Shown here: one piece after another, positions 1 to 64,000 of the stretch
How positions within the stretch are numbered: position 1 is the first letter of the stretch
How the letters are laid out: the number at the start of each line of letters is the position of its first letter
Assembly: GCF_011299555.1 (NCBI RefSeq)
Contig: NZ_CP049857.1
Location: 744,001 to 808,000 of the forward strand
Reading direction: 5' to 3'
DNA: 64,000 bases
DNA from: Dysgonomonas sp. HDW5A
Lineage (GTDB): Bacteria; Bacteroidota; Bacteroidia; Bacteroidales; Dysgonomonadaceae
Made by a program: the position numbers and the translations under genes
The notes under the pieces: generated by a model
What the model saw: the letters and a program-made list of their open reading frames with translations, nothing else
The model's database searches: none
What the model was told of the DNA's origin: nothing

Positions 1-1
1 A

Positions 2-1258
2 TATACCCCGCAAACATACACATCGACTAGCTCGTCTTATTATTATTATATGCCTGCCACTACCCTGCCTGCAGGAACTTATACTTTAAGTGTCGTTCAT
101 GGATGCGGAGACCCAACTCCACTAACAACAACGATCAACACGAATGGAATATACAGTGGTAAAGCATTAAGCTATACTACAGAGAATACATGCTCGGGAA
201 TGAGGGTTACTCCTTCGGGATTAATGACTTATCAGGGTACTAATACGACTACCTATTACAGGCTAACCAATGGCCCTGCAGGGTATGACAAAACAGTAAT
301 TTCACCCGGTGGATCATTTATTTTTTCTACCCCGGGAACTTATACACTAGGTATTCTAAATACCAATAGTGCCAATGGTTGTGTGATCAACACGAAAACG
401 ATTGTTTATACCGCCCCACCATTGGCTCTGAGCCAGACAGGAAGTAGTGCTTATGAATGTACCGATGGAGCTACAGGGGTAATCCTTTTGCAAGCCATAA
501 ACGGTGTAGCACCTTATACTTACCAGCTCTGGAACAAAGACAATACCGTTCAGATCAATATCCCCGAGATAGTCTCTTCCGGACAAGTACACTTTGATTA
601 CGGGGAAGCTGATTCTACCTATACAGCACGTATCATGGATCAGTGCGGCAATAGCTTCAGCCAACAGATCACTATGGCCAAGCTAAGCACCGCCCGTATC
701 GTTTACGCCGAAGACAATAATGTTTGTACCGGAGATACTATTCAATTAAAATGTATCACACTCGGTAATACAGCCTATAACTGGACAGGCCCCAACGGAT
801 TTTCGACGACCGTGCAAAGCCCCAAGATAGCCGATGCAGATACAACTATGACAGGATGGTACAGAGTAACCGTTATGCCCGAATTTTGCGGTGACCCCGT
901 ACAGGATAGCGTTTATATCAATGTGTATAAACCATTGACTACAGGAGCGGTTACAGACAGCCAGACAGTATGTGTTCGTACAGTAGCCAATACTTTAAGC
1001 TGCGCCGTAAGAGGAGGTAGTGGAGTATACACCTATCAATGGCAATCCAGTACAAATGGTACCACAGGATGGACTAATATAGCAGGTGCAACCAGTGCCA
1101 CATATACTCCTCCTACTCTTATTCAGTCGCGAACTACTTATTACCATGTAATAGTTACCGACCGATGCGGAATAGTTACCAGCAACAGTATGGCCGTGAA
1201 CTTCAAACCTTGCTATATTCCCGTCAACCCGAATATCCGCTCAAGAGGTGGGCGTTAA
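2..1258 (+). CDS. C-terminal part of a large Ig/SprB-repeat surface protein (5' end outside window)
   Basis: The frame is open to the left edge of the window, so the ATG at 50 is probably internal and the gene starts upstream. The visible 419 residues are Thr/Ser/Tyr-rich beta-sandwich modules. One matches the SprB-repeat style (NGVAPYTYQLW), one is Ig/PKD-like (YNWTGPNGFSTT, then GWYRVTV), and the last has the pattern GGSGVYTYQWQSS with TYTPPTL and a final CG pair. Such proteins are exported adhesins of Bacteroidota. The end is a short basic tail (VNPNIRSRGGR) and I see no classical T9SS C-terminal domain. A strong hairpin follows the stop codon. Confidence 0.8.
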   Translation, partial: YTPQTYTSTSSSYYYYMPATTLPAGTYTLSVVHGCGDPTPLTTTINTNGIYSGKALSYTTENTCSGMRVTPSGLMTYQGTNTTTYYRLTNGPAGYDKTVISPGGSFIFSTPGTYTLGILNTNSANGCVINTKTIVYTAPPLALSQTGSSAYECTDGATGVILLQAINGVAPYTYQLWNKDNTVQINIPEIVSSGQVHFDYGEADSTYTARIMDQCGNSFSQQITMAKLSTARIVYAEDNNVCTGDTIQLKCITLGNTAYNWTGPNGFSTTVQSPKIADADTTMTGWYRVTVMPEFCGDPVQDSVYINVYKPLTTGAVTDSQTVCVRTVANTLSCAVRGGSGVYTYQWQSSTNGTTGWTNIAGATSATYTPPTLIQSRTTYYHVIVTDRCGIVTSNSMAVNFKPCYIPVNPNIRSRGGR

Positions 1259-1304
1259 AATAGAACAGAGTATGCAGATACTTTCTGCATCATGACATAA
1301 TAAA

Positions 1305-1358
1305 AACCAAACAATGAGGGTGAAGTACTATTTAGTATTTCACCCTCATTGTTTGGTT
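1305..1358 (+). terminator. Long perfect hairpin after the surface protein gene
   Basis: Arms 1305-1324 and 1339-1358 are exact reverse complements (20 bp). Pairing can continue inward through 1325-1329 with 1334-1338, leaving a 4-nt loop. It lies 46 bp after the stop. The uridine tract is weak, so this is a terminator or an mRNA-protecting hairpin. Confidence 0.75.
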
Positions 1359-1476
1359 GAATAATCTTTACCACACTAGTATCACCTCATTAAAATAAAT
1401 ATACTGCATAGATTTAAGTGCCAATAAAACTAAAATATTATCTTTAGGCTTTAGTCATCAATGATATTAGTTTCTT

Positions 1477-2112
1477 ATGCAAGACTCCGGTTATTATAGC
1501 TCTGATAGAAAAGAAATTTTCCCTTTTATACCTCAGGGAATAAAGAGAACTTTAGATGTTGGTTGTGCTACAGGAGTTTTTTCCGCAAAACTAAAAAAGG
1601 AAAGAAGCACCGAAGCTTGGGGTATTGAAATGCTCGAAGAGGCTGCAGAAATAGCTAAAACGAAATTAGATAAAGTTTTAATAGGCTCTTTCGACGAAGT
1701 ATCGGGAGATCTCCCTCAAAAATACTTTGACTGTATATTCTTTAATGATGTACTTGAACATATGCCATATCCTGAAACTTGTTTATCGAAAATAAAAGCC
1801 AACATACATCCTGAGGGGAAAATTATAGCATCAATACCTAATATAAGACACATCGAAGTATTAAGAGAGCTACTATTTCAAAAAGATTGGCACTACAAAG
1901 ACTCCGGAATCTTGGACAGAACACATCTGCGTTTTTTTACTAAGAAAAGTATTATAAGAATGTTTGAAGATTGCGGATATAAAATAGATCAGATAACAGG
2001 TATCAACGGTGTTAGCCCCTTTTGTTTTACATCACTTATCAACAAAGTATTATTAAATTCATTGGATGATATAAAGTATAAACAATTTTTGGTTGTAGCT
2101 TCGCCCGTTTAA
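1477..2112 (+). CDS. Class I SAM-dependent methyltransferase
   Basis: This 211-residue protein has the Rossmann methyltransferase pattern. Motif I is LDVGCATGVFS near residues 26-36, an acidic residue at the end of strand 2 lies in WGIEM, and FNDVLEHM near residue 90 is the motif typical of Methyltransf_11/23 proteins. It probably methylates a small molecule or a surface-glycan sugar, but nothing in the sequence fixes the substrate. It stands alone between a strong hairpin and a convergent HAD gene, with stop codons about 10 bp apart. Base composition is more AT-rich than the preceding gene. Class is secure, substrate unknown. Confidence 0.8.
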   Translation: MQDSGYYSSDRKEIFPFIPQGIKRTLDVGCATGVFSAKLKKERSTEAWGIEMLEEAAEIAKTKLDKVLIGSFDEVSGDLPQKYFDCIFFNDVLEHMPYPETCLSKIKANIHPEGKIIASIPNIRHIEVLRELLFQKDWHYKDSGILDRTHLRFFTKKSIIRMFEDCGYKIDQITGINGVSPFCFTSLINKVLLNSLDDIKYKQFLVVASPV

Positions 2113-2121
2113 GTTCTTTTA

Positions 2122-2904
2122 TCAGATAAGTCCAAAGTGTTTTAATGCATTAGAGATTCCGTCATCATCAACTGAATCAGTTATATAATCGGCAACCTGC
2201 TTAACTTTATCTCCGGCATTATCCATAGCTATACCTAGAGCCACATATTCTAACATTTGAATATCATTACCTCCGTCTCCAAAAGCCATTGTTTCGGAAA
2301 GGTTTAATTTATAATATTCAAGAAACTTATCAATACCTGTACGTTTACTGTTGCCCCTTACATTAACATCTGCAAAAAGAGGATGCCAACGACTCGCATC
2401 GCAATTAGTCAGAACCGTTCCTAGAACTTCCTTCTCTTGATTATCATTTATAAAAGCATCGATTTGCAGAACCTCAGCCATCTCAGCTTCAGTCAATTGA
2501 CCGACAGGAGATAACGGTACATCCACCAATTGACTTATTGCTCTTACATTTTCATCAATAAAATTAATCACCTCCCGTTTCTCTGTTATAAATATAGATG
2601 GAAACGAGAAGACTTCTTTATGGTAACGCAATAAAGCTTCTATATTATCTTTGGGAATTGGATTCGTAAAGATTGTTTGATACTCTCCATTTATACAATG
2701 AGCTCCATTTAATGTTATAAATCCATCGAAAGTTAAGCCATTCAAATCGCCTATCTGATTAAAATAACGACCTGTAGCTATAAATACTTTAATACCTTTG
2801 CTCTTTACTTGATTAATTGCATCAATTGCCGATTGAGGTATAGAATGTGTCTTAAAACTTTTCAGCGTTCCATCTATATCAAAAAAAATAGCTTTTATCA
2901 TCAT
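2122..2904 (-). CDS. Cof-type HAD-superfamily hydrolase
   Basis: At 260 residues this matches class IIB (Cof-type) HAD phosphatases. Motif I near the N-terminus is FFDIDGTL with the nucleophile and acid/base aspartates, motif II lies in IATGR, and motif IV is FGDGGNDIQML near residue 208. Between them sits a large C2-type cap. Family members dephosphorylate sugar phosphates and cofactors such as FMN or pyridoxal phosphate; the substrate cannot be read from sequence. The start at 2904 places DIDGT at residues 9-13, as usual. It is transcribed toward the methyltransferase gene. Confidence 0.88.
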   Translation of the reverse strand: MMIKAIFFDIDGTLKSFKTHSIPQSAIDAINQVKSKGIKVFIATGRYFNQIGDLNGLTFDGFITLNGAHCINGEYQTIFTNPIPKDNIEALLRYHKEVFSFPSIFITEKREVINFIDENVRAISQLVDVPLSPVGQLTEAEMAEVLQIDAFINDNQEKEVLGTVLTNCDASRWHPLFADVNVRGNSKRTGIDKFLEYYKLNLSETMAFGDGGNDIQMLEYVALGIAMDNAGDKVKQVADYITDSVDDDGISNALKHFGLI

Positions 2905-2994
2905 TTTAGTTCTCTATTAAGTGTTCGGGCTTCACCTATCGAACGCTAATTCTTATAATTTATTATCTTTACATATCTAAAATAAATAGCAAAT

Positions 2995-3222
2995 ATGGAC
3001 GAGCCATTAAAAGAAAACAATCAATCAACTCAACCTACTGAAGCACTTAAACCACTTATTGACGCCTTTGTTGAGAGTGCAAGAAGGTCTTTGGAGTATG
3101 ATGTAATTAAATATTCGATGAAGCGGTACGAATCTTTTATATTCAAAGGTTACTACAAGAAGAAATTGTACAAAGCCATTCTGGCTCTACGCGAATTTAA
3201 TAAAGATGTAGCAGATAAATAA
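2995..3222 (+). CDS. Small conserved-looking hypothetical protein (75 aa)
   Basis: I do not recognise this protein. It is short, has no signal peptide or membrane segment, begins with a polar Asn/Gln-rich stretch, and is then helical and basic, with several Tyr and Lys residues around KGYYKKKLYKAI. It is a plausible real gene because it fills the only sizeable gap between divergent and convergent neighbours. Its stop codon TAA at 3220-3222 is also the first three bases of a dispersed repeat copy. Confidence 0.55.
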   Translation: MDEPLKENNQSTQPTEALKPLIDAFVESARRSLEYDVIKYSMKRYESFIFKGYYKKKLYKAILALREFNKDVADK

Positions 3223-3246
3223 GGTCTCTGTAATCTTATTTATTGT
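3220..3246 (+). repeat. Dispersed hairpin element, degenerate copy fused to a stop codon
   Basis: TAAGGTCTC begins at the stop codon of the 75-residue gene and is followed by TTATTTATTG, the tail seen in better copies. The right half of the palindrome is eroded (TGTAATCT). Confidence 0.5.
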
Positions 3247-3322
3247 GAGGGATAATGGTGATTGGGATATTTATTATATACAAAAGAATCTATAATAGAA
3301 CTTTTAACGGAAAAACATCGGA

Positions 3323-4027
3323 TCAACCGTTTAATATCTGAATTGTATTGCAGGCGACCAAGGCTGCTGTTTCTGCACGTAAACGACTCTCACCCAAACT
3401 AATCGGCTCAAAGCCATATTTCAATGCTTCCTGTACTTCCTGCTCACTAAAATCGCCTTCTGGCCCTATTAATAGCAGAACATTTCCATTTGCTTTATAG
3501 ATATGTTTCAATAGTTGTTTTTCCTGTGGATAACAATGAGCTATAAATTTCTGTCCATCAAAAGGCTTCTTAATAAAACTAGAAAAAGAAATCATTTCGT
3601 CTAATTGGGGAAGGACAGCTTTTTGAGACTGCTTCATTGCCGAAACAAGTATTTTCTCGATACGTGGCAATTTTATTTCCTTGCGTTCCGAATATCTACA
3701 TAATAAAGGAGTGAAGTGATCAATACCTATTTCTGTTGCTTTTTCGGCAAACCACTCTATCCGGTCTAAATTTTTAGTGGGGGCAAATGCAATCTGTAAA
3801 TAATTACTCCATGGTTTAGGTTCGACTCTTGTTTGTGTAATATTTACGACACAATGTTTTTGATGGGCATCTACAATTTCTGCATCAAAAAAATGTCCTT
3901 TCCCATCAGTTATTAATACCTCATCACCTTCTTTTTTACGCAATACTCGCACACAATGAGCCGACTCGTCTTGTGGTAAGGTATTGTCCTGCTGAATATC
4001 AGGTGCATAAAATATTGTTTTATCCAT
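3323..4027 (-). CDS. rsmE: 16S rRNA (uracil(1498)-N(3))-methyltransferase RsmE
   Basis: The 234-residue product matches RsmE, which methylates N3 of U1498 in helix 44 of 16S rRNA using SAM. The N-terminal PUA-like part carries HCVRVLRKKEGD. The C-terminal SPOUT trefoil-knot signatures are IGPEGDFSEQEV near residue 189 and LGESRLRAETAA near residue 216. Length is normal for the family. It lies downstream of the BFN-domain gene on the same strand with a 55-bp gap, so the two may be co-transcribed. Confidence 0.93.
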   Translation of the reverse strand: MDKTIFYAPDIQQDNTLPQDESAHCVRVLRKKEGDEVLITDGKGHFFDAEIVDAHQKHCVVNITQTRVEPKPWSNYLQIAFAPTKNLDRIEWFAEKATEIGIDHFTPLLCRYSERKEIKLPRIEKILVSAMKQSQKAVLPQLDEMISFSSFIKKPFDGQKFIAHCYPQEKQLLKHIYKANGNVLLLIGPEGDFSEQEVQEALKYGFEPISLGESRLRAETAALVACNTIQILNG

Positions 4028-4035
4028 TGGAGTAA

Positions 4036-4049
4036 AAGTCAGACCTTAA
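4036..4049 (-). repeat. Possible degenerate copy of the dispersed hairpin element
   Basis: On the minus strand this reads TTAAGGTCTGACTT, matching the first nine bases of the element and retaining a partial palindrome. It lies between the BFN and rsmE genes. It could be chance. Confidence 0.3.
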
Positions 4050-4082
4050 TGTTGTATTTTAAAGTAATAACGATCGTAATCC

Positions 4083-4682
4083 TTAATGTTTAAACCGTTT
4101 ATCCATTTCATCACGGAGGACAGATGCTAATTCATAATCTTCGTTATCGATCGCCTCTTGTAGCATCGAATTCAGCTCTTCTTCACTAAGCAAAGCATAG
4201 CTATCCATATATTCTGTAGTATCATTACCTGAGACTATTTCTTTATTATCTATATCATCTTCGCCTTCACTGAATACAATTGCCAGCTTCTGCATTATTT
4301 CTTCGGTAGTATATATCGGAGATTTACTTCTAAGAGCAATACCAATGGCATCAGATGTACGCGATTCTATGGATATTTCTTTTTCCCCTTGCTTGAACAT
4401 CAATTTAGAATAGAAAATTCCATTGTCATACTTATAAATAAGCACTTCCTGAAGAACAATTCCCCATTCAGATATAAAGGAGTAAAATAAATCGTGAGTC
4501 AACGGACGTGGCGGAGAAGTATTTTGCAACTTAAAGGCAATAGACTGAGCTTCAGGCGTCCCGACAACAACCATGAGACGTCTTACACCATCCTCCTCAG
4601 CCAAAACCAAGCCATATGTACCTGATTGTGTTTGGTTAAACGAGAATCCCAAAACCGATAATTTCACCTTTTTGTCTATCAC
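4083..4682 (-). CDS. Bifunctional nuclease (BFN/DUF151) domain protein with UVR motif
   Basis: Residues 1-140 match the BFN/DUF151 family: an early LSVLGFSF, then VVGTPEAQSIAF, then the conserved SRTSDAIGIALR with its SDAI signature. The C-terminus (about 165-199) is a UVR motif, ELNSMLQEAIDNEDYELAS followed by VLRDEMDKR, the short helical hairpin that binds UvrA/UvrB-type partners. This BFN-plus-UVR architecture is common in Bacteroidota and its biological role is not settled. The linker between domains is acidic. It precedes rsmE on the same strand. Confidence 0.88.
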   Translation of the reverse strand: MIDKKVKLSVLGFSFNQTQSGTYGLVLAEEDGVRRLMVVVGTPEAQSIAFKLQNTSPPRPLTHDLFYSFISEWGIVLQEVLIYKYDNGIFYSKLMFKQGEKEISIESRTSDAIGIALRSKSPIYTTEEIMQKLAIVFSEGEDDIDNKEIVSGNDTTEYMDSYALLSEEELNSMLQEAIDNEDYELASVLRDEMDKRFKH

Positions 4683-4808
4683 AATAAATAACCGTTGTAA
4701 AAGTATTCTAATTCAAAAATAGTCATTTTTATGTTATTTAGAGTCCATAAAAGTAAAATTTTAAATAATAATCGTACAAAAAGACAAATTCAAAAAGAAA
4801 TAAAGCCC

Positions 4809-4816
4809 TATCTTTG
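4809..4816 (+). promoter_or_regulatory. Candidate -7 box (TATCTTTG) upstream of the GtrA gene
   Basis: TATCTTTG matches the Bacteroidota TAnnTTTG -7 element and lies 88 bp before the GtrA start. I see no TTG at the expected -33 distance. It also sits beside the right arm of a 7-bp inverted repeat (4740-4746 with 4816-4822). Confidence 0.35.
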
Positions 4817-4903
4817 GACTCTTAAAGAATAATAACAGATATGTTTATAACTATAATGGTTACCACAAAGATAAAACAATCTGATATCTAAGCCTATAAA
4901 TTA

Positions 4904-5332
4904 ATGAAACAGTCTTTCAAAGAATTAGCAAAATACGGAGTAGTAGGTCTTGTCGGGTTAGGTGTGGACTGGGCTGCATTTTTTATTTTTAGAGATGTAT
5001 TTGGTATTAATTATATTGCATCACATATCCTCAGTTCAATACTGGCAATTACCAATAATTTTATTCTCAACAGCTATTTTACATTTAAAGCTACCGACAA
5101 AATCTGGCAAAGAGCTATATCTTTCTTCGGTATTGCCGGTGTAGGATTAGTTATCGGATCGGTATTACTTCCCGTTTTTGTTCAGCTTATAAGTTTCACA
5201 TTAACTCACTTCGACCTATCGTTAGCTCCTAAGATTATCCAAAATTTAGCAAAATTGGCTATTACGGTTATTATCGCTTTTTTACAATTCTTTCTGAACA
5301 AATATTACACGTTCAAGAAAAAAGAGGTATAA
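4904..5332 (+). CDS. GtrA-like family membrane protein
   Basis: The protein has 142 residues and four hydrophobic segments, matching the GtrA/DPMS family: YGVVGLVGLGVDWAAFF, then NFILNSYFTFKA, and the C-terminal FFLNKYYTFKK. GtrA proteins flip or help transfer lipid-linked sugars for surface glycan decoration. The conserved paired N-x-Y-x-TF segments (NSYFTF and NKYYTF) are both present. It lies 54 bp before coaBC on the same strand, although a repeat copy and a -7 box lie in that gap. Confidence 0.85.
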   Translation: MKQSFKELAKYGVVGLVGLGVDWAAFFIFRDVFGINYIASHILSSILAITNNFILNSYFTFKATDKIWQRAISFFGIAGVGLVIGSVLLPVFVQLISFTLTHFDLSLAPKIIQNLAKLAITVIIAFLQFFLNKYYTFKKKEV

Positions 5333-5358
5333 GGTCTCACACCTATTTATTACCTTTG
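5330..5358 (+). repeat. Dispersed hairpin element fused to the GtrA stop codon; carries a -7-like box
   Basis: The copy begins at the TAA of the GtrA gene. The core AGGTCTCACACCT is palindromic apart from one pair and is followed by ATTTATTACCTTTG. The last eight bases, TACCTTTG (5351-5358), match the Bacteroidota -7 box, so this copy may also provide the coaBC promoter. Confidence 0.65.
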
Positions 5359-5386
5359 TAAATCATACAATCTAGATAATAAAGAA

Positions 5387-6589
5387 ATGACACTCAAAGG
5401 TAAACATATAGTATTAGGTATAACAGGCAGTATTGCTGCATATAAAGCAGCATCTTTAGCTCGTTTATTCGTTAAAGAAGGTGCCGAAGTACAGATAGTG
5501 ATTACTCCTTCAGGAAAAGAATTTATTACTCCTGTAACATTATCTGCTTTAACAGGAAAGCCTGTAGTAAGTGACTTTTTCGGTGCCAATGACGGTACAT
5601 GGCATAGTCACGTAGACCTTGGTCTGTGGGCTGACTTTATGATTATAGCACCTGCTACAGCTGCCACAATGGGTAAACTGGCAAACGGAATTGCCGATAA
5701 CATGCTAGTTACAACCTATATGTCGATGAAAGCGCCTGTATTTATTGCTCCGGCAATGGATCTTGATATGTTTGCACATCCATCTACAACACGCAATATA
5801 TCATTGCTTCAATCATACGGTAATCATATAATAGAACCGGCATCCGGAGAACTAGCCAGTCACCTGATAGGTAAAGGGCGTATGGAGGAGCCTGAGAATA
5901 TTGTTGCTTACATCAAAGAATATTTTGAGAAACAGGAATCTCTTTCAAAAAAAAAAATCCTGATAACGGCTGGACCGACGTATGAAAAACTAGATCCTGT
6001 TCGTTTTATTGGAAATTACTCTTCTGGAAAAATGGGTTTTGCCTTGGCTGAAGAATGTGCGGAAAGAGGTGCAGAAGTGGTGCTTATTGCCGGTCCTGTA
6101 TCCTTAAAAACCACACACTCTAGTATCAGGAGAATTGATGTAGAATCGGCTGAACAAATGTATCAGGCTGCAACAACCGAATTTACGGATAGTGATGCAG
6201 CTATACTGTGTGCTGCCGTAGCAGATTACCGTCCAAAAGAGCAAGCGGATAATAAAATAAAAAGAAAAGAAGGAATTAACCTGACTTTAGAATTGATTCC
6301 CAATAAAGATATCGCCGCATCGTTGGGAAAGGCTAAAAAAGAAGGACAAACTTTGATTGGCTTTGCTTTAGAGACAAATAATGAAGAACAAAACGCACTC
6401 TATAAAATCACAAAGAAAAATTTAGATTATATTGTTCTCAATTCTCTGAATGATAACGGAGCCGGATTCCAGCACGACACCAATAAAATAGCCATTCTCA
6501 ATAAAAATGGACTTCGTACAAATTTTGAATTAAAGAATAAAAAAGAAGTCGCTAAAGATATTATTAATTATACCTTGGGGCGCGATTAA
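5387..6589 (+). CDS. coaBC: Bifunctional phosphopantothenoylcysteine decarboxylase/phosphopantothenate-cysteine ligase
   Basis: This fused enzyme performs two steps of coenzyme A synthesis: CTP-dependent joining of cysteine to 4'-phosphopantothenate (CoaB), then FMN-dependent decarboxylation (CoaC). The CoaC half (1-180) shows GITGSIAAYKA, the catalytic His segment SHVDLGLWAD, IIAPATAATMGKLANG and APAMDLDMF. The CoaB half (from about 185) shows LITAGPTYEKLDPVRFI, NYSSGKMG, AAVADYRP and the late NKDI motif. Length (400) is normal. Odd point: the substrate-flap segment reads ASGELASHLIGKGRM, with no cysteine where the E. coli enzyme has its conserved one. Confidence 0.95.
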   Translation: MTLKGKHIVLGITGSIAAYKAASLARLFVKEGAEVQIVITPSGKEFITPVTLSALTGKPVVSDFFGANDGTWHSHVDLGLWADFMIIAPATAATMGKLANGIADNMLVTTYMSMKAPVFIAPAMDLDMFAHPSTTRNISLLQSYGNHIIEPASGELASHLIGKGRMEEPENIVAYIKEYFEKQESLSKKKILITAGPTYEKLDPVRFIGNYSSGKMGFALAEECAERGAEVVLIAGPVSLKTTHSSIRRIDVESAEQMYQAATTEFTDSDAAILCAAVADYRPKEQADNKIKRKEGINLTLELIPNKDIAASLGKAKKEGQTLIGFALETNNEEQNALYKITKKNLDYIVLNSLNDNGAGFQHDTNKIAILNKNGLRTNFELKNKKEVAKDIINYTLGRD

Positions 6590-6613
6590 GTTCGCAGAAC
6601 TATGTATTGCTTT
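6586..6613 (+). repeat. Dispersed hairpin element (GTTC/GAAC type) fused to the coaBC stop codon
   Basis: It starts at the TAA of coaBC and has the core AGTTCGCAGAACT, a 5-bp stem with a GCA loop, followed by ATGTATTGCTTT. It differs from the GGTC/GACC copies by a compensatory change within the stem. Confidence 0.7.
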
Positions 6614-6744
6614 TTACTTACCTAAACCACAAGCAGGTCTGACATCTTGATAAGATTGAATATCATTCTTTTATCTATCAATAAAAGAGAGGAAAGACAA
6701 AAAAAGGTAACAGTAAAAAAAGAAAATAAAAAACTACTCAAAAA

Positions 6745-6862
6745 GTGTCACTTTTGTAACCTTTGTAACCTTTTGAATAATTATCAACTGATTACAAGAT
6801 GATTACGAAAACAACAAAAGTTACAAAAGTAATATCAGTTTGTCACCTTTTTGACAACTTTT
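6745..6862 (+). repeat. Cluster of GTAAC/GTTAC repeats and a near-perfect inverted repeat before the M23 gene
   Basis: This 306-bp gene-free stretch (6590-6895) holds two direct GTAACCTTT-like units at 6756-6774 and an inverted repeat: ACTTTTGTAACCTTTG at 6750-6765 pairs with CAAAAGTTACAAAAGT at 6815-6830 with one mismatch. Flanking GTGTCAC and TTGTCACC words form a wider pair. It could be an operator array or a long-loop structure. Confidence 0.5.
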
Positions 6863-6895
6863 TGTACTCGATGAACTCTTGAAAATAAACTTACA

Positions 6896-8593
6896 ATGAA
6901 CAAAATTATCGTTATTATATCTCTATTATTATCGTTTCATACTTCCGCACAAGAATACCGAAGTCCTCTGGATATACCGCTATTATTAAGTGCTAATTTT
7001 GGAGAGCTTCGCAATAACCATTTTCATTCGGGAATTGATATAAAGACGCAAGGTGTAGAAGGAAAGCCTGTTTACAGTATAGCTGACGGCTATATTTCTC
7101 GGATAGGGGTTTCACCCAGTGGATATGGACTCGTTTTATACATAGATCACCCTAACGGACAAACTTCGGTTTACGGGCATTTGAGCTCTTATAATGTAAG
7201 GATATCCGAATATGTAAAACAAGAACAATATAAACAGGAAAGCTTTAGGATTGATGTAAAACTTTCTCCTTATCAAATCCCAGTAAAAAAAGGAGACTTA
7301 GTCGCCTATACAGGTAATACGGGCGGATCAGGTGGTCCACATTTGCATTTCGAAATAAGGGAAACTAAGACTGAGAAAGCATTAGACCCTTTAGTGTATT
7401 ACAAAAAAATTATTGCAGATAATAAATCGCCTGAAGTTAAAGGAATTGCAGCCTACCCTGTTCCCGGAAGAGGTGTTATTAACGGAACAATTCTTCCCTT
7501 ACACCAATCTGTAACACAATTAAAAGCCGGAGGCTATTCTCCCCTGAAACAATCTATTGAAGCATGGGGATTAATAGGACTTGGAATAAAAGCATACGAT
7601 AGAATGGATGCTACATCTAATATCTATGGAGTACGGGTTGTAAGCTTATCAGTAGACAATAAAGAAGTTTTCAGATCCGAAGTGGCCGGTTTTCCTTTTG
7701 ATCAAAGCCGTATGATAAATACGTTTACTGAATTTGCAGACTGGAGACTCAATAAGTCATTTTATATGCAGTCGTTTATTGAACCGGGAAACAAATTGCC
7801 ATTTTATTCATCTATCAACAGTGGCTATATCAATATAAATGAGGAACGCCCTTATCAAATCTCTTATGAGTTAGAAGATCTTTACGGGAACAAGTCTGTC
7901 TATGATTTTACCGTTATTGGTAAAAAACAGAATATCATAACGCCCTCGGCTTGTAATCAAGTTCTAATTTGGGATAAGGATAACAAGTATAATACCGATC
8001 AGTTTACGTTATCGATTCCCAAGGGAAATTTATACAACGATGTATGTTTTACACTGTCTCAAGCATCCTCTACAGAATATTATTCAGATATTTATTCAGT
8101 AAATAAAACACCCGTGCCGCTTGATAAATCGGGAGAGGTAAGTATCAAACTATCATCCGATCCTTTGAGTAATAAGAAACAGTACGGTGTAGTCCAACTA
8201 ACAAACAACAGGGCATCGTGGATAGGAGGCTCTTACAAAAATGGTTCTATTATTGCCAAAATACGCGAGTTAGGGATACGCTTGGCAGTTTCGGCTGACA
8301 CTGAAGCACCCAAAATCACCCGCATAGAAACATCGGGAAAAGGGAAAAGAAGAATAGTTGTGCCCAAAGATGAGATAAGAATACGTATGAGCGACAATCT
8401 CAGTGGAATAGCAACATTCAAAGGAACTATAGATGGCAAGTTTGCCCTATTCACACATGATATGAAATCTTCGATATATACTTATAAGTTTGATCCTGCC
8501 CGATTTAAAAAAGGGATCACTCACAAAATTGTATTTACAGCCACCGACGGTTGCGGAAATACAGCTCAATATACAGGAGAATTTTTCTATTAA
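6896..8593 (+). CDS. Exported M23 (LytM-type) metallopeptidase
   Basis: A signal peptide ending near SFHTSAQ is followed by an N-terminal LytM/M23 domain (about 25-175). The zinc-site pieces are HFHSGIDIK (first His and Asp) and HLHFEIRE (H-x-H). YGHLSSYN and TGNTGGSGGPHLHF are typical of the fold. M23 enzymes cleave peptidoglycan cross-bridges. The remaining 390 residues are beta-rich with no domain I recognise; the last part (ADTEAPKITRIE, then SDNLSGIATFKGTIDGK) looks like an Ig-like module. The N-terminal rather than C-terminal catalytic domain is usual for this Bacteroidota group. Confidence 0.9.
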   Translation: MNKIIVIISLLLSFHTSAQEYRSPLDIPLLLSANFGELRNNHFHSGIDIKTQGVEGKPVYSIADGYISRIGVSPSGYGLVLYIDHPNGQTSVYGHLSSYNVRISEYVKQEQYKQESFRIDVKLSPYQIPVKKGDLVAYTGNTGGSGGPHLHFEIRETKTEKALDPLVYYKKIIADNKSPEVKGIAAYPVPGRGVINGTILPLHQSVTQLKAGGYSPLKQSIEAWGLIGLGIKAYDRMDATSNIYGVRVVSLSVDNKEVFRSEVAGFPFDQSRMINTFTEFADWRLNKSFYMQSFIEPGNKLPFYSSINSGYININEERPYQISYELEDLYGNKSVYDFTVIGKKQNIITPSACNQVLIWDKDNKYNTDQFTLSIPKGNLYNDVCFTLSQASSTEYYSDIYSVNKTPVPLDKSGEVSIKLSSDPLSNKKQYGVVQLTNNRASWIGGSYKNGSIIAKIRELGIRLAVSADTEAPKITRIETSGKGKRRIVVPKDEIRIRMSDNLSGIATFKGTIDGKFALFTHDMKSSIYTYKFDPARFKKGITHKIVFTATDGCGNTAQYTGEFFY

Positions 8594-8616
8594 GTTCGCA
8601 TAGCTATCTATTTTAC
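8590..8616 (+). repeat. Degenerate dispersed element fused to the M23 gene stop codon
   Basis: TTAAGTTCGCATAGCTATCTATTTTACTT begins at the TAA stop and matches the GTTC/GAAC copy after coaBC in outline. The right arm is changed (ATAGCT), so the stem is mostly lost. Confidence 0.45.
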
Positions 8617-8629
8617 TTAATATGCAATT

Positions 8630-9247
8630 ATGAAGTTTGAGAAGACAATACGAAGATTGACCATTTTAAATATACTTTTTGTTTCGATTGTTTTCTTTGC
8701 TCAAGCACAGGAGACAACAGAACTGAAAGAAGTAAAAAAGAATGACAAAATGACTTCCGGTCAGGCGATTATTTACGGAAGCTTTATACAACGCTTATCG
8801 ACTAACAGTATCGGTTTTCCTCAGGATATACGGATAGTTAATATAACGACCACCGAGGTATTTTCGTTCAGAGTAAAGCCAACCTTCAAGATGACAAAAG
8901 AAAATACCTTTTGTTACTTCCTCGAACCCGGCACTTATATGATATTGGATTATTGGTGGACAGATAGTAAATGGTATGGAGGCAATGGCATGATTGAGCC
9001 CGTTTACAAGGGAATCGATGCAACTGATAGTTTAAGAGAGAAAATAGACAGCAACAGAATCAGTCAACGTGACCTGAAACGTTTTGCTTTTACAATAGAA
9101 AGTAATACCCTTAATTATGTAGGAACATGGCACTTCGATACAGGTATGGTTTATTTTACCAACGATAAAGCTCAGTTAGACGAAAAACTAAAAAAGAAAT
9201 ATAAGAAACTCGACTTTCACAAAGCTGCAACAATTATTCCCGAATAA
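8630..9247 (+). CDS. Exported hypothetical protein (205 aa)
   Basis: I do not recognise the family. A hydrophobic N-terminal segment (residues 12-27) ending in AQAQ looks like a signal peptide, so the protein is probably periplasmic. The middle is beta-rich with aromatic stretches (MILDYWWTDSKWYGG, and LNYVGTWHF), and the end is highly basic (KLKKKYKKLDFHKAA). It follows the M23 gene by 36 bp on the same strand and may be translated from the same message. It converges on the LysR gene with only 2 bp between stop codons. Confidence 0.7.
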   Translation: MKFEKTIRRLTILNILFVSIVFFAQAQETTELKEVKKNDKMTSGQAIIYGSFIQRLSTNSIGFPQDIRIVNITTTEVFSFRVKPTFKMTKENTFCYFLEPGTYMILDYWWTDSKWYGGNGMIEPVYKGIDATDSLREKIDSNRISQRDLKRFAFTIESNTLNYVGTWHFDTGMVYFTNDKAQLDEKLKKKYKKLDFHKAATIIPE

Positions 9248-9249
9248 AA

Positions 9250-10164
9250 TTATCTATCTCGAAAACTCTGCAAACCTAAATTCACAAAGTTTCTAATTTC
9301 ATCTAATAGTTTAGGCTCTATTTTTGTTTTATCATGAGCAATATACAACTCATTCGTTGCAGGTTGGAAGCCTTTCCACAAGACCCTGACAGTACCGTTG
9401 TCCAAAGCCCTGCCGGCAATAAGGTCAGACGATACGGCTAAGCCATTACTATTTGCTACTGCTTCTAAAATCGCATTATTATCAGGTATCGCAGCCTGTA
9501 GTTTAAGCAAAGGACGCTTTTTGAAGTTCTCCCTCCAGAATCTTCTCACTAATACCAGATTACTATTGTATGCATACCATTGTTGAGCCTGTAACCATTT
9601 TTCGATTTGTTCTAAGTCAGCAGATTCAACTAAGCTATCAAATTCAGACGAATCGAATTCAGGACTACATACAATATTAAAAGATTCTGTCAATAGAGGT
9701 TCATAAGTCAGAAATTCATGTGTAGCATTACGCTGTGTTATTATAGCTACATCTAACTCTTTACTGACCAGTTTATCAATCAATTCGGAAGCTAATCCAT
9801 ATTCTACAATCAGGTAAGACTTCAGTTGTGATACGTTCTTAGCCAGATAGATACTGAAGAATTCGGCAGGACTGCCTAATTTTATAGTGGTATTCTTATT
9901 TAGGATCGTTTTTTTAAACTCAGCCTCAACCCTTTCCAGATTATCGATTGATTCTACAACCTGTGTGTAAAGCTGCTTGGCATAATCCGTAGGAACCATT
10001 TTTCGGGGTAGCCGTATAAACAAAGCATGACCAATATAACTTTCGAGTGCAGCCAACTGAACACTCACATTGGGCTGAGAAAGAAGTAACTCCTGAGCCG
10101 CTTTAGTTAATGTGCCATTCTGATAGATTGCCTTAAAAGTTCTGTACCATTCGAGATTTACCAT
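9250..10164 (-). CDS. LysR-family transcriptional regulator
   Basis: At 304 residues it has the LysR layout. The N-terminal winged helix-turn-helix runs over residues 1-65, with WYRTFKAIYQNGTLTKAAQ and LLLSQPNVSVQLAALE as the recognition part. It is followed by a linker helix and a periplasmic-binding-like effector domain starting near residue 92 (TTIKLGSPAEF). The start codon lies inside the last codons of the threonine aldolase gene (7-bp overlap), so translation is probably coupled. Regulators are more often divergent from their targets, so co-transcription with a metabolic enzyme is notable; it may sense an amino acid. Confidence 0.88.
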   Translation of the reverse strand: MVNLEWYRTFKAIYQNGTLTKAAQELLLSQPNVSVQLAALESYIGHALFIRLPRKMVPTDYAKQLYTQVVESIDNLERVEAEFKKTILNKNTTIKLGSPAEFFSIYLAKNVSQLKSYLIVEYGLASELIDKLVSKELDVAIITQRNATHEFLTYEPLLTESFNIVCSPEFDSSEFDSLVESADLEQIEKWLQAQQWYAYNSNLVLVRRFWRENFKKRPLLKLQAAIPDNNAILEAVANSNGLAVSSDLIAGRALDNGTVRVLWKGFQPATNELYIAHDKTKIEPKLLDEIRNFVNLGLQSFRDR

Positions 10165-11198
10165 AGTTTACATGTTTCTTTGAGGTCATTTATAAACATA
10201 TCGACTTTCTCTTCCGGTGTTGCCCATGAAGTGACCATTCTTATGGCAGAATTGTCAACATCAACAGGCTCCCATACATAAAATCCGTATTTGAGGATTA
10301 GCTTATCAATCACCTTATTGGGTAAGATAGGGAATATTTGATTGGAATCCGATTCTGTAAGGAAAGAGTACCCTAACTCTTTAACTGCATCTGTAATCTT
10401 GGCGGCCAAAACGTTGGCATGATTCGCCAGTTCAAAAATCAAATCATCTTTAAATAGCTGCTCGAACTGAATACCAAGTACCCTACCTTTCGCCATCATG
10501 GCTCCACGCTGTTTTTGATGGTATTTGAAGTCTTTTTTCAGCGTATCATTTGTGATAACAACCGCTTCTCCAAGCAATGCCCCAGACTTAGTTCCCCCAA
10601 TATAAAAGACATCTATCAAGCGAGCCACATCGGAAAGCGTAAGATCATTAGAAGCTGCCATCAAAGCCGAAGGAAGCCTTGCTCCATCCATAAATAGGAT
10701 CAGATTATTTTCTTTACAAAAATTCGACAAAGTGGTTAATTCCTGTTTAGAGTAAACAGTACCTATTTCTGTTGAATTAGAAATATAGACGACTCTTGGT
10801 TTTACGGTATGATATTCGGGAAACTTATTCAAGACTGGCTTAATCAGCTCACAAGTCAATTTTCCATCGGGACTAATAACCTCTTCTATTTTATGCCCTG
10901 TTGCTTCTATCGCTCCTGTCTCGTGCGTACTAATATGCCCTGTATGGGCTGCTATTACCGACTCGAATGGTTTCAATATAGATGCCAAGACCAATAGATT
11001 AGTTAATGTTCCTCCAGAAATCAAGTGTACATCGACACTGTTATCGCCAATCTTACTTTTAATCGCCTCAACAGCATTCAATGTATATATATCATCACCA
11101 TATCCCGTTTGTTGAACAAGGTTGCTTTGATTTAAGGCTTGCAAAATAGAAGGGTGACATCCTTCGCTATAATCATTTGTAAAACTGTGAATAATCAT
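10158..11198 (-). CDS. Low-specificity L-threonine aldolase-like PLP enzyme
   Basis: The 346-residue product belongs to the fold-type I PLP group of beta-eliminating lyases and threonine aldolases, which cleave threonine or allo-threonine to glycine and acetaldehyde. Signatures are FTNDYSEGCHPSIL at the start, the PLP-facing THETGAIEATGHKI, the cofactor Asp in LFMDGARLPSALMA, and the Schiff-base Lys in YIGGTKSGALLGEA. Length and motif order are normal. It is the first gene of a two-gene unit with the overlapping LysR regulator. Confidence 0.88.
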   Translation of the reverse strand: MIIHSFTNDYSEGCHPSILQALNQSNLVQQTGYGDDIYTLNAVEAIKSKIGDNSVDVHLISGGTLTNLLVLASILKPFESVIAAHTGHISTHETGAIEATGHKIEEVISPDGKLTCELIKPVLNKFPEYHTVKPRVVYISNSTEIGTVYSKQELTTLSNFCKENNLILFMDGARLPSALMAASNDLTLSDVARLIDVFYIGGTKSGALLGEAVVITNDTLKKDFKYHQKQRGAMMAKGRVLGIQFEQLFKDDLIFELANHANVLAAKITDAVKELGYSFLTESDSNQIFPILPNKVIDKLILKYGFYVWEPVDVDNSAIRMVTSWATPEEKVDMFINDLKETCKLW

Positions 11199-11355
11199 CT
11201 TCCGAATTAATTTAAGATAGGATATCTATTTAATAGTTATTAATATAACAGCAATAAAACACGATAATAAACAAACAAAACAGGTATTTATGCGTTATAA
11301 TAAGAGTTCACACAAATTTATAAAAATTTTAATAGATAAGTATAAAAACATCTAT

Positions 11356-11386
11356 TTTGAGAATAAATAAACTCCATTTATATTTG
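11356..11386 (+). promoter_or_regulatory. Bacteroidota-type promoter of the YceI gene
   Basis: TTTG at 11356-11359 and TATATTTG at 11379-11386 are separated by 19 bp, the consensus layout. Transcription would start near 11392, giving a leader of about 20 nt. Confidence 0.7.
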
Positions 11387-11412
11387 CATCAGAATAATAA
11401 ACAAAAACAATT

Positions 11413-12066
11413 ATGAAATCGTATTTATTAGTATTATCAATTGTATTATTTGCTGCGTCATGTAGCAATAGTCCTAAAAACAAAATTGAAGGAACCGACT
11501 CACAAGCAATAGCTGACGGTAGTGGCGAACAATTAGTAGTTGATACACAAGCATCATCTATCCATTGGGTAGGAACTAAACCGGGCGGAAGCCATCACGG
11601 AACTATCGGGATAAAAGAGGGTAGTCTGGCAATTAACGGAACAGAAGTAGCCTCAGGCTCATTTATCATAGACATGAATGCAATTGTAAACGAAGATCTT
11701 ACTGATCAGAAAATGAATGAAATGCTGGTTAATCACCTAAAAAGTGCAGATTTCTTCGATGTTGAAAAATATCCAACAAGTAGTTTTGCAATTACTAAAG
11801 TAGAAGCTGTTGCGGGTAATGATTCTATTACACACCGTATAAGCGGTAATCTGAAAATGAAAGATGTAGATAAAAATATCACATTCGATGCTAAGATCAC
11901 AAAAGAAGGCGATGCTTACAAAGCGGTAACTGTACCTTTCACTATCAACCGTACACAGTGGAACGTTCAATATGGCTCAAAAAGTATCTTTGCTGACTTA
12001 AAGGATAAGTTCATCGATGACAATATTGAATTACAAATAACTATTATAGCTAAAGCTGCTAAATAA
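11413..12066 (+). CDS. YceI-family lipoprotein
   Basis: The N-terminus is a lipoprotein signal with the lipobox LFAASC, so the mature protein is membrane-anchored. The rest matches the YceI lipocalin-like fold, which binds long isoprenoid or amide lipids: SSIHWVGTKPGGSHHGTIGI at the start, the conserved YPTSSFAITKVE, and later FTINRTQWNVQYGS. The length of 217 residues fits a YceI domain plus a linker. It has its own promoter and its own terminator, so it is probably monocistronic. Confidence 0.9.
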   Translation: MKSYLLVLSIVLFAASCSNSPKNKIEGTDSQAIADGSGEQLVVDTQASSIHWVGTKPGGSHHGTIGIKEGSLAINGTEVASGSFIIDMNAIVNEDLTDQKMNEMLVNHLKSADFFDVEKYPTSSFAITKVEAVAGNDSITHRISGNLKMKDVDKNITFDAKITKEGDAYKAVTVPFTINRTQWNVQYGSKSIFADLKDKFIDDNIELQITIIAKAAK

Positions 12067-12098
12067 GAGAGAGTTTTTTGACAGTGAATTTTTTCCTG

Positions 12099-12137
12099 AT
12101 CGGCTTTAGCAACTGTTAGCTAAAGCCGATTTTTTTA
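12099..12137 (+). terminator. Rho-independent terminator of the YceI gene
   Basis: Arms 12099-12110 and 12119-12130 are a perfect 12-bp stem with an 8-nt loop, followed directly by seven T residues. This is a textbook intrinsic terminator. Confidence 0.92.
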
Positions 12138-12170
12138 TTCTAAATATAATGGAGGAGGGTTATAAAAAAT

Positions 12171-13010
12171 ATGTCAACAAATAGTTTACAACATTTACAT
12201 AAACAATTATCATACTTAAGCGATACCCCGCTGATGCCTGCATTATTCGTGGGTCATGGTACACCGATGAATGCCATTGAGGACAATGAGTTTGCAAAAA
12301 AGTGGATTGAGTTGGGACGAGAGCTTCCCCAGCCGCAAGCGATATTATGCGTATCGGCACACTGGGAAACTCGGGGAACATATGTTACGGCTATGGAAAC
12401 CCCAAAAACAATTCACGACTTTTATGGCTTTCCCCGCGAGTTGTACATGCAACAATATCAGGCTCCGGGGTTTCCCGACCTGGCAAATGATATAAAATTA
12501 AACGCTCAGAATTTTACAATTGAAACAGATTACGAATGGGGATTAGACCATGGAACATGGAGCGTATTGAAATATTTTTATCCCAAAGCCAATATCCCTG
12601 TCCTGCAACTAAGTATTGATTATACCAAAGATATGCAGTACCATTATGATTTGGCTCAGGAACTAATGTATTTACGAAGAAAGGGGGTACTTATTATAGG
12701 CAGCGGCAATATGATTCACAATCTGCGCATGCTGCAAGTAGAAGGAGACGATTTCAATGCCCAACATGGTTACGACTGGGCTATTGAACTCAACAATCTT
12801 TTCAGAGAAAAAATAGAACTAAGCGATCACCGCTCTTTAATTCATTACAAGTCATTAAGCAAATGGACACAATTAGCTATGCCCACATTGGATCATTATA
12901 TTCCGATGATATATGCTTTGGCATTGCAAACGAAAGGAGAAAAAGCCGATCTGTTTAATGACAAAATAGTAGCAGGTGCATTATCTATGACCTCTATCAT
13001 TATTCATTAA
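12171..13010 (+). CDS. ygiD: 4,5-DOPA dioxygenase extradiol-like protein (YgiD/LigB family)
   Basis: The 279 residues align with YgiD, a LigB-type zinc or iron-dependent extradiol ring-cleaving dioxygenase related to plant DOPA dioxygenase. Signatures are ALFVGHGTPMNAIEDNEF, ILCVSAHWETRGTYVT, GLDHGTWSVLKYFYP and IGSGNMIHNLR, which supply the metal-binding and catalytic histidines. It lies 44 bp before a pirin gene on the same strand. Because pirins include quercetin-cleaving enzymes, the pair may handle catechol or flavonoid-like aromatics; that is inference. A partial dispersed-element match (TAAGGTCTG) sits at the stop codon. Confidence 0.92.
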   Translation: MSTNSLQHLHKQLSYLSDTPLMPALFVGHGTPMNAIEDNEFAKKWIELGRELPQPQAILCVSAHWETRGTYVTAMETPKTIHDFYGFPRELYMQQYQAPGFPDLANDIKLNAQNFTIETDYEWGLDHGTWSVLKYFYPKANIPVLQLSIDYTKDMQYHYDLAQELMYLRRKGVLIIGSGNMIHNLRMLQVEGDDFNAQHGYDWAIELNNLFREKIELSDHRSLIHYKSLSKWTQLAMPTLDHYIPMIYALALQTKGEKADLFNDKIVAGALSMTSIIIH

Positions 13011-13054
13011 GGTCTGCTAAAAATCAATTTTAATTAAAAGAAAGAAGAAAAATT

Positions 13055-13771
13055 ATGAAAACTATTTTATATAAAGCAGAAACACGTGGTCACGCACAAC
13101 ATGGTTGGTTAAACGCACACCACACTTTTAGTTTTGCAAACTATTACGATCCCGAAAGAATACATTTCGGAGCATTACGTGTATTGAACGACGATATCAT
13201 AGACGGAGGTAAGGGCTTTGGCACCCACCCGCATGATAATATGGAGATCATCACCATACCTCTATCGGGTAGCTTGCGTCACGAAGATAGTATGGGACAC
13301 GGAGGTGTTATCGAATCGGGAGATATACAGGTTATGAGTGCAGGTACAGGAGTTTACCACAGCGAGTTTAATGCACAAAAAGATAAACCTGTAAACTTGT
13401 TTCAAATATGGGTATTTCCCAATAAAAAGGATGTAACACCCAGATATGAGCAAAAGACGTTGGATTTTTTGAACCATAAAAATACATTCCAATTGGTTGT
13501 ATCTCCTACTCCTTCCGAAAACGCATTGTGGATACATCAGGACGCATGGTTCTCCATAGGATCTTTCGACAAAGGAGTAATAGAAAAATATGACCTGAAA
13601 TCGAAGTCGAACGGAGTATTTGCCATGGTTATACAAGGCAGCTTTAATGTTTCAGGGACGGTTCTTGACAACAGAGACGGACTTGGAATATGGGATACGG
13701 AATCTCTTACCATCGAATCCCTATCCGACGATGCAAGGCTTCTACTGATGGAAGTTCCCATGGTATTCTAA
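13055..13771 (+). CDS. Pirin family protein (YhhW/YhaK-like)
   Basis: This bicupin of 238 residues is a pirin. The start (RGHAQHGWLNAHHTFSFA, then YYDPERI) and the metal motif HPHDNMEIITIPLSG with a downstream HEDSMGH supply three His and one Glu ligands. VMSAGTGVYHSEFNA closes the first cupin. Related proteins YhhW and human pirin can oxidise quercetin and act as redox sensors. It is the second gene of the unit begun by ygiD, which ends at a strong terminator. Confidence 0.93.
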   Translation: MKTILYKAETRGHAQHGWLNAHHTFSFANYYDPERIHFGALRVLNDDIIDGGKGFGTHPHDNMEIITIPLSGSLRHEDSMGHGGVIESGDIQVMSAGTGVYHSEFNAQKDKPVNLFQIWVFPNKKDVTPRYEQKTLDFLNHKNTFQLVVSPTPSENALWIHQDAWFSIGSFDKGVIEKYDLKSKSNGVFAMVIQGSFNVSGTVLDNRDGLGIWDTESLTIESLSDDARLLLMEVPMVF

Positions 13772-13797
13772 GATCATATAGTTAAATACAAATCATT

Positions 13798-13840
13798 CGA
13801 GCCAATCTTATTTACAAAGGGATTGGCTCGTTTTATTTTA
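13798..13840 (+). terminator. Terminator of the ygiD-pirin unit
   Basis: A perfect 10-bp stem (13798-13807 with 13821-13830) is followed by a T-rich tract. The tract runs directly into the -7 box of the next gene. Confidence 0.88.
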
Positions 13841-13841
13841 T

Positions 13842-13849
13842 TAACTTTG
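13842..13849 (+). promoter_or_regulatory. -7 box (TAACTTTG) of the S9 peptidase gene
   Basis: TAACTTTG fits TAnnTTTG. A TTG at 13823-13825 is only 16 bp upstream, shorter than usual. The first in-frame ATG (13851) lies just 1 bp after this box, so it is probably not transcribed and the ATG at 13875 is the better start. Confidence 0.5.
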
Positions 13850-13874
13850 TATGAAATCAATAAATATATCTTTT

Positions 13875-16652
13875 ATGTTTAGAAAAGAGTATTCAAAATA
13901 CCTGATTCTCTGTTTTTCAATAATCAGTTCACTCTCTATTACGGCACAAAAAAAAGTGTTAGATCACACTGTTTATGACTCATGGAAAAGTCTCTCTGAA
14001 ATGGCAATTTCCAACGATGCAAAATATGCTGCAACAGTGGTTAAAGCACAAGAAGGGGACGATTATTTATTAATACGCAACCTATCAAATAAAAAAGAGT
14101 TGATTGTTCCTCGTGGATATAACTATTTAATCACACCCGATCAGAAATATATTGTAGCACAGATAAAAGCACCTTATGAAACGACACGTCAAGCTAAAAT
14201 AAAGAAAACGGCTGACGAGAAAATGCCTAAAGACTCATTGGTTATTATTTCACTAGACCAGCTCTCGTTATCAAAGATTCCGAATGTAAAAACATTCAAA
14301 ACAGGAAAAGATTTCTCCGACTATTTGGTATATACCATAGATGATACCCTTAAAATAAAGGATAAAGCGAAAGCTGATGCAAAAGCACGTACTTTAATAG
14401 TTCGCAACATCTATACAGCAAAAGAAGATACTGTAAAAAATGCGACTGATTTTATATTTAGCAGAAACGGGAAAAGTTTGGCAGTAGTTACCAAACCCGA
14501 AGCTAAAGACACAATAAATAAACCCTGTGTTATTTATTTCGACCTAGACAAATATAATCGAAAAACAGTTTCTACAGGTAAAACGCTTTATAAGAACCCT
14601 GCATTATCCGATTCAGGAGAAAGACTTGCTTTTTTAGCAACAACAGATAGTCTAAAAGCAGAGATAAAAAACTACAGCTTATATTATTTCTCAACACATG
14701 ACGATTCTGCCAAACTTATCGTTGATAAGAATAAGGCTGGAATGCCAAGAGAGTGGAATGTGAGCGAAAATTACAACCCGGAATTTAGCAAGAACGGCAA
14801 AAGGCTTCTTTTGGGCACTGCACCTATAGCCCTACCCAAAGATACAACTATCCCCGATTTTGAAAAGGCTCAACTCGATTTGTGGCATTGGCAAGAGCCA
14901 TTAATACAGCCTCAACAATTAATCGAGTTAGAAAAAAAGAAAAAGCAGACTTATCTTTCTTATGTTGATCTGGAGGATGGTTTTAAGTTCTATCAATTGG
15001 CAACAGAACAGATGCCAATAGTAAATATCTCGGACGAAAACAATGGTAAATACGCACTAGGCACATCTAATCTGAACTATCTTTTCGATACTCAATGGGA
15101 CGTTGCCGCAAGATTAACCAATGATATTTGGGTTCTCGATCTTAATAATCACACCTCAAAACAAATACAAACAGGTTTACAGGCTGAACTAAGTCTTTCT
15201 CCTGATGGCAAATATCTTGTATGGTACAATGTTAATGACCGTCAATATTATGCCTATTCGTTTGATACCGGAAAAGAAATATGCTTGACTGATAAACTTA
15301 ATATCAATTTCTGGGACGAGAAGAACGATACTCCTTCCATCCCCAATTCATACGGTTTAGGTGCTTGGATGGAAAAAGACGGTGCTTTCTTGGTGTACGA
15401 TGCTTATGATATATGGAAACTTGATCCTAGCGGTGTAAAAACTCCTGTAAATATCACCCAAAATGTAGGTCGTAACAATAAGTTGACATTACGATATATC
15501 AAAACTGATAAAGAAAGCCGATTTATTAAAAATAATGAAAAGATATTACTCTCAGCTTTTGATAATGCAAGCAAAAAACATGGTTTTTACGAATTAGAGA
15601 AATCTAATTTAAAACCATTAATTATGGATGAATACATATTTTCGTCACCTGAAAAAGCGAAAGATAAAGAGGTTTATTTGTTTGCAAAGAGCAACTTCAA
15701 TACCTCTCCCGATCTTTTTATCACCAATAATAATTGGAAAACAGATACTCGATTATCAGACATCAACCCTCAAATGAGAGAATACAATTGGGGAACAGCC
15801 GAACTTATGGAATGGACTACCTTTGATGGTAAACAATCGCAAGGTATTATCTATAAACCTGAAAATTTCGACCCGAATAAAAAATACCCGTTGATGGTAT
15901 ATTTCTACGAGAAGCACTCGGACAATTTATATCAATATTCCCCACCTGCACCAAGCCGTTCTATTATCAACATTCCGTTCTATTGCAGCAGAGGATATAT
16001 TGTATTCACGCCTGACATTCAGTATACAACAGGACATCCGGGCGAAAGTGCATATAACTCAATAGTTTCGGGAGTAGAGGAGTTAGCTAAAAACTCTTGG
16101 ATAGATCGTGATAACATGGCTATACAAGGACAAAGCTGGGGAGGCTATCAAGTAGCATACCTTGTTACTCGAACTGACATGTTTAAAGCTGCGGGATCAG
16201 GGGCACCCGTATCCAATATGTTCAGTGCATATGGAGGCATACGCTGGGAAACCGGACGAAGCCGTCAGTATCAGTACGAACAAACACAATCGCGCATTGG
16301 AGCGACTATGTGGGAAGCTCCCGAACTATATAAGGAAAATTCCCCTATATTCTTTGCCGACAAGGTAAAAACGCCTCTACTGATAATGCACAACGATAAA
16401 GATGGTGCTGTGCCTTGGTATCAGGGTATCGAATACTTTATGGCACTCAGAAGGTTACACAAGCCAGTATGGTTATTACAATATAACAACGAAGCCCATA
16501 ATCTTAAAGAGCGCCGCAATTGCAAAGACCTGAGTATTCGTTTGCAACAGTTTTTCGACCATTATCTGAAAGGCGATCCAGCTCCTGTATGGATGAAAAC
16601 AGGAATACCTGCTACCGAAAAAGGTAAAACATATGGATTCGAAATAGAATAG
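13875..16652 (+). CDS. Exported prolyl oligopeptidase family (S9) serine peptidase
   Basis: An N-terminal signal segment ends near SSLSITAQ. It is followed by a long beta-propeller-like region and a C-terminal alpha/beta-hydrolase domain. The nucleophile elbow is GQSWGGYQ, the acid lies in NDKDGAVPWYQG, and the catalytic His is probably in NNEAHNLKERRN. This S9 group removes dipeptides or cleaves short peptides in the periplasm. The frame could begin at 13851, but a -7 box abuts that ATG, so I choose 13875, which also gives a cleaner signal peptide. Total length (about 925) is on the long side for S9. Confidence 0.88.
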   Translation: MFRKEYSKYLILCFSIISSLSITAQKKVLDHTVYDSWKSLSEMAISNDAKYAATVVKAQEGDDYLLIRNLSNKKELIVPRGYNYLITPDQKYIVAQIKAPYETTRQAKIKKTADEKMPKDSLVIISLDQLSLSKIPNVKTFKTGKDFSDYLVYTIDDTLKIKDKAKADAKARTLIVRNIYTAKEDTVKNATDFIFSRNGKSLAVVTKPEAKDTINKPCVIYFDLDKYNRKTVSTGKTLYKNPALSDSGERLAFLATTDSLKAEIKNYSLYYFSTHDDSAKLIVDKNKAGMPREWNVSENYNPEFSKNGKRLLLGTAPIALPKDTTIPDFEKAQLDLWHWQEPLIQPQQLIELEKKKKQTYLSYVDLEDGFKFYQLATEQMPIVNISDENNGKYALGTSNLNYLFDTQWDVAARLTNDIWVLDLNNHTSKQIQTGLQAELSLSPDGKYLVWYNVNDRQYYAYSFDTGKEICLTDKLNINFWDEKNDTPSIPNSYGLGAWMEKDGAFLVYDAYDIWKLDPSGVKTPVNITQNVGRNNKLTLRYIKTDKESRFIKNNEKILLSAFDNASKKHGFYELEKSNLKPLIMDEYIFSSPEKAKDKEVYLFAKSNFNTSPDLFITNNNWKTDTRLSDINPQMREYNWGTAELMEWTTFDGKQSQGIIYKPENFDPNKKYPLMVYFYEKHSDNLYQYSPPAPSRSIINIPFYCSRGYIVFTPDIQYTTGHPGESAYNSIVSGVEELAKNSWIDRDNMAIQGQSWGGYQVAYLVTRTDMFKAAGSGAPVSNMFSAYGGIRWETGRSRQYQYEQTQSRIGATMWEAPELYKENSPIFFADKVKTPLLIMHNDKDGAVPWYQGIEYFMALRRLHKPVWLLQYNNEAHNLKERRNCKDLSIRLQQFFDHYLKGDPAPVWMKTGIPATEKGKTYGFEIE

Positions 16653-16709
16653 GGTTACAGATATTCTCAATTAAAAGAAAGTAGTAGTAATAAAATAAAG
16701 TTATCAGAC

Positions 16710-17075
16710 ATGGTTAAGCCCGGTTATAAATTATTATTTCATCTTGATAATGAAAAAGTTGAAATCGTAGAAGTTAGACGAAACGGAATTTTAGAGGAAG
16801 ATAAGAACAAGCTCTATATATGGCTTTTATACGACAAGGTAAATGATATGATCAGCCGCCTTGAGTTTGTCTCTATGAAAAGTACAGAGAACAAAGAGTA
16901 CCGCGAATTTGAAAACAGCAAATTGGTGATGGATAAAGTTTCGGGAACTTATACAGAGGGAAATAAAACATTCGAAATGAAAGTTATTCCATCAGATAAG
17001 CCCCTGTCTACAATTTTGCAGGATGCTGTAAGTGATTATCTGCTGTTATTAAACTTCAGAAGCGAGAGACGATGA
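16710..17075 (+). CDS. Hypothetical protein (121 aa)
   Basis: I do not recognise the family. There is no signal peptide or membrane segment. The sequence is mixed alpha/beta and charged, with KLYIWLLYDKVNDMISRLEF in the middle and a basic end. Its stop codon overlaps the ATG of the next gene (ATGA arrangement), so the two are translationally coupled and likely work together. Confidence 0.65.
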   Translation: MVKPGYKLLFHLDNEKVEIVEVRRNGILEEDKNKLYIWLLYDKVNDMISRLEFVSMKSTENKEYREFENSKLVMDKVSGTYTEGNKTFEMKVIPSDKPLSTILQDAVSDYLLLLNFRSERR

Positions 17076-17491
17076 AGTTTCTATTGATTATAATTACGCT
17101 ACTAGGAGTTTCTCTTTCGGGTAAAACACAAAATACTCTACTCGAAAACAAAGAGTATTCGATTGTCATAAGCGAATCCTGCAAATCGTTTCAAGATGGA
17201 GGGTGTCTGGTTACGACGTACAATATTCTAAAATTCGAAAAAGATAGTGTATCCATAGAAGCGTATACGAAAGCAGATTGTGACTCTAAGGAACGAGATC
17301 AGTATTATAATCAGAGAAGTTTACTCGGAAAATTTCCTTATCAGATTCACAAGAAAAAAGGGAGTGCTAATCATTTTATACGTATCAACGGATATTCATT
17401 CACACTGTTGGAAGTATTTCCCGATTACCTGATAGAGTTAAATCCCGATCATACGACTAATTCGGATCACATTTTTAATCTCATAAAGTAA
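17072..17491 (+). CDS. Exported hypothetical protein (139 aa)
   Basis: A clear signal peptide (FLLIIITLLGVSLSG) precedes a mature part of about 118 residues with four Cys residues (SCKSF, GGCLVTT, ADCDSK), some of which may form disulfides in the periplasm. I do not recognise a domain. The start overlaps the end of the preceding cytosolic-looking gene by 4 bp. A bidirectional terminator follows. Confidence 0.68.
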   Translation: MKFLLIIITLLGVSLSGKTQNTLLENKEYSIVISESCKSFQDGGCLVTTYNILKFEKDSVSIEAYTKADCDSKERDQYYNQRSLLGKFPYQIHKKKGSANHFIRINGYSFTLLEVFPDYLIELNPDHTTNSDHIFNLIK

Positions 17492-17513
17492 AATCGAAAG
17501 AAGAGAATAAAAA

Positions 17514-17545
17514 AAGATCGAGCCACAATGGTTCGATCTTTTTTA
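17514..17545. terminator. Bidirectional terminator between convergent genes
   Basis: An 11-bp stem with one G-U pair (17514-17524 with 17530-17540), a 5-nt loop, a T tract on the right and an A tract on the left. It can serve both the plus-strand pair and the minus-strand repeat-protein gene. Confidence 0.85.
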
Positions 17546-17560
17546 TTTATCTTAGAAATG

Positions 17561-19330
17561 TTATCTCCAACCTGAAAGCCTGAAAGAATCAACCATACGA
17601 TCATATTCTGTTTTCCAGAATGGATATTCACTCTCGGACGAAGTAAGTGTTACCTGCATCTGTATAGTGGGTGTATAAAAATAAGTTACACATATATGCT
17701 TAGGTTCGGTTCCGCTCAATTGTTGAGTATAAGAATAGCTGATAATACGACTCCCCTTTACCATGCACGAGTTAAAAGAGTCCCAACCAATCAGAGAATA
17801 ACCTGTATTTTTCAAGTTTCGTTCCACAGAGGCTTTTATTTCAAATTCAATAGTACTCAGACTAATAGAATCGGGGTGACTTAATTTACTGAAGTCTCCT
17901 TCCTGTACATTTATTGTTATACTACTGAACGATTCTAATTGAGTCGAATCATTTTGATTAAAATCATCTTTAAGGAATAATAAAGCCGGACGGAAACGTT
18001 CGTAGTCAATCGAATCTCCCAGTTTCTTTTTAGATTCTTTATCCACTAAAACTTCGAATGGGATATCGCTTCTCTCTTCGAGATGAACAGGGTAATACAT
18101 TGTTCCGACATTAGGTATATTAACCAAGCGTTGATAAGATTCCAATATTTTATCATAACGATTTTTCCAGTCGGGTAAAGTATTTATTGGAGAAGACATA
18201 CTTATCTGAACTTGTGCCGGCTTATCGAATATGTATGTAGAGTGAACTTCCGAAGGCTGCTCATCCCTTAATTGTTGCTCGTATGAGTATTGTATGGCCG
18301 GAACTCCACCTAATTCTACCACTTTAAACTCGCCCCACTTATTAATCCGATAATCGGTAGAATCGATATTTTGTTGCACATTCAATTTAATATTGCTTTC
18401 CAAGACATCAACCTTTATCGAATCTTTCGATAGAGTTCTCTTTTTATACTCGGGCAACACATTAAACGAAAGACTACCGAAAGCCGGTACATTAGTTGTA
18501 TCTGTTATTGCGAAATCACGATCCAAGAACAACAATCCGGGACGGAATTGTTCATAATCGACAGAGTCTCCCAATATTTTTTTAAATTCATTATCGACCA
18601 AATGTCTAAAGGGGATATCTTTCCGATCCTGAATTTCTGTCGGATATTCAAAGGTCGCTATATCGGCAATATTTACTTTACGATTGAACGTTTGTATCAT
18701 CTGATTATAATATGCCAACCATTTCTTATATTCTTTTTTAGGAGCAGATAGTACAATCTGAAGTTGGACATCGGAATCATAAAGATTGGTAGTAATAATA
18801 TTCGTTTGATCTTTACCTCTTAAAGTCTGTTCATACGAATACTGAATAGCAACCAAGCCATTGATATTTTTAAATTCGAAAGGATTCCATTTTTTAACCA
18901 AAAATTGAGTTCCTACGAGATTTGTATCAACATCTTGTTTGATATTACTTTCTATTTTAGCTTTCTGAATATCAGACATTTCTTTGGGAAAACGATAAGT
19001 ACCCGATACTGCTGTTACGCTAATATATCCGAATGAAATCTTCTTATCGGGAAACTGAGGTGCTACGAATCCTTTTTCGAAGAATATCAATGTAGGACGG
19101 AATTTTTCATAATCAATCGAATCACTCATCAATTTTCGAAACTCTTCATCTACCAGAATTTTGAATGGAATATCGCTTCTCTCCTCCAAGGCCTGAGGAT
19201 AAGCTATTGAGCCTATGTTTAGAATATCAATTTTATGAAGAGTAGTAGTCGGTATGTCTTTAGCGAAAATATAGTTCGTTTGAACAAGAAGTGATAGTAA
19301 TAATAGTAGTGTAGTGTATTTTTTATTCAT
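17561..19330 (-). CDS. Exported protein with three tandem copies of an unnamed domain
   Basis: After a signal peptide (LLLLLSLLVQTNYIFAK) the protein consists of three homologous blocks of about 185 residues. Each opens with a YP-x(3-6)-R-x-DIPF motif (EERSDIPF, DRKDIPF, EERSDIPF), then DSIDYEKFRP or close variants, then a hydrophobic strand and F. Each closes with a beta strand and an amphipathic helix (KKWLAYYNQMIQTF, PDWKNRYDKILESY, PFWKTEYDRMVDSF). The block layout resembles PsbP/Mog1/DUF1795-type folds, but that is only a structural guess. A single-block paralogue lies directly upstream on the same strand. Confidence 0.8.
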   Translation of the reverse strand: MNKKYTTLLLLLSLLVQTNYIFAKDIPTTTLHKIDILNIGSIAYPQALEERSDIPFKILVDEEFRKLMSDSIDYEKFRPTLIFFEKGFVAPQFPDKKISFGYISVTAVSGTYRFPKEMSDIQKAKIESNIKQDVDTNLVGTQFLVKKWNPFEFKNINGLVAIQYSYEQTLRGKDQTNIITTNLYDSDVQLQIVLSAPKKEYKKWLAYYNQMIQTFNRKVNIADIATFEYPTEIQDRKDIPFRHLVDNEFKKILGDSVDYEQFRPGLLFLDRDFAITDTTNVPAFGSLSFNVLPEYKKRTLSKDSIKVDVLESNIKLNVQQNIDSTDYRINKWGEFKVVELGGVPAIQYSYEQQLRDEQPSEVHSTYIFDKPAQVQISMSSPINTLPDWKNRYDKILESYQRLVNIPNVGTMYYPVHLEERSDIPFEVLVDKESKKKLGDSIDYERFRPALLFLKDDFNQNDSTQLESFSSITINVQEGDFSKLSHPDSISLSTIEFEIKASVERNLKNTGYSLIGWDSFNSCMVKGSRIISYSYTQQLSGTEPKHICVTYFYTPTIQMQVTLTSSESEYPFWKTEYDRMVDSFRLSGWR

Positions 19331-19457
19331 CTTATTTAGTAAGTAATTTCAACTATTTAATAATACATTATTAAAAGCATGATTATCTATTGTTATTGAA
19401 CAGCTCTGCAAATCTAATTATAGAACTGATTTATAAAACCTTTGTCAATAAAAAGAA

Positions 19458-20111
19458 TCAGTCAATCGAAACATTATTCAGTATGTTATCATAAATTGAA
19501 GCCCATTCTTTCAAATTTTTATCAGGCGACGATAAAGTTATCTCAACTTGTTTATCATTTTTAAATAGATAAGAGACAATAATATTAAGTATTTTCTTGT
19601 TTTGACTTTCCAGTTTATATTCAAACCTCAACACCTTTGCTCCATTTATTTGACTAATAGGTAATTCATTCCAATTAGATACGGTAGATGATGTACGGTC
19701 CGCATTCTCGTATATCATATTATGTATAGCCTTGCCTAAAGAGATTGCATATTCGGTTTCTAAAATTGATGCGTCAAAACTATCTATAGTCAATGCATTA
19801 ACTATGATATTCGGAAACTCTTTTAGTTGAATACTGTCTTTCTCATTAAAGCCTTTCTTTAATAGAATTAAATTAGGTCTGAACTTTTCATAGTCAACGC
19901 TATCAGGTAATAATTTCTTATCTACAGGGTTAATCAACAATTCGAATGGTATGTCATTACGTACTTCAACACTTGCAGGGTATGAAACGACAGCAATTCC
20001 CTTTACATTAAACGATTGGTCTTTTGAATCCTCTAAACTCATTGTATGCAACTGAACCAGACCCCAGATTACAGCAGCAAATACAAATACAAAAATTACA
20101 TTTTTTCTCAT
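19458..20111 (-). CDS. Single-domain paralogue of the three-repeat exported protein
   Basis: A hydrophobic N-terminal segment (VIFVFVFAAVIWGLV) acts as a signal or anchor. The single block has the same landmarks as its neighbour: SYPASVEVRNDIPFELL, DSVDYEKFRPNLILL, and a final EWASIYDNIL helix. It precedes the three-repeat gene by 127 bp on the same strand, so the pair probably arose by duplication followed by internal triplication. Function unknown. Confidence 0.78.
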   Translation of the reverse strand: MRKNVIFVFVFAAVIWGLVQLHTMSLEDSKDQSFNVKGIAVVSYPASVEVRNDIPFELLINPVDKKLLPDSVDYEKFRPNLILLKKGFNEKDSIQLKEFPNIIVNALTIDSFDASILETEYAISLGKAIHNMIYENADRTSSTVSNWNELPISQINGAKVLRFEYKLESQNKKILNIIVSYLFKNDKQVEITLSSPDKNLKEWASIYDNILNNVSID

Positions 20112-20178
20112 CTTACAAATTTATTAAATATTATCGATCTCTAACCGAGTCAATTTATTCAAATTGTTTTTGTTCTTT

Positions 20179-21030
20179 TTAGCTTATCATTTTCACAGAA
20201 ATAGAAGATGACACAAAAACTCTTTTTTGAGACAAAGCATCATAAATTGCCTCATTCAAAGCAACGCTTACAATTCCATAGTCTTCGTTCAATACCCATG
20301 CACGTATTACAATATCAAAATTCCCATTATTGATATTGGTTATTCCGACAAATGGAGATGGAGCTTTCAGTATCTTCTCATTCTGATTTACAACATCTGC
20401 CAATACAGCTTTAAGCTCATCAATATTATTACCGTAGTTAATATTAAGAGTTATGTCAACCCTTCTGTTTTCCTGAGTAGAATAATTGGTTATACTTCCT
20501 GTCGAAAGTGGTCCGTTAGGAATATAAATAGTACGTCCATCGGCCGTAAGGAGTATAGTATAAAGGATACCAATTTCCATTACAACACCATCCATACCCT
20601 GAACCAAGATCCGATCATTCAATTTAAAAGGTTTATTCATCAGAATCATAATTCCTCCCGCAAAATTCGAGAGGTTATCTTTCATAGCCATACCAATGGC
20701 AAGTCCACCGGCTGCAATAATAGCAGCTAAAGACGTTGTCGGGATACCGAGAATACCAATAATAGCCACCACTAATATCACTCTTAGCAAAGTATTTACC
20801 AGGCTGTTTATAAATGTCGACACAGCACCATCCACCTGCTTTCGGCTCAGGAGTTTCCTCACCAATTTACGTAGCCAAGAGATAACCCAGGACCCTATAA
20901 AATATACAATGACAGCACCAATCAACTTTTCTCCCAATCCAACTAAACGCTCTAACAATCCTTGAACCAGAGGTTGCAGAGAAGAAGTACTAATCTGCTC
21001 AATACTTTGCAATAAAACCAGACCTAACAT
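20179..21030 (-). CDS. Small-conductance mechanosensitive channel (MscS family)
   Basis: The 283-residue protein has the MscS core: N-terminal membrane helices, the pore helix AAGGLAIGMAMKDNLSNFAG rich in Gly and Ala, then the beta domain (FKLNDRILVQGMDGVVMEIG, and TADGRTIYIPNG) and the C-terminal vestibule. MscS channels release solutes on hypo-osmotic shock. The size is the minimal three-helix type. The start is preceded by an AT-rich gap and the gene is isolated. Confidence 0.93.
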   Translation of the reverse strand: MLGLVLLQSIEQISTSSLQPLVQGLLERLVGLGEKLIGAVIVYFIGSWVISWLRKLVRKLLSRKQVDGAVSTFINSLVNTLLRVILVVAIIGILGIPTTSLAAIIAAGGLAIGMAMKDNLSNFAGGIMILMNKPFKLNDRILVQGMDGVVMEIGILYTILLTADGRTIYIPNGPLSTGSITNYSTQENRRVDITLNINYGNNIDELKAVLADVVNQNEKILKAPSPFVGITNINNGNFDIVIRAWVLNEDYGIVSVALNEAIYDALSQKRVFVSSSISVKMIS

Positions 21031-21193
21031 AAAAACTTATTATATTTTAAATTATTATTAACTGATATAAATCATACAAATATAATAAAAACCATTATTT
21101 CCATATCTATAAAGTCCAAACTAACAAAGTAATATCTCTAATCTAAGACCGAATCAGAGATATCCAGAGCTCAAGCAAACTGTATTTTTTTGA

Positions 21194-21223
21194 TTTGATT
21201 CGCAGATTATTTCGTTATATTTG
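21194..21223 (+). promoter_or_regulatory. Promoter of the AMP-binding enzyme gene
   Basis: TTTG at 21194-21197 and TATATTTG at 21216-21223 are 18 bp apart. The predicted start near 21229 gives a leader of about 120 nt, which contains a possible 12-codon peptide at 21252-21290. The rest of the 317-bp gap shows nothing else I can name. Confidence 0.65.
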
Positions 21224-21347
21224 CACTAGATCAAAGCTTTATAATAAATATATGACATCCGCCAACTTATCGCTTTGGTTGGTGTTATAAAGAGATCAAG
21301 ATAATAACAATTTATCGGTATAGAGCCGATTATATAGCATAGCAGTC

Positions 21348-23000
21348 ATGGAAAATACAGATAGATTTTTAGGCCTAATAAAAAGCAGCATCAGCACCAA
21401 CTGGGACAAGCCTGCTTTTAGTGATTATAATGGAAGTACTCTGCTATTTAAAGATTTTGCTCAGAAAATAGCAGAATTACATATCATTTTTGAAACTATA
21501 GAAGTACAGAAAGGTGATAAAATTGCACTTTGTGGTCGCAATTGTACCAATTGGGCAGTAACTTTTTTTGCTGCTATGAGCTATGGCGCAGTCGTAACTA
21601 CCATCTTACATGATTTTGACGGAGAAAGCATCCACAATATTGTTAATCATTGCGATGCCAAAGTTTTTTTTGTAGGAGAACATGTTTGGGATAAGGTAGA
21701 CCCTTTAAAAATTCCAAATGTAAAGACTATTATCACCATAGAAGATTATGCTATTCAAAAATCACGCTCTCAAGCACTCAATCAGGTGTGTGATAACCTA
21801 AGCATTGTATTCAAAAATAAATATCCCAAAGGATTTTCTCAAAACGATTTAATATTTCATCAGGAGCAGCCCGAAGAGATGGCTCTTATCAATTATACAT
21901 CGGGAACCACAAGCAAACCTAAGGGTGTTATGATTCCTTATCGCAGCTTATGGTCTAATACTAAATTTGCAATCGAAAGTATCTCGTTTGTTAAGCCGGG
22001 AGATGGTATCGTGAGTATGCTGCCAATGGCACACATGTATGGTTTGGCTTTCGAGATACTATTATCTGTCGCCAAAGGATGTCATGTACATTTCCTTACC
22101 CGCTTGCCTTCACCACAAATAATAATGAGTGCATTCGAGAAGGTTAAACCAACTCTCATTATTGCCGTGCCTTTAATTATAGAGAAAATAATTGTGTCTA
22201 AAGTCTTTACCGAACTGAATAAGCAACCGACAAAGACTCTTATAAAAATTCCTTTTATCAGAGAGAAAATATTCTCTAAGGTTAAAGACAAACTAATCTC
22301 GGTTTTTGGAGGTCAGGTTGTAGAAATAGTAGTAGGAGGAGCAGCATTAGACAGTGAAGTCGGTAAATTTCTTTCCCGTATTAAATTCCCTTATACGGTT
22401 GGATACGGTATGACCGAATGCGGACCGCTTATTTCGTACGATTTCTGGGAAACCTACCGTGCAACATCTTGTGGAAAGCCTGTTGACCGAATGGAAGTAA
22501 AAATTGACTCTACTGACCCTCAAAACATAACAGGTGAAATTATGGTGAGAGGTACTAATACAATGCTGGGATATTATAAAAATCCCGAAGCAACAGCAGA
22601 TGTATTGGCTTCTGACGGATGGCTTAGAACCGGAGATCTCGGAGTGATGGACGAAAGTCAATATGTTTACATAAAAGGAAGATCTAAAACAATGATATTA
22701 GGACCTTCCGGTCAAAATATATATCCCGAAGAAATAGAACAGTTATTAAATAACACCCATTATGTAGCCGAATCATTAATTGTTGAACGAGAGGGAAGAT
22801 TGCATGCTCTGATTTTTCCTGATCAAGATGCAATACAAGCCAGTCACTCTAAAGAAAGCATAGAAAATCTTTTGAAAGCGGAAATAACTAATCTCAACAA
22901 ACGTCTGCCTAAATACAGCCAGATTGCAGACTATACAATACAAAAAGTTGAGTTTGATAAAACACCCAAAAGAAGTATCAAACGCTTTTTATATAAATAA
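21348..23000 (+). CDS. AMP-binding long-chain acyl-CoA synthetase-like enzyme
   Basis: This ANL-superfamily adenylating enzyme has the ATP loop YTSGTTSKPKGVM near residue 188, the adenine motif GYGMTECGPLIS, and the hinge segment GWLRTGDLGVMDESQYVYIKG. The C-terminus ends in KTPKRSIKRFLYK, with the catalytic Lys region that catalyses thioester formation. It most likely activates fatty acids to acyl-CoA. At 550 residues it is in the normal range. It is transcribed from its own promoter and is isolated from neighbours by gaps on both sides. Confidence 0.9.
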   Translation: MENTDRFLGLIKSSISTNWDKPAFSDYNGSTLLFKDFAQKIAELHIIFETIEVQKGDKIALCGRNCTNWAVTFFAAMSYGAVVTTILHDFDGESIHNIVNHCDAKVFFVGEHVWDKVDPLKIPNVKTIITIEDYAIQKSRSQALNQVCDNLSIVFKNKYPKGFSQNDLIFHQEQPEEMALINYTSGTTSKPKGVMIPYRSLWSNTKFAIESISFVKPGDGIVSMLPMAHMYGLAFEILLSVAKGCHVHFLTRLPSPQIIMSAFEKVKPTLIIAVPLIIEKIIVSKVFTELNKQPTKTLIKIPFIREKIFSKVKDKLISVFGGQVVEIVVGGAALDSEVGKFLSRIKFPYTVGYGMTECGPLISYDFWETYRATSCGKPVDRMEVKIDSTDPQNITGEIMVRGTNTMLGYYKNPEATADVLASDGWLRTGDLGVMDESQYVYIKGRSKTMILGPSGQNIYPEEIEQLLNNTHYVAESLIVEREGRLHALIFPDQDAIQASHSKESIENLLKAEITNLNKRLPKYSQIADYTIQKVEFDKTPKRSIKRFLYK

Positions 23001-23019
23001 TTGTGCTAACTGATATAAA

Positions 23020-23060
23020 TTAAGGTCTAAGGTCTTTTTATTACTTTAGTAAGCATAACC
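23020..23060 (+). repeat. Degenerate long copy of the dispersed hairpin element
   Basis: It aligns with the long copy at 25040-25095: TTAAGGTCT, a scrambled right arm, TTTTTATTACTTTAGTAAGCATAA. The second hairpin is reduced to TACT/AGTA. It begins 20 bp after the AMP-binding gene. Confidence 0.6.
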
Positions 23061-23384
23061 TTAGCAACTTGTTATAATTAATATATGTAATTAAATACTT
23101 TTATTAACTTACTATCAGACAAGAAAGCCTGAGTTAGGAGAAACCTGGCAAGTAACAAACACTAAGATTTTATTGTTGCGATCGATAAATGAGTTGTTTT
23201 GCGAACAACACCATAATTAATTCATCCTCAACATGAGTGGTATTTTAAATTACTAACCTATGAATGATTACGATCTGCAAACCAATAAAACAGACTTATA
23301 TTGATTTTATAAGAAAACAATATATGACACAAAACAAACACAATACTATTTTTCACTTTATTCACTCAAGGACTAATCAATATT
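23061..23384. other. Gene-free AT-rich stretch
   Basis: I see one small hairpin here (23193-23209, six base pairs GTTGTT/AACAAC) and an isolated 14-codon frame, but no convincing promoter, RNA gene or larger reading frame. Confidence 0.4.
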
Positions 23385-23774
23385 ATGGAAGAAGTAATTA
23401 ATCCTTTATCAAATAACGCAATAAAAAATATTCTCCAAACCGCTCAAGCACTTATCGGGCGTAGTACTATAGCTTTAGAGCGAGAGTTTCCTCGATCGAG
23501 ACGAAAGCATGCAGATTCTAATAGCTATTTTATAAAATACAAAGACTCTTCTATCATTTGGATACCCAATATCTTTAATGTCTGTGACATGAGCCTCGTA
23601 CAATTCCATCATTTAATAGATGTACAGAGTTGCTGCAAGCTATGTAACAATACCATGGAGACATTAAAGCCAAACCTGTGGATAGATGAAGACACTATTA
23701 TTCAATGTTATACTGAAGCCTCAGGACAAAACAATTTTCTGATCGGCTGGAAATATTCATGCCTTCTTCGATAA
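23385..23774 (+). CDS. Hypothetical protein (129 aa), Cys-rich
   Basis: I do not recognise this protein. It has no signal peptide. The N-terminal third is helical and basic (REFPRSRRKHADS). The C-terminal half has a Cys cluster (CD, SCCKLCNN, QCY, SC), which might bind metal, although the spacing matches no zinc finger I know. It ends before a perfect terminator, which supports it being a real gene. Confidence 0.55.
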   Translation: MEEVINPLSNNAIKNILQTAQALIGRSTIALEREFPRSRRKHADSNSYFIKYKDSSIIWIPNIFNVCDMSLVQFHHLIDVQSCCKLCNNTMETLKPNLWIDEDTIIQCYTEASGQNNFLIGWKYSCLLR

Positions 23775-23806
23775 TAGACCTCTCATAATATTTGTCTGCT
23801 ATAAAT

Positions 23807-23834
23807 AAAAAACCGGAATTAATTCCGGTTTTTT
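23807..23834. terminator. Perfect bidirectional terminator
   Basis: A 28-nt perfect palindrome: six A, CCGGAATT, AATTCCGG, six T. It separates the convergent hypothetical and VOC-protein genes and can terminate both. Confidence 0.9.
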
Positions 23835-23843
23835 ATTTATTCT

Positions 23844-24224
23844 CTATTTTACCAAAGGTAATATCTCAATCCAATAATCGTCAGGATCATTTATAAAATA
23901 CAATCCCATCTTTTGGTTTTCAAAACAAACGCAATTCATTTCTTTGTGAAACTTACGGATTTCATCATAATCACCCTGTACTCTAAAGCATAAATGACTC
24001 TCATTCTCCCCCAGTTCATATGCTTCGGGGTGATCTCTGAGCCAAGTAAGCTCTAATGAAAAGGGACTTACTCCATCCGATAAATAAACCAATATAAATG
24101 ATCCGTCAGGAGCCTCTTTTCTTCTGAGCTCAGACAGACCTAATGCCTTTTGATAAAATTCGATACTACGCTCCAAATTGGTAACATTGATATTGAAGTG
24201 GTCAAATCTGCTTACTATTTTCAT
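23844..24224 (-). CDS. VOC/glyoxalase superfamily protein
   Basis: The 126-residue protein fits lactoylglutathione lyase-like VOC proteins: FDHFNINVTNLERSIEFYQKA at the start, SHLCFRVQGDYDEI in the second half, and DPDDYWIEILPL at the end. His, Glu and His/Glu residues at the usual metal positions are visible (DHFN, LELTW, SHLCF, IEILP). It may detoxify methylglyoxal or perform a related reaction. It lies 44 bp after a metallo-beta-lactamase-fold gene on the same strand. Confidence 0.88.
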   Translation of the reverse strand: MKIVSRFDHFNINVTNLERSIEFYQKALGLSELRRKEAPDGSFILVYLSDGVSPFSLELTWLRDHPEAYELGENESHLCFRVQGDYDEIRKFHKEMNCVCFENQKMGLYFINDPDDYWIEILPLVK

Positions 24225-24268
24225 ATCACTTTTCCTTAATTATAATTATTAGGACCATAGCCCTCTCT

Positions 24269-24988
24269 TTATATTTCAATAACATCGCCTCTATGCAAGG
24301 GAACAAAAACCTCAGCTTTGCATTTTTCTGCTACAACCTCTATTGCTGCCGCTTTTTCATATGCCACATCAAAATGCATGGGAATAAACAAACCTGTTGG
24401 TATTCTTTCCATAAACTGACCTGCTCCCTTCATATAATCTTTACCTAATCGAGGATCAACAGGAAACATGGCAACATCTACAAAAGGGGTCAACGCAGCG
24501 ATATGATCAAGTTCTCTTAAATAAAAATCCTCAGCATCCTTTATTTCCTCCTCTGTAGATTCTTCATTCCAATGCCAGTTATTTAAATCACCGGCATGAA
24601 AGATTACTTTGTTATCCGCTTTAATTCTGAATGAAATACCTAAGTCTGTAGAACCAAAAGCATCAATCTGTAATATATCATCTACGTATTGCTCATCCTT
24701 GTCGATAAAAATTACATCTGTAGAATCCATCTTGAGTGACTTTTCGACATCCTTCGAAAATATATACGTTATATCATGTCTATTCTTTCTCCATTTAAGA
24801 ATTTCCGGATTAAAATGATCGGCATGCCCATGTGAAACCAAGACATATAGCTTCTGTGGACGATGTAATAATCTATCCACTACCACCCCATGCGTCTCAC
24901 TGATGGAATCCTGATAATAATCAATGATAATAGTAAAATTTTCTGCTTCAATAGCAAACCCACTATGATATATGTAAGTTAATCTCAT
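24269..24988 (-). CDS. Metallo-beta-lactamase-fold hydrolase
   Basis: The conserved zinc motif is VSHGHADHFNPEI (H-x-H-x-D-H), with later ligands in FHAGDLNNWHW and in the terminal LHRGDVIEI. IIDYYQDS near residue 23 corresponds to the first strand after the fold start. At 239 residues it belongs to the short, UPF0173-like hydrolases with unknown substrate. It is in a reverse-strand run with the VOC protein and a nicotinamidase-like enzyme. Confidence 0.88.
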   Translation of the reverse strand: MRLTYIYHSGFAIEAENFTIIIDYYQDSISETHGVVVDRLLHRPQKLYVLVSHGHADHFNPEILKWRKNRHDITYIFSKDVEKSLKMDSTDVIFIDKDEQYVDDILQIDAFGSTDLGISFRIKADNKVIFHAGDLNNWHWNEESTEEEIKDAEDFYLRELDHIAALTPFVDVAMFPVDPRLGKDYMKGAGQFMERIPTGLFIPMHFDVAYEKAAAIEVVAEKCKAEVFVPLHRGDVIEI

Positions 24989-25039
24989 TTTTTTATTTAT
25001 TTAAGTAGCACTAAATATATATTACTACATTTTACAACT

Positions 25040-25095
25040 ATAACTGCCTCTCGCTATTATGCTTACCAAAGCAACAAATAGGTCTGAGACCTTAA
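25040..25095 (-). repeat. Long copy of the dispersed hairpin element
   Basis: On the minus strand this begins TTAAGGTCTCAGACCT, followed by ATTTGTTGCTTTGGTAAGCA and a further stretch ending GGCAGTTAT. It is colinear over about 55 bp with the copy at 40654-40709. The perfect 13-bp core palindrome is followed by a second stem (TGCTT/AAGCA). Confidence 0.85.
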
Positions 25096-25130
25096 TTATA
25101 TATTTTTCGAGGCAACAAAATAGCATAACA

Positions 25131-25919
25131 CTAATCTCGGAACTGATCGGATGTAGCAAAACGCACACCTCGCTCTCTTGCCTTATCATACATGATTATT
25201 GCTCGCTCGTTCTCCGGATTAATCCATGAACAACAATCTGTTAGAATAATTATTCTTTCTGCTAGATGCGGTGCCACTTCCAACATATCATTTAACGAGT
25301 TGGCGACGCAATAATCTGCTGCCTCTCCCATTATTAAAATATTATCAAACTGCTCCAACTTGGATAACAATTTCTCATTTAGTTTTGTTTCCTCACTATC
25401 CTCATACTCTACTACAGCCTTAAAAATGCTGTAATGCTCGGTAGCCTGATGCATACCTTTATAGAATAAGTCGTAATTCACACCTTCGTTAATACTCCAT
25501 GAGTAAAGCGCTTTTATCAGTATCTCATTTATAGCCCAACCTTTACTGCCCTGTATACAATGAGCAGGCCATATAGTACAAACTTCGCCCTTGCCCTCCA
25601 AATCCTGAAGATATTCCAAAGCTAAATCTTCATTAAATTGAGGCATCCATTTTCCGGCTTCAACATCAGCAGCATACACTACGGTAAATAATGCAGGTGG
25701 ATAACCCTCTTTGTCTTGCCAATAATGCTGATTGGCAATGTGGATAGGCTGATGAGAATCCAGGGTAAGTGCAACATAATCAATACTCGACCCATACTCT
25801 TCTATGAAAGTAGCCATTCGTCTCACATCGGCATCGGCTCCATTCACAAACAAAGCTCCTGCTGGTTGCGTAAAATCATTTTGGACATCAATGCCTAGGA
25901 CGGCGGTTTTTCCTTTCAT
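25131..25919 (-). CDS. Nicotinamidase-like cysteine hydrolase (isochorismatase superfamily)
   Basis: The catalytic triad pieces are all visible: Asp in LGIDVQNDFTQPAGALFV, Lys in WPAHCIQGSKGWA, and Cys in MGEAADYCVANSLN. The metal-binding DSHQPIHIANQHYW is the PncA signature. PncA deamidates nicotinamide to nicotinate for NAD salvage. The 262 residues are longer than the usual 180-215, with an inserted region around 140-180. Nicotinamidase is the best call, but another amide substrate is possible. Confidence 0.85.
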   Translation of the reverse strand: MKGKTAVLGIDVQNDFTQPAGALFVNGADADVRRMATFIEEYGSSIDYVALTLDSHQPIHIANQHYWQDKEGYPPALFTVVYAADVEAGKWMPQFNEDLALEYLQDLEGKGEVCTIWPAHCIQGSKGWAINEILIKALYSWSINEGVNYDLFYKGMHQATEHYSIFKAVVEYEDSEETKLNEKLLSKLEQFDNILIMGEAADYCVANSLNDMLEVAPHLAERIIILTDCCSWINPENERAIIMYDKARERGVRFATSDQFRD

Positions 25920-25931
25920 AGCTGTAGTAAT

Positions 25932-25960
25932 TTAAGGCCTCAGACCCATTTGTTTTTAAT
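25932..25960 (+). repeat. Dispersed hairpin element, slightly eroded
   Basis: TTAAGGCCTCAGACCC followed by ATTTGTTTTTAAT. One stem pair is lost relative to the consensus. It lies 13 bp upstream of the nicotinamidase-like gene start, in the opposite orientation. Confidence 0.6.
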
Positions 25961-26069
25961 AAACAGAGAAACACCCGATCGTTATAATTCCGATGTCATA
26001 TTATCTCATTCTTAATTAACAGATTCAGAATGATGCAATAAAGATAGAAAATAATTCAAAAGCCAAGCC

Positions 26070-26840
26070 TTAAAACTGTACCGATTGTCGGGCTACAATA
26101 TTACAGAGTTGACTGATATCATTCATACTTAATTTAAAGTCTGCATATTCAGGAGATGAATTCAAAGAATGGCAGGTTATTTCGCAACGCTCCAAGTCCT
26201 GATCAATGATCTGTTTACAGACAATAGTATTACCTAGTATTACAATCCAGAATGGATATTCATCATTATGTAATTTATCGCGCCAATAATCTTTAGATAA
26301 TTCGCGAGCAAGAACGATGTCCTTATCACAAATACTACGTTTCGATCCGTCATCCATACTATCTCCTTTTATCTCGAAAGCATAATAACGCCCAAGCCCT
26401 ATTTTATCCACAATAAACTCAACTTCCTCCAAATCATTCACAAACTCAGCATCACGATACTCATCTATATACTTAGCATACGCCTTTACGGGAATCAGAG
26501 GTACCCGCATACGAAAACGACCGTTAGGCATTTCGTAATATTTCACACCTGAACTATTGACAAAATAAGGTTCTTGCTCTGTATCGACTGCAAGCTTTAG
26601 ATTTATATCTTTCTCATCAGTACGATACATTTCACCTCGTCCGGTCAACAACCAATCAGGATTTATATTCGGTTCGGCACTCATTATTTTATCTATCAAA
26701 CCAAATTTTGGCTCTGTTGAGCCTTTAATACAATCATTCAAGGTTGTCTGAGCTATATTAGCAAACTCAGCATAAGCCCTAACGGACTTAGAACTTTGCG
26801 ATACAATCTTTTTAATACGCTCATTTATTGAATTTTTCAT
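26070..26840 (-). CDS. XRE-family repressor with S24 (CI/LexA-like) C-terminal domain
   Basis: Residues 1-65 form a helix-turn-helix domain (RAYAEFANIAQTTLNDCIKG). Residues 115-235 form an S24 peptidase-like domain with Ser161 in FEIKGDSMDDG and Lys209 in NTIVCKQ, the Ser-Lys dyad of LexA and phage CI repressors. At the usual cleavage region the sequence reads VKAYAKY, where an Ala-Gly bond would be expected, so self-cleavage may be impaired; this is inference. The gene is divergent from a cluster of small genes ending in a sigma-like gene, with a palindrome in between. Confidence 0.88.
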   Translation of the reverse strand: MKNSINERIKKIVSQSSKSVRAYAEFANIAQTTLNDCIKGSTEPKFGLIDKIMSAEPNINPDWLLTGRGEMYRTDEKDINLKLAVDTEQEPYFVNSSGVKYYEMPNGRFRMRVPLIPVKAYAKYIDEYRDAEFVNDLEEVEFIVDKIGLGRYYAFEIKGDSMDDGSKRSICDKDIVLARELSKDYWRDKLHNDEYPFWIVILGNTIVCKQIIDQDLERCEITCHSLNSSPEYADFKLSMNDISQLCNIVARQSVQF

Positions 26841-26900
26841 ATCATATAATTTAGACTGATTCTAAACAGACGAAATATCGAACATTTATCCTTTAAGAAC

Positions 26901-26931
26901 TTGCACATATTCGACAAACCGAATATATTTG
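26901..26931 (+). promoter_or_regulatory. Promoter with palindromic operator between the S24 repressor and the small-gene cluster
   Basis: TTG at 26901-26903 and TATATTTG at 26924-26931 are 20 bp apart. Within the spacer is a perfect inverted repeat, ATATTCG (26907-26913) and CGAATAT (26920-26926), separated by 6 bp and overlapping the -7 box. A bound repressor dimer would block polymerase. More TTCG/CGAA half sites lie nearby (around 26871-26881 and 26941-26945). Confidence 0.75.
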
Positions 26932-26995
26932 CATTATCAATTCGAAACAACAAGACACAAAGATATAAATTTAAACAATAAAACCCTAATAATTA

Positions 26996-27094
26996 ATGAA
27001 TATTATAAACATCGCGCACAAAACAAAGAAGAAGAAGAAGAAGAAGAAGATTAACGAAAAACCGAATACTTATAATTCTTATTATTCTATATAA
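26996..27094 (+). CDS. Possible 32-residue poly-lysine peptide on an (AAG)8 microsatellite
   Basis: An ATG frame of 32 codons contains eight consecutive AAG codons (27026-27049), giving a Lys8 stretch, and ends in a Tyr-rich tail. It lies about 60 bp after the predicted transcription start of the cluster. There is no other support for translation; it may only be leader RNA with a triplet repeat. Confidence 0.25.
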   Translation: MNIINIAHKTKKKKKKKKINEKPNTYNSYYSI

Positions 27095-27126
27095 AAAATA
27101 CAAATAACAAACCAAATAATCAAAAT

Positions 27127-27285
27127 ATGACAACCGACGAATTATTATGGAATGCCGCATTTGAACAAGAAAATCCAAAAATCCATAATTCTTATAACTA
27201 CAATGAAGAATGGGCTATGGAACGATATTACGAAGACAAAGAATTATTTGAACGATTCGGCGATTTTTTCAAAACCGCCAGTTGA
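27127..27285 (+). CDS. Small acidic protein (52 aa) in the repressor-controlled cluster
   Basis: A clean 52-codon frame starts with MTTDELLWNAAFEQENP. It is rich in Glu, Asp and aromatics (MERYYEDKELFERFGDFF) and has no signal peptide. It is the first well-formed gene after the operator-bearing promoter. I do not recognise it. The acidic, aromatic composition resembles small phage-type regulators, but that is only an impression. Confidence 0.55.
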   Translation: MTTDELLWNAAFEQENPKIHNSYNYNEEWAMERYYEDKELFERFGDFFKTAS

Positions 27286-27352
27286 AAAAGACTCTCCTTG
27301 AACACAAACCAATTTTACAAACAGCCTTACAAACTTAAAGAAACAAATAATT

Positions 27353-27607
27353 ATGCAAACCCAATCACCTACAACAAAAAGACGATACAAAACATTTGAT
27401 CACTCAGAAGCAATCAAGCAAGCTCAAAAACTAATTGATCATGCCAATGAAAAGCAACAGAATCTTCGCTCAATACGAATTGATGCAGACACTATCGTAC
27501 AAGTAAAAGCAGATAGCCCCAATATTGAGCGGATTATCGAACGATTCAAGCACAAGATACGAACAATCAATATAGTTGACCAGATTGAATACGGACAATA
27601 TGCTTAA
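27353..27607 (+). CDS. Small hypothetical protein (84 aa) in the repressor-controlled cluster
   Basis: A basic N-terminus (TTKRRYKTFDHSEAIKQAQK) is followed by a helix and a beta-rich half (SIRIDADTIVQVKADSP, then IERIIERFKHKIRTINIV). No known domain is evident. It sits between the 52-residue gene and the sigma-like gene on the same strand, with gaps of 67 and 78 bp. Confidence 0.6.
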   Translation: MQTQSPTTKRRYKTFDHSEAIKQAQKLIDHANEKQQNLRSIRIDADTIVQVKADSPNIERIIERFKHKIRTINIVDQIEYGQYA

Positions 27608-27685
27608 CCCTCTATAAAAGCTGAAATATTCTACTATTCTGCGATTATTCACCTCAATTCGCAATAAATTAAAAACCACAAAACA

Positions 27686-28309
27686 ATGAGACTAGGAAAC
27701 AGTGGCGCAAACAATAAAGGCAAAAAATACATCAAAATAAAACCGGGCGCAGTGGCAACACCCGAAAATCAAGCAAAAGCCGATATATTCAAAGAATGGT
27801 TCGGGTCATTTTACCCCCGCCTTCAAACAGAACTAATCAATAAAGACACTTATGATGAAGATGTATTAAACGACACCTTCTTAAGGATATACGACAAAAT
27901 ACGCTTTGGCGGGTTAGAAATAGCCGATTATAAAGCATACTTTCATCGGGCATTTTTCACTAATTTTATGCAGATCAATATACAAGAATCCCAAAGCATA
28001 GTAACACCTTTGGATAATCACGACAAGATAGATGATTCTGAAAATGACGAAGAATTAATAAAGAGCAAATGGGAACTTGAGAATGATATATTTGATTTCG
28101 TATATTCGAAATACCCTATCCATGAGTTTGAATTATTCAAGATGTATGTACGTCTTAAACCCGCAATTACTTATGCCGATTTATCTGACATCACATCCCT
28201 ATCTACAAGCAGGATAAGCGAAATTATTTCGAAAATCCGACGTGATATTTGCAAACAAAAGGACTTTACACAGAGAAGAAAGTCTACTTTACGGAAAACC
28301 GAATGTTGA
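27686..28309 (+). CDS. Sigma-70/ECF-like factor (divergent)
   Basis: The 207-residue protein has the outline of an ECF sigma factor. A region 2-like helix pair (YDEDVLNDTFLRIYDKIR, then EIADYKAYFHRAFFTNFMQ) is followed by an acidic linker and a region 4-like helix-turn-helix (ITYADLSDITSLSTSRISEI, then ISKIRRDI). The N-terminal 40 residues are basic and lie outside the usual domains. No anti-sigma gene is adjacent, so control probably comes from the upstream operator and the divergent S24 repressor. Divergence leaves room for another phage-type transcription activator. Confidence 0.7.
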   Translation: MRLGNSGANNKGKKYIKIKPGAVATPENQAKADIFKEWFGSFYPRLQTELINKDTYDEDVLNDTFLRIYDKIRFGGLEIADYKAYFHRAFFTNFMQINIQESQSIVTPLDNHDKIDDSENDEELIKSKWELENDIFDFVYSKYPIHEFELFKMYVRLKPAITYADLSDITSLSTSRISEIISKIRRDICKQKDFTQRRKSTLRKTEC

Positions 28310-28326
28310 GAAAACATTATAAATTA

Positions 28327-28358
28327 AAACAGCGATAGTTTATAAACCATCGCTGTTT
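28327..28358. terminator. Hairpin between the sigma-like gene and a convergent lipoprotein gene
   Basis: A perfect 10-bp stem, AAACAGCGAT (28327-28336) and ATCGCTGTTT (28349-28358), with a 12-nt loop. It marks the end of the repressor-controlled cluster. Confidence 0.8.
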
Positions 28359-28378
28359 CAGCTCATATATCATACCGT

Positions 28379-29017
28379 TTACCGTACCAAATCCTGCACA
28401 TCAGTTTCCAACATATACACACCCAAAGCATGAGCCGGATGCATATCTTTCGCTTTGAAAACATACTCTCTTCCTACAATAGGCATAACTTTTGGTGAAG
28501 CCACAAGTTCGCAATGAATAGTATCTCCATCCTTAAACTCGTCAGTTTCGGAACTGGTAACCAACACCTCTAAAACAGTTACGCTCATTTTTCCCTTAGC
28601 AGCCCCACGTCCAATATTTTCTTCTGCAATCCTTAAAACGCGTCCACCCCATTGATAATTCGGAACAGCTGATTTTACAGACTCAGGTAATCCTTCAGAA
28701 ACCGCAGGAGTCTTAGACACCTCTTTAACCAAAATATATTTCAACGATGATGCATCAGCAGGTACATTTTCAACTTTTTCCTCTTTTACCTCCAATACAT
28801 ACTCATACCCGGGTTCGTACTGAAACCCTTCTATCTGATTGTAGAAAAATGTCCAATTAGTATCCGTACCCATTTTTACCAGTAAACACTTCTGAGGTGC
28901 AACACCTACACAATCGCCCTGCTGCGAAGCCACAATCATTTTTACTGTTCCCTTATTTGAAGCACACGAAGCAAATAACAAAGGCAATAAAAACAATAGT
29001 CCAATTAATTTTTTCAT
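28379..29017 (-). CDS. Lipoprotein of unknown function (212 aa)
   Basis: I start it at 29017, which gives the lipoprotein signal MKKLIGLLFLLPLLFASC. The frame extends 16 codons further upstream, but that adds a charged extension before the signal. The mature part is beta-rich with a conserved-looking GVAPQKCLLVKMG and FYNQIEGFQYEPGYEYVLEV. This resembles the DUF4377 type of Bacteroidota lipoproteins (an M-G-x(2)-W-x-FY-x-IEGF pattern); that identification is from memory. A second beta-rich half follows (GKMSVTVLEVLV). Confidence 0.75.
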   Translation of the reverse strand: MKKLIGLLFLLPLLFASCASNKGTVKMIVASQQGDCVGVAPQKCLLVKMGTDTNWTFFYNQIEGFQYEPGYEYVLEVKEEKVENVPADASSLKYILVKEVSKTPAVSEGLPESVKSAVPNYQWGGRVLRIAEENIGRGAAKGKMSVTVLEVLVTSSETDEFKDGDTIHCELVASPKVMPIVGREYVFKAKDMHPAHALGVYMLETDVQDLVR

Positions 29018-29178
29018 ATCTGAATATTTTATAAATAACTTCTTTTTAAACGATAGACACGTCAAAATGTTTTGTGCTTAATTATTAAATCTACAAGAAA
29101 AGCAGATTCAATCGACACTCAATCCCCCGGGTTAAACATTAGAGGATTAAAGAAGTCAACTTCAAGAATAAAATTACC

Positions 29179-29670
29179 CTATCCTATCCAAGTACCATTT
29201 TGGGTCTTCTTCCAAAAATCGATAAAGAAATATGTTTGAGGCAAAATAAACGCCAGCGAATAATAAGCAGTCTGCATATAATATTCTTTAGATGGAATTT
29301 GTGGCGATACAATCCAAAAAGCAATAAATAACGGTAGGAACAAGAAGGAAATAAACGACAGAAGAAAATTTTCCCGTACAGAACTTATCTTACACAGAAA
29401 TATAGAATATGAAGCGAGAGCACAACTAAAACAAACAAAAAAGGGATAGAAAAACAGCTCTTTATTATCCACATTCATATACTGCTTCATATCCACACCA
29501 TTAAAAATACTGCCTGATACAATCCATAAAATAAGAGCCAACCCCAAGCTTATCAAAAGCACCTTGAGAGGGGTATACAAGCAGAAGCGAGTCAACTTAT
29601 TTGTAGAAAACAAACTAGTCAACAACCCCACAATCAACAAAACGGCTATCATAATAAGACGCACCTTCAT
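29179..29670 (-). CDS. Small integral membrane protein (163 aa)
   Basis: Four to five hydrophobic segments occupy most of the protein (IMIAVLLIVGLLTSLF, VLLISLGLALILWIVSG, FFVCFSCALASYSIFL, FLLSFISFLFLPLFIAFWI, YYSLAFILPQTYFFI). The end is short and charged (WKKTQNGTWIG). No family is recognisable. It is isolated, on the same strand as the lipoprotein gene but 161 bp upstream of it. Confidence 0.62.
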   Translation of the reverse strand: MKVRLIMIAVLLIVGLLTSLFSTNKLTRFCLYTPLKVLLISLGLALILWIVSGSIFNGVDMKQYMNVDNKELFFYPFFVCFSCALASYSIFLCKISSVRENFLLSFISFLFLPLFIAFWIVSPQIPSKEYYMQTAYYSLAFILPQTYFFIDFWKKTQNGTWIG

Positions 29671-29817
29671 TTAGCAAATATAAAAACAAAAACACGCAGA
29701 TAGCATAATTAGAACTTTTTTTAATACAGTTAAGAGGTTATCTCTTATAAGGTTTAACCAAAGAAAAATTATACCTTTACAAATATAACCTATGAAAAAC
29801 ATTAATTGATCTTCGAA

Positions 29818-31344
29818 ATGAAATGGAAATCTATTGTACCATTAATAGTATTTGTTCCCTTGACATCTCTTGCTCAGAAAAAAGTACAAGACCGCCCGAA
29901 CATCATTCTATTTTTAGTTGATGATATGGGATGGCAAGACACTTCATTACCCTTCTGGACAGAGAAGACAACATGGAATGACCTCTACGAAACACCCAAC
30001 ATGGAGCGCTTGGCAAGCCGGGGAATGATGTTTACGCAAGCATACGCATGCAGTGTAAGCTCTCCTTCGAGAGTTAGCCTACTTACGGGAATGAATGCAG
30101 CCAGACATCGTGTTACAAATTGGACGCTAGAGAAAAATAAGACAAACGATGGAAAAAGCAGTATAATTCAACCTCCCGAATGGAATATCAATGGGATTTG
30201 CCAAATACCCGATATTGAGCACACTTATCAGGTGACATCATTAGCCCAAGTTTTAAAAGATAATGGCTACCATACTATACATTGTGGAAAAGCACATTTT
30301 GGAGCAATAGATACTCCGGGAGAAAACCCCTATCATTTAGGTTTTGAAGTAAACATAGCCGGACATGCAGGCGGAGGACTTGCCAGCTATTTGGGCAGTG
30401 AAAACTTCGGAAATAAAACCAATGGACAAAAAAGTCCGCTTCAGGCAATACCCGGACTCGATAAATATTGGGGACAAGATATATTTGTTACCGAAGCTCT
30501 TACTTTGGAAGCGAAGAAAGAACTTGATCATGCTCAAAGACTCGAACAACCGTTCTTCTTATATATGGCACATTATGCCATACACATCCCGATTCAAAAA
30601 GACATGAGGTTTTACCCAAAATATGCAAACAAAGGCATGACTGAGGTTGAGGCTGCATACGCTTCTCTTATCGAAGGCATGGATAAAAGCCTTGGAGATT
30701 TGATGGATTATCTGGAAGCCAACAATTTATCAGATAATACAATAATCTTATTCATGTCTGACAATGGCGGGTTGGCTGCCACCACACGCAGCGGAAAACT
30801 TCACACACAAAACTCTCCTCTCAATAGCGGAAAAGGATCAGCTTACGAAGGTGGGATACGTGAACCGATGATTGTTTCATGGCCCGGCAAAGTAAAAGCG
30901 GGCTCAAAGTGCAATGAGTATCTTATCATTGAAGATTTTTACCCGTCGATTTTAGAAATGGCAAAAGTAAAAAATCACAAAATAATTCAGCCGATTGACG
31001 GAAAAAGCTTTGTCCCATTATTGACTGAAAGCGGAAATCCGGCTAATGGGCGAAAACTATACTGGAACTTTCCCAATATATGGGGACCATCGGGACCGGG
31101 AATAGGTGCAACATGCTCTATCAGGGATGGTTATTGGAAACTAATATATTATTACGAAAGTGGAAAGAAAGAACTTTTTAATATTTCCGAAGATATAGGC
31201 GAAGTAAATGATCTTTCAGAAAAACATGCCGACATAGTAAAGAGCCTTTCGAAAGATCTGGGCAAACACCTGAGAAGTGTAGATGCTCAACGCCCCAGTT
31301 TCATCGCGACAGGAAAGCCGACACCATGGCCTGACGAGATCTAA
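29818..31344 (+). CDS. Ser-type sulfatase (arylsulfatase family)
   Basis: After a signal peptide (ending SLAQ) it shows the sulfatase fold: metal-binding Asp pair in LFLVDDMGWQD, and the activation motif S81-S-P-S-R with L-L-T-G downstream, so the nucleophile is a Ser to be converted to formylglycine. Later ligands are in FMSDNGGLA. Ser-type sulfatases need an anaerobic radical-SAM maturase (anSME), which is not in this window. They desulfate host glycans or algal polysaccharides. The frame can also start at a TTG (29806), but the ATG at 29818 gives the better signal peptide. Confidence 0.92.
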   Translation: MKWKSIVPLIVFVPLTSLAQKKVQDRPNIILFLVDDMGWQDTSLPFWTEKTTWNDLYETPNMERLASRGMMFTQAYACSVSSPSRVSLLTGMNAARHRVTNWTLEKNKTNDGKSSIIQPPEWNINGICQIPDIEHTYQVTSLAQVLKDNGYHTIHCGKAHFGAIDTPGENPYHLGFEVNIAGHAGGGLASYLGSENFGNKTNGQKSPLQAIPGLDKYWGQDIFVTEALTLEAKKELDHAQRLEQPFFLYMAHYAIHIPIQKDMRFYPKYANKGMTEVEAAYASLIEGMDKSLGDLMDYLEANNLSDNTIILFMSDNGGLAATTRSGKLHTQNSPLNSGKGSAYEGGIREPMIVSWPGKVKAGSKCNEYLIIEDFYPSILEMAKVKNHKIIQPIDGKSFVPLLTESGNPANGRKLYWNFPNIWGPSGPGIGATCSIRDGYWKLIYYYESGKKELFNISEDIGEVNDLSEKHADIVKSLSKDLGKHLRSVDAQRPSFIATGKPTPWPDEI

Positions 31345-31363
31345 ACATTCTAAAGAATAAAAA

Positions 31364-31390
31364 AGCGAACATATCAAAAATATGTTCGCT
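31364..31390. terminator. Hairpin terminator between sulfatase and NlpC/P60 genes
   Basis: A perfect 10-bp stem (31364-31373 with 31381-31390) and a 7-nt loop. A T-rich tract follows 6 bp later on the plus strand, and an A tract precedes it for the minus-strand gene. Confidence 0.78.
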
Positions 31391-31416
31391 CCTTGATTTT
31401 TTATATATGGGTCGAG

Positions 31417-31959
31417 TTATTTGACTCTACCTCCTTTTTGCCAAGTTTTTTTATAATAGTCCTCATTCAAACTGCTTACAATAACACCTTTGGAGGTAGA
31501 AGCATGTACAAAATAGCCATCTTTAAGGAAAATACCTACATGATCTATCTTTTTCGATTTTTTAGACGTTCTAAAAAACACCAAATCTCCGGGTTTAAGA
31601 CCTCCTTTCCCAACTTTATGCACATCTTTTTTTGCCTGATCATCGGATGATCTCTCCAGATTCTTACCGTAAACCCTCCGATAAACCTGCCAGACAAAAC
31701 CCGAACAGTCTGAACCCGCTTTTGTATTTCCACCATAACGATAAGGTACGCCCAGCCACAGCGATGTTTCAGCATAAAGAGGAATATTAGGATCATCATT
31801 ATTAATCGGAATACGTAAAGTCCGGGATAATTGCTCTACTTCCACCGGATTATATAAAACCTTCTTGCTGCTTCCACATGAAGATAATGCTAGCAGTAAA
31901 GATAATCCTACCGTAAATACACCAAACCTTATTATCCTATAAATCTTACTCATACACAT
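31417..31959 (-). CDS. NlpC/P60 (C40) peptidase lipoprotein
   Basis: A lipobox (LALSSC) near residue 28 anchors it to a membrane. The catalytic domain has the Cys nucleophile in AGSDCSGFVWQVY, then LKPGDLVFFRTSKKSKKIDHVGIFL with the catalytic His, and a following HAST. C40 enzymes of this Spr-like type cleave peptidoglycan stem peptides. The first two codons (Met-Cys) may be extra: the ATG at 31953 (MSKIYR) also works and has a more normal signal. It converges on the sulfatase gene. Confidence 0.92.
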   Translation of the reverse strand: MCMSKIYRIIRFGVFTVGLSLLLALSSCGSSKKVLYNPVEVEQLSRTLRIPINNDDPNIPLYAETSLWLGVPYRYGGNTKAGSDCSGFVWQVYRRVYGKNLERSSDDQAKKDVHKVGKGGLKPGDLVFFRTSKKSKKIDHVGIFLKDGYFVHASTSKGVIVSSLNEDYYKKTWQKGGRVK

Positions 31960-32110
31960 CCAATTCTCATTCTAATAAACAAATCAGAAGATAAAGATAG
32001 TAAAATGATTAAAGCTTATAATTAAAAGAATGCAACCTTGTGTTAAATTCTCTGATTCTTTTTCACATTTAAAAATTCTCTTTAGGCACCTAAATGTTAA
32101 TGTTTTTTCT

Positions 32111-32290
32111 TATTTTTGTGTTTTCGAGAAAGATATATCTATTACACACGTAGATACATTTTTGATATTATAAATATACATTAACAACAAATGCATTAAA
32201 TATAGATACCTTATTTAACATGTTATAAAGTCTCAGAACACTTTATAATATGCATTTATTGTAGAAATACATATCTATTTAGAATTTTCA
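32111..32290 (+). promoter_or_regulatory. Promoter box and structured leader before the large TPR gene
   Basis: A -7-like TATTTTTG (32111-32118) is followed by a leader of about 190 nt with nested complementarity. There is a TATCTA/TAGATA stem (32136-32156) and a perfect 9-bp stem TTATAAAGT/ACTTTATAA (32223-32231 with 32240-32248) with an 8-nt loop. The latter is flanked by AAATGCAT (32189-32196) and ATGCATTT (32250-32257), which can pair across it. The rest of the 358-bp gap (31960-32110) shows nothing I can name. Confidence 0.5.
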
Positions 32291-32317
32291 ATTTAACTAT
32301 TATAAAAAAGCTGTATT

Positions 32318-35260
32318 ATGGCTATTGACAAAAACAGGAAAACTTCTCGATTTATCAATTTTGGATGGTTTGCATGTATACTCATTGCACTTACTTTTGT
32401 TGCAGGAGGTATAAGCTATACAAATACTAAACGAATAGTAGATCGTGCCGAGCAAAATAACCAAGAACTGCAAGAGTTATTCGGAATGTTACGGGATAAT
32501 TCACAATATGTAGTAGCAACCGATCAGGTAGGACGTCATTATATTGACAGTATTAATTTGGTTAAGACTCAAAAAGCTCAAAAAGCAGAAGAAGCTATTA
32601 TCAAACAAGCCACTATTCAATTAACCGAATACTCAGGCATGTTGTCACGAACAGCCGACAATACAGTTATGCTGCTATTTGTCTGGGCAGCCGTATTAGC
32701 ACTTATCACGCTCATTTTTTCATTCCTTGGATTTATGGAATTGAAAGACAGAATGAAAGCTGTTGAGGATACTTTAGATAAAGTAACCGATAAAAATGAA
32801 GAAATAGATCATAAGAAGAAAGACATTGATACGAAGAAACTTGAAATTGATGCTCAGAAAGAACAGATTGATGCAAAAACTCAAGAAATAGATGACCGAA
32901 AGGATGAAATAAATGCAGCCTTGGGTAAAGTAGAAAGTACGCTTTCGGAGGTTGAAAAGATAGGAATAAATATCAAAGAAGACGCACGTACTTCAAGTTA
33001 CAATTTCGACATTCATGCTGCTATAAGCAAAGCTGATATGGCAACCAAAATAGGGTCACTAGAGGATATTGCAAAAAATATTGAAAAAGATGAGGTAATA
33101 GATAAAGACCGCAAAAGCAGCTTACTATATCAAACTTATTTTTATTTAGCACAAGCCTACTCTGCAAATAAAGACACGAATAAGTCTGTAGAAACATATA
33201 CTAAACTGATCGAAATAAATGCTAATCAGCCTCAGGTTTTCAACAACAGGGGCAATGTATATAACAGCACAGGCGACTACGACAAAGCAATTGCCGACTA
33301 TGACAAGGCTATCGAATTAAATTCTAATTATACGGAAGCTTACTACAATAAAGGAACTGCTTACAGCAGCAAAGGGCAATACGATATGGCGATTGAGAAT
33401 TACAATCAGGCTCTACAATTAAAACCCGACTACGCCGAAGCATATTTCAACAAAGGAACTGCATATAGCGATAAGGGAGACTTCGATAGAGCTTTGGAGA
33501 ATTACAATACAGCAATAAGCCTGAATCTGGATGATGCCGAAACCTTCTACAACAGAGGTACTACACTTAGCAACATGGGGCAATTTGATAAAGCTATCCA
33601 AGATTACAACGAAGCTCTACAATTGAATCCAAACTATACAAATGCATATTATAATCGTGCAAATGCCTATTTCAACCTAGGACTGTTTGATGATGCCATT
33701 CAGGATTATGATACAACCCTCAAGATGAATCCATACGATGCTAAAGCATACTTCAACAGAGGTTTGATATGTAAAAGCAAAGGATTATACGACAAGGCAA
33801 TTGAGAACTTTGATGCAGCGTTACGAATTAAACCTAATAATATAAAGGCTTACCTCAACAGAGGTCTGGTTTATTTGGCACTGGACAATTACGATAGAGC
33901 TATTGAAGATTTTAATGCAACGCTCAGACTTAATCCGAATGACAAGGAAGCATACTACAACAGAGGGCTTGCATATTCGAAAGTGAACGAATTGGATAAA
34001 GCGATTAACGACTATAATGCTACAATTATTATCTCTCCTGATTATGATAAAGCGTATTACAGCCGAGGATTAGTATACTACACCAGAAACGAGTACGACC
34101 GGGCAATTGACAATTTCAATACCGTACTTCGATTGAATCCCGAAGATGCAGTGGTTTACAATCTTAGAGGAACAATTCTGCTAAAACGTGGTGAGATTGA
34201 TAAAGCTATCGAAGATTTCAACAGAGCCATTGAACTGAATCCCGAAAATGCCGAAGCATACAACAACAGAGCTAGTGCATATAATACCAAAGGTGATCAT
34301 AACAGAGCAATAGCAGATTGTAATGAGGCTTTACGCCTCGACCCCGGCAGTGTAGATATGCTTAGCCGTGGGAATGTATATTTCAGTATTGGTGAATATG
34401 ATAAAGCAATTGCTGATTTTACGGAAACAATCGAGACTAAGCCTAATGAGGTTGGTGCTTATTTTAAAAGAGGTGAATCTTACTTTATAAAGAAAGAGTA
34501 CGATAAAGCAATTGCTGATTTTGATGAAGTTCTTCGTCTAGATTCTAACAATACAGATGTATATGGATACAGAGCTGATGCGTACTTCCAAACTAATCAG
34601 TTTGCTTTAGCGATCAACGATTATAATCAAGTTATTTTCAATCAGAAAGCAGGACTCGAGACATATCAGAATTTGGCTACAGCCTATTTTAAACAAGAAG
34701 AATATCCGGAGGCAATTACCAGTTACGACAAAGTATTGGAGCTGTCGCACGACAACGAGGAGGCTTTTCTCAACAGAGGATTAGCATATGCATATCTTAA
34801 AGATTTTGATGCGGCAATCTTCAACTTCAATGAGCTACTGCGTGTATCTCCCGAAAATGCTGAAGGATACTTTAACAGGGGAAATGCTCATACAAACAAA
34901 CAGGCATACGATGCGGCAGTAAAAGATTATACTGAAGCTATTCGTTTCAATCCCGAATTAGCAGAGACTTATTTTAACAGGGGAAATATTTACTATAATC
35001 ATAGCCAACATAGTGTAGCTATTGAAGATTACAGCAAAGCTATCGAATTAAACCCCAACTATACTAAAGCATATTTCAATAGAGGTTTGGCGTGTAAAAT
35101 AACTGAGCAATATCAACAAGGTCTTGACGACTTTATAAGAGTGATGTCTCTGGAGCCAAACAACCAACGATTGATCGAAAAAGCTCAAAAACAAGTTGAT
35201 CTAATTACCAAATTGATGAAGGTACAATCTCCTGATTCAAATGATAATCTGGAAGAATAA
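32318..35260 (+). CDS. Membrane-anchored TPR protein (980 aa) with coiled-coil stalk
   Basis: Two membrane segments (about 15-36 and 112-137) enclose a loop of about 75 residues. Then comes a strict heptad array (EIDHKKKDID, KKLEIDAQKEQID, KTQEIDDRKDEIN; residues about 158-200), predicted as a coiled coil. From about 285 to 970 there are roughly twenty tandem tetratricopeptide repeats of 34 residues, each with the Y-N-x-G or Y-F-x-R-G and Y-x-x-A-I-x-D-Y pattern. TPR superhelices bind peptides and build complexes; no partner is evident. The scaffold probably sits at the cytoplasmic membrane, facing the cytosol, with the topology inferred. Confidence 0.88.
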   Translation: MAIDKNRKTSRFINFGWFACILIALTFVAGGISYTNTKRIVDRAEQNNQELQELFGMLRDNSQYVVATDQVGRHYIDSINLVKTQKAQKAEEAIIKQATIQLTEYSGMLSRTADNTVMLLFVWAAVLALITLIFSFLGFMELKDRMKAVEDTLDKVTDKNEEIDHKKKDIDTKKLEIDAQKEQIDAKTQEIDDRKDEINAALGKVESTLSEVEKIGINIKEDARTSSYNFDIHAAISKADMATKIGSLEDIAKNIEKDEVIDKDRKSSLLYQTYFYLAQAYSANKDTNKSVETYTKLIEINANQPQVFNNRGNVYNSTGDYDKAIADYDKAIELNSNYTEAYYNKGTAYSSKGQYDMAIENYNQALQLKPDYAEAYFNKGTAYSDKGDFDRALENYNTAISLNLDDAETFYNRGTTLSNMGQFDKAIQDYNEALQLNPNYTNAYYNRANAYFNLGLFDDAIQDYDTTLKMNPYDAKAYFNRGLICKSKGLYDKAIENFDAALRIKPNNIKAYLNRGLVYLALDNYDRAIEDFNATLRLNPNDKEAYYNRGLAYSKVNELDKAINDYNATIIISPDYDKAYYSRGLVYYTRNEYDRAIDNFNTVLRLNPEDAVVYNLRGTILLKRGEIDKAIEDFNRAIELNPENAEAYNNRASAYNTKGDHNRAIADCNEALRLDPGSVDMLSRGNVYFSIGEYDKAIADFTETIETKPNEVGAYFKRGESYFIKKEYDKAIADFDEVLRLDSNNTDVYGYRADAYFQTNQFALAINDYNQVIFNQKAGLETYQNLATAYFKQEEYPEAITSYDKVLELSHDNEEAFLNRGLAYAYLKDFDAAIFNFNELLRVSPENAEGYFNRGNAHTNKQAYDAAVKDYTEAIRFNPELAETYFNRGNIYYNHSQHSVAIEDYSKAIELNPNYTKAYFNRGLACKITEQYQQGLDDFIRVMSLEPNNQRLIEKAQKQVDLITKLMKVQSPDSNDNLEE

Positions 35261-35288
35261 GGATCAGATCATATTGTCATAATAAAAG

Positions 35289-35320
35289 AAGAAGAAATCA
35301 AAATTGGTTTCTTCTTTTTT
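35289..35320 (+). terminator. Terminator after the large TPR gene
   Basis: An 11-bp A-G/T-C stem (35289-35299 with 35306-35316, one G-U pair) with a short loop and a T tract. It begins 29 bp after the stop codon. Confidence 0.8.
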
Positions 35321-35327
35321 TATCTAT

Positions 35328-35630
35328 ATGAAAAAACATCTCCTTATGCTAACATTATTTTTAGTTTGTATTTCGATAAATTTATCAGGTATTCTACTCG
35401 GAAAAGTATTAACCGAGCATCCAGATTTCTCACTAACACGATTTTCTAAAAAATTCAATCGCAAACCCTTCAACTGTAAACCCTGCTTAACTTTTCATCT
35501 TTTATGGATAATTTATACAATTGTGTCAATCACTTTATCCTCATGGTTAATATGGACTATTGGGCTTATATTTTCGGTCATCATATTTATAATACTATAT
35601 CTTGATGACAATTCGAAAATTATTAAATAA
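35328..35630 (+). CDS. Small membrane protein (100 aa)
   Basis: I start it at the ATG 35328; the frame extends to a TTG at 35304, but that start lies inside the preceding terminator. It has an N-terminal hydrophobic segment (LLMLTLFLVCISINLSG), a basic central stretch with two Cys (FNCKPCLTFH) and two further hydrophobic helices. The C-x-x-C in a basic loop is notable. I do not recognise a family, but FNCKPCLTFHL resembles small phage-like Bacteroidota proteins. Confidence 0.6.
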   Translation: MKKHLLMLTLFLVCISINLSGILLGKVLTEHPDFSLTRFSKKFNRKPFNCKPCLTFHLLWIIYTIVSITLSSWLIWTIGLIFSVIIFIILYLDDNSKIIK

Positions 35631-35723
35631 GATTTTATTTCCTACTCTTACTGTAAACACGAGGAGCACTTATATCCAAAAACGCATCATTAAATATTCC
35701 CTATTCACTAAATTACATATAGT

Positions 35724-35999
35724 ATGACACTTACAAAAACAAAACAAACGACAGATACATTAGTACAAAAAGTTGAATTTCTTTTAAAAGAAGTAAACTC
35801 AACCCATCGCTATAGCATGAGCCGCATTTATGGATTGTATAATGAGGTATTTGCTGTAGCCGAAATTCCCCAATCATGTGCCAGTTGCCTTATCCGAAAA
35901 GTAAACGAGTTAAAATCATGGCTAATCCAACAATCTAAAGACGAAAATAGTGTAGATATTAAAACCGATCTAAAAGTTGCAAAAAAGGGAAAGAAGTAA
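35724..35999 (+). CDS. Hypothetical protein (91 aa) with CxxC motif
   Basis: It has no signal peptide. The central part reads MSRIYGLYNEVFAVAEIP, then QSCASCLIRKVNELKSWL, a helix pair with a C-x-x-C turn. The tail is very basic (KVAKKGKK). Together with the preceding gene, whose product also has a C-x-x-C (FNCKPC), it forms a small pair of unknown role. A strong hairpin follows. Confidence 0.6.
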   Translation: MTLTKTKQTTDTLVQKVEFLLKEVNSTHRYSMSRIYGLYNEVFAVAEIPQSCASCLIRKVNELKSWLIQQSKDENSVDIKTDLKVAKKGKK

Positions 36000-36024
36000 A
36001 GCAACCCAGACTAACATGCAAAAT

Positions 36025-36066
36025 AAAAAGAAGGTTTACTCGGTATACGAAGTAGACCTTCTTTTT
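36025..36066. terminator. Bidirectional terminator
   Basis: A 16-bp stem (36025-36040 with 36051-36066, one G-U pair) with a 10-nt loop, bordered by A and T tracts. It separates the 91-residue gene from the convergent LprI-like gene. Confidence 0.85.
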
Positions 36067-36083
36067 ATTTTCGGAGCTGAGCT

Positions 36084-36551
36084 TCAATTAAGAGTCGAAA
36101 ACATCAATAAATCATATAATTCAAAAACGCGTCGACGTGTAATATCAGCATCTGCACCCGCTGCAATGACATTCCATATAGTTCCTCCGCCCGAAGCCTC
36201 GTAGGTCTGATTCTTCATACCCCAAATCAATTTCTTCTCACTATCTCTCAACGAGATCCAATTACGCTGACTCATCCTCAATAATTCTTTATTCTCATCG
36301 TTTAAGATATTCAATAATACCTTATAATATTTATTGAGCAGTTTATCATATCCCTGCTCCAGATAACGTGAGGCTTCGATCATACCATATGTTGAATAGT
36401 CTTTATCCAACATCACTCTCACCGACTGTTCTACTTGTGCGGTGTCTTGCTTAAATTCGTTTTTTTTGCTCTCTGACCAATCATAGTCCTGTGCTTTAAG
36501 ATCATTATTTAAACAAATTAAACTTAGTAAAAAAAATAAATAGACTCTCAT
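36084..36551 (-). CDS. Exported LprI/DUF1311-like protein
   Basis: A signal peptide ending in LKAQ precedes a helical domain of the DUF1311 (LprI, lysozyme inhibitor-like) type. The family landmarks are LNKYYKVLLNILNDENKELL and then SQRNWISLRDSEKKLIWGM, followed by GGGTIWNV and an Arg-rich helix ITRRRVFELYDLL. Some members inhibit lysozyme in the periplasm, but this activity is not shown for most. The usual cysteines of the family are not prominent here. Confidence 0.8.
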   Translation of the reverse strand: MRVYLFFLLSLICLNNDLKAQDYDWSESKKNEFKQDTAQVEQSVRVMLDKDYSTYGMIEASRYLEQGYDKLLNKYYKVLLNILNDENKELLRMSQRNWISLRDSEKKLIWGMKNQTYEASGGGTIWNVIAAGADADITRRRVFELYDLLMFSTLN

Positions 36552-36736
36552 TTCGTTTATATTAAATACATCAAAATAAAACAGACCTTCTGATTAATAA
36601 TTAGAAAGTATATTCGGTTACTGCATTTTCTCCAATACAATAGTAAAGAGAAGATTCACGACTTTAAAGCTATAAAATATTAATGCTAATTTCTATATCC
36701 GGTAAGTTGATAATTCCTTATTGAGGCTATTTTAAT

Positions 36737-36783
36737 TACTTTTGTATATATATTTAAATAAAAAACGGATAGGTCTCTGACCT
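36737..36783 (+). promoter_or_regulatory. Candidate promoter and hairpin element before the small TPR gene
   Basis: TACTTTTG at 36737-36744 matches the -7 box, 48 bp upstream of the start codon. The leader it would produce contains a copy of the dispersed hairpin element, ending 9 bp before the ATG. Confidence 0.45.
36771..36783 (+). repeat. Dispersed hairpin element in the leader of the small TPR gene
   Basis: AGGTCTCTGACCT, a perfect 5-bp stem with a TCT loop. Unlike most copies it lies at a 5' end rather than a 3' end, where it could influence translation. Confidence 0.65.
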
Positions 36784-36791
36784 TTTAATAT

Positions 36792-37583
36792 ATGGGTAAC
36801 AACGGATTAAATAAAATATTAGGATTTTTAGGATTAGATAAATCCGAAAATAGCCAATCTTATGAGCAAGAGAACTACTCATCTCTTTACTCTGAAAAAT
36901 TAAGAGATGCTTTATCTCAACCACCTGGTGCTGAGAAAGCCGGTGCTCTCAGAGAATTAATCGGAGAGATCGAGAATGAAAATTTATCTTTAGAAGAAGA
37001 ATCTCCGGCTCAGAAAGTCGACAAATATAGTAGTGCCGGAGTAGCATATTCTGAATTACAGGAGTATGAAAAGGCAATACAATATCACAACAAAGCTATC
37101 GAAATAGCTAACAGCATTCCAGCTCTTTACTACAACAGAGCAAATACCTACAATAAACTTGGTGAATATCAAAAAGCTATAATCGACTACAAAAAGGCAA
37201 TTACGCTGGATCCCGACAATGCTGATTATCATTGTAATTTAGGATATACCTACGACGATTTGGGTATGTACGAGGAAGCTGTTGATAATTACAATAAAGC
37301 AATCGAAATAAATCCGTATAATACAATCAACTTAAGTTGCAGAGCCGCAGCCTATGTCAATATTAAAGAATTTGAAAAGGCAATTAACGACTATAATCAA
37401 GCTATAGAGCTTGACCCTTTCGATCCGCAATTGTTTTTTAACAGAGGACTAGCTCTAGCCAATAGTGGACAAATAAATGATGCTATCAAAGATTTTGAAG
37501 AGTGTCTTGCGATTGACCCGCAGAATCACTTTGGACAGAAAGGTCTGGCAGTATTAGCTCTCGAAAAATTACGTCCCATTTGA
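36792..37583 (+). CDS. Tetratricopeptide repeat protein (263 aa)
   Basis: After about 80 polar residues it has five consecutive TPRs with the usual pattern (AIQYHNKAIEIANSIPALYY, then NRANTYNKLGEYQKAIIDYK, and so on to the end). No signal peptide. The motif style (Y-N-R-A, D-P-D-N-A) is the same as in the 980-residue TPR protein, so the two may be related, but it lacks the membrane and coiled-coil parts. Likely a cytosolic scaffold; partner unknown. Confidence 0.85.
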   Translation: MGNNGLNKILGFLGLDKSENSQSYEQENYSSLYSEKLRDALSQPPGAEKAGALRELIGEIENENLSLEEESPAQKVDKYSSAGVAYSELQEYEKAIQYHNKAIEIANSIPALYYNRANTYNKLGEYQKAIIDYKKAITLDPDNADYHCNLGYTYDDLGMYEEAVDNYNKAIEINPYNTINLSCRAAAYVNIKEFEKAINDYNQAIELDPFDPQLFFNRGLALANSGQINDAIKDFEECLAIDPQNHFGQKGLAVLALEKLRPI

Positions 37584-37761
37584 TTAGACTACTTCAATTT
37601 TCTCTTCATTCTTCAAGTTGTTCTTTCGCTTTAGAGTCTATCACTCGAAGTATTCAGATACTGATTGAAGTAACAGCTCAGGCAATTCAAATAATACTTT
37701 TTGATTATGCTTGTTACGTAATTTTCAGAATTAGTTTTCCTTTGGTGCTGCCTTATAATAT

Positions 37762-37799
37762 AAGGATGAGTTTTCTATATAGATAAAAAACTCATCCTT
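37762..37799. terminator. Hairpin between convergent TPR and M56 genes
   Basis: A perfect 13-bp stem (37762-37774 with 37787-37799) and a 12-nt loop. No uridine run follows on either strand, so it may be an mRNA-stabilising structure. Confidence 0.6.
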
Positions 37800-37881
37800 A
37801 ACTCAGAAATCCATTATGTTCGTAGTATTTATATGAAGTAAGGTCGTCTTAAATATATTTATAGCTATTATACCAGCTAAA

Positions 37882-37893
37882 CTGCGACCTTAA
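37882..37893 (-). repeat. Dispersed element core at the stop codon of the M56 gene
   Basis: On the minus strand TTAAGGTCGCAG runs from the stop codon TAA. It is intermediate between the two core types. A complementary CGACC word lies about 45 bp downstream (TAAGGTCG at 37839-37846 pairs with 37885-37892). Confidence 0.45.
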
Positions 37894-39347
37894 TTCTTTT
37901 TTAGAGTAACGAGTATTACACCGTCTTTAGCTCTTTCTCCGTATGATTCAATAGCCTTATCTCCTTTCAGAACTTCTATACGTTCTATTTTATCAGGGCT
38001 TAATGCTTGAAGGATCTCGCCTGTTGCCTCCTTACCATTTATAAAGACTATAGGTTTACCCGCTTTAATATTTGTCATTTTAAAACCCTCATCGTTATCA
38101 GAAGAAATTACAGATAATCCGTTCTTGTCTTCATTTACAGATATAGTGTTCGTACCGGACTGTCCTTGATCTGATGCTACAGGGTCACTAATATTTATCA
38201 TTATCGGAACGGATACAGAAGCCCCTTTTTTAGTTGTAATTACGATTACCCCATTTTCGCCTTTGCTCCCATATGCCGCTATTGCAGACTTGTCTTTAAG
38301 CACTGAGACTGATTCTATATTTTTAGAGTCAAGCCCTTTCATTCCTGAAACTGACGATTCTTTACCGTCAATAATATAGAGGGCTTTATTCGCATCGGAA
38401 TTATTATTAATATGGTCGGCTGCAAATCCAATAACCTTTACTGAATCCCGGGCAAAGACAGATGACACATTATCAGAGTTCTCTCCAGTAGATTTAAATA
38501 TAAAACGAGGTGTTGCCGAAGCCCAGAAGAATAATCCAAAAGAAGGGATAAGAGCCAGCACAGCTGCTCTTCTCCAAGGTGAAGTTTTTTCTTTCTTAAT
38601 CATAAATAAACGATTTAATTGGTTTGGATAAGTAAATGAATTAGAGAAAGAAAACACCGGGCCCTGAAATCTTTGATTGATAAGTGCAGCCTGATATATG
38701 GCAGGAGAAATACCCGCATCTATTACCGCTTTATCAGCTAAGAATTCGTGATTCTCTTTCTGTGAAGACACGTATAACCACATCAAGGGATTGAACCATT
38801 GCAGTAATAGTGCACATTCGCTGCATAATAGATCTATCCAATGTTTTTGAGATATGTGAGTTATTTCATGTTTTAATATTACGTCTTTTTCAATTTCACT
38901 CATATTCATTGTATTGATAGCAATGCAATTGAGTACTGTAAAAGGTGATTTTATCAGAGGGCTGTCTACCACTTTGTAGTAATCGGTTTTAGTTTGTATT
39001 CCGGATTTTATTAATCGAATTATTTTCCGGTATGATGTCAGATTACGTAACAATTGTATTATAATGCCGGTTATGTAAACAACGGACAAAAGAAACCATA
39101 TATTTATTTCTGCCGTTTCTTCCACGAGGGGTATTGATGGATCAGAAAGTGAAGACACAGATACAGGAAGAACTACATCGTATGAAAAACGTATCGTTGG
39201 TAAAATGAATGAGGCTAATAATCCCGACAAGAGAAATATACGATTGAATCGGAAAAATGTGGAGGAGCGAAGGAACATTCTATAAATAATAAAGAATATT
39301 CCAATACAAATAGCGGATTGACCTATATATATGATAAACTCTTTCAT
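37890..39347 (-). CDS. M56 (BlaR1-type) metallopeptidase with two TonB-plug-like C-terminal domains
   Basis: Residues 1-270 are the BlaR1/MecR1 membrane-bound M56 domain: transmembrane segments (YIGQSAICIGIFFIIYRM and others) and the zinc motif KHEITHISQKH (HEITH). The rest contains two plug-like modules. One reads LYIIDGKES, then NIESVSVLKDKSAIAAYGSKG and NGVIVITTKKG; the other VFINGKEAT, then KIERIEVLKGDKAIESYGE and DGVILVTLKKN. These resemble the plug domain of SusC-like receptors. The start overlaps the stop of blaI by 4 bp, so the two are coupled. It probably cleaves the repressor in response to an envelope signal. Confidence 0.88.
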   Translation of the reverse strand: MKEFIIYIGQSAICIGIFFIIYRMFLRSSTFFRFNRIFLLSGLLASFILPTIRFSYDVVLPVSVSSLSDPSIPLVEETAEINIWFLLSVVYITGIIIQLLRNLTSYRKIIRLIKSGIQTKTDYYKVVDSPLIKSPFTVLNCIAINTMNMSEIEKDVILKHEITHISQKHWIDLLCSECALLLQWFNPLMWLYVSSQKENHEFLADKAVIDAGISPAIYQAALINQRFQGPVFSFSNSFTYPNQLNRLFMIKKEKTSPWRRAAVLALIPSFGLFFWASATPRFIFKSTGENSDNVSSVFARDSVKVIGFAADHINNNSDANKALYIIDGKESSVSGMKGLDSKNIESVSVLKDKSAIAAYGSKGENGVIVITTKKGASVSVPIMINISDPVASDQGQSGTNTISVNEDKNGLSVISSDNDEGFKMTNIKAGKPIVFINGKEATGEILQALSPDKIERIEVLKGDKAIESYGERAKDGVILVTLKKN

Positions 39348-39733
39348 AATCCTTTTTCTTTTTTGTTTTGATCTTCCTGTAATGACTGTCTGGTTTCCTC
39401 CAAAAGCTTATCCAAGTCATCTATTGATAAATTGGCTTCTTTGGCAAAGAAAGAAGTCATCGAAGAAAAAGATCCGTCGAAATAGTTTTTCAAAAAGCCG
39501 AATAATTGTTTTTTCGAGTAGTCTTCTTTTTTTATAATCGCCCAGTAAACATTCGATCGACCATCCGTTCTGTGAGCCACAAACTCTTTAGTCTCTAATA
39601 TTCCTAAAATGGTAGCTATGGTAGTTCTTGCTGGTTTCTCTTTAATAAACTCCTTTAATATATCCTGCACTGTGCCCTCCCCTAGAGTCCACAGTATCTG
39701 CATAATTTGTTCTTCAGCCTTTGTCAGTTGCAT
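39344..39733 (-). CDS. BlaI/MecI/CopY-family repressor
   Basis: The 129-residue protein has the winged helix of BlaI (LTKAEEQIMQILWTLGEGTV, then ARTTIATILGILETKEFVAH) and a C-terminal dimerisation helix (FFAKEANLSIDDLDKLLEET). It is the first gene of the operon with the M56 peptidase. Its promoter carries a palindrome exactly in the -33/-7 spacer, so it most likely represses itself and is inactivated by the M56 enzyme. Confidence 0.93.
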   Translation of the reverse strand: MQLTKAEEQIMQILWTLGEGTVQDILKEFIKEKPARTTIATILGILETKEFVAHRTDGRSNVYWAIIKKEDYSKKQLFGFLKNYFDGSFSSMTSFFAKEANLSIDDLDKLLEETRQSLQEDQNKKEKGL

Positions 39734-39753
39734 AATTATTCGATGTTATGAAG

Positions 39754-39784
39754 CAAATGTATGTCTAAAAAATTAGACATACAA
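39754..39784 (-). promoter_or_regulatory. Promoter of the blaI-M56 operon with operator in the spacer
   Basis: On the minus strand, TTG (39782-39784) and TACATTTG (39754-39761) are separated by 20 bp. Operator 1, the palindrome GTCTAATTTTTTAGAC with AT flanks (39761-39780), fills that spacer. A leader of about 14 nt is expected. Confidence 0.85.
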
Positions 39785-39800
39785 TAGTCCACCTCTTTTT

Positions 39801-39820
39801 TCGTCTAAAAAGTTAGACAT
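39801..39820. promoter_or_regulatory. Second BlaI-type operator
   Basis: GTCTAAAAAGTTAGAC at 39803-39818 is nearly identical to operator 1, with centres 40 bp apart (about four helical turns). This favours cooperative binding of two repressor dimers. The remaining gap up to 40012 shows no other clear signal. Confidence 0.8.
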
Positions 39821-40012
39821 ATAGAGATTTCAGTCCCCAATTTAGTTAAAATATATATTATTAATAAGCTATATAAATACCACGGAGTGCGTTTCGGCTA
39901 ACGAGAAAACCCTTATATCGGATTTGAACTGCTTTATTAAAGAATGTAAATAGATTAAACCTCTACTCTTATTTCAGGTCAAAGATGCATAAACAATTAA
40001 AAGTAAGAAAAT

Positions 40013-40567
40013 ATGAAAAAGATATTATTGTCATTAGCATTATTAGCAAGTATTTCATTCGGGGTATCAGCTCAAGGCAAAGATGGCGGACGCAGAGGTG
40101 GCGACAGAACTAAAGCTCTTCAAGAGTTGAACCTGACAGCAGAGCAACAAGAGAAAATGAAAGCTTTGACAGAAGATTTTAAAACAAAGAACAGTGCATT
40201 ACGAAGTCAGCAAAGAGATTTACGAAAAACTCATCAGGCAGATATAAAAGCATTACTTACACCCGAGCAGCAAGTAAAATGGCAAGCTATGGTTGATAAG
40301 AAAACAAAGGGAGATAATAGAGGTGGTAAGAATTTTGGAAACAGAAACAGAGGCGGAAAACAAATGAAGTTAGATGCTGCAACGACAGCTAAATTAGCAG
40401 ATTTGAAATCGAATTTCGAAAAAGAAAAGAAAGCTGTAGAAATGACCCGCATAGCTCCCGAAGTTCAAAAAGAGAGAATTCAAGCTTTAAGAGATAAGTA
40501 TAGAACCGAAAAAAGAGCAATCATAAAAGAAGCACGCCCTAAAAAAGACGAAAACCGTGTAGTGTAA
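40013..40567 (+). CDS. Exported Spy/CpxP-like protein with LTxxQ motifs
   Basis: A signal peptide ending in GVSAQ is followed by a helical, Lys- and Gln-rich mature protein. LNLTAEQQEKMKALTEDF and LLTPEQQVKWQAM are LTxxQ repeats of the Spy/CpxP family, periplasmic chaperone-like proteins. A Gly/Arg/Asn-rich stretch (DNRGGKNFGNRNRGGK) separates the second motif from the basic C-terminal helix. It is close to the BlaI-type operators but no operator overlaps its start. A strong terminator follows. Confidence 0.82.
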   Translation: MKKILLSLALLASISFGVSAQGKDGGRRGGDRTKALQELNLTAEQQEKMKALTEDFKTKNSALRSQQRDLRKTHQADIKALLTPEQQVKWQAMVDKKTKGDNRGGKNFGNRNRGGKQMKLDAATTAKLADLKSNFEKEKKAVEMTRIAPEVQKERIQALRDKYRTEKRAIIKEARPKKDENRVV

Positions 40568-40591
40568 ATAAAGTTTATAGTTTAATACATG

Positions 40592-40630
40592 AAGAGGCTG
40601 CCCGCAAAAGTGGGGCAGCCTCTTTTATTT
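40592..40630 (+). terminator. Terminator of the Spy-like gene
   Basis: A 12-bp G+C-rich stem (40592-40603 with 40613-40624), a 9-nt loop and a T-rich tract. Confidence 0.88.
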
Positions 40631-40653
40631 TCGACTCCGGATATTCTTATTAT

Positions 40654-40709
40654 TTAAGTTCGCAGAACTATTTATTGCTTTGGCAAGCAAAACAGCGATA
40701 GGCTGTTAT
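40654..40709 (+). repeat. Long copy of the dispersed hairpin element (GTTC/GAAC type)
   Basis: Core AGTTCGCAGAACT, then ATTTATTGCTTTGG, then CAAGCAAAACAGC and GGCTGTTATG. Three stems are possible: the core, TTGCTT/AAGCAA and AACAG/CTGTT. It is colinear with the inverted copy at 25040-25095, with a compensatory change in the first stem. Confidence 0.85.
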
Positions 40710-40740
40710 GCCTTTAAAATGTGTCATTAAATATTTCCTT

Positions 40741-41277
40741 TTACTTAAATGAGTTGAATATAGGAGAAATCATTGCATTATAAGTGTCTTTTTCTTCTTT
40801 TGGATATTTAAGAATAGCTGTAACTAAAGCTCCTTTCGTGAAAATTGTCTTTTGATAATAGAGCATGTCTCCATCCAGACCCGATATAACATAATAATTG
40901 GGACTCAATGCACTATGAGCAATCTGACGTCCTTTTTTATCGGCTATGTCTTCTTCATAAGCTGCATTAAAAGCCAGAGAGGCACCACTCTTATCTGTAC
41001 GCTTATCGCTATAAATACGCAACTCTGCTTTTCCTTCGGCAGCCTTGAAAATTTGCTCTTCACTATTTGCTGAGGCATCCTGAGGTAAAAGTATATCTTT
41101 CGGATAGCTTATACTGTATCCCAAAAGTTCATTGGTATAAGTACCTGCTGCTACTTTGTTACTATCGGCAACCTGTTCAACAGATTCACTCTGTGCATTC
41201 TCTTTATTTGAATTTCCACCGCAACTAACAACCATTACGGCTAGTGCTAAGATAATTGTACTTTTAATAAGTTTCAT
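40741..41277 (-). CDS. Lipoprotein of unknown function (178 aa)
   Basis: The lipobox VMVVSC at residues 15-20 makes it a lipoprotein, followed by a polar Asn/Ser/Glu linker. The mature domain (YSISYPKDILLP to the final ISPIFNSF) has the layout of PsbP/DUF1795-type folds, similar in style to the repeated domain at 17561-20111, but without its DIPF or DYEKFRP motifs. No function can be named. Confidence 0.72.
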   Translation of the reverse strand: MKLIKSTIILALAVMVVSCGGNSNKENAQSESVEQVADSNKVAAGTYTNELLGYSISYPKDILLPQDASANSEEQIFKAAEGKAELRIYSDKRTDKSGASLAFNAAYEEDIADKKGRQIAHSALSPNYYVISGLDGDMLYYQKTIFTKGALVTAILKYPKEEKDTYNAMISPIFNSFK

Positions 41278-41288
41278 ATTATTTTATT

Positions 41289-41321
41289 TAAAGGTCTCAG
41301 ACCTGTTTATTGATTAAGCAA
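41289..41321 (+). repeat. Dispersed hairpin element, intact core
   Basis: Perfect AGGTCTCAGACCT (41292-41304) followed by GTTTATTGATTAAGCAA. It lies in the divergent gap between the lipoprotein and GH88 genes. Confidence 0.75.
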
Positions 41322-41468
41322 CAAAGAAACTATATCGAAATATACAGTCCCATATTTACACAGATGATAAAGATATAGAAAATCATCGTATCGGCATTAC
41401 TTTTTCAGGTTCGATTATGCATATCAACTATTTATACCTTACAATACATGTTAAAAGATTATTTTTCC

Positions 41469-41476
41469 TATTTTTG
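41469..41476 (+). promoter_or_regulatory. Candidate -7 box of the GH88 gene
   Basis: TATTTTTG matches TAnnTTTG, 29 bp before the start codon. No TTG is seen at the usual -33 position. Confidence 0.35.
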
Positions 41477-41505
41477 GAATTATACAACCTTAATTTATTT
41501 ATTAT

Positions 41506-42750
41506 ATGAAAACATCAAAAATAACAGTACTCACTTTTTTATTAATGGGTACCTTCTTTATCACTTCTTGCACAAAAGAAAAAAAGAAAGAAAAAGAAAA
41601 CTTCATCAACGAAAATGTAGAGTTTGCCTCAGCACAAACAAAGCTTATGCTTGCTAATGTAGGAGAACCAACAGGCAAAAACTATCCACGCACGGCCAAT
41701 GAGAACGGTACACTGAGAGTTACCGATATGTATGACTGGACTCCCGGATTTTTTCCCGGTTCGCTATGGTATTTATATGAATTGACCGGTGATACTACAT
41801 GGAGATACAATGCCGAGAAATGGACACATTCGCTCGAACCTCTAAAAACGTATACTGGCAATCACGATCTTGGCTTTATGATGTATTGCAGCTATGGTAA
41901 TGCCGAACGGTTGGCTTCTAAGCCTGAATACAAGGATATACTGATTGAGAGTGCCCGGTCTTTATCAACACGATATGATGATAAAGTACAATCGATAAAG
42001 TCCTGGAATGGGGGTAAGGCATGGGGAGATACTACAAAATGGACTTTTCCGGTTATCATTGATAATATGATGAATCTTGAGTTACTTTTCAATGCTTCGA
42101 AAATATCGGGAGATAAACAATTCTACGATATTGCTGTAAAGCATGCTAATACAACCATCAAAAATCATTTCCGGGAAGACTTCAGCTCGTATCATGTTGT
42201 AGATTACGATACCATAACGGGGGACGTCCGTTTCAAAGGAACAGCTCAGGGTTTTAGCGACAACTCTACATGGGCTCGCGGTCAGGCATGGGCAATTTAC
42301 GGATTTACTATGGTCTACAGGGAAACAAAGGATTCAACTTATCTGAATACAGCTAAACAGTTGGCTGATTACTTCATAAAAAATTTACCTGCCGATTTTA
42401 TACCTCTATGGGATTTTAATGTAGCCCAGACCGGATATACCCCTCAGGGAAAATCATATGCTGTAGAGTTTCAGGAAAAATTAAAAGATGCATCGGCAGC
42501 AGCCATTGTCTGCTCTGCCTTATTTGAATTAGGGGAGTTTACTCAGAATAAATCTTACACCGAAATGGCGATCAAAATGCTTCATAGCTTGGCATCTCCA
42601 AATTATAGAGCAACTTTAGGCACAAATGCTAATTTCATAATTATGCATTGTGTGGGAAGTATTCCTCATAAGTCAGAGATTAACGTTCCGTTATGCTATG
42701 CCGATTACTACTTCTTAGAAGCACTGGTTAGATATAAGAATCTTAAATAA
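41506..42750 (+). CDS. GH88 unsaturated glucuronyl hydrolase lipoprotein
   Basis: A lipobox (FFITSC) precedes a charged linker and an (alpha/alpha)6-barrel enzyme of family GH88. The catalytic Asp lies in GNHDLGFMMYCSYGNAERL, and the second conserved Asp in IIDNMMNLELLFNA. RGQAWAIYGFTMVYRETKD is another family hallmark. GH88 removes unsaturated uronic acid from oligosaccharides made by polysaccharide lyases, such as glycosaminoglycan fragments. A Ser-type sulfatase 10 kb upstream would fit a sulfated-glycan diet, although no polysaccharide utilisation locus is present. Its TAA stop runs into an eroded dispersed element. Confidence 0.92.
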   Translation: MKTSKITVLTFLLMGTFFITSCTKEKKKEKENFINENVEFASAQTKLMLANVGEPTGKNYPRTANENGTLRVTDMYDWTPGFFPGSLWYLYELTGDTTWRYNAEKWTHSLEPLKTYTGNHDLGFMMYCSYGNAERLASKPEYKDILIESARSLSTRYDDKVQSIKSWNGGKAWGDTTKWTFPVIIDNMMNLELLFNASKISGDKQFYDIAVKHANTTIKNHFREDFSSYHVVDYDTITGDVRFKGTAQGFSDNSTWARGQAWAIYGFTMVYRETKDSTYLNTAKQLADYFIKNLPADFIPLWDFNVAQTGYTPQGKSYAVEFQEKLKDASAAAIVCSALFELGEFTQNKSYTEMAIKMLHSLASPNYRATLGTNANFIIMHCVGSIPHKSEINVPLCYADYYFLEALVRYKNLK

Positions 42751-42765
42751 GGTCTCCGACTAGTA
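42747..42765 (+). repeat. Eroded dispersed element fused to the GH88 stop codon
   Basis: TAAGGTCTCCGACTAGT starts at the stop. The left arm is intact and the right arm is partly lost. Confidence 0.5.
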
Positions 42766-42768
42766 AAA

Positions 42769-42880
42769 AAGAGGGTGTGACAAAAGAAGTTAGTAACGCA
42801 TAACACACAGATACTATACTTTCTGTTTTTTCAGTGTAATCGTTGTTCTATCTAGACTTTTGGCACACCTTCTTTTTTTT
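42769..42880 (+). terminator. Long inverted repeat with T tract after GH88
   Basis: Arms 42769-42786 and 42857-42874 pair over 18 bp with one G-U and one mismatch, enclosing about 70 bp. A run of T residues follows. It may be a large terminator hairpin or a MITE-like remnant with ends starting GGGTGTG. Confidence 0.55.
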
Positions 42881-42953
42881 TCGTGAATTTTCTTTTATTT
42901 TTTTGTAACCAATCACACTTCAAGGTAGTCATATAAGAAAAACCTAAACAATT

Positions 42954-43676
42954 ATGAAAATACTAGTATGCGTCTTGATGAGTGTCATAGTTATGACTTC
43001 GTGTAACATGTCCGCTTTTAAAAACGGAGTCAAAGGAAATGGCAATATGGTTTCTAAAGAAATAGCCATAGACGATTACAATAGCATTTCAGTAAGTAAC
43101 CAGTTTGATATTGTCTACACACAAAAAGTAGATGAGAAACCTTATTTACGTATCGAAATCGATGAAAACCTAGTTAATTATGTATCGGCAACAGTAGAAA
43201 ACAACAAGTTAACGATAGAGTCTACCTCAGAGATTAATCCTAAGTATTATAAAATATATACTAACTCGACTTCTTTATCTGAGCTTTCGGCTGGTGGAAT
43301 AAATGATATCGAATTAAAAGACTCGATCTATTCCGAAAATCTGCAAATATCAGGGTCGGGAGCCGGACATATTACAGCCAAAAATCTGCATTGTAAGAAT
43401 ATAAACATAAATATGTCAGGTATTGCAGATATAACTCTTGGTGGAGAAGCTTCTAATCTAAATATGTCTGTTAGTGGGAAAGCCAATATTAATGCATACG
43501 AGTTGGAATCGGAGAATGCAGATTGTTCTGTATCAGGAATGGGATATGTCGATATATATGCATCCCAAGTACTTTCTGCTCATGTTAGCGGTGTAGGGAA
43601 AATCAATTATAAAGGGAATCCGAAAGAAAAAAATCTATCAACCAGTGGCATCGGTAGTATAAAAGCAAAAGAATAG
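42954..43676 (+). CDS. DUF2807 (head GIN domain) lipoprotein, first copy
   Basis: The lipobox VMTSC is followed by a DUF2807/head-GIN domain: DYNSISVSNQFDIVYTQK, the conserved LRIEIDENLVNYV, and then repeats of short beta strands with alternating GxG and S/G patterns (LQISGSGAGHITAKNL). These domains form a beta-helix-like fold on the cell surface; their role is not established. A paralogue follows 113 bp downstream on the same strand. Confidence 0.86.
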   Translation: MKILVCVLMSVIVMTSCNMSAFKNGVKGNGNMVSKEIAIDDYNSISVSNQFDIVYTQKVDEKPYLRIEIDENLVNYVSATVENNKLTIESTSEINPKYYKIYTNSTSLSELSAGGINDIELKDSIYSENLQISGSGAGHITAKNLHCKNININMSGIADITLGGEASNLNMSVSGKANINAYELESENADCSVSGMGYVDIYASQVLSAHVSGVGKINYKGNPKEKNLSTSGIGSIKAKE

Positions 43677-43789
43677 TCTAAAAAACTATTTTGTTGTAAC
43701 ATATCATCAAACAAAAGAGTCTTACATAAAAAGACGGGGAGAATTGCTATTCTCCCATACAAGATATTCACTTTACTTAAATTGCAATT

Positions 43790-44509
43790 ATGAAAAAAAT
43801 CTTAGCTGTCCTATGTGTACTAGTCGCAATCACATCCTGTAAGGCAAGTTCCAACTCTTCCACTAAAGGGAATAAAAAAATAACTTCTGTTGAAAAGTCT
43901 GTAACTTCATATTCTGAAATATCCGTTGCCGGATCTTGTGATATCATTTATGAACAGAAGTCCAATCAGAAACCGTATTTGCGTATTGAAATAGATGATA
44001 ATCTTCAACAATACGTAAAAGCTCAAGTCAAGAATGGTGTCTTGCAAGTATCACTAGACGGTAGAAACATTCAACCAAGCAAATTCAGGGCTTATACAAA
44101 CTCTGCCTCTCTAACTAAGGTAAGAATAGCCGGATCGGGAGATGTGACACTCAAAAATGAGCTTAAATCTCCTTCATTAAATATATCCATAGCAGGTTCG
44201 GGAGACCTAACTGCCGAGAACCTTCAATGCAACGATTTCTCTATTTCTATAGCAGGTTCGGGTGATGCTGAATTGAAAGGCAAGGCAACCAACAGCAATA
44301 TTTCGATAAGTGGAAGTGGCGATATAGATGCCGGTAATCTGGTAACAAAAAACACAATCTGTTCAATACAGGGTTCGGGAGGAGCCAGAGTATATGCAAC
44401 TGAAGAACTCACTGCAAAAATAAGTGGTAGCGGAGATATTCGATTTAAAGGAAATCCCATAAAACTCAACAAAACAGTTAGAGGATCGGGAAGTATATCT
44501 TCTTTTTAA
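43790..44509 (+). CDS. DUF2807 (head GIN domain) lipoprotein, second copy
   Basis: The lipobox is AITSC. It parallels the preceding gene almost line for line: SEISVAGSCDIIYEQKS, then LRIEIDDNLQQYV, then a series of glycine-serine turns (ISIAGSGDLTAENL, ISIAGSGDAELKG, ISGSGDIDAGNL). The repeated SGSGD turns are more regular than in copy one, suggesting internal duplication. Tandem duplication is the simplest origin. Confidence 0.86.
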   Translation: MKKILAVLCVLVAITSCKASSNSSTKGNKKITSVEKSVTSYSEISVAGSCDIIYEQKSNQKPYLRIEIDDNLQQYVKAQVKNGVLQVSLDGRNIQPSKFRAYTNSASLTKVRIAGSGDVTLKNELKSPSLNISIAGSGDLTAENLQCNDFSISIAGSGDAELKGKATNSNISISGSGDIDAGNLVTKNTICSIQGSGGARVYATEELTAKISGSGDIRFKGNPIKLNKTVRGSGSISSF

Positions 44510-44532
44510 AATATAAAACGCCCTTTTTTAAG

Positions 44533-44574
44533 TAAAGCCGATATTTGCAATATAGATTGCGAGTGTCGGCTTTA
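44533..44574. terminator. Long hairpin after the DUF2807 pair
   Basis: An 18-bp stem (44533-44550 with 44557-44574, including three G-U pairs) with a 6-nt loop. No uridine tract on the plus strand. Confidence 0.65.
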
Positions 44575-44583
44575 TAAGTAGTT

Positions 44584-44649
44584 CAACAAACCTATCGAAA
44601 TAAATTTACTCAATTTGTTTCAGTGGGTTTGTTGCATTATGTATCTTTG
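44584..44649 (+). promoter_or_regulatory. Promoter region of pcrA with inverted repeat
   Basis: TATCTTTG at 44642-44649 matches the -7 box, 8 bp before the ATG. A 9-bp inverted repeat (CAACAAACC at 44584-44592 and GGTTTGTTG at 44626-44634) lies just upstream and could be an operator. The best TTTG is 24 bp from the -7 box, longer than usual. Confidence 0.5.
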
Positions 44650-44657
44650 TCTTATAT

Positions 44658-47021
44658 ATGGATATGGATAATCTACTACAAGAACTCAACGGATCACAAC
44701 GTGAAGCTGTTGAATATAATGACGGTCCCTCACTCGTTATAGCCGGAGCCGGATCGGGTAAGACACGTGTACTTACTTACAAAATTGCCTATTTACTACA
44801 TCTGGGGCTTCCCCCGCACAATATATTATCGCTCACTTTTACCAACAAAGCGGCACGTGAAATGAAAGCACGTGTAGGACAATTAATGGGCGAAAGTGTA
44901 GCACGCCGTTTATGGATGGGTACATTCCACTCGATATTTTCAAGAATTCTCAGAACCGAAGCCGAAAAGATTGGATTCACGTCTAATTTTACCATCTTCG
45001 ATTCAGCCGATTCACGTAACCTGATAAAGACCATTATCAAAGAATATCAGTTGGATGATAAAGTGTACAAGCCCGCCCGTATACAATCGATGATTTCCAA
45101 TGCAAAGAATGCTTTAGTATCGCCTATTGCCTATGCCCAAAGTAAAGAGATGCAGGAATATGATATGAAAGCTAAAGTTCCGATGGTTAAGGATATCTAC
45201 AGATCGTACAATGCCCGTTTGCAGGCGTCTAACACCATGGACTTTGATGATTTGCTATATTATACCAATAGATTATTCAGAGACCACCCTGAGGTCTTAA
45301 AGAACTACCAGGATCGTTTCCAGTTTATTCTAGTAGATGAGTATCAGGATACTAACTTTGCTCAATACCTTGTAGTTAAACAATTGGCTGATGCACATCA
45401 TCGTGTATGTGTGGTAGGAGACGATGCACAAAGTATCTACTCGTTTCGTGGAGCTAATATCGATAATATTCTTAATTATAAGAGTAATTATCCCGAAGCT
45501 CGTATATTTAAACTTGAACAGAATTATCGTTCTACTCAGAATATTGTAAATGCAGCCAATAGCCTTATCAAACAAAATAAGGGGCAGATACAAAAAAATG
45601 TTTTTTCAGAAAATCAGGTAGGCGAAAAACTCGAAGTAGCCAGTGCATTCTCGGACTTCGAAGAAGGAGTAATCGTTGCCAATAAAATACAAGACCTCCG
45701 ACGACATAGAGATTCATCTTACAGTGATTTTGTAATTCTTTACAGAACCAATGCACAGTCGCGTGTATTCGAAGAGTCGCTTCGTAAGAAGAATATACCG
45801 TATCGTATATATGGCGGACTTTCGTTCTACCAACGAAAAGAAATAAAAGATGTTATTGCCTATTTTCGTATGGTAGTCAATCCGAAAGATGAGGAAGCAT
45901 TTAAACGTATCATCAATTATCCGACCCGGGGAATAGGAAATACGACAGTGGGTAAGATTGTAGATACAGCCCAGCTTCACAATCTCAGTTTATGGGAAAC
46001 GATAAGTGATCCGTTAGGTCATAATCTGAATGTAAATGCAGGAACAGCTAAAAAGCTTAAAGATTTCCAAATTCTAATTGATGGCTTTATAAAGGAATTG
46101 CCTGTAGCTTCAGCATACGAATTAGCTACTAAAATAGTCAAGGAAAGTGGTATCGCCAGAGAAGCTTATCAAGACCAAACACCTGAAGGAATGAGCCGTC
46201 AGGAGAACTTACAGGAGCTTTTAGGTGGTATACATGAATTTTGTGAATCGAGAGTGGAGGAAGGCGAGCAAAATATCGGATTGATTGATTTCTTATCCGA
46301 AGTTTCGCTATTGAGTGATCAGGATACCGATAAGGAAGGGGATCATGAGAAAGTAACTATGATGACTATTCATGCCTCGAAAGGACTTGAGTTTAAGAAT
46401 GTGTTTGTTGTTGGATTGGAAGAAGATCTTTTCCCGTCCTCTATGACTAAATCCGAACCCAAAGGCTTGGAAGAGGAACGTCGCTTATTTTATGTAGCCA
46501 TAACCAGAGCCGAACAGTTTTGTATGCTTACCTATGCAAAGAGTCGTTTTCGTAACGGGCAGACCAACTCCTGCAATCCAAGTCGGTTCCTTAAAGATAT
46601 AAATCCGGAGTACCTCAATGCCAATGCAGGTGTATTGGAAGGCAGTATGGGTGGATTCTCTCAACAAACACAAGGCAGCTTCTGGGATAATGTACGTAAA
46701 AACAGAGAAGAGAAAGAGGAAATTAGGCAGGTACAACTAAGAGAGGATTCGATTTTCGAAAGCCCCCAGATACCATCACGAGAAAATAAATACTCTAAGC
46801 CCAACTTTGTAAATGCACGAACCGCCGAGCCTAAAACGCCTCTAACAAAGGATATTTATGGTATACAAGTGGGTGCGGTAATCAAGCACGAACGATTCGG
46901 TATAGGTACAGTTAGTGCTATTGAGGGTGATGCCGCGAGTCGAAAAGCGACTGTCGAGTTCGAAAATGCTGGGGTAAAACAATTACTCTTAAAATTTGCC
47001 CGATTCGAGATTATCGGTTAA
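44658..47021 (+). CDS. pcrA: UvrD/PcrA-type DNA helicase
   Basis: This 787-residue superfamily 1A helicase has Walker A in AGAGSGKTRVLTYKIAYLL, motif Ia in LSLTFTNKAAREMKARV, Walker B in ILVDEYQDTNFAQY, motif III in VVGDDAQSIYSFRG, motif IV in LEQNYRST, motif V in TIHASKGLEFKNVFVVGLEE and motif VI in RRLFYVAITRAE. The C-terminus carries the PcrA-type Tudor-like segment (GAVIKHERFGIGTVSAIEG) that contacts RNA polymerase in related proteins. It acts in repair, replication restart and transcription-coupled repair. It ends exactly where the convergent SGNH gene ends. Confidence 0.93.
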   Translation: MDMDNLLQELNGSQREAVEYNDGPSLVIAGAGSGKTRVLTYKIAYLLHLGLPPHNILSLTFTNKAAREMKARVGQLMGESVARRLWMGTFHSIFSRILRTEAEKIGFTSNFTIFDSADSRNLIKTIIKEYQLDDKVYKPARIQSMISNAKNALVSPIAYAQSKEMQEYDMKAKVPMVKDIYRSYNARLQASNTMDFDDLLYYTNRLFRDHPEVLKNYQDRFQFILVDEYQDTNFAQYLVVKQLADAHHRVCVVGDDAQSIYSFRGANIDNILNYKSNYPEARIFKLEQNYRSTQNIVNAANSLIKQNKGQIQKNVFSENQVGEKLEVASAFSDFEEGVIVANKIQDLRRHRDSSYSDFVILYRTNAQSRVFEESLRKKNIPYRIYGGLSFYQRKEIKDVIAYFRMVVNPKDEEAFKRIINYPTRGIGNTTVGKIVDTAQLHNLSLWETISDPLGHNLNVNAGTAKKLKDFQILIDGFIKELPVASAYELATKIVKESGIAREAYQDQTPEGMSRQENLQELLGGIHEFCESRVEEGEQNIGLIDFLSEVSLLSDQDTDKEGDHEKVTMMTIHASKGLEFKNVFVVGLEEDLFPSSMTKSEPKGLEEERRLFYVAITRAEQFCMLTYAKSRFRNGQTNSCNPSRFLKDINPEYLNANAGVLEGSMGGFSQQTQGSFWDNVRKNREEKEEIRQVQLREDSIFESPQIPSRENKYSKPNFVNARTAEPKTPLTKDIYGIQVGAVIKHERFGIGTVSAIEGDAASRKATVEFENAGVKQLLLKFARFEIIG

Positions 47022-47882
47022 TTATAAAGCCAACTCGTTATAAATGATACGGGCCATATCCTCATATCCTTTTTGATTGGGGTGTACGCCATCCATCGTA
47101 AAAACGCCTCTATTTGTGTGTACATCTGTTGGCGGAACCCAATATGGCTCTTTTGAAAAGTCCCAGTCACATAAGTTATAGAAGTCTATGCAATGAACCT
47201 TATATTTATTGCAACATTCAACAACTGCATCTCTTTTTCGGAGCCAATTGTCTGATCTTGAAAATTTATTGAATCTGTTACTTCGTTTTTGAGGTAAAGT
47301 GGTACAAAATACCAGAAATGGTCTTTCGGGAGAAATATCCTCAGCACTTAACATATGAGTACTGTCATCCATGTTATAATGCTTATCGATTTTTTCTATT
47401 ATATGTGCTACTGCCTGTATAAAAGTATAACCTGAATAATCTTTTGTAATGTCGGTTTCTTTGACCGGAATTTCATCTGTTGCCCCAAAAGTACCTACTT
47501 CACCCTTTACTCCGGCATCATTTCCTCCTACTAAACAGATTATAATATCAGGCTTATAGTCAAAAATCAGCTGCAATTGTGCATCTCTGGCTAACTGACT
47601 TGTTGTGTATCCGGGAAAGCCTCCCGCATATACTTCGGCTCCTGTTAATTCTTCAAGTGCCGATTTATACCACGGGTATTCCGATGAAGAAATACTGTCG
47701 CCATATAAAAGAATCTTTTTTCCTTTTAATGGGATTTTCATGTTTTTACGGTATACTTTTAATTGATTGATATCTTTGCTCTTATGCCCATAGTTACAAC
47801 TCGGTGCAGAGAGTATAAACATCAGCAAGATTATTGTAAACCTGACTACTGTAGATAGGTTATTAGACTTAGATAATATCAT
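47022..47882 (-). CDS. SGNH/GDSL hydrolase lipoprotein
   Basis: A lipobox (LSAPSC) anchors it. The SGNH blocks are in order: block I KILLYGDSISSSEYPWY with the nucleophile Ser, block III IICLVGGNDAG, and block V DGVHPNQKGYEDMARI with the catalytic Asp and His. Members are esterases or acetylhydrolases, often acting on acylated polysaccharides. The stop codon directly abuts the pcrA stop, with no gap. Confidence 0.9.
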   Translation of the reverse strand: MILSKSNNLSTVVRFTIILLMFILSAPSCNYGHKSKDINQLKVYRKNMKIPLKGKKILLYGDSISSSEYPWYKSALEELTGAEVYAGGFPGYTTSQLARDAQLQLIFDYKPDIIICLVGGNDAGVKGEVGTFGATDEIPVKETDITKDYSGYTFIQAVAHIIEKIDKHYNMDDSTHMLSAEDISPERPFLVFCTTLPQKRSNRFNKFSRSDNWLRKRDAVVECCNKYKVHCIDFYNLCDWDFSKEPYWVPPTDVHTNRGVFTMDGVHPNQKGYEDMARIIYNELAL

Positions 47883-47922
47883 AAGATAGGTTCTCTAAAA
47901 TTAGTAGGCAGACCTCATAAAA

Positions 47923-47957
47923 AAGAAAGCCACCTTTAAATTAAAGTTGACTTTCTT
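47923..47957 (-). terminator. Terminator of the rprXY operon
   Basis: A 17-bp stem with two mismatches (47923-47939 with 47941-47957). On the minus strand it is followed by a TTTTTT tract, the correct side for rprY. Confidence 0.75.
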
Positions 47958-47980
47958 CTTTATAGTAGTAACGTTTTTAT

Positions 47981-48700
47981 TTAAGCTTCGCTATCATCAG
48001 CGTCTTCGTTTACCGGAGCTATCAGCTTGTAACCTTTTCCGTGAATATTGATAATTTCAATTTCAGGATCAGCTTTTAACAGCTTTCTAAGCTTAGTAAT
48101 ATAAACATCCATACTTCTGGCATTAAAGTAGTTATCATCTACCCATATTTGTTTTAAAGCATGGTTACGTTCCAAAATATCATTAGCATGAGCACAAAGT
48201 AATCCTAAAAGTTCCGATTCCTTTGTTGTCAATTTGGTACTCTCTCCACTAATGGTTAGGATTTGTTTTTGAGTATCAAAAACCATTTTACCAAATTGAT
48301 ATACTTGACGATCTTTACCTTTTTTGCCTTTTACTCTTCTGAATATAGCTTCGATACGAAGCACCAATTCTTCCATACTAAAAGGTTTGGTAATATAGTC
48401 ATCAGCTCCGGCCTTAAAGCCATCCAAGATATCATCCTTCATATTTTTAGCTGTTAAAAATATAATTGGAATATCCGGATTAATTGCTCTAATTTCTTTT
48501 ACCAATGTTATTCCGTCTTTCTTGGGCATCATTACGTCTAAAACACATAAATCGTATTTTTCTTTAACAAAACCCTTATACCCGGCTTCTCCGTCCGGAT
48601 ATAAATCTGTGTCGAATCCTTTAGCTTGGAGGTACTCTCTGAGTAACATTCCTAGGTTTTCGTCATCTTCACATAAAAATAATTTCAACTTCTCTTCCAT
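47981..48700 (-). CDS. rprY: OmpR-family response regulator RprY
   Basis: The receiver domain (1-120) has the acidic pocket in LFLCEDDENLG, the phosphoacceptor Asp in YDLCVLDVMMPKKDG, Thr in IFLTAKN and Lys in ADDYITKPFSMEEL. The C-terminal winged helix covers about 135-230 (SELLGLLCAHANDILERN, then ARSMDVYITKLRKLL). The sequence matches B. fragilis RprY, an envelope/stress and nutrient-response regulator in Bacteroidales. It is preceded by its kinase with a 7-bp gap. Confidence 0.93.
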   Translation of the reverse strand: MEEKLKLFLCEDDENLGMLLREYLQAKGFDTDLYPDGEAGYKGFVKEKYDLCVLDVMMPKKDGITLVKEIRAINPDIPIIFLTAKNMKDDILDGFKAGADDYITKPFSMEELVLRIEAIFRRVKGKKGKDRQVYQFGKMVFDTQKQILTISGESTKLTTKESELLGLLCAHANDILERNHALKQIWVDDNYFNARSMDVYITKLRKLLKADPEIEIINIHGKGYKLIAPVNEDADDSEA

Positions 48701-48707
48701 AATATCT

Positions 48708-50255
48708 CTACTTTATATTGAATAAACTTATAATAAATTTGGTTCCTTGTCCCAATTCACTTTCTACTTTAATAGTTCCTTTATGATCTTCAACTATTTT
48801 CTTAACATAAGCCAGACCTAATCCAAAACCTTTTACATCGTGTAGGTTTCCGGTAGACACCCTAAAGAAGCGTTCAAAAATCTTTTTAGCATCTTCTTTT
48901 TTTATACCTATTCCATTATCTTCAACACTTATATATATCTTATTGTTTTGATTCCATGTCCTTATCATCAATTCTAAGGTCACATCTTCGCGTCTATATT
49001 TAAGTGCATTATCTAACAAATTAAATAAAACATTTGTAAAGTGCATTTCATCTGCACTTATTAATGTATCATTTGCTTCGAGATCAATATCAATTTTTCC
49101 TCCGAATTTTTCAACCTTAAGCTGAAAAGTGTTCGCTACATTTACGATTACATCATTTGCATCTAACTCTTTGAATTTCAGCGTTGCCTTTTGCTTCTCG
49201 AAAAGAGACATCTGCAAAACCTTTTCTACCTGAAAACTCAGACGTTTAGTTTCATCATTTATAACACTTGATATGTGTTTAAATATTTCCGGTGACTTCA
49301 TTATTCCCGGATCTTTTAGCATCTGGGCAGCCAAAGAAATTGTCGATACAGGAGTCTTCAACTCGTGAGTCATGTTATTCATAAAGTCGCTCTTCATTTC
49401 CGACAAACGCTTTTGTCTGAATATTAAATAGATTGATATTATAAATGTCACTAAAAGAATTAATGTAAATACAAAAGCCGGTACTATAAACGAAATCTCA
49501 TCACTAAAAAGATAATCTTTCTTTGTAGGAAAAGATACCCTCAGGTAGTTTAACTTATCAATAGGATCATTAGGATATAATACCTGAGTATATAATGCAT
49601 TCTTATCAGGCTCTCCATAATTCTCCTGTTTATATACAGGTTTATCATTTTTATCTACAATTTCGAACCGAAATGGTAAATCGATACCATTGTATCGGAG
49701 TTCGTCTTTTATATTATCGTTTAATGTTTTATAATTTAATTTTTCATCCAGAGGAACTGTACTTGATGTTTGAATTAATTTATAGATCACATTATCTAAT
49801 AACTGCCTTTGATAATCGTAACGTTGCTTAAATAATTCTTGTATATTAAACGATGCCTGTGCTAAAGCATTTGCTCCTCCACGCGAAGCATTGTTGCTCT
49901 TTGGCGATTTTATACTGGTCGTTTGAGAAATATTATACTCCATATTCATGATCGGAGCACCCGTAGGGTCAGTAATTTGTATTTGCTGAGTATGTGTTAC
50001 GGTTTTTTCTCCTCCTAATGGATCTTTATACCCATTTTTATTCTGAAAATCAATAATTTCCTGATCCAGATATTTTTTAGTCTGATCCAGTTCTAAATTT
50101 TTAGATACTTGGTAAAGGCTTCTGCTTACTGCCTCTTCAAACTGATCATTCCTCATTTTAAGGGAGATACGGAAATAACTAATCTGCAAGTACAGTAGAC
50201 CGAAAAAGGTGAAAGCCATCACCCCTGCGAGTAACCATATCGTTGATTTTTTCAT
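48708..50255 (-). CDS. rprX: Sensor histidine kinase RprX
   Basis: The 515-residue kinase has a first membrane segment (about 5-27), a periplasmic sensor region (about 28-250), a second membrane segment (SFIVPAFVFTLILLVTFIIS), and the catalytic core. The phosphoacceptor His is in NMTHELKTPVSTISLAAQM; the ATPase blocks are NLLDNALKY, VEDNGIGIKKEDAKK and VKGFGLGLAYVKKIVEDH. The sensor region matches none I know. It forms the operon with rprY. Confidence 0.93.
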   Translation of the reverse strand: MKKSTIWLLAGVMAFTFFGLLYLQISYFRISLKMRNDQFEEAVSRSLYQVSKNLELDQTKKYLDQEIIDFQNKNGYKDPLGGEKTVTHTQQIQITDPTGAPIMNMEYNISQTTSIKSPKSNNASRGGANALAQASFNIQELFKQRYDYQRQLLDNVIYKLIQTSSTVPLDEKLNYKTLNDNIKDELRYNGIDLPFRFEIVDKNDKPVYKQENYGEPDKNALYTQVLYPNDPIDKLNYLRVSFPTKKDYLFSDEISFIVPAFVFTLILLVTFIISIYLIFRQKRLSEMKSDFMNNMTHELKTPVSTISLAAQMLKDPGIMKSPEIFKHISSVINDETKRLSFQVEKVLQMSLFEKQKATLKFKELDANDVIVNVANTFQLKVEKFGGKIDIDLEANDTLISADEMHFTNVLFNLLDNALKYRREDVTLELMIRTWNQNNKIYISVEDNGIGIKKEDAKKIFERFFRVSTGNLHDVKGFGLGLAYVKKIVEDHKGTIKVESELGQGTKFIISLFNIK

Positions 50256-50318
50256 TTTCTTTTATTTTCCATATACATTATAACCGAGCAATTATCAAGT
50301 ACCTATGATATCTTAAAA

Positions 50319-50326
50319 CAAAGATA
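50319..50326 (-). promoter_or_regulatory. -7 box of the rprXY operon
   Basis: TATCTTTG on the minus strand, about 64 bp before the rprX start codon. No TTG is seen at the -33 distance, which would suit a regulated promoter. Confidence 0.45.
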
Positions 50327-50478
50327 ATCTATTTTTGTTTAACATTTAGACTTAAAAATCGAAGATCTCTTTTTTTTTATTTTATTAAAAATCTTAGACA
50401 AAAATAAAGAAAATAAATAGAATTCATCTATAAAACCCCATCAAAGTCTATTAATATAGAACACAGACGATTCATCTA

Positions 50479-53400
50479 CTACTCTGTAAGAGTAAATCGA
50501 AGACTTATTCCGAAATTAGTATTGGATGTTGGGTAGGAACTTGATGATATTAGTGGTGAATTTACAACACGATCGTAGAAAGCCCGTAGTAATAAGGCTC
50601 TGCTTAATGTGTATTCGGCCGATAGTTTGAGTGTCAATATCGTACTACCGCTTGTAGCATCAGTAAATCCTTCGTCTATCCGGCGTATCAAAGCATGATT
50701 TGTTCTTCTGGAGATATCGGCGGTCACATTTAAATCATTATTAAATCCTCTGTCGTTTTTAATCGGCAGTCCTATCAATTTATTAAATTCGTTAATACGA
50801 TACCCTGCACCCAAAACAAAATCCTTTTGGAGTGTCTCTACAATTTGGAATGATGTTATGCTGAGGTTCAACATTCTGGAATAATTATATCGTGCTTTCA
50901 AAGTCAGGTTATTAGTCATAGTACCTTCCGCTCCCAGTAGTGGATTGAACTGTTCGATAAGGTTAACAGAAGATATGTCGTATGCCGAGGTTGGAAGAGG
51001 CATAGCTACATCATCCAGACTCTTTATGAATCCTATATTATCACCGGCTTCAATCCAAGTTAGGAACGACGAATATGATCCGACACTGTATTGAGCTGTA
51101 TAGGCATGTGATAGAATAAAATTCTTGAACTTATCTTTAAACCAAGGTAAGGTTGTCAATCCATCGTAATTTACTCGCCAGTTAGGCAACATCGACAATA
51201 ATTTCGGGAATGCAGTCAAAGCAATATTATTGGCACTACCTCCACTTGTATAGGCTGAAAGAAATGCAGGAATCAGAACATCCGGTGAATTTGGATTCAC
51301 AACTCCATTGGCTGGATCAAATAACTTATTACCTAATCCTGCCTCAGCGATAAAACCAACATTAGGATAATAAATACCCGAATATTTATCCGTCAATCGT
51401 TTTGCTATAATATCCCTGTTTTTTAAGAACTTACTAAATGATGCTGATTTATAGTTATTTCCAATATTACTACTTTCGAAACTCGATCCAATGGCAATTG
51501 TACTCATCGTAAAGCTACCTCCAAATATTTTTGTGACATTAGCCTGAGTATCGTACTGGAATGTGGTCCGGTCATTTTTTTCATGCAAAGCAGTCAGCCT
51601 GACTTTCAATCCGCGTATAGGTTCTATCTGGGCTTCGAAATCGAATTTACTAATTGAATTATATACCGCAGGACTTATGCTCATTTCATTCAACACCAGC
51701 CAGTCATTACGAAGCGATTTATCGATATACTGTTCACCACCGTCGAACCCAAAAGCAAACCCAACACCGGGGGTCATTCCATATTCGGTTTGTTTTTGTC
51801 CAAAGACATCTCCAATGCCCGGTCGGAAGCCTCCGATGGCTGTTTCTTCACGAGTAGAGTAATTAAATGAGACTGATCTTACTGACATTAATCCTCGAGC
51901 TGTATACTGGGCTATTTTATATAAAGTGGTCTCTTCCTGATCTCCTTTTTCGACAATATTGATTTTTATTTGTGCCGTATCCTTCGTTGTGATACGTATG
52001 GTATTTTCGTCAACACGCTTGTATTTAACTTTAAACAACTTAGTACCTTGTCTAGCTACAAGCTGAATATTCTTCGTATTCATCCCATGCTTCACGATGG
52101 TTGCAGAATCGGTATTTAATCGAACCTCCTGCTCGAAACGTTTCTTTCGGTTCTCGGAAGGGCGTCTCTCTCTTTGGGCATTCTGACGACGACGGTTAAT
52201 ATCGAATTTATCATTTACTTTCTTCAAGAAGGGAGATCTATTGTATAGTGATGTAAGGTCTAACCTATTATTGAATGTCAAGGTCAGATTATTAGTTATG
52301 GTATTTCCTACCTCTACAGTAGTATCTATAACCGCTCCCCGATCCCAAGTGTAGCCACTGTCGTAATTGGCCGATGAGCTGATCCAGTCTAAAAACGGTA
52401 TATTATTTAGAGGCAATGCATATGTTACCCTGGCAGTCTGTCTGTATGCCAGCGGGTCTCCCAGATTACGTATGCTTCGCAAAACATCATCTCGCCAAAG
52501 CTCATAATCATCTCTATTCAATTTTTTATTCACCTGCAAAAAAGGCTCTTCTATTTCGGCTCGGGTACCTGTTTGAATACTTATTTTTAAGTTTCTTAAT
52601 AGATCCCAATTAATACTAAAGTCTCGATCCCAATAAAAGTTCTGGCTCCAAGTCAAAAATAAGTTTTCATTAGTACTGCCTCCTCCTAAAATATATCCAT
52701 CTAAATCTCTTACCAATGTTTCTGTATAAAAACGTGTCATATACGAATTGAAAGATATATTGCTCGGCAAATAATTTATTCCCAGAGACTTCGGATATTT
52801 AGCCAATGGTGCTTTGCTTTGCATGCTCTTAAATGGAGCCCAAGTCTTCATCGAAGGTGAATATGAATAGTTTAAGCTTGCTTTGTAATTCTTCGTCTGA
52901 TCGTAAACTGTAGTCGGATTCTTCACTTCGGTCTGACTATATGCGTAGCCGAAAGTAAAGTTTGCAGGGTCATAAGGCATTGGAGTCTTACTCTGAATAT
53001 TTACTTTCATATTGGTTAAGCTCAAATTCTTTGTCGTAGTTCGGTCTTGAGCTAAACTTTTTATTGAATCTTTTTCGGCTCTTGTTTCTACAATGCTCAA
53101 CGATTCTTTCAAAGTTACATCCTGATCCAACGGATCATATTTAGGTGTAGTAGTTTGATTAGAATAAGAATAATAAAGGGGCAGATTCACTTTTGCTTTC
53201 TCGGGTAAGAACCTTCCTAAATCTACAGTTGTAGCAATATCATACGAATAAAAATCATCTAAACGCCGTTCCATCAGGTTTTGATCGATTGAACCAAATC
53301 CGGAGGTTTCTTTTCTTCCCGAAAAAGAAATTGTTCCAACATCCGACAATGCAATGTTCAGATTGCCTTGTGCCGCCCATCCATTCTCATCGTCATAGTC

Positions 53401-56400
53401 TGTCAATCGCAGTTCATTCACCCACACCTCGCCTGATTTTACCGTACGCGAATTATTACGTATACCGATCATTATTACGTTTACTTCCGAAAGACTTGGA
53501 TTACCGATAACAGTTATCTTATTGGCAACCTTCTCCGGATCGTAATCCGAATATCGCTCTGTATACGAAACTTTCGACCCAACCTGTCTCTTCTCCTTAT
53601 TTCTTTTAAGTTTCAGATTCTTTAAAATCTCCAAAGGAAAATCAAACATGTTATTAGTTGGCCATACGATCCGTTGGTCGGTGGGGTTATTCGTATTATA
53701 ATTCCCGGCAGGAGTTATAGATAAAGGTATTTCGTATTCGTAATAATTACTTCTATAATCGGATCCTAATCTCAGAAAAACGGTCATCTCACCATCGGCA
53801 ATTGGGGGACCATCGATAAGTTCCTCTGCATGAGTAAACATTTGCAAGCGTTTGTAGCGACGAAGATCATAACTGGTCGGCTTAAATACAGCTCTGGCAT
53901 CTTCCGGCTCCAGTTTTAAAACCTGCAAAGCAAGTGCTTGCTCATTCTCTTGTCTTACCTGAGGTTGACTAGGATCTAAAATACGTGTAACTCCCGGAGG
54001 AAGAACATAATTAACAGGAGTTTTTGTACTGTTTTCTTCAATATTTACAGCGAATATATTTAGTGATCCCAATCCTTGATTTATACCATCCTGAAGGGTT
54101 TGTGTGTATACTCGCCAATCACCTCTCACTAAATCGAGTGTACCGAACCTCAAATACGTAGTTTGTTTGAAGCCGGTAAGAAACATACGCATAAAACGTA
54201 TTGAAGTAAAATCTTTAATATTTCCTACTACTTCTTTTTGAGGCGTACGGATAGGTACCTGAAACTGATACCATGTTATATTTCCTTTCTGACCGTTACG
54301 TAACTCCACTTCAACAGTACGCTTATCTGAAATGAAATTTCTTCCCACCTCCATTTGGTCCGGCTGTAAATGTACCTTGTATTGGTAATACCGTTCGTTC
54401 TCGTTCATGGTATTATCCTGATCCAAATCTTCTACATCCGGATGAATGGTAGCTGCCATCGAAAAACCGTTTGCACCCGAATCTCCCTCTGCAGAGTTTC
54501 CTTCGGTTCCATTAAAGTATTTATACCTTGCAATAATACCCAGTCTCTCTCTATCATAATCTGCCCCACGATAATGGTGGTACTTATCGCCTGATAAGTC
54601 ATTTAACGGCGAAAAAGGGTCTTGCAACATGGCAGCCTCTGTTGCTCCCGAAATCTTAGACCTAAAAGTTGCCAGATATTTTGCGTATGTTTCGAATTGA
54701 GCTTCTTCGGTTCTACTCAAACCGTTTAAACCCACATCTTGTTTAGCTATAGAAGCAGCTCCCCCCGAAAGGTCAAAGGCATATACCGTAGATTGACGGG
54801 TAGGAACCTTACCCCAAACATTATAGGTATAAGCTGATGGATCATCATCTAAAGGAAGCCCGTTTTCATAAAACTTCCGACCGTCTTTTAATATGTCTTC
54901 CGAGATATCTCCCAGATTAAAATATAAATCTCCTCCATCATTTTTATACTTCGCTTGATCATTATACACAAAAGGATCCATCAGCCAAAATTGGATATAC
55001 TCAATATTGGTACTTTCAAAATCTCTGTTATCTATCTTGCGGGTAATCCCTCCCCATCTTTTGTCCGGGTTTAGCAATGTACCTTCGGGAGTGATATTTG
55101 TAGCATCGAGGTTATACATACCTCTTTCCTGAGGGTAGTAAGTTAAGTTAAGAGTCGAAATAAGCGGTGGTTCATTTGCCAAAATATCCCGATTTGGATA
55201 AATTTCTGATTGCTGAATCTCCCTCACAAAATGGTTAGATAAACTATCGGCATTAATATAATCGGGTCTCAATGATGAATTTTTACGAGTAAACAGGTTA
55301 TCAATTGTATACCACGACAAATGAGCTCTGTTATTGCCATACTCAATATTATCATTCAGTTTTGACTCCGGAAACATCGAGGGTGTAGAAGATAGTTTCC
55401 ATGCATAAGGATTATTCAAAGAAACAGTCGATTTAGCCGATTCGAAATCATCCAGATACGAGTATCCATGTAAATATTGGTTCTGGTAATGCCCTCCAAT
55501 CATATGAGCAAACTCGGCATTCAAAGCTATCTGAGATGGTGCTGTTGCTGTAAGGAATGGAAGTTTATCAATCAAATTGGTTAACCATTGCGATTGTGCC
55601 CGATAGGAAGTATTCAAACCCCAGATTGTATTCTTGATCGCTTCTTCACCGATACCCACTTTCATGGTCAGTGGCCTTTCGTACATATGCATAACTGTAG
55701 CACCGACTGTAAAATCTTTGGTAAATTCGTAACTAAGATTCATCCCAAGCAGGGTTTTCCTCTGCATACTGAACAAGGCTTGATTTTCGAGAGTTACATT
55801 AATAGGTGTTCCGGCATCAATGAGTGCTTGATTGAGAATAGTAACCGTTCCGGCTGAATAATCGACCGTATAATCGGCATTTTCCACTAAAGGAATTCCA
55901 TTGGCAGTAACCACCACCGATCCGCGTGCAACATTCATTGCATTAAGATTTATCACCGAATTAGATGCTGATGCACGATAAGAACCGCTTATCCTGAATT
56001 TATTTCTATCGGCAATTTGTATTGCTACAAATTGTGTTGAATCATATAACTGTTGATAAACAAATTGATCAGCAATAGCATCATTAGCTATTTGCTTACG
56101 GAGATGTGAACCAAAAGGCTCTACAACCGGAAATATGATCCTGCCCGTTTCGGGAAGAATTGTAAAACCCGGTAAAAAGTCAAAAATACCGTCCGGATGC
56201 GGGTTTTCCTGTGCATCCAAACGATCTAAGTTCATTACTCTTAGCAAGAGTTTATTCTGTATTGCGCCTGCCGGTAAATAGTTGATGTAAGTACCTGTTG
56301 TGTCACTTAAGTAGGTAATATTCAATCGGAACTTATCCTTTTGAATCTGTCTATCTCCAAGACGGTAGACGTTTTTCATCATCAAATCCCATGCATAAGA

Positions 56401-57951
56401 ATTGGGCGATAGTGCTACGGGTTTTACCAGTTTTATAAACAAAGCTCCCGACTTGGTTCCCTGTTGTACTTTATTGGGAATCTCACTGGCAAACTCCCCT
56501 ACTCTATATGCCTGACCATTCATAGTATACTCGAAGGCTACTGCCAAAACTTCATCATCGGCCAAGGCTGATTTTAGGGATACGAACCCGAGTTGTGTAT
56601 TCACCGTATATTCATTGGCATCCAATAACCTGGCACTTTCCAGCTTCTCATAATCCTGTCCGCTTACCAAGCCTGCCTGATTAGTCAGAACCTCATTTAC
56701 ATCACTTATATTACGAGCTTTGGCATATGTACTGTTTACAACGCTATATAAATTATTTGCCGTGTTACTGGGGAAAATAGACGAACCTTGGCTAGTCCAT
56801 TTATTCTTATTCTTTATATTATCACCATGCTCTCCCATATCCACAAATCCGACTATGTTACGAGCATTATCAAAATTACCTCGTTTATTAGTCACCCATA
56901 GTTCTATACGGGTTATCAGTATAGGTGAATTTACAAAGGGAAGCTTACTCATTCCGTCATCAAACTTATCCCTAAAGTATCGGGTTAAGAAAAAGTGCTG
57001 ATTTTCATCGTATTTAGATGCATCAAACTGATAATTTGTGGTTTGTACGCCACCTTTCGATCCAACTGATTGTGTTTCTGATTCCTGTTGAGAAATTACC
57101 GTATTTACTCTTAATTTTCCGAACTGTAAATCGGCACGAATACCGAATAAGGATGCACCGCCACTAATAAGCGAATTGGTAGTATTCAGAGCTACGTTTC
57201 CTGCTCCGAGGTATTTTATTATTTCATCTTCGTCACCTTCATAGGCTAGCTTCAAGCGTTTTGAATCAAAGTCGAAGGTGGCTTCTGTGTCATAATTTAG
57301 CCCAAAATTGACTTTATCCCCAACCGAAGCGTTGACATTCATTTGTATTTTCTGTTGAAAATCGAACATCGTACGGCTCCTGTTTTTGAGAGCTAAAGTC
57401 GGATTTTCAGTAGTTGTATGCCTTATACCTGCCGAAACTTCGGTATACCCCTGAGTTTTAAGCTGAACTCCTCCGGGACCAAAAATACGTTCCAAAGATC
57501 CGAGGTTAACTTTAATATCTTTCAGTGAGAATTCTTCCTTTTTATCTTTTTGATCGAATGCTTCGGAATTTTTTGCCCTAAAATATTGTGACATGGATTC
57601 TTTAAGTGAGTAATCCATATACTGCTGAGGATTCAGCGTAAAAGGTGTAACCCACTCACCATCGTCAATCTTTGTACGGAATAAATAGATATTATGTTTT
57701 ACGTCAAACTCTACTTCTGTTTTCACGTTCGACGGATCACGAAGATCAACAGGTGTTTTCTGTATAAGGTCTTCATAATTTGTGATCTGAGTTTTCCGTA
57801 CCGGATAAATAGCTCCTGTATCCTGAGGTAAAGCTACTTCTGCATTTATATCCGGCAGTATATAGTCTATCCGTCCGGTAGTGCCGGAGAACAAACTTAT
57901 ACCACAAATAAAGAGTGATAAGAGAATAAAATATTTAAAATTCTTCTTCAA
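50479..57951 (-). CDS. sprA: SprA/Sov, outer-membrane translocon of the type IX secretion system
   Basis: This 2490-residue protein is the giant T9SS translocon SprA (Sov in P. gingivalis), a 36-strand outer-membrane barrel through which cargo with C-terminal sorting signals passes. The start is a signal peptide (FILLSLFICGISLFSG). The early region has AAKE-free SprA landmarks such as TVISQQESETQSVGSKGG and YFRDKFDDGMSKLPFVNSPI, and the middle has FTSIRFMRMFLTGFKQTTYLRF and VWVNELRLTDYDDENGWAAQ. The C-terminus ends with short amphipathic strands (FGISLRFTLTE). Length is typical. It follows ruvA by 35 bp on the same strand. No other T9SS core gene is in the window. Confidence 0.95.
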   Translation of the reverse strand: MKKNFKYFILLSLFICGISLFSGTTGRIDYILPDINAEVALPQDTGAIYPVRKTQITNYEDLIQKTPVDLRDPSNVKTEVEFDVKHNIYLFRTKIDDGEWVTPFTLNPQQYMDYSLKESMSQYFRAKNSEAFDQKDKKEEFSLKDIKVNLGSLERIFGPGGVQLKTQGYTEVSAGIRHTTTENPTLALKNRSRTMFDFQQKIQMNVNASVGDKVNFGLNYDTEATFDFDSKRLKLAYEGDEDEIIKYLGAGNVALNTTNSLISGGASLFGIRADLQFGKLRVNTVISQQESETQSVGSKGGVQTTNYQFDASKYDENQHFFLTRYFRDKFDDGMSKLPFVNSPILITRIELWVTNKRGNFDNARNIVGFVDMGEHGDNIKNKNKWTSQGSSIFPSNTANNLYSVVNSTYAKARNISDVNEVLTNQAGLVSGQDYEKLESARLLDANEYTVNTQLGFVSLKSALADDEVLAVAFEYTMNGQAYRVGEFASEIPNKVQQGTKSGALFIKLVKPVALSPNSYAWDLMMKNVYRLGDRQIQKDKFRLNITYLSDTTGTYINYLPAGAIQNKLLLRVMNLDRLDAQENPHPDGIFDFLPGFTILPETGRIIFPVVEPFGSHLRKQIANDAIADQFVYQQLYDSTQFVAIQIADRNKFRISGSYRASASNSVINLNAMNVARGSVVVTANGIPLVENADYTVDYSAGTVTILNQALIDAGTPINVTLENQALFSMQRKTLLGMNLSYEFTKDFTVGATVMHMYERPLTMKVGIGEEAIKNTIWGLNTSYRAQSQWLTNLIDKLPFLTATAPSQIALNAEFAHMIGGHYQNQYLHGYSYLDDFESAKSTVSLNNPYAWKLSSTPSMFPESKLNDNIEYGNNRAHLSWYTIDNLFTRKNSSLRPDYINADSLSNHFVREIQQSEIYPNRDILANEPPLISTLNLTYYPQERGMYNLDATNITPEGTLLNPDKRWGGITRKIDNRDFESTNIEYIQFWLMDPFVYNDQAKYKNDGGDLYFNLGDISEDILKDGRKFYENGLPLDDDPSAYTYNVWGKVPTRQSTVYAFDLSGGAASIAKQDVGLNGLSRTEEAQFETYAKYLATFRSKISGATEAAMLQDPFSPLNDLSGDKYHHYRGADYDRERLGIIARYKYFNGTEGNSAEGDSGANGFSMAATIHPDVEDLDQDNTMNENERYYQYKVHLQPDQMEVGRNFISDKRTVEVELRNGQKGNITWYQFQVPIRTPQKEVVGNIKDFTSIRFMRMFLTGFKQTTYLRFGTLDLVRGDWRVYTQTLQDGINQGLGSLNIFAVNIEENSTKTPVNYVLPPGVTRILDPSQPQVRQENEQALALQVLKLEPEDARAVFKPTSYDLRRYKRLQMFTHAEELIDGPPIADGEMTVFLRLGSDYRSNYYEYEIPLSITPAGNYNTNNPTDQRIVWPTNNMFDFPLEILKNLKLKRNKEKRQVGSKVSYTERYSDYDPEKVANKITVIGNPSLSEVNVIMIGIRNNSRTVKSGEVWVNELRLTDYDDENGWAAQGNLNIALSDVGTISFSGRKETSGFGSIDQNLMERRLDDFYSYDIATTVDLGRFLPEKAKVNLPLYYSYSNQTTTPKYDPLDQDVTLKESLSIVETRAEKDSIKSLAQDRTTTKNLSLTNMKVNIQSKTPMPYDPANFTFGYAYSQTEVKNPTTVYDQTKNYKASLNYSYSPSMKTWAPFKSMQSKAPLAKYPKSLGINYLPSNISFNSYMTRFYTETLVRDLDGYILGGGSTNENLFLTWSQNFYWDRDFSINWDLLRNLKISIQTGTRAEIEEPFLQVNKKLNRDDYELWRDDVLRSIRNLGDPLAYRQTARVTYALPLNNIPFLDWISSSANYDSGYTWDRGAVIDTTVEVGNTITNNLTLTFNNRLDLTSLYNRSPFLKKVNDKFDINRRRQNAQRERRPSENRKKRFEQEVRLNTDSATIVKHGMNTKNIQLVARQGTKLFKVKYKRVDENTIRITTKDTAQIKINIVEKGDQEETTLYKIAQYTARGLMSVRSVSFNYSTREETAIGGFRPGIGDVFGQKQTEYGMTPGVGFAFGFDGGEQYIDKSLRNDWLVLNEMSISPAVYNSISKFDFEAQIEPIRGLKVRLTALHEKNDRTTFQYDTQANVTKIFGGSFTMSTIAIGSSFESSNIGNNYKSASFSKFLKNRDIIAKRLTDKYSGIYYPNVGFIAEAGLGNKLFDPANGVVNPNSPDVLIPAFLSAYTSGGSANNIALTAFPKLLSMLPNWRVNYDGLTTLPWFKDKFKNFILSHAYTAQYSVGSYSSFLTWIEAGDNIGFIKSLDDVAMPLPTSAYDISSVNLIEQFNPLLGAEGTMTNNLTLKARYNYSRMLNLSITSFQIVETLQKDFVLGAGYRINEFNKLIGLPIKNDRGFNNDLNVTADISRRTNHALIRRIDEGFTDATSGSTILTLKLSAEYTLSRALLLRAFYDRVVNSPLISSSSYPTSNTNFGISLRFTLTE

Positions 57952-57986
57952 CTAAATACAGCTTAAGCCCTTGATCCGGAAATTTC

Positions 57987-58568
57987 TCACAGTATTTTCA
58001 ATGCAGCCTTTATTACTTGTTCTATTGTACTGTCTGGTTTGTCTTTCATCAGTTTCGACACTACTTTTTGAGAAGGAGCCTGATTAAAACCAAGCATCAC
58101 CAGAGCGGCTATAGCCTCATTAGCAGTTTCGCTATTTATGGTGATATCGCCTTTCTCGTGATTACCCGATACTTTTATCTTATCTTTCAGGTCAACTATA
58201 ACACGCTGTGCAGTTTTCAACCCAATACCTTTGACTGTTTTCAACATATCGGCATTACCTGATGATATTACAACCTCAAGTTCACTTGGACTCATCGAAG
58301 ACAGAATCATACGGGCAGTGCTCGCTCCGATACCCGAAACGCTGATCAAATGCATGAACAATTCTCTTTCTTGCTTGTTTATAAAACCAAATAATTGATG
58401 TGCATCTTCACGAATTGACTCGTAAATAAATAATTTTGCATTCGCCTTATTCTCCAATGCCGAATAGGTGTTCAGAGAGATACTGATAAAGTATCCAATT
58501 CCATTAACATCCAGAGTTGCTGAAGCAGGTGTTAACTCTGCTATGTCTCCTTTTATATAATCAATCAT
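57987..58568 (-). CDS. ruvA: Holliday junction DNA helicase RuvA
   Basis: The 193-residue protein has the N-terminal OB fold ([21 protein letters not shown]), two helix-hairpin-helix motifs ([18 protein letters not shown] and [19 protein letters not shown]) and the C-terminal RuvB-contacting domain ([11 protein letters not shown]). RuvA recognises four-way junctions and loads RuvB for branch migration. It lies 35 bp upstream of sprA on the same strand, a neighbourhood I recall in other Bacteroidota. ruvB is not in the window. Confidence 0.95.
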
Positions 58569-58601
58569 AATTATAGTGCAGTAATTTGAAGTTTCTATCT
58601 A

Positions 58602-58634
58602 AATAGGTCTCAGACCTCCTTGTTTATTTAACTA
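58602..58634 (+). repeat. Dispersed hairpin element, intact core
   Basis: A perfect AGGTCTCAGACCT core (58605-58617) with CCTTGTTTATTTAA following, 36 bp upstream of ruvA, in the divergent gap. Confidence 0.72.
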
Positions 58635-58831
58635 GTAATATAACAACAATAGAGAGTTATGATTTTAAACGTATCATTACCTATTTTCTGTAATTTATTT
58701 AATCCATTAACATAGTCTAAATGCCGATTATCCTCTACTGCTTCAAGGCAGTCGGGACTATCCCTAGTTATGCAAAAGTAACTTTATTATTGTTTATTTT
58801 CAAGTATCGCCTTAGTTAATACAGACATTAA

Positions 58832-58863
58832 TTTGCACTTACGAAGAAAAAAGAAGAACTTTG
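58832..58863 (+). promoter_or_regulatory. Candidate promoter of the M3 peptidase gene
   Basis: TTTG (58832-58835) and GAACTTTG (58856-58863) are 20 bp apart; the -7 box has one mismatch. The predicted leader is about 50 nt. The remainder of the 350-bp gap contains only the repeat copy and a short CTGC/GCAG hairpin. Confidence 0.5.
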
Positions 58864-58918
58864 TTTACAAATTGAATCATTATTAACAAAAGATTTACTA
58901 ACTTGATAGTATACATGT

Positions 58919-61072
58919 ATGAGAAAAACCTTTATTTTAATTTTATTTATAGCAATTATGACAGCTAATATTAATTCTCAAAATCCTTTCTTTTCGACAT
59001 ATAAGACACCTCATGGAACGACTCCTTTTGACAAAATCAAAAACGAGCACTATGAGCCTGCATTTGAAAAAGGGATAAAAGAACAAGAGGTTGAGATCGA
59101 CCAAATTGTTAATAATCCCGATCTTCCAACATTTGCAAATACAATTGAGGCTTATGAGAAATCAGGCGAACTATTGTCTAATGTAGGTTCGGTATTCTTC
59201 AATCTTCTGAGCTCTGAGAGTAATGACGAAATGATGGAGATTTCGCAAAGATTATCCCCTAAGTTATCGGAACATAGTAACAATATCGGCTTAAATGAGA
59301 ATCTTTTTGCTCGTGTTAAGGCTGTATATGATAAACGTAATGATTCGGGGTTAACACCTGAACAAATACGTTTAACAGAAAAAATCTATGAGGGATTCGA
59401 AAATAAAGGGGTTACCCTTTCGGCTCAGGACAAAGAAACCTACAGAGCACTATCTACTGAACTTAGTAAAGTAACTTTAGATTTCGGTCAGAATGCTTTA
59501 AAGGAAAGTAACAAATACGAAATGGTACTGACCGATGAGGCAGATTTAGCCGGATTACCTCAAAGTGTGCGTGATGCTGCTAAAGCCAAAGCAAAGCAAA
59601 AAGGCAAAGAAGGATGGGTATTTGATCTTTCGGGACCAAGCTATATCGCTTTTATGAAATATTCGGATCGCCGTGACCTACGCGAAAAACTATATCTTGC
59701 ATATACTACAAAATGTGTAGCTGGTGGTGAATTTGATAATCAGGAAAATGTTAGAAAAATAGCAAACCTTCGTCTTCAAATAGCTCAACTTCTTGGATAC
59801 CCTGATTATGCGACTTTCACGCTGCGAAATAAGATGGCGAAAAACGAGAAAGGTGTATTCAATCTTTTGGATAATCTATATGATGCTTTTGCTGAGAGAG
59901 CTAAAGAAGATGTTGCAGACGTTCAGAATTATGCTTCGAAATTCGAAGGCAAGCAGGTAGACCTTCAACCTTGGGATTGGGCTTATTATTCTGAAAAGCT
60001 ACAAACCGAAAAGTATGATTTGAATGACGAGATGGTACGTCCATACTTCGAATTGGAAAATGTAAAGAAAGGTGTTTTCGGCTTGGCTACCGATTTGTAT
60101 GGTGTTACTTTCAAAAAGAATACAGATATACCGGTATACAATCCCGAAGTAGAGGCTTTTGAAGTATTTGATGCTAACGGAAATTACATTGCTGTATTAT
60201 ATACAGACTTCCATCCTCGTGAAAGTAAACGTCAAGGTGCGTGGATGACCGAATACAAAGGTCAGTATAAACGTGATGGTAAAGATTCTCGTCCTCATGT
60301 ATCATTGGTAATGAACTTTACCCGTCCTACCGAAACAGATCCTGCTCTATTGACTTTTGACGAGGTAGAGACTTTCTTACACGAGTTTGGACACGGCTTG
60401 CATGGTATGCTTACCGAGTGTACTTATGAAACTCTGTCAGGTACTAACGTAGCTCGTGACTTTGTTGAGTTACCTTCTCAGGTAATGGAGAACTGGTTGA
60501 CAGAGAAAGAATACCTGGATAGATTTGCGGTGCATTACAAAACAGGAGAACCTATTCCTGCCGAATTAGTAAATAAACTGATCGATGCTTCTAATTTCAA
60601 TGCAGGATATATGTGTTACCGCCAGTTATCGTTTGGTTATCTGGATATGGCTTGGCACACTTTAAAAAATCCGTATACTGGTGATGTTAAAGATTTCGAA
60701 AAGAATGCAATGCTAAAGACGGCTCTTCTTCCTGTTGCTGACGGAACTAATATGTCGACCTCATTCGGACATATTTTCTCGGGAGGTTATGCTGCAGGAT
60801 ATTACAGCTACAAATGGTCGGAAGTGTTAGACGCTGATGCTTTTGCGGCTTTCAAAGAGAATGGAATTTTCAATAAAGAAACAGCGGAAGCTTTCAGAAA
60901 GAATGTACTTGAGAAAGGAAATACTGAAGATCCGATGGAATTATACGTTAAATTCAGAGGTCAGGAACCAACTATCGATGCATTATTGGAAAGAAGCGGG
61001 GTAAAAAAGAAAGCTACTCCTACAAATCCAAGCAATGTGGCAAAAGATGTTGATAAAAAGAGAAAGAAATAA
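58919..61072 (+). CDS. dcp: Exported M3 peptidyl-dipeptidase (Dcp-like)
   Basis: A signal peptide (FILILFIAIMTANINSQ) precedes an M3 metallopeptidase of 717 residues. The zinc motif is HEFGHGLHGML near residue 490, with the third ligand in the following VELPSQVMENW (Glu). The N-terminal helical region starts at FFSTYKTPHGTTPFDKI and the C-terminus has HIFSGGYAAGYYSYKWSEVL, both typical. Dcp removes dipeptides from peptide C-termini. It is free-standing with its own promoter and terminator. Confidence 0.93.
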   Translation: MRKTFILILFIAIMTANINSQNPFFSTYKTPHGTTPFDKIKNEHYEPAFEKGIKEQEVEIDQIVNNPDLPTFANTIEAYEKSGELLSNVGSVFFNLLSSESNDEMMEISQRLSPKLSEHSNNIGLNENLFARVKAVYDKRNDSGLTPEQIRLTEKIYEGFENKGVTLSAQDKETYRALSTELSKVTLDFGQNALKESNKYEMVLTDEADLAGLPQSVRDAAKAKAKQKGKEGWVFDLSGPSYIAFMKYSDRRDLREKLYLAYTTKCVAGGEFDNQENVRKIANLRLQIAQLLGYPDYATFTLRNKMAKNEKGVFNLLDNLYDAFAERAKEDVADVQNYASKFEGKQVDLQPWDWAYYSEKLQTEKYDLNDEMVRPYFELENVKKGVFGLATDLYGVTFKKNTDIPVYNPEVEAFEVFDANGNYIAVLYTDFHPRESKRQGAWMTEYKGQYKRDGKDSRPHVSLVMNFTRPTETDPALLTFDEVETFLHEFGHGLHGMLTECTYETLSGTNVARDFVELPSQVMENWLTEKEYLDRFAVHYKTGEPIPAELVNKLIDASNFNAGYMCYRQLSFGYLDMAWHTLKNPYTGDVKDFEKNAMLKTALLPVADGTNMSTSFGHIFSGGYAAGYYSYKWSEVLDADAFAAFKENGIFNKETAEAFRKNVLEKGNTEDPMELYVKFRGQEPTIDALLERSGVKKKATPTNPSNVAKDVDKKRKK

Positions 61073-61093
61073 ATATTGGCAATTTCATATACG

Positions 61094-61131
61094 AAAAAAG
61101 GAGAATAGCTATCAAACTATTCTCCTTTTTT
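61094..61131. terminator. Bidirectional terminator after dcp
   Basis: A perfect 15-bp stem (61094-61108 with 61117-61131), an 8-nt loop, an A6 tract at the left and T6 at the right. It serves both convergent genes. Confidence 0.9.
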
Positions 61132-61146
61132 ATGTTTCATTTGTTT

Positions 61147-63078
61147 CTATTTCAATCGGTACTTCTTTTCCTTATACAGATCGTCTGCTGCAATAACATG
61201 CCCTAATGCATCTTTTGCCAGTTCTGTATCTAATTCAACAGGAACAAGAGTTGTATCATTTTTAACCTCAAATTGCAGAGGCTGCTTATTGGGTTGCATA
61301 ATAACCACTTGATTTTCTACTCTGAAAGCATTAATATCATGGAATTGCATGATTGCACGCCCCGGAATACTATCGGCAAGTTGAAGTATATTACGTCCCG
61401 GCATAGGAGTTTCGACTTTCATTCCGACAAAGGATAATAAAGTAGGTGCGATATCTATCTGACTTGATAACTTATCATATTTTACACCTTGTGGAACATT
61501 CGGTCCAACTATCAGAGCCGGAATACGGAATTTATTGATAGGAACTAAATTCTTTCCATAGGTGCGAGTATTATGGTCGGCAATTACAACGAATATGGTA
61601 TTCTTGAAATAATCTTCTTTTTTTGCCAGTTCAAAGAATTTACCTATCGAGAAATCGGCGTATTTGATCGCATTATGAACCGTATTTTTGGGTTGTTCAT
61701 AGAGTTCTATGCGTCCGTCGGGAAATTCAAACGGATCATGATTTGAACTCGAAAACATAAATGAAAAGAATGGCTTATCGCCCATGCTCTTGAAATATTC
61801 GTTTGCTTTTGTCACCAAGTCTTCATCCGAATATCCCCATGTGCCTTTGAAAGCATAGGTGTTTCCATCTTTATCAAATACCGACTCATCGATAATATTA
61901 TCAAAACCATTCCCATTAAAGAATGATGCCATATTATCAAAATTAGCCATACCTCCATAGATAAAACTGGTATTATATCCGGCTTGTTTCAACAAAGCAC
62001 CAAGTGTGAAAAAATCGGTTTGAGCTCCACTCAATTTGACTACACTTTCTGATGGTGAGGGCAAAAATCCGGTAGCCACAGCCTCTATCCCTCGTACACT
62101 TCGAGTACCGGTACTATAAAGCCGACTAAATAACAAACCTTCTTTCGCCAGTTTATCCAGCTCGGGAGTAAGGGGCATTCCTCCTAAAGAACCTACAAAC
62201 TCAGCTCCCAGACTTTCCTGTAAAAATATCACCAGATTATAAGGTCTGCTCATTAAGGTATCAGGCATCTGTATATGCGTCAACGGTAAATTGGGATCTG
62301 TGAAATTATCCTCCGAAACATTCATATATTTCTTCACACGAAGAATAGCTTCTTCTGGGTCCATTTTTCCGTACATTTTACTGGCGTCCACTTCATTTTT
62401 CAGCCCATAAGCTGCATAAAAGAGTGTATATGTAGAATTTAATGCCAGACAATTGGTCAGCTGATCATTCGAAAACATTGCACTACTCGGGTTTACCGGT
62501 CTTTTGCTGGTTAGACTACCTCTGGCTCCCCAAAATAGAAAGAAACCTAGCAGAGGGAACAAAAGTAATCTGTACTTATAATCTGTCGGGCGAACCTGAA
62601 ATAGTTTCGCTCCTTTTTTGAAGCCGAAATAAAGGGCTACTCCCGATAAAGCGAGAACAACAATAACAGTCCAGACACGTCCTTTAAGTAACATATTGGC
62701 TACCTCTTTGGGATATATCAGATATTCGAGGAATAATTTATTGGGACGTGTATCATATTGATCTATAAAGTCGGGGCTTACGATCTCCATAAAGAAGATA
62801 AGGAACAGAAATGTAATAAAATAAATGGTCAGAAACCGGCTGGTATACTTTGCTACTTTATCGGGTAAAAAGGATAAAAGCACGGCAGGGATAAATGATA
62901 GATAGCATATAAGAATCAAATCAATTCTCAATCCAATAGGAAATATTTCCCAATAGTTATCTACTGATATTACACGGTCTTTATACATCATGAATAGCAC
63001 AAAACGGCTGATTGTGGTAATCAGCAGAGCTATAAATGCAAAGTTTAGCAGAGGTTTTAAGAATTGTAGTTTCTTCAT
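61147..63078 (-). CDS. LTA-synthase-like membrane sulfatase/phosphoglycerol transferase
   Basis: Five membrane segments occupy residues 1-190 (FAFIALLITTISRFVLFMM, LILICYLSFIPAVLLSF, FLTIYFITFLFLIFFM, VIVVLALSGVALYFGF, LLFPLLGFFLFWGARG). A periplasmic alkaline-phosphatase-like domain follows: LVIFLQESLGAEFVGSLGG with the metal Glu, STGTRSVRGIEAVATGF with the likely Thr nucleophile, and VIADHNTRTYGKN with Asp/His ligands. Relatives make or transfer phosphoglycerol or phosphoethanolamine on envelope polymers. Gram-negative members' substrates are mostly unknown. Confidence 0.88.
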   Translation of the reverse strand: MKKLQFLKPLLNFAFIALLITTISRFVLFMMYKDRVISVDNYWEIFPIGLRIDLILICYLSFIPAVLLSFLPDKVAKYTSRFLTIYFITFLFLIFFMEIVSPDFIDQYDTRPNKLFLEYLIYPKEVANMLLKGRVWTVIVVLALSGVALYFGFKKGAKLFQVRPTDYKYRLLLFPLLGFFLFWGARGSLTSKRPVNPSSAMFSNDQLTNCLALNSTYTLFYAAYGLKNEVDASKMYGKMDPEEAILRVKKYMNVSEDNFTDPNLPLTHIQMPDTLMSRPYNLVIFLQESLGAEFVGSLGGMPLTPELDKLAKEGLLFSRLYSTGTRSVRGIEAVATGFLPSPSESVVKLSGAQTDFFTLGALLKQAGYNTSFIYGGMANFDNMASFFNGNGFDNIIDESVFDKDGNTYAFKGTWGYSDEDLVTKANEYFKSMGDKPFFSFMFSSSNHDPFEFPDGRIELYEQPKNTVHNAIKYADFSIGKFFELAKKEDYFKNTIFVVIADHNTRTYGKNLVPINKFRIPALIVGPNVPQGVKYDKLSSQIDIAPTLLSFVGMKVETPMPGRNILQLADSIPGRAIMQFHDINAFRVENQVVIMQPNKQPLQFEVKNDTTLVPVELDTELAKDALGHVIAADDLYKEKKYRLK

Positions 63079-63113
63079 ATTATTAGTGCATTATTTATTC
63101 TTTATTTTTAGTG

Positions 63114-63135
63114 TCAGGTCTCAGACCTTATTATT
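63114..63135 (+). repeat. Dispersed hairpin element, intact core
   Basis: Perfect AGGTCTCAGACCT (63116-63128) followed by TATTATTT, 36 bp upstream of the LTA-synthase-like gene and downstream of asd. Confidence 0.72.
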
Positions 63136-63270
63136 TCCATTGGGCAGATAAAAAGCAAGATATTGTTATCGATAAATGCCAGTGTGAATATTTTACAGGA
63201 CTTATAAGTAAAGGGAATACCTGTTGAGATACTCCCTTAATTATATTATAGTAATATATAGTTGACTTTC

Positions 63271-64000
63271 TTACAACGCATTTTCCTTGATAAGGTATTC
63301 TGCAATTTGAACAGCATTTAAAGCTGCTCCTTTTTTTATCTGATCGCTTACCGACCAGAATGACAGCCCGTTCGGATTGGTTAGATCTTTACGGATACGG
63401 CCTACATATACCGGATCTTGCCCTGCAACATGAAGCGGCATAGGATATACATTTTTATCGGGGTTATCCTGAAGAACAATACCGTCACCTTCGCTGAAAG
63501 CTTTGCGTGCTTCGTCTATAGAAATAGGGTTCTCTGTTTCGACCCAAGTAGCTTCTGAATGGGCACGTATAACAGGAACACGTACGCAAGTTGCACTGAC
63601 CTCGATATCGGAATGCATAATCTTGCGGGTTTCGTTATACATTTTCATCTCTTCTTTTGTATAACCGTTCTCAGTGAAAATATCGACCTGAGGTATTACA
63701 TTATATGCCAATTGAGCTACAAATTTCTCAACAACAACCGGCTCTTTATTTACAATTTGCTTAAACTGATTTACCAATTCTTCCATAGCGGTAGCTCCTG
63801 CTCCCGATGCCGCCTGATAGGTAGCCACATGTACTCGTTTGATCCGAGACAATTTCTCAATGGGCTTTAATGCAACCACTAGCTGAATTGTGGTACAGTT
63901 AGGGTTTGCAATTATATTACGAGGACGTACTTTTGCATCCTCACCATTCACTTCGGGTACAACCAATGGAACATCATTATCCATACGGAAGGCACTCGAA
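63271..64000 (-). CDS. asd: Aspartate-semialdehyde dehydrogenase (5' end outside window)
   Basis: The frame continues past the right edge (upstream codons read SSAFRMD), so the N-terminal part of the gene lies outside. The visible 240-odd residues include the active-site Cys in [10 protein letters not shown], the fold-specific [15 protein letters not shown], and the substrate His/Arg region [12 protein letters not shown]. The enzyme reduces aspartyl phosphate to aspartate semialdehyde for lysine, threonine and diaminopimelate synthesis. It ends at a normal C-terminus (EYLIKENAL). Confidence 0.95.

Follow-up and report, generated by a model that had tools for sequence, protein, structure and literature searches.

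A short hairpin recurs between the genes of a 64,000-nucleotide stretch of the Dysgonomonas sp. HDW5A genome (hereafter the window), and the question that this locus raises is whether each copy performs a function in place or belongs to something that moves. Dysgonomonas is a genus of host-associated bacteria. A sequence-only reading had noted that two forms of the hairpin differ by a compensatory stem change, G-C to T-A, and had argued from this that preserved base pairing marks an RNA or a two-fold protein site. Our analysis indicates that the hairpin very probably belongs to a mobile repeat, non-autonomous and about 93 bases long, comparable to RUP, ERIC and Correia, which inserts at TA, has asymmetric ends and is moved in trans. 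The absence of a named family, suspected earlier, was borne out: Rfam gives 0 matches at gathering score in the window, and no description of this repeat was found in the literature searched for Dysgonomonas repeats and palindromes. It is a new family of a kind that is already known.

Copies in the window, the genome and the genus

The core AGGTCTCAGACCT, allowing up to three mismatches, matches the window 31 times, with palindromic sites scored on both strands, against 9.6 ± 3.3 times in shuffled sequence, and none of 100 shuffles reaches 31; on its own the second core gives a weaker signal (22 matches against 15.1, a count reached by 5 of 100 shuffles). Across the whole genome the core at one mismatch or fewer has 212 forward matches against 1 in the reversed control, confirming that the repeat is not random. 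We count 14 places in the window, ten at a profile E<0.5 and four weaker: 8590, 25932, 36771 and a fourth at 3220 recognised by eye. The earlier figure of about fifteen, degenerate copies included, was therefore a fair one. Six of the seven positions singled out in it (6586, 36771, 40654, 41289, 58602 and 63114) stand, while the copy placed at 25040 on the minus strand has its core at 25080-25092, within an element spanning 25001-25095.

Table 1. Copies of the repeat in the window, with one neighbouring gene.
Feature	Position	Strand	Evidence
Best full-length element, T-A stem subfamily	40654..40748	+	Profile E=4.9e-24; folds
Full-length element, G-C stem subfamily	25001..25095	-	Profile E=2.9e-18
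Full-length element	23020..23112	+	Profile E=3.4e-6
Nearly full-length element, upstream of ruvA	58605..58692	+	Profile E=4.1e-6
ruvA	57987-58568	-	RuvA by NCBIfam
Full-length element	63113..63205	+	Profile E=3.9e-5
5' hairpin and tail only	41291..41321	+	Profile E=0.0029
Element 5' part	5330..5368	+	Profile E=0.072; 2e-4 with 36-column 5' model
Element 5' part	6587..6613	+	Profile E=0.0087
Second 5' part, inverted relative to 6587 copy	6594..6648	-	Profile E=0.016
Degenerate 5' part	8590..8617	+	Repeat family D8; under profile threshold
Degenerate 5' part	25932..25954	+	E=0.075 with 36-column 5' model
Degenerate 5' hairpin; ORF 36792 follows just downstream	36771..36796	+	E=2.1 with 36-column 5' model; core 1 mismatch
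3' part only	19340..19401	-	Profile E=0.31
Degenerate 5' part	3220..3245	+	By eye; 5' part between orthologous flanks in G001

A 95-column profile was run over the window and 100 stretches of 20 kb placed at even intervals, a sample that covers about 48% of the genome, and found 209 unique places at E<0.5, 99 of which retain both ends; the 100 stretches reversed gave 0. We estimate the total at several hundred copies. A 33-base 5' pattern, searched on both strands with up to three mismatches, has 107, 240, 87, 30, 16 and 0 matches in six genomes of the genus, the last being a 62%-complete genome, and 0 in every reversed control. Here G000 denotes HDW5A and G001, G003, G004 and G005 its congeners; G004 and G005 hold the 87 and 30 matches. 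Outside the genus the element is rare and patchy: the same pattern occurs in two of 35 further genomes, with 8 and 3 matches, and a 29-base pattern is present in 3 of 295 genomes from the same order, that of HDW5A among them.

Anatomy of the element

The 13-base cores form the 5' end of the element. Both the core and its TATTTATT tail, proposed earlier as the repeated unit, are present, but the element runs on to about 93 bases. Its consensus begins TA-AG[G/T]TC-loop-GA[C/A]CT-TTTATT, continues with two more hairpins and closes with ATTAAATA-N10-ACT-TA; both ends read TAA. Both boundaries are sharp in an alignment of 69 full-length copies (from 70 reference copies, L076:13916-13998 being omitted and copies with large inserts having been dropped earlier): T, A and A stand at the first three positions in 61, 62 and 68 copies, C, T, T and A at the last four in 65, 65, 59 and 60, and the base composition outside both is near background. 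The ends are asymmetric, with inverted-repeat similarity clear only across TAAG/CTTA (10.6 of 24 bases identical against 6.9 ± 2.1 when shuffled; first four terminal bases identical between ends in 55 of 106 copies). Certain copies remain 96-98% alike. End pairs in the HDW5A sample are spaced by 40-70 nt in 74 cases and by 90-95 nt in nine; by eye, at least five of these nine carry a GTAG-type repeat in their middle.

Insertion at TA

Comparison of occupied and empty sites shows the target TA repeated on both sides of the insertion in four pairs read by eye, at one of which the empty site is TG. One of the four is nested: an element of G001 lies, between repeated TAs, inside an older element that is uninterrupted in G000 and G005. 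The further pairs are L238:4432 against L075, and C1:168507 and C1:171264 of G001 against L105. In the window, the elements at 58605 and 63113 are absent from the orthologous place in G001 and G005. At 25001..25095 the unaligned gap, judged from coordinates only, measures 29 nt in G001 where HDW5A has 133 nt, and 68 nt in G005 where HDW5A has 132 nt; the site thus looks empty in G001 at least.

Among 59 elements of relatives whose flanks could be mapped (elements without a 5' end were left out, as were those with flank identity of 99% or more, a filter intended to exclude the own-genome loci L136 and L150), 36 lack a core at the corresponding site of G000, three have a core on the opposite strand only, and 20 read as shared, although four of the 20 are doubtful because of nested insertion, a weak match or a strand made ambiguous by the palindrome. 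In the other direction, seven of ten G000 elements with flanks mapped in G001 read as shared there, which implies that recent spread alone would not account for the age of many sites.

What the stem changes mean

The compensatory G-C to T-A change is real, yet the data do not support the view that pairing is kept at each copy. Only one of the five stem pairs covaries clearly across 191 cores (G-C 120, T-A 36, C-G 3, A-T 3); at this pair compensated double changes exceed the others, 42 against seven uncompensated double and 22 single changes, the excess that the earlier reading had called for. Over all five pairs the excess disappears, with 48 changed cells compensated against 12 double changes without a Watson-Crick pair and 134 one-sided changes, G-T wobbles included. 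The T-A form behaves as a single subfamily: of 32 cores with this stem, 30 share an A at position 16. Stem compensation marks subfamilies, and single copies mostly change without it, as would be expected if selection acted on the hairpin of source elements rather than on a working RNA at every copy. It also serves as a warning that repeat subfamilies can differ by compensated stems without each copy having a function.

With the structure set by hand, 79.2% of hairpin cells pair against 23-39% when it is slid along the alignment, and the covariation score of 0.201 (0.148 shuffled) is reached by none of 500 shuffles, although one of the five measures is reached by 36 of 500 and the control overstates significance for related copies. 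RNAalifold returned no consensus structure for the 69-copy alignment, and single-sequence folds are just mildly more stable than shuffles (z -0.5 to -2.7, six folds). A terminal stem joining TAAG/CTTA and TATTTA/TAAATA was not taken as the main fold: 65.5% of its cells pair against 37-43% slid, and its covariation is reached by 9 of 500 shuffles.

Placement at gene boundaries and the fate of old copies

Predicted ORFs (longest ATG ORFs of at least 90 aa, uncurated) contain only 5 of 193 cores, against about 83% coding sequence, 22 cores at stretch edges having been set aside. Among copies behind a same-strand gene, the TAA of the element is the exact stop codon in 21 of 75; in the window this holds for the copies at 5330 (ORF 4904-5332), 6587 (the coaBC ORF 5387-6589, CoaBC by NCBIfam) and 8590 (ORF 6896-8593). 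Since both ends carry TAA, copies often supply the stop codon of a neighbouring gene. Behind opposite-strand genes, 45 of 91 copies lie 10-30 nt from the start codon, where about 8% of random intergenic positions would fall; the hairpin at 41291 has the start codon of gene 40741-41277, on the minus strand, at a distance of 13 nt.

A DNA-binding regulator whose two-fold site had been spread by co-option would suit the near-perfect palindrome and the many copies placed 10-30 nt ahead of start codons. We regard this as extremely unlikely, given that conservation extends over a unit of about 93 bases whose ends are fixed and which duplicates TA, that the copies at stop codons are equally striking, and that the G-C to T-A change goes as a subfamily.

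A functional RNA element, selected at each site to terminate transcription, stabilise mRNA or act as a UTR switch, deserves more attention and is still unlikely. The stop-codon position of many copies counts in its favour, as does the retention of 5' ends: for 33 full-length elements of relatives with mapped flanks, counting only elements with both ends, G000 keeps the 5' 24-mer in nine and the 3' 24-mer in three, the 5' without the 3' in six and the reverse in none. The 41291 core is common to G000, G005 and G001 at the same place and in the same orientation in a gap that has otherwise mostly diverged, the 309122 element is identical to its G005 counterpart at 84 of 93 positions between flanks of about 81%, and one orthologous pair (G000 3276570, by eye) has a compensated outer pair. 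Against such a role, stem changes among the copies of one genome are mostly uncompensated, and most of the 59 relatives' elements (the 36 without a core and the three with only an opposite-strand one) have no matching counterpart in G000. A simple terminator scan of window positions 1-20000 flagged none of the copies there, and 5'-only copies follow 29 same-strand and 47 opposite-strand genes, near the random share, where gene terminators should be enriched on the same strand. The earlier argument from pairing to RNA or protein-site function is unsupported as it was put; the hairpin forms one end of a mobile element, an option that had not been among those considered earlier. Some copies common to several species have lost the remainder of the element but retain the 5' hairpin, and these may nonetheless have found later use in untranslated regions. 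The 5330 copy has, on our reading of the alignments, decayed counterparts in G001, G005 and G003.

Comparison with known small repeats

The element has the traits of small mobile repeats that target TA, being shorter than 200 bp, dispersed, mainly intergenic and flanked by a TA duplication. RUP of Streptococcus pneumoniae (107 bp, about 100 intergenic copies, no gene of its own) shares with our element intergenic placement, TA insertion with duplication, the lack of genes and the supply of stop codons; it differs in its terminal inverted repeat, which spans 9 bp and resembles that of IS630-Spn1 (PMC2229807, PMC3049150). Ours is essentially TAAG/CTTA, and no IS630-type transposase was found in six Dysgonomonas genomes. 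An IS630-type MITE was accordingly rejected as a classification, with the matching DDE_3 transposase absent from all six. Other families can be set apart by their published descriptions. BOX of S. pneumoniae also has conserved ends and a variable middle, but carries tandem boxB-like modules, none of which was seen here (PMC3049150); BOX and SPRITE repeats, like ours, insert into one another (PMC3049150, PMC10969869). SPRITE lies close to gene ends too and resembles a terminator, with an 18 bp duplex against our 5-bp stem (PMC10969869). Correia/NEMIS and ERIC are likewise small, intergenic and foldable, with TA at both ends and target duplication, but have longer inverted repeats (24 bp and 7 bp) and other hosts (PMC2229807).

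Model for the movement of the element

The element inserts at TA and leaves TA on either side, as the occupied and empty sites show, and we propose that the moving enzyme acts on its copies in trans. Hairpins are kept between subfamilies, most likely through recognition by this enzyme. Copies appear to survive between genes, and insertion at a last codon would restore the stop through TAA, which could account for the observed placement. After insertion, copies mutate largely freely, and some old copies common to several species tend to keep the 5' hairpin, possibly as part of the untranslated region of a neighbouring gene. By our estimate, several hundred copies reshape gene boundaries, supply stop codons and put hairpins beside start codons. 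More tentatively, and with the odds rather against it, movement may be hairpin-guided, TA-specific and possibly single-stranded, driven in trans by an enzyme that belongs to none of the transposase families searched, with some copies having since become UTR hairpins.

Search for the moving enzyme

Wider-spaced end pairs in the HDW5A sample and in 112 loci, mostly of relatives and some of its own genome, yielded no transposase-carrying copy; two candidates, of 2.2 kb and 2.7 kb, were discarded because the genes between their ends looked ordinary. None of four transposase families searched follows the element across the genus: DDE_3 (IS630 type) occurs in none of the six genomes, DDE_Tnp_1 in one, IS110 DEDD in four (absent from G000 and G005) and Y1 (IS200/RAYT) in three (absent from G004 and G005, both carriers of the element).

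The Y1 distribution bears on the idea of a REP-type repeat moved by a RAYT transposase, which we consider very unlikely. The element is REP-like in being asymmetric, hairpin-bearing, intergenic and present in hundreds of copies, and REPs also form hairpin subfamilies with alternative complementary stem bases; they are, however, 20-40 bp long with a GTAG or CGTC tag, against about 93 bases with TA ends here (PMC3733652). The element has neither tag, reads TAAG...CTTA and duplicates TA. G000 does hold one RAYT-like gene, but its 3.2-kb locus has only a degraded copy of the element (E=0.018) and no intact flanking copies, and the gene carries letters of another, GTAG-type repeat. A lagging-strand bias in G000 (128 to 81, p=0.0014) comes from only one of the two genome halves (73:32, against 55:49 in the other), and 84 G001 elements show it weakly (48:36, p=0.23); we keep the G000 share of about 61-64% as a hint only. 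PATEs are derivatives of IS200/IS605 elements, with hairpin ends and strand-biased single-strand insertion as hallmarks; of these, our element has the hairpins and the strand bias in part.

With some copies still 96-98% alike and no mover recognised, the enzyme is a concrete target for further work. The sampled half of HDW5A is nearly free of multi-copy insertion sequences; its multi-copy proteins comprise two pairs, one of which looks IstB-like, and three sets of three short ORFs, which presumably lie on rRNA operons.

Anatomy and abundance of the element

Copies taken from the window and from 20-kb stretches at 100 evenly spaced places of the genome align as a single element about 93 bases long, 93 being the commonest length. 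Its 5' end reads TA-AG and includes a hairpin AG[G/T/C]TC-NNN-GA[C/A/G]CT, whose tail is TTTATT. Next come two other hairpins, first GCTT-TGGC-AAGC and then AACA..TGTT, and an AT-rich part; the 3' end is ATTAAATA-N10-ACT-TA. Conservation is lost abruptly at the TA on either side (69 copies). A profile search at E<0.5 found 209 places in the 100 stretches and the window, and none in the 100 stretches when reversed. Both ends are present in 99 of these places, the 5' end only in 94, the 3' end only in 13 and neither in 3; the preponderance of 5'-only places is partly a matter of detection, since the model draws more information from the 5' end. At window 6587-6648, two 5' parts overlap and are inverted to each other.

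The proposal from the sequence-only reading that a 13-base core is a non-random dispersed repeat is borne out: the window holds 31 matches to AGGTCTCAGACCT with up to three mismatches, against 9.6 in shuffles, and across the complete genome (4,298,355 bases) the forward strand has 212 with up to one mismatch, against 1 for the reversed pattern. The second proposed core is marginal in the window when counted by itself, and its two exact copies there are members of the same family. The coordinates proposed were correct for all copies but the minus-strand one, which lies at 25001-25095.

Base pairing in the stem

In the structure that we specified, 79.2% of cells are paired; sliding one side lowers this to 23-39%. 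All 500 shuffles score lower for covariation, for paired and double-changed cells and for pair types, and 36 of 500 reach the observed count of pairs that have a double change. RNAalifold proposed no structure for the alignment of element copies. The compensated stem change noted earlier holds for one position: among 191 cores, covariation is clear only at the third of five stem pairs (G-C 120, T-A 36, C-G 3, A-T 3), with 42 compensated double changes against 29 other changes. All five pairs together show 48 compensated, 12 unpaired double and 134 single changes. Position 16 is A in 30 of 32 cores of the T-A form, which therefore looks like one subfamily; compensation thus divides subfamilies, while individual copies mostly vary without it. 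At two positions of these cores, broken pairs are more often C-A (15 and 15) than T-G (6 and 6), in copies that are related and not independent; the C-A mismatches are wobble pairs on the opposite strand.

Distribution and movement

Among six genomes of the same genus, a 33-base pattern with up to three mismatches finds the element in five, with 16 to 240 matches; the one without a match is 62% complete. Of 35 genomes from other genera, two match this pattern. A 29-base pattern with up to two mismatches finds the element in three of 295 genomes of the order, its own included. One of these three, G183, from another family of the order, holds the variant TAAGGTCTTCGACCT (contigs C42, C297, C353 and C385). 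Carriers include D. alginatilytica, D. capnocytophagoides, Dysgonomonas strains HGC4, 520, BGC7, ZJ279 and UBA7710, and a metagenome-assembled genome labelled Prevotella.

Comparison within the genus reveals occupied and empty sites. In the relative G001, an older element is interrupted by another, whose removal leaves a single TA; the window's genome (G000) and a second relative, G005, hold the older element uninterrupted. Further such TA pairs are locus L238 against L075, and contig positions C1:168507 and C1:171264 of G001 against L105, the G000 site of the C1:168507 pair being TG, not TA. For 59 elements of relatives, the flanks could be mapped in the G000 sample: 36 of these G000 sites lack a core, 20 carry one that points the same way (four of them doubtful) and at 3 the only core is on the other strand. 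Conversely, we read ten G000 elements with flanks mapped in 400 kb of G001 as seven shared, one absent, one unclear and one inverted copy. Window copies 58605 and 63114 are absent from G001 and G005, and 25001-25095 appears empty in G001, judged by coordinates only.

Placement and older copies

Predicted ORFs contain 5 of 193 cores, 22 at stretch edges being set aside. Where the gene next to the element's 5' end is on the same strand, its stop codon is exactly the TAA of the element in 21 of 75 copies. Where that gene is on the opposite strand, 45 of 91 copies are found at 10-30 nt from its start codon, a distance seen for about 8% of random intergenic places. The mirrored stop-codon overlap occurs at the 3' end of 4 of 30 full-length copies facing an opposite-strand gene, and full-length copies show no clear length difference between the two flanks (p=0.10). 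Such placement probably reflects TA insertion at AT-rich gene edges together with loss of harmful insertions; either element end restores a stop codon.

At 33 sites with a full element in a relative and mapped flanks, G000 keeps the 5' 24-mer in 9 and the 3' 24-mer in 3 (6 sites keep only the 5' one and none only the 3' one), although independent nearby insertion could partly mimic 5' retention, as all copies resemble one another at the 5' end. An element at 309122 is common to three species (G000 and G005 identical at 84/93 positions, flanks about 81%), as is the core at 41291, which adjoins a start codon. Retention and shared copies would be compatible with some hairpins having been put to use later.

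Relation to known repeats and candidate movers

RUP, ERIC and Correia elements are similar in kind, and BOX shares a variable middle and nesting (PMC2229807; PMC3049150; PMC10969869); unlike these, our element appears nearly to lack a terminal inverted repeat, and no transposase of the four families searched could be linked to it. No description of it was recognised in the literature searched, mainly outside subscription journals. A REP assignment was rejected (no GTAG/CGTC tag; RAYT does not track the element), as was an IS630 MITE (DDE_3 in 0/6 genus genomes).

None of four transposase families tracks the element across the genus, and the sequence examined yielded no gene-bearing copy. G000 has one RAYT-like gene, which accompanies a different, GTAG-type repeat. 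A repeat that starts with GTAG, GTAGGGG...CCCCTAC, lies inside several element copies (G000 3529796-, 3398818+, 1469119+, 1633581+), and similar letters occur within the reading frame of the RAYT-like ORF at 1258-1797 of locus L177. Multi-copy protein genes are scarce in the G000 sample (1493 ORFs, at least 85% identity): two pairs, one presumably IstB-like by appearance, and three groups, each of three short ORFs, which probably belong to rRNA operons. In G000, element orientation is biased towards the lagging strand (128 vs 81), but only in one genome half; in G001 the bias is weak (48 vs 36).

Other features of the window
Position	Strand	Feature	Reading
1305-1358		long near-perfect inverted repeat between genes	probably ordinary terminator
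17501-17553		long near-perfect inverted repeat between genes	probably ordinary terminator
23801-23840		long near-perfect inverted repeat between genes	probably ordinary terminator
32318-37583		ORFs with internal repeats spaced 102 bases	presumably TPR repeats, by appearance
36020-36071		long near-perfect inverted repeat between genes	probably ordinary terminator
50479-57951	minus	2490-aa open reading frame
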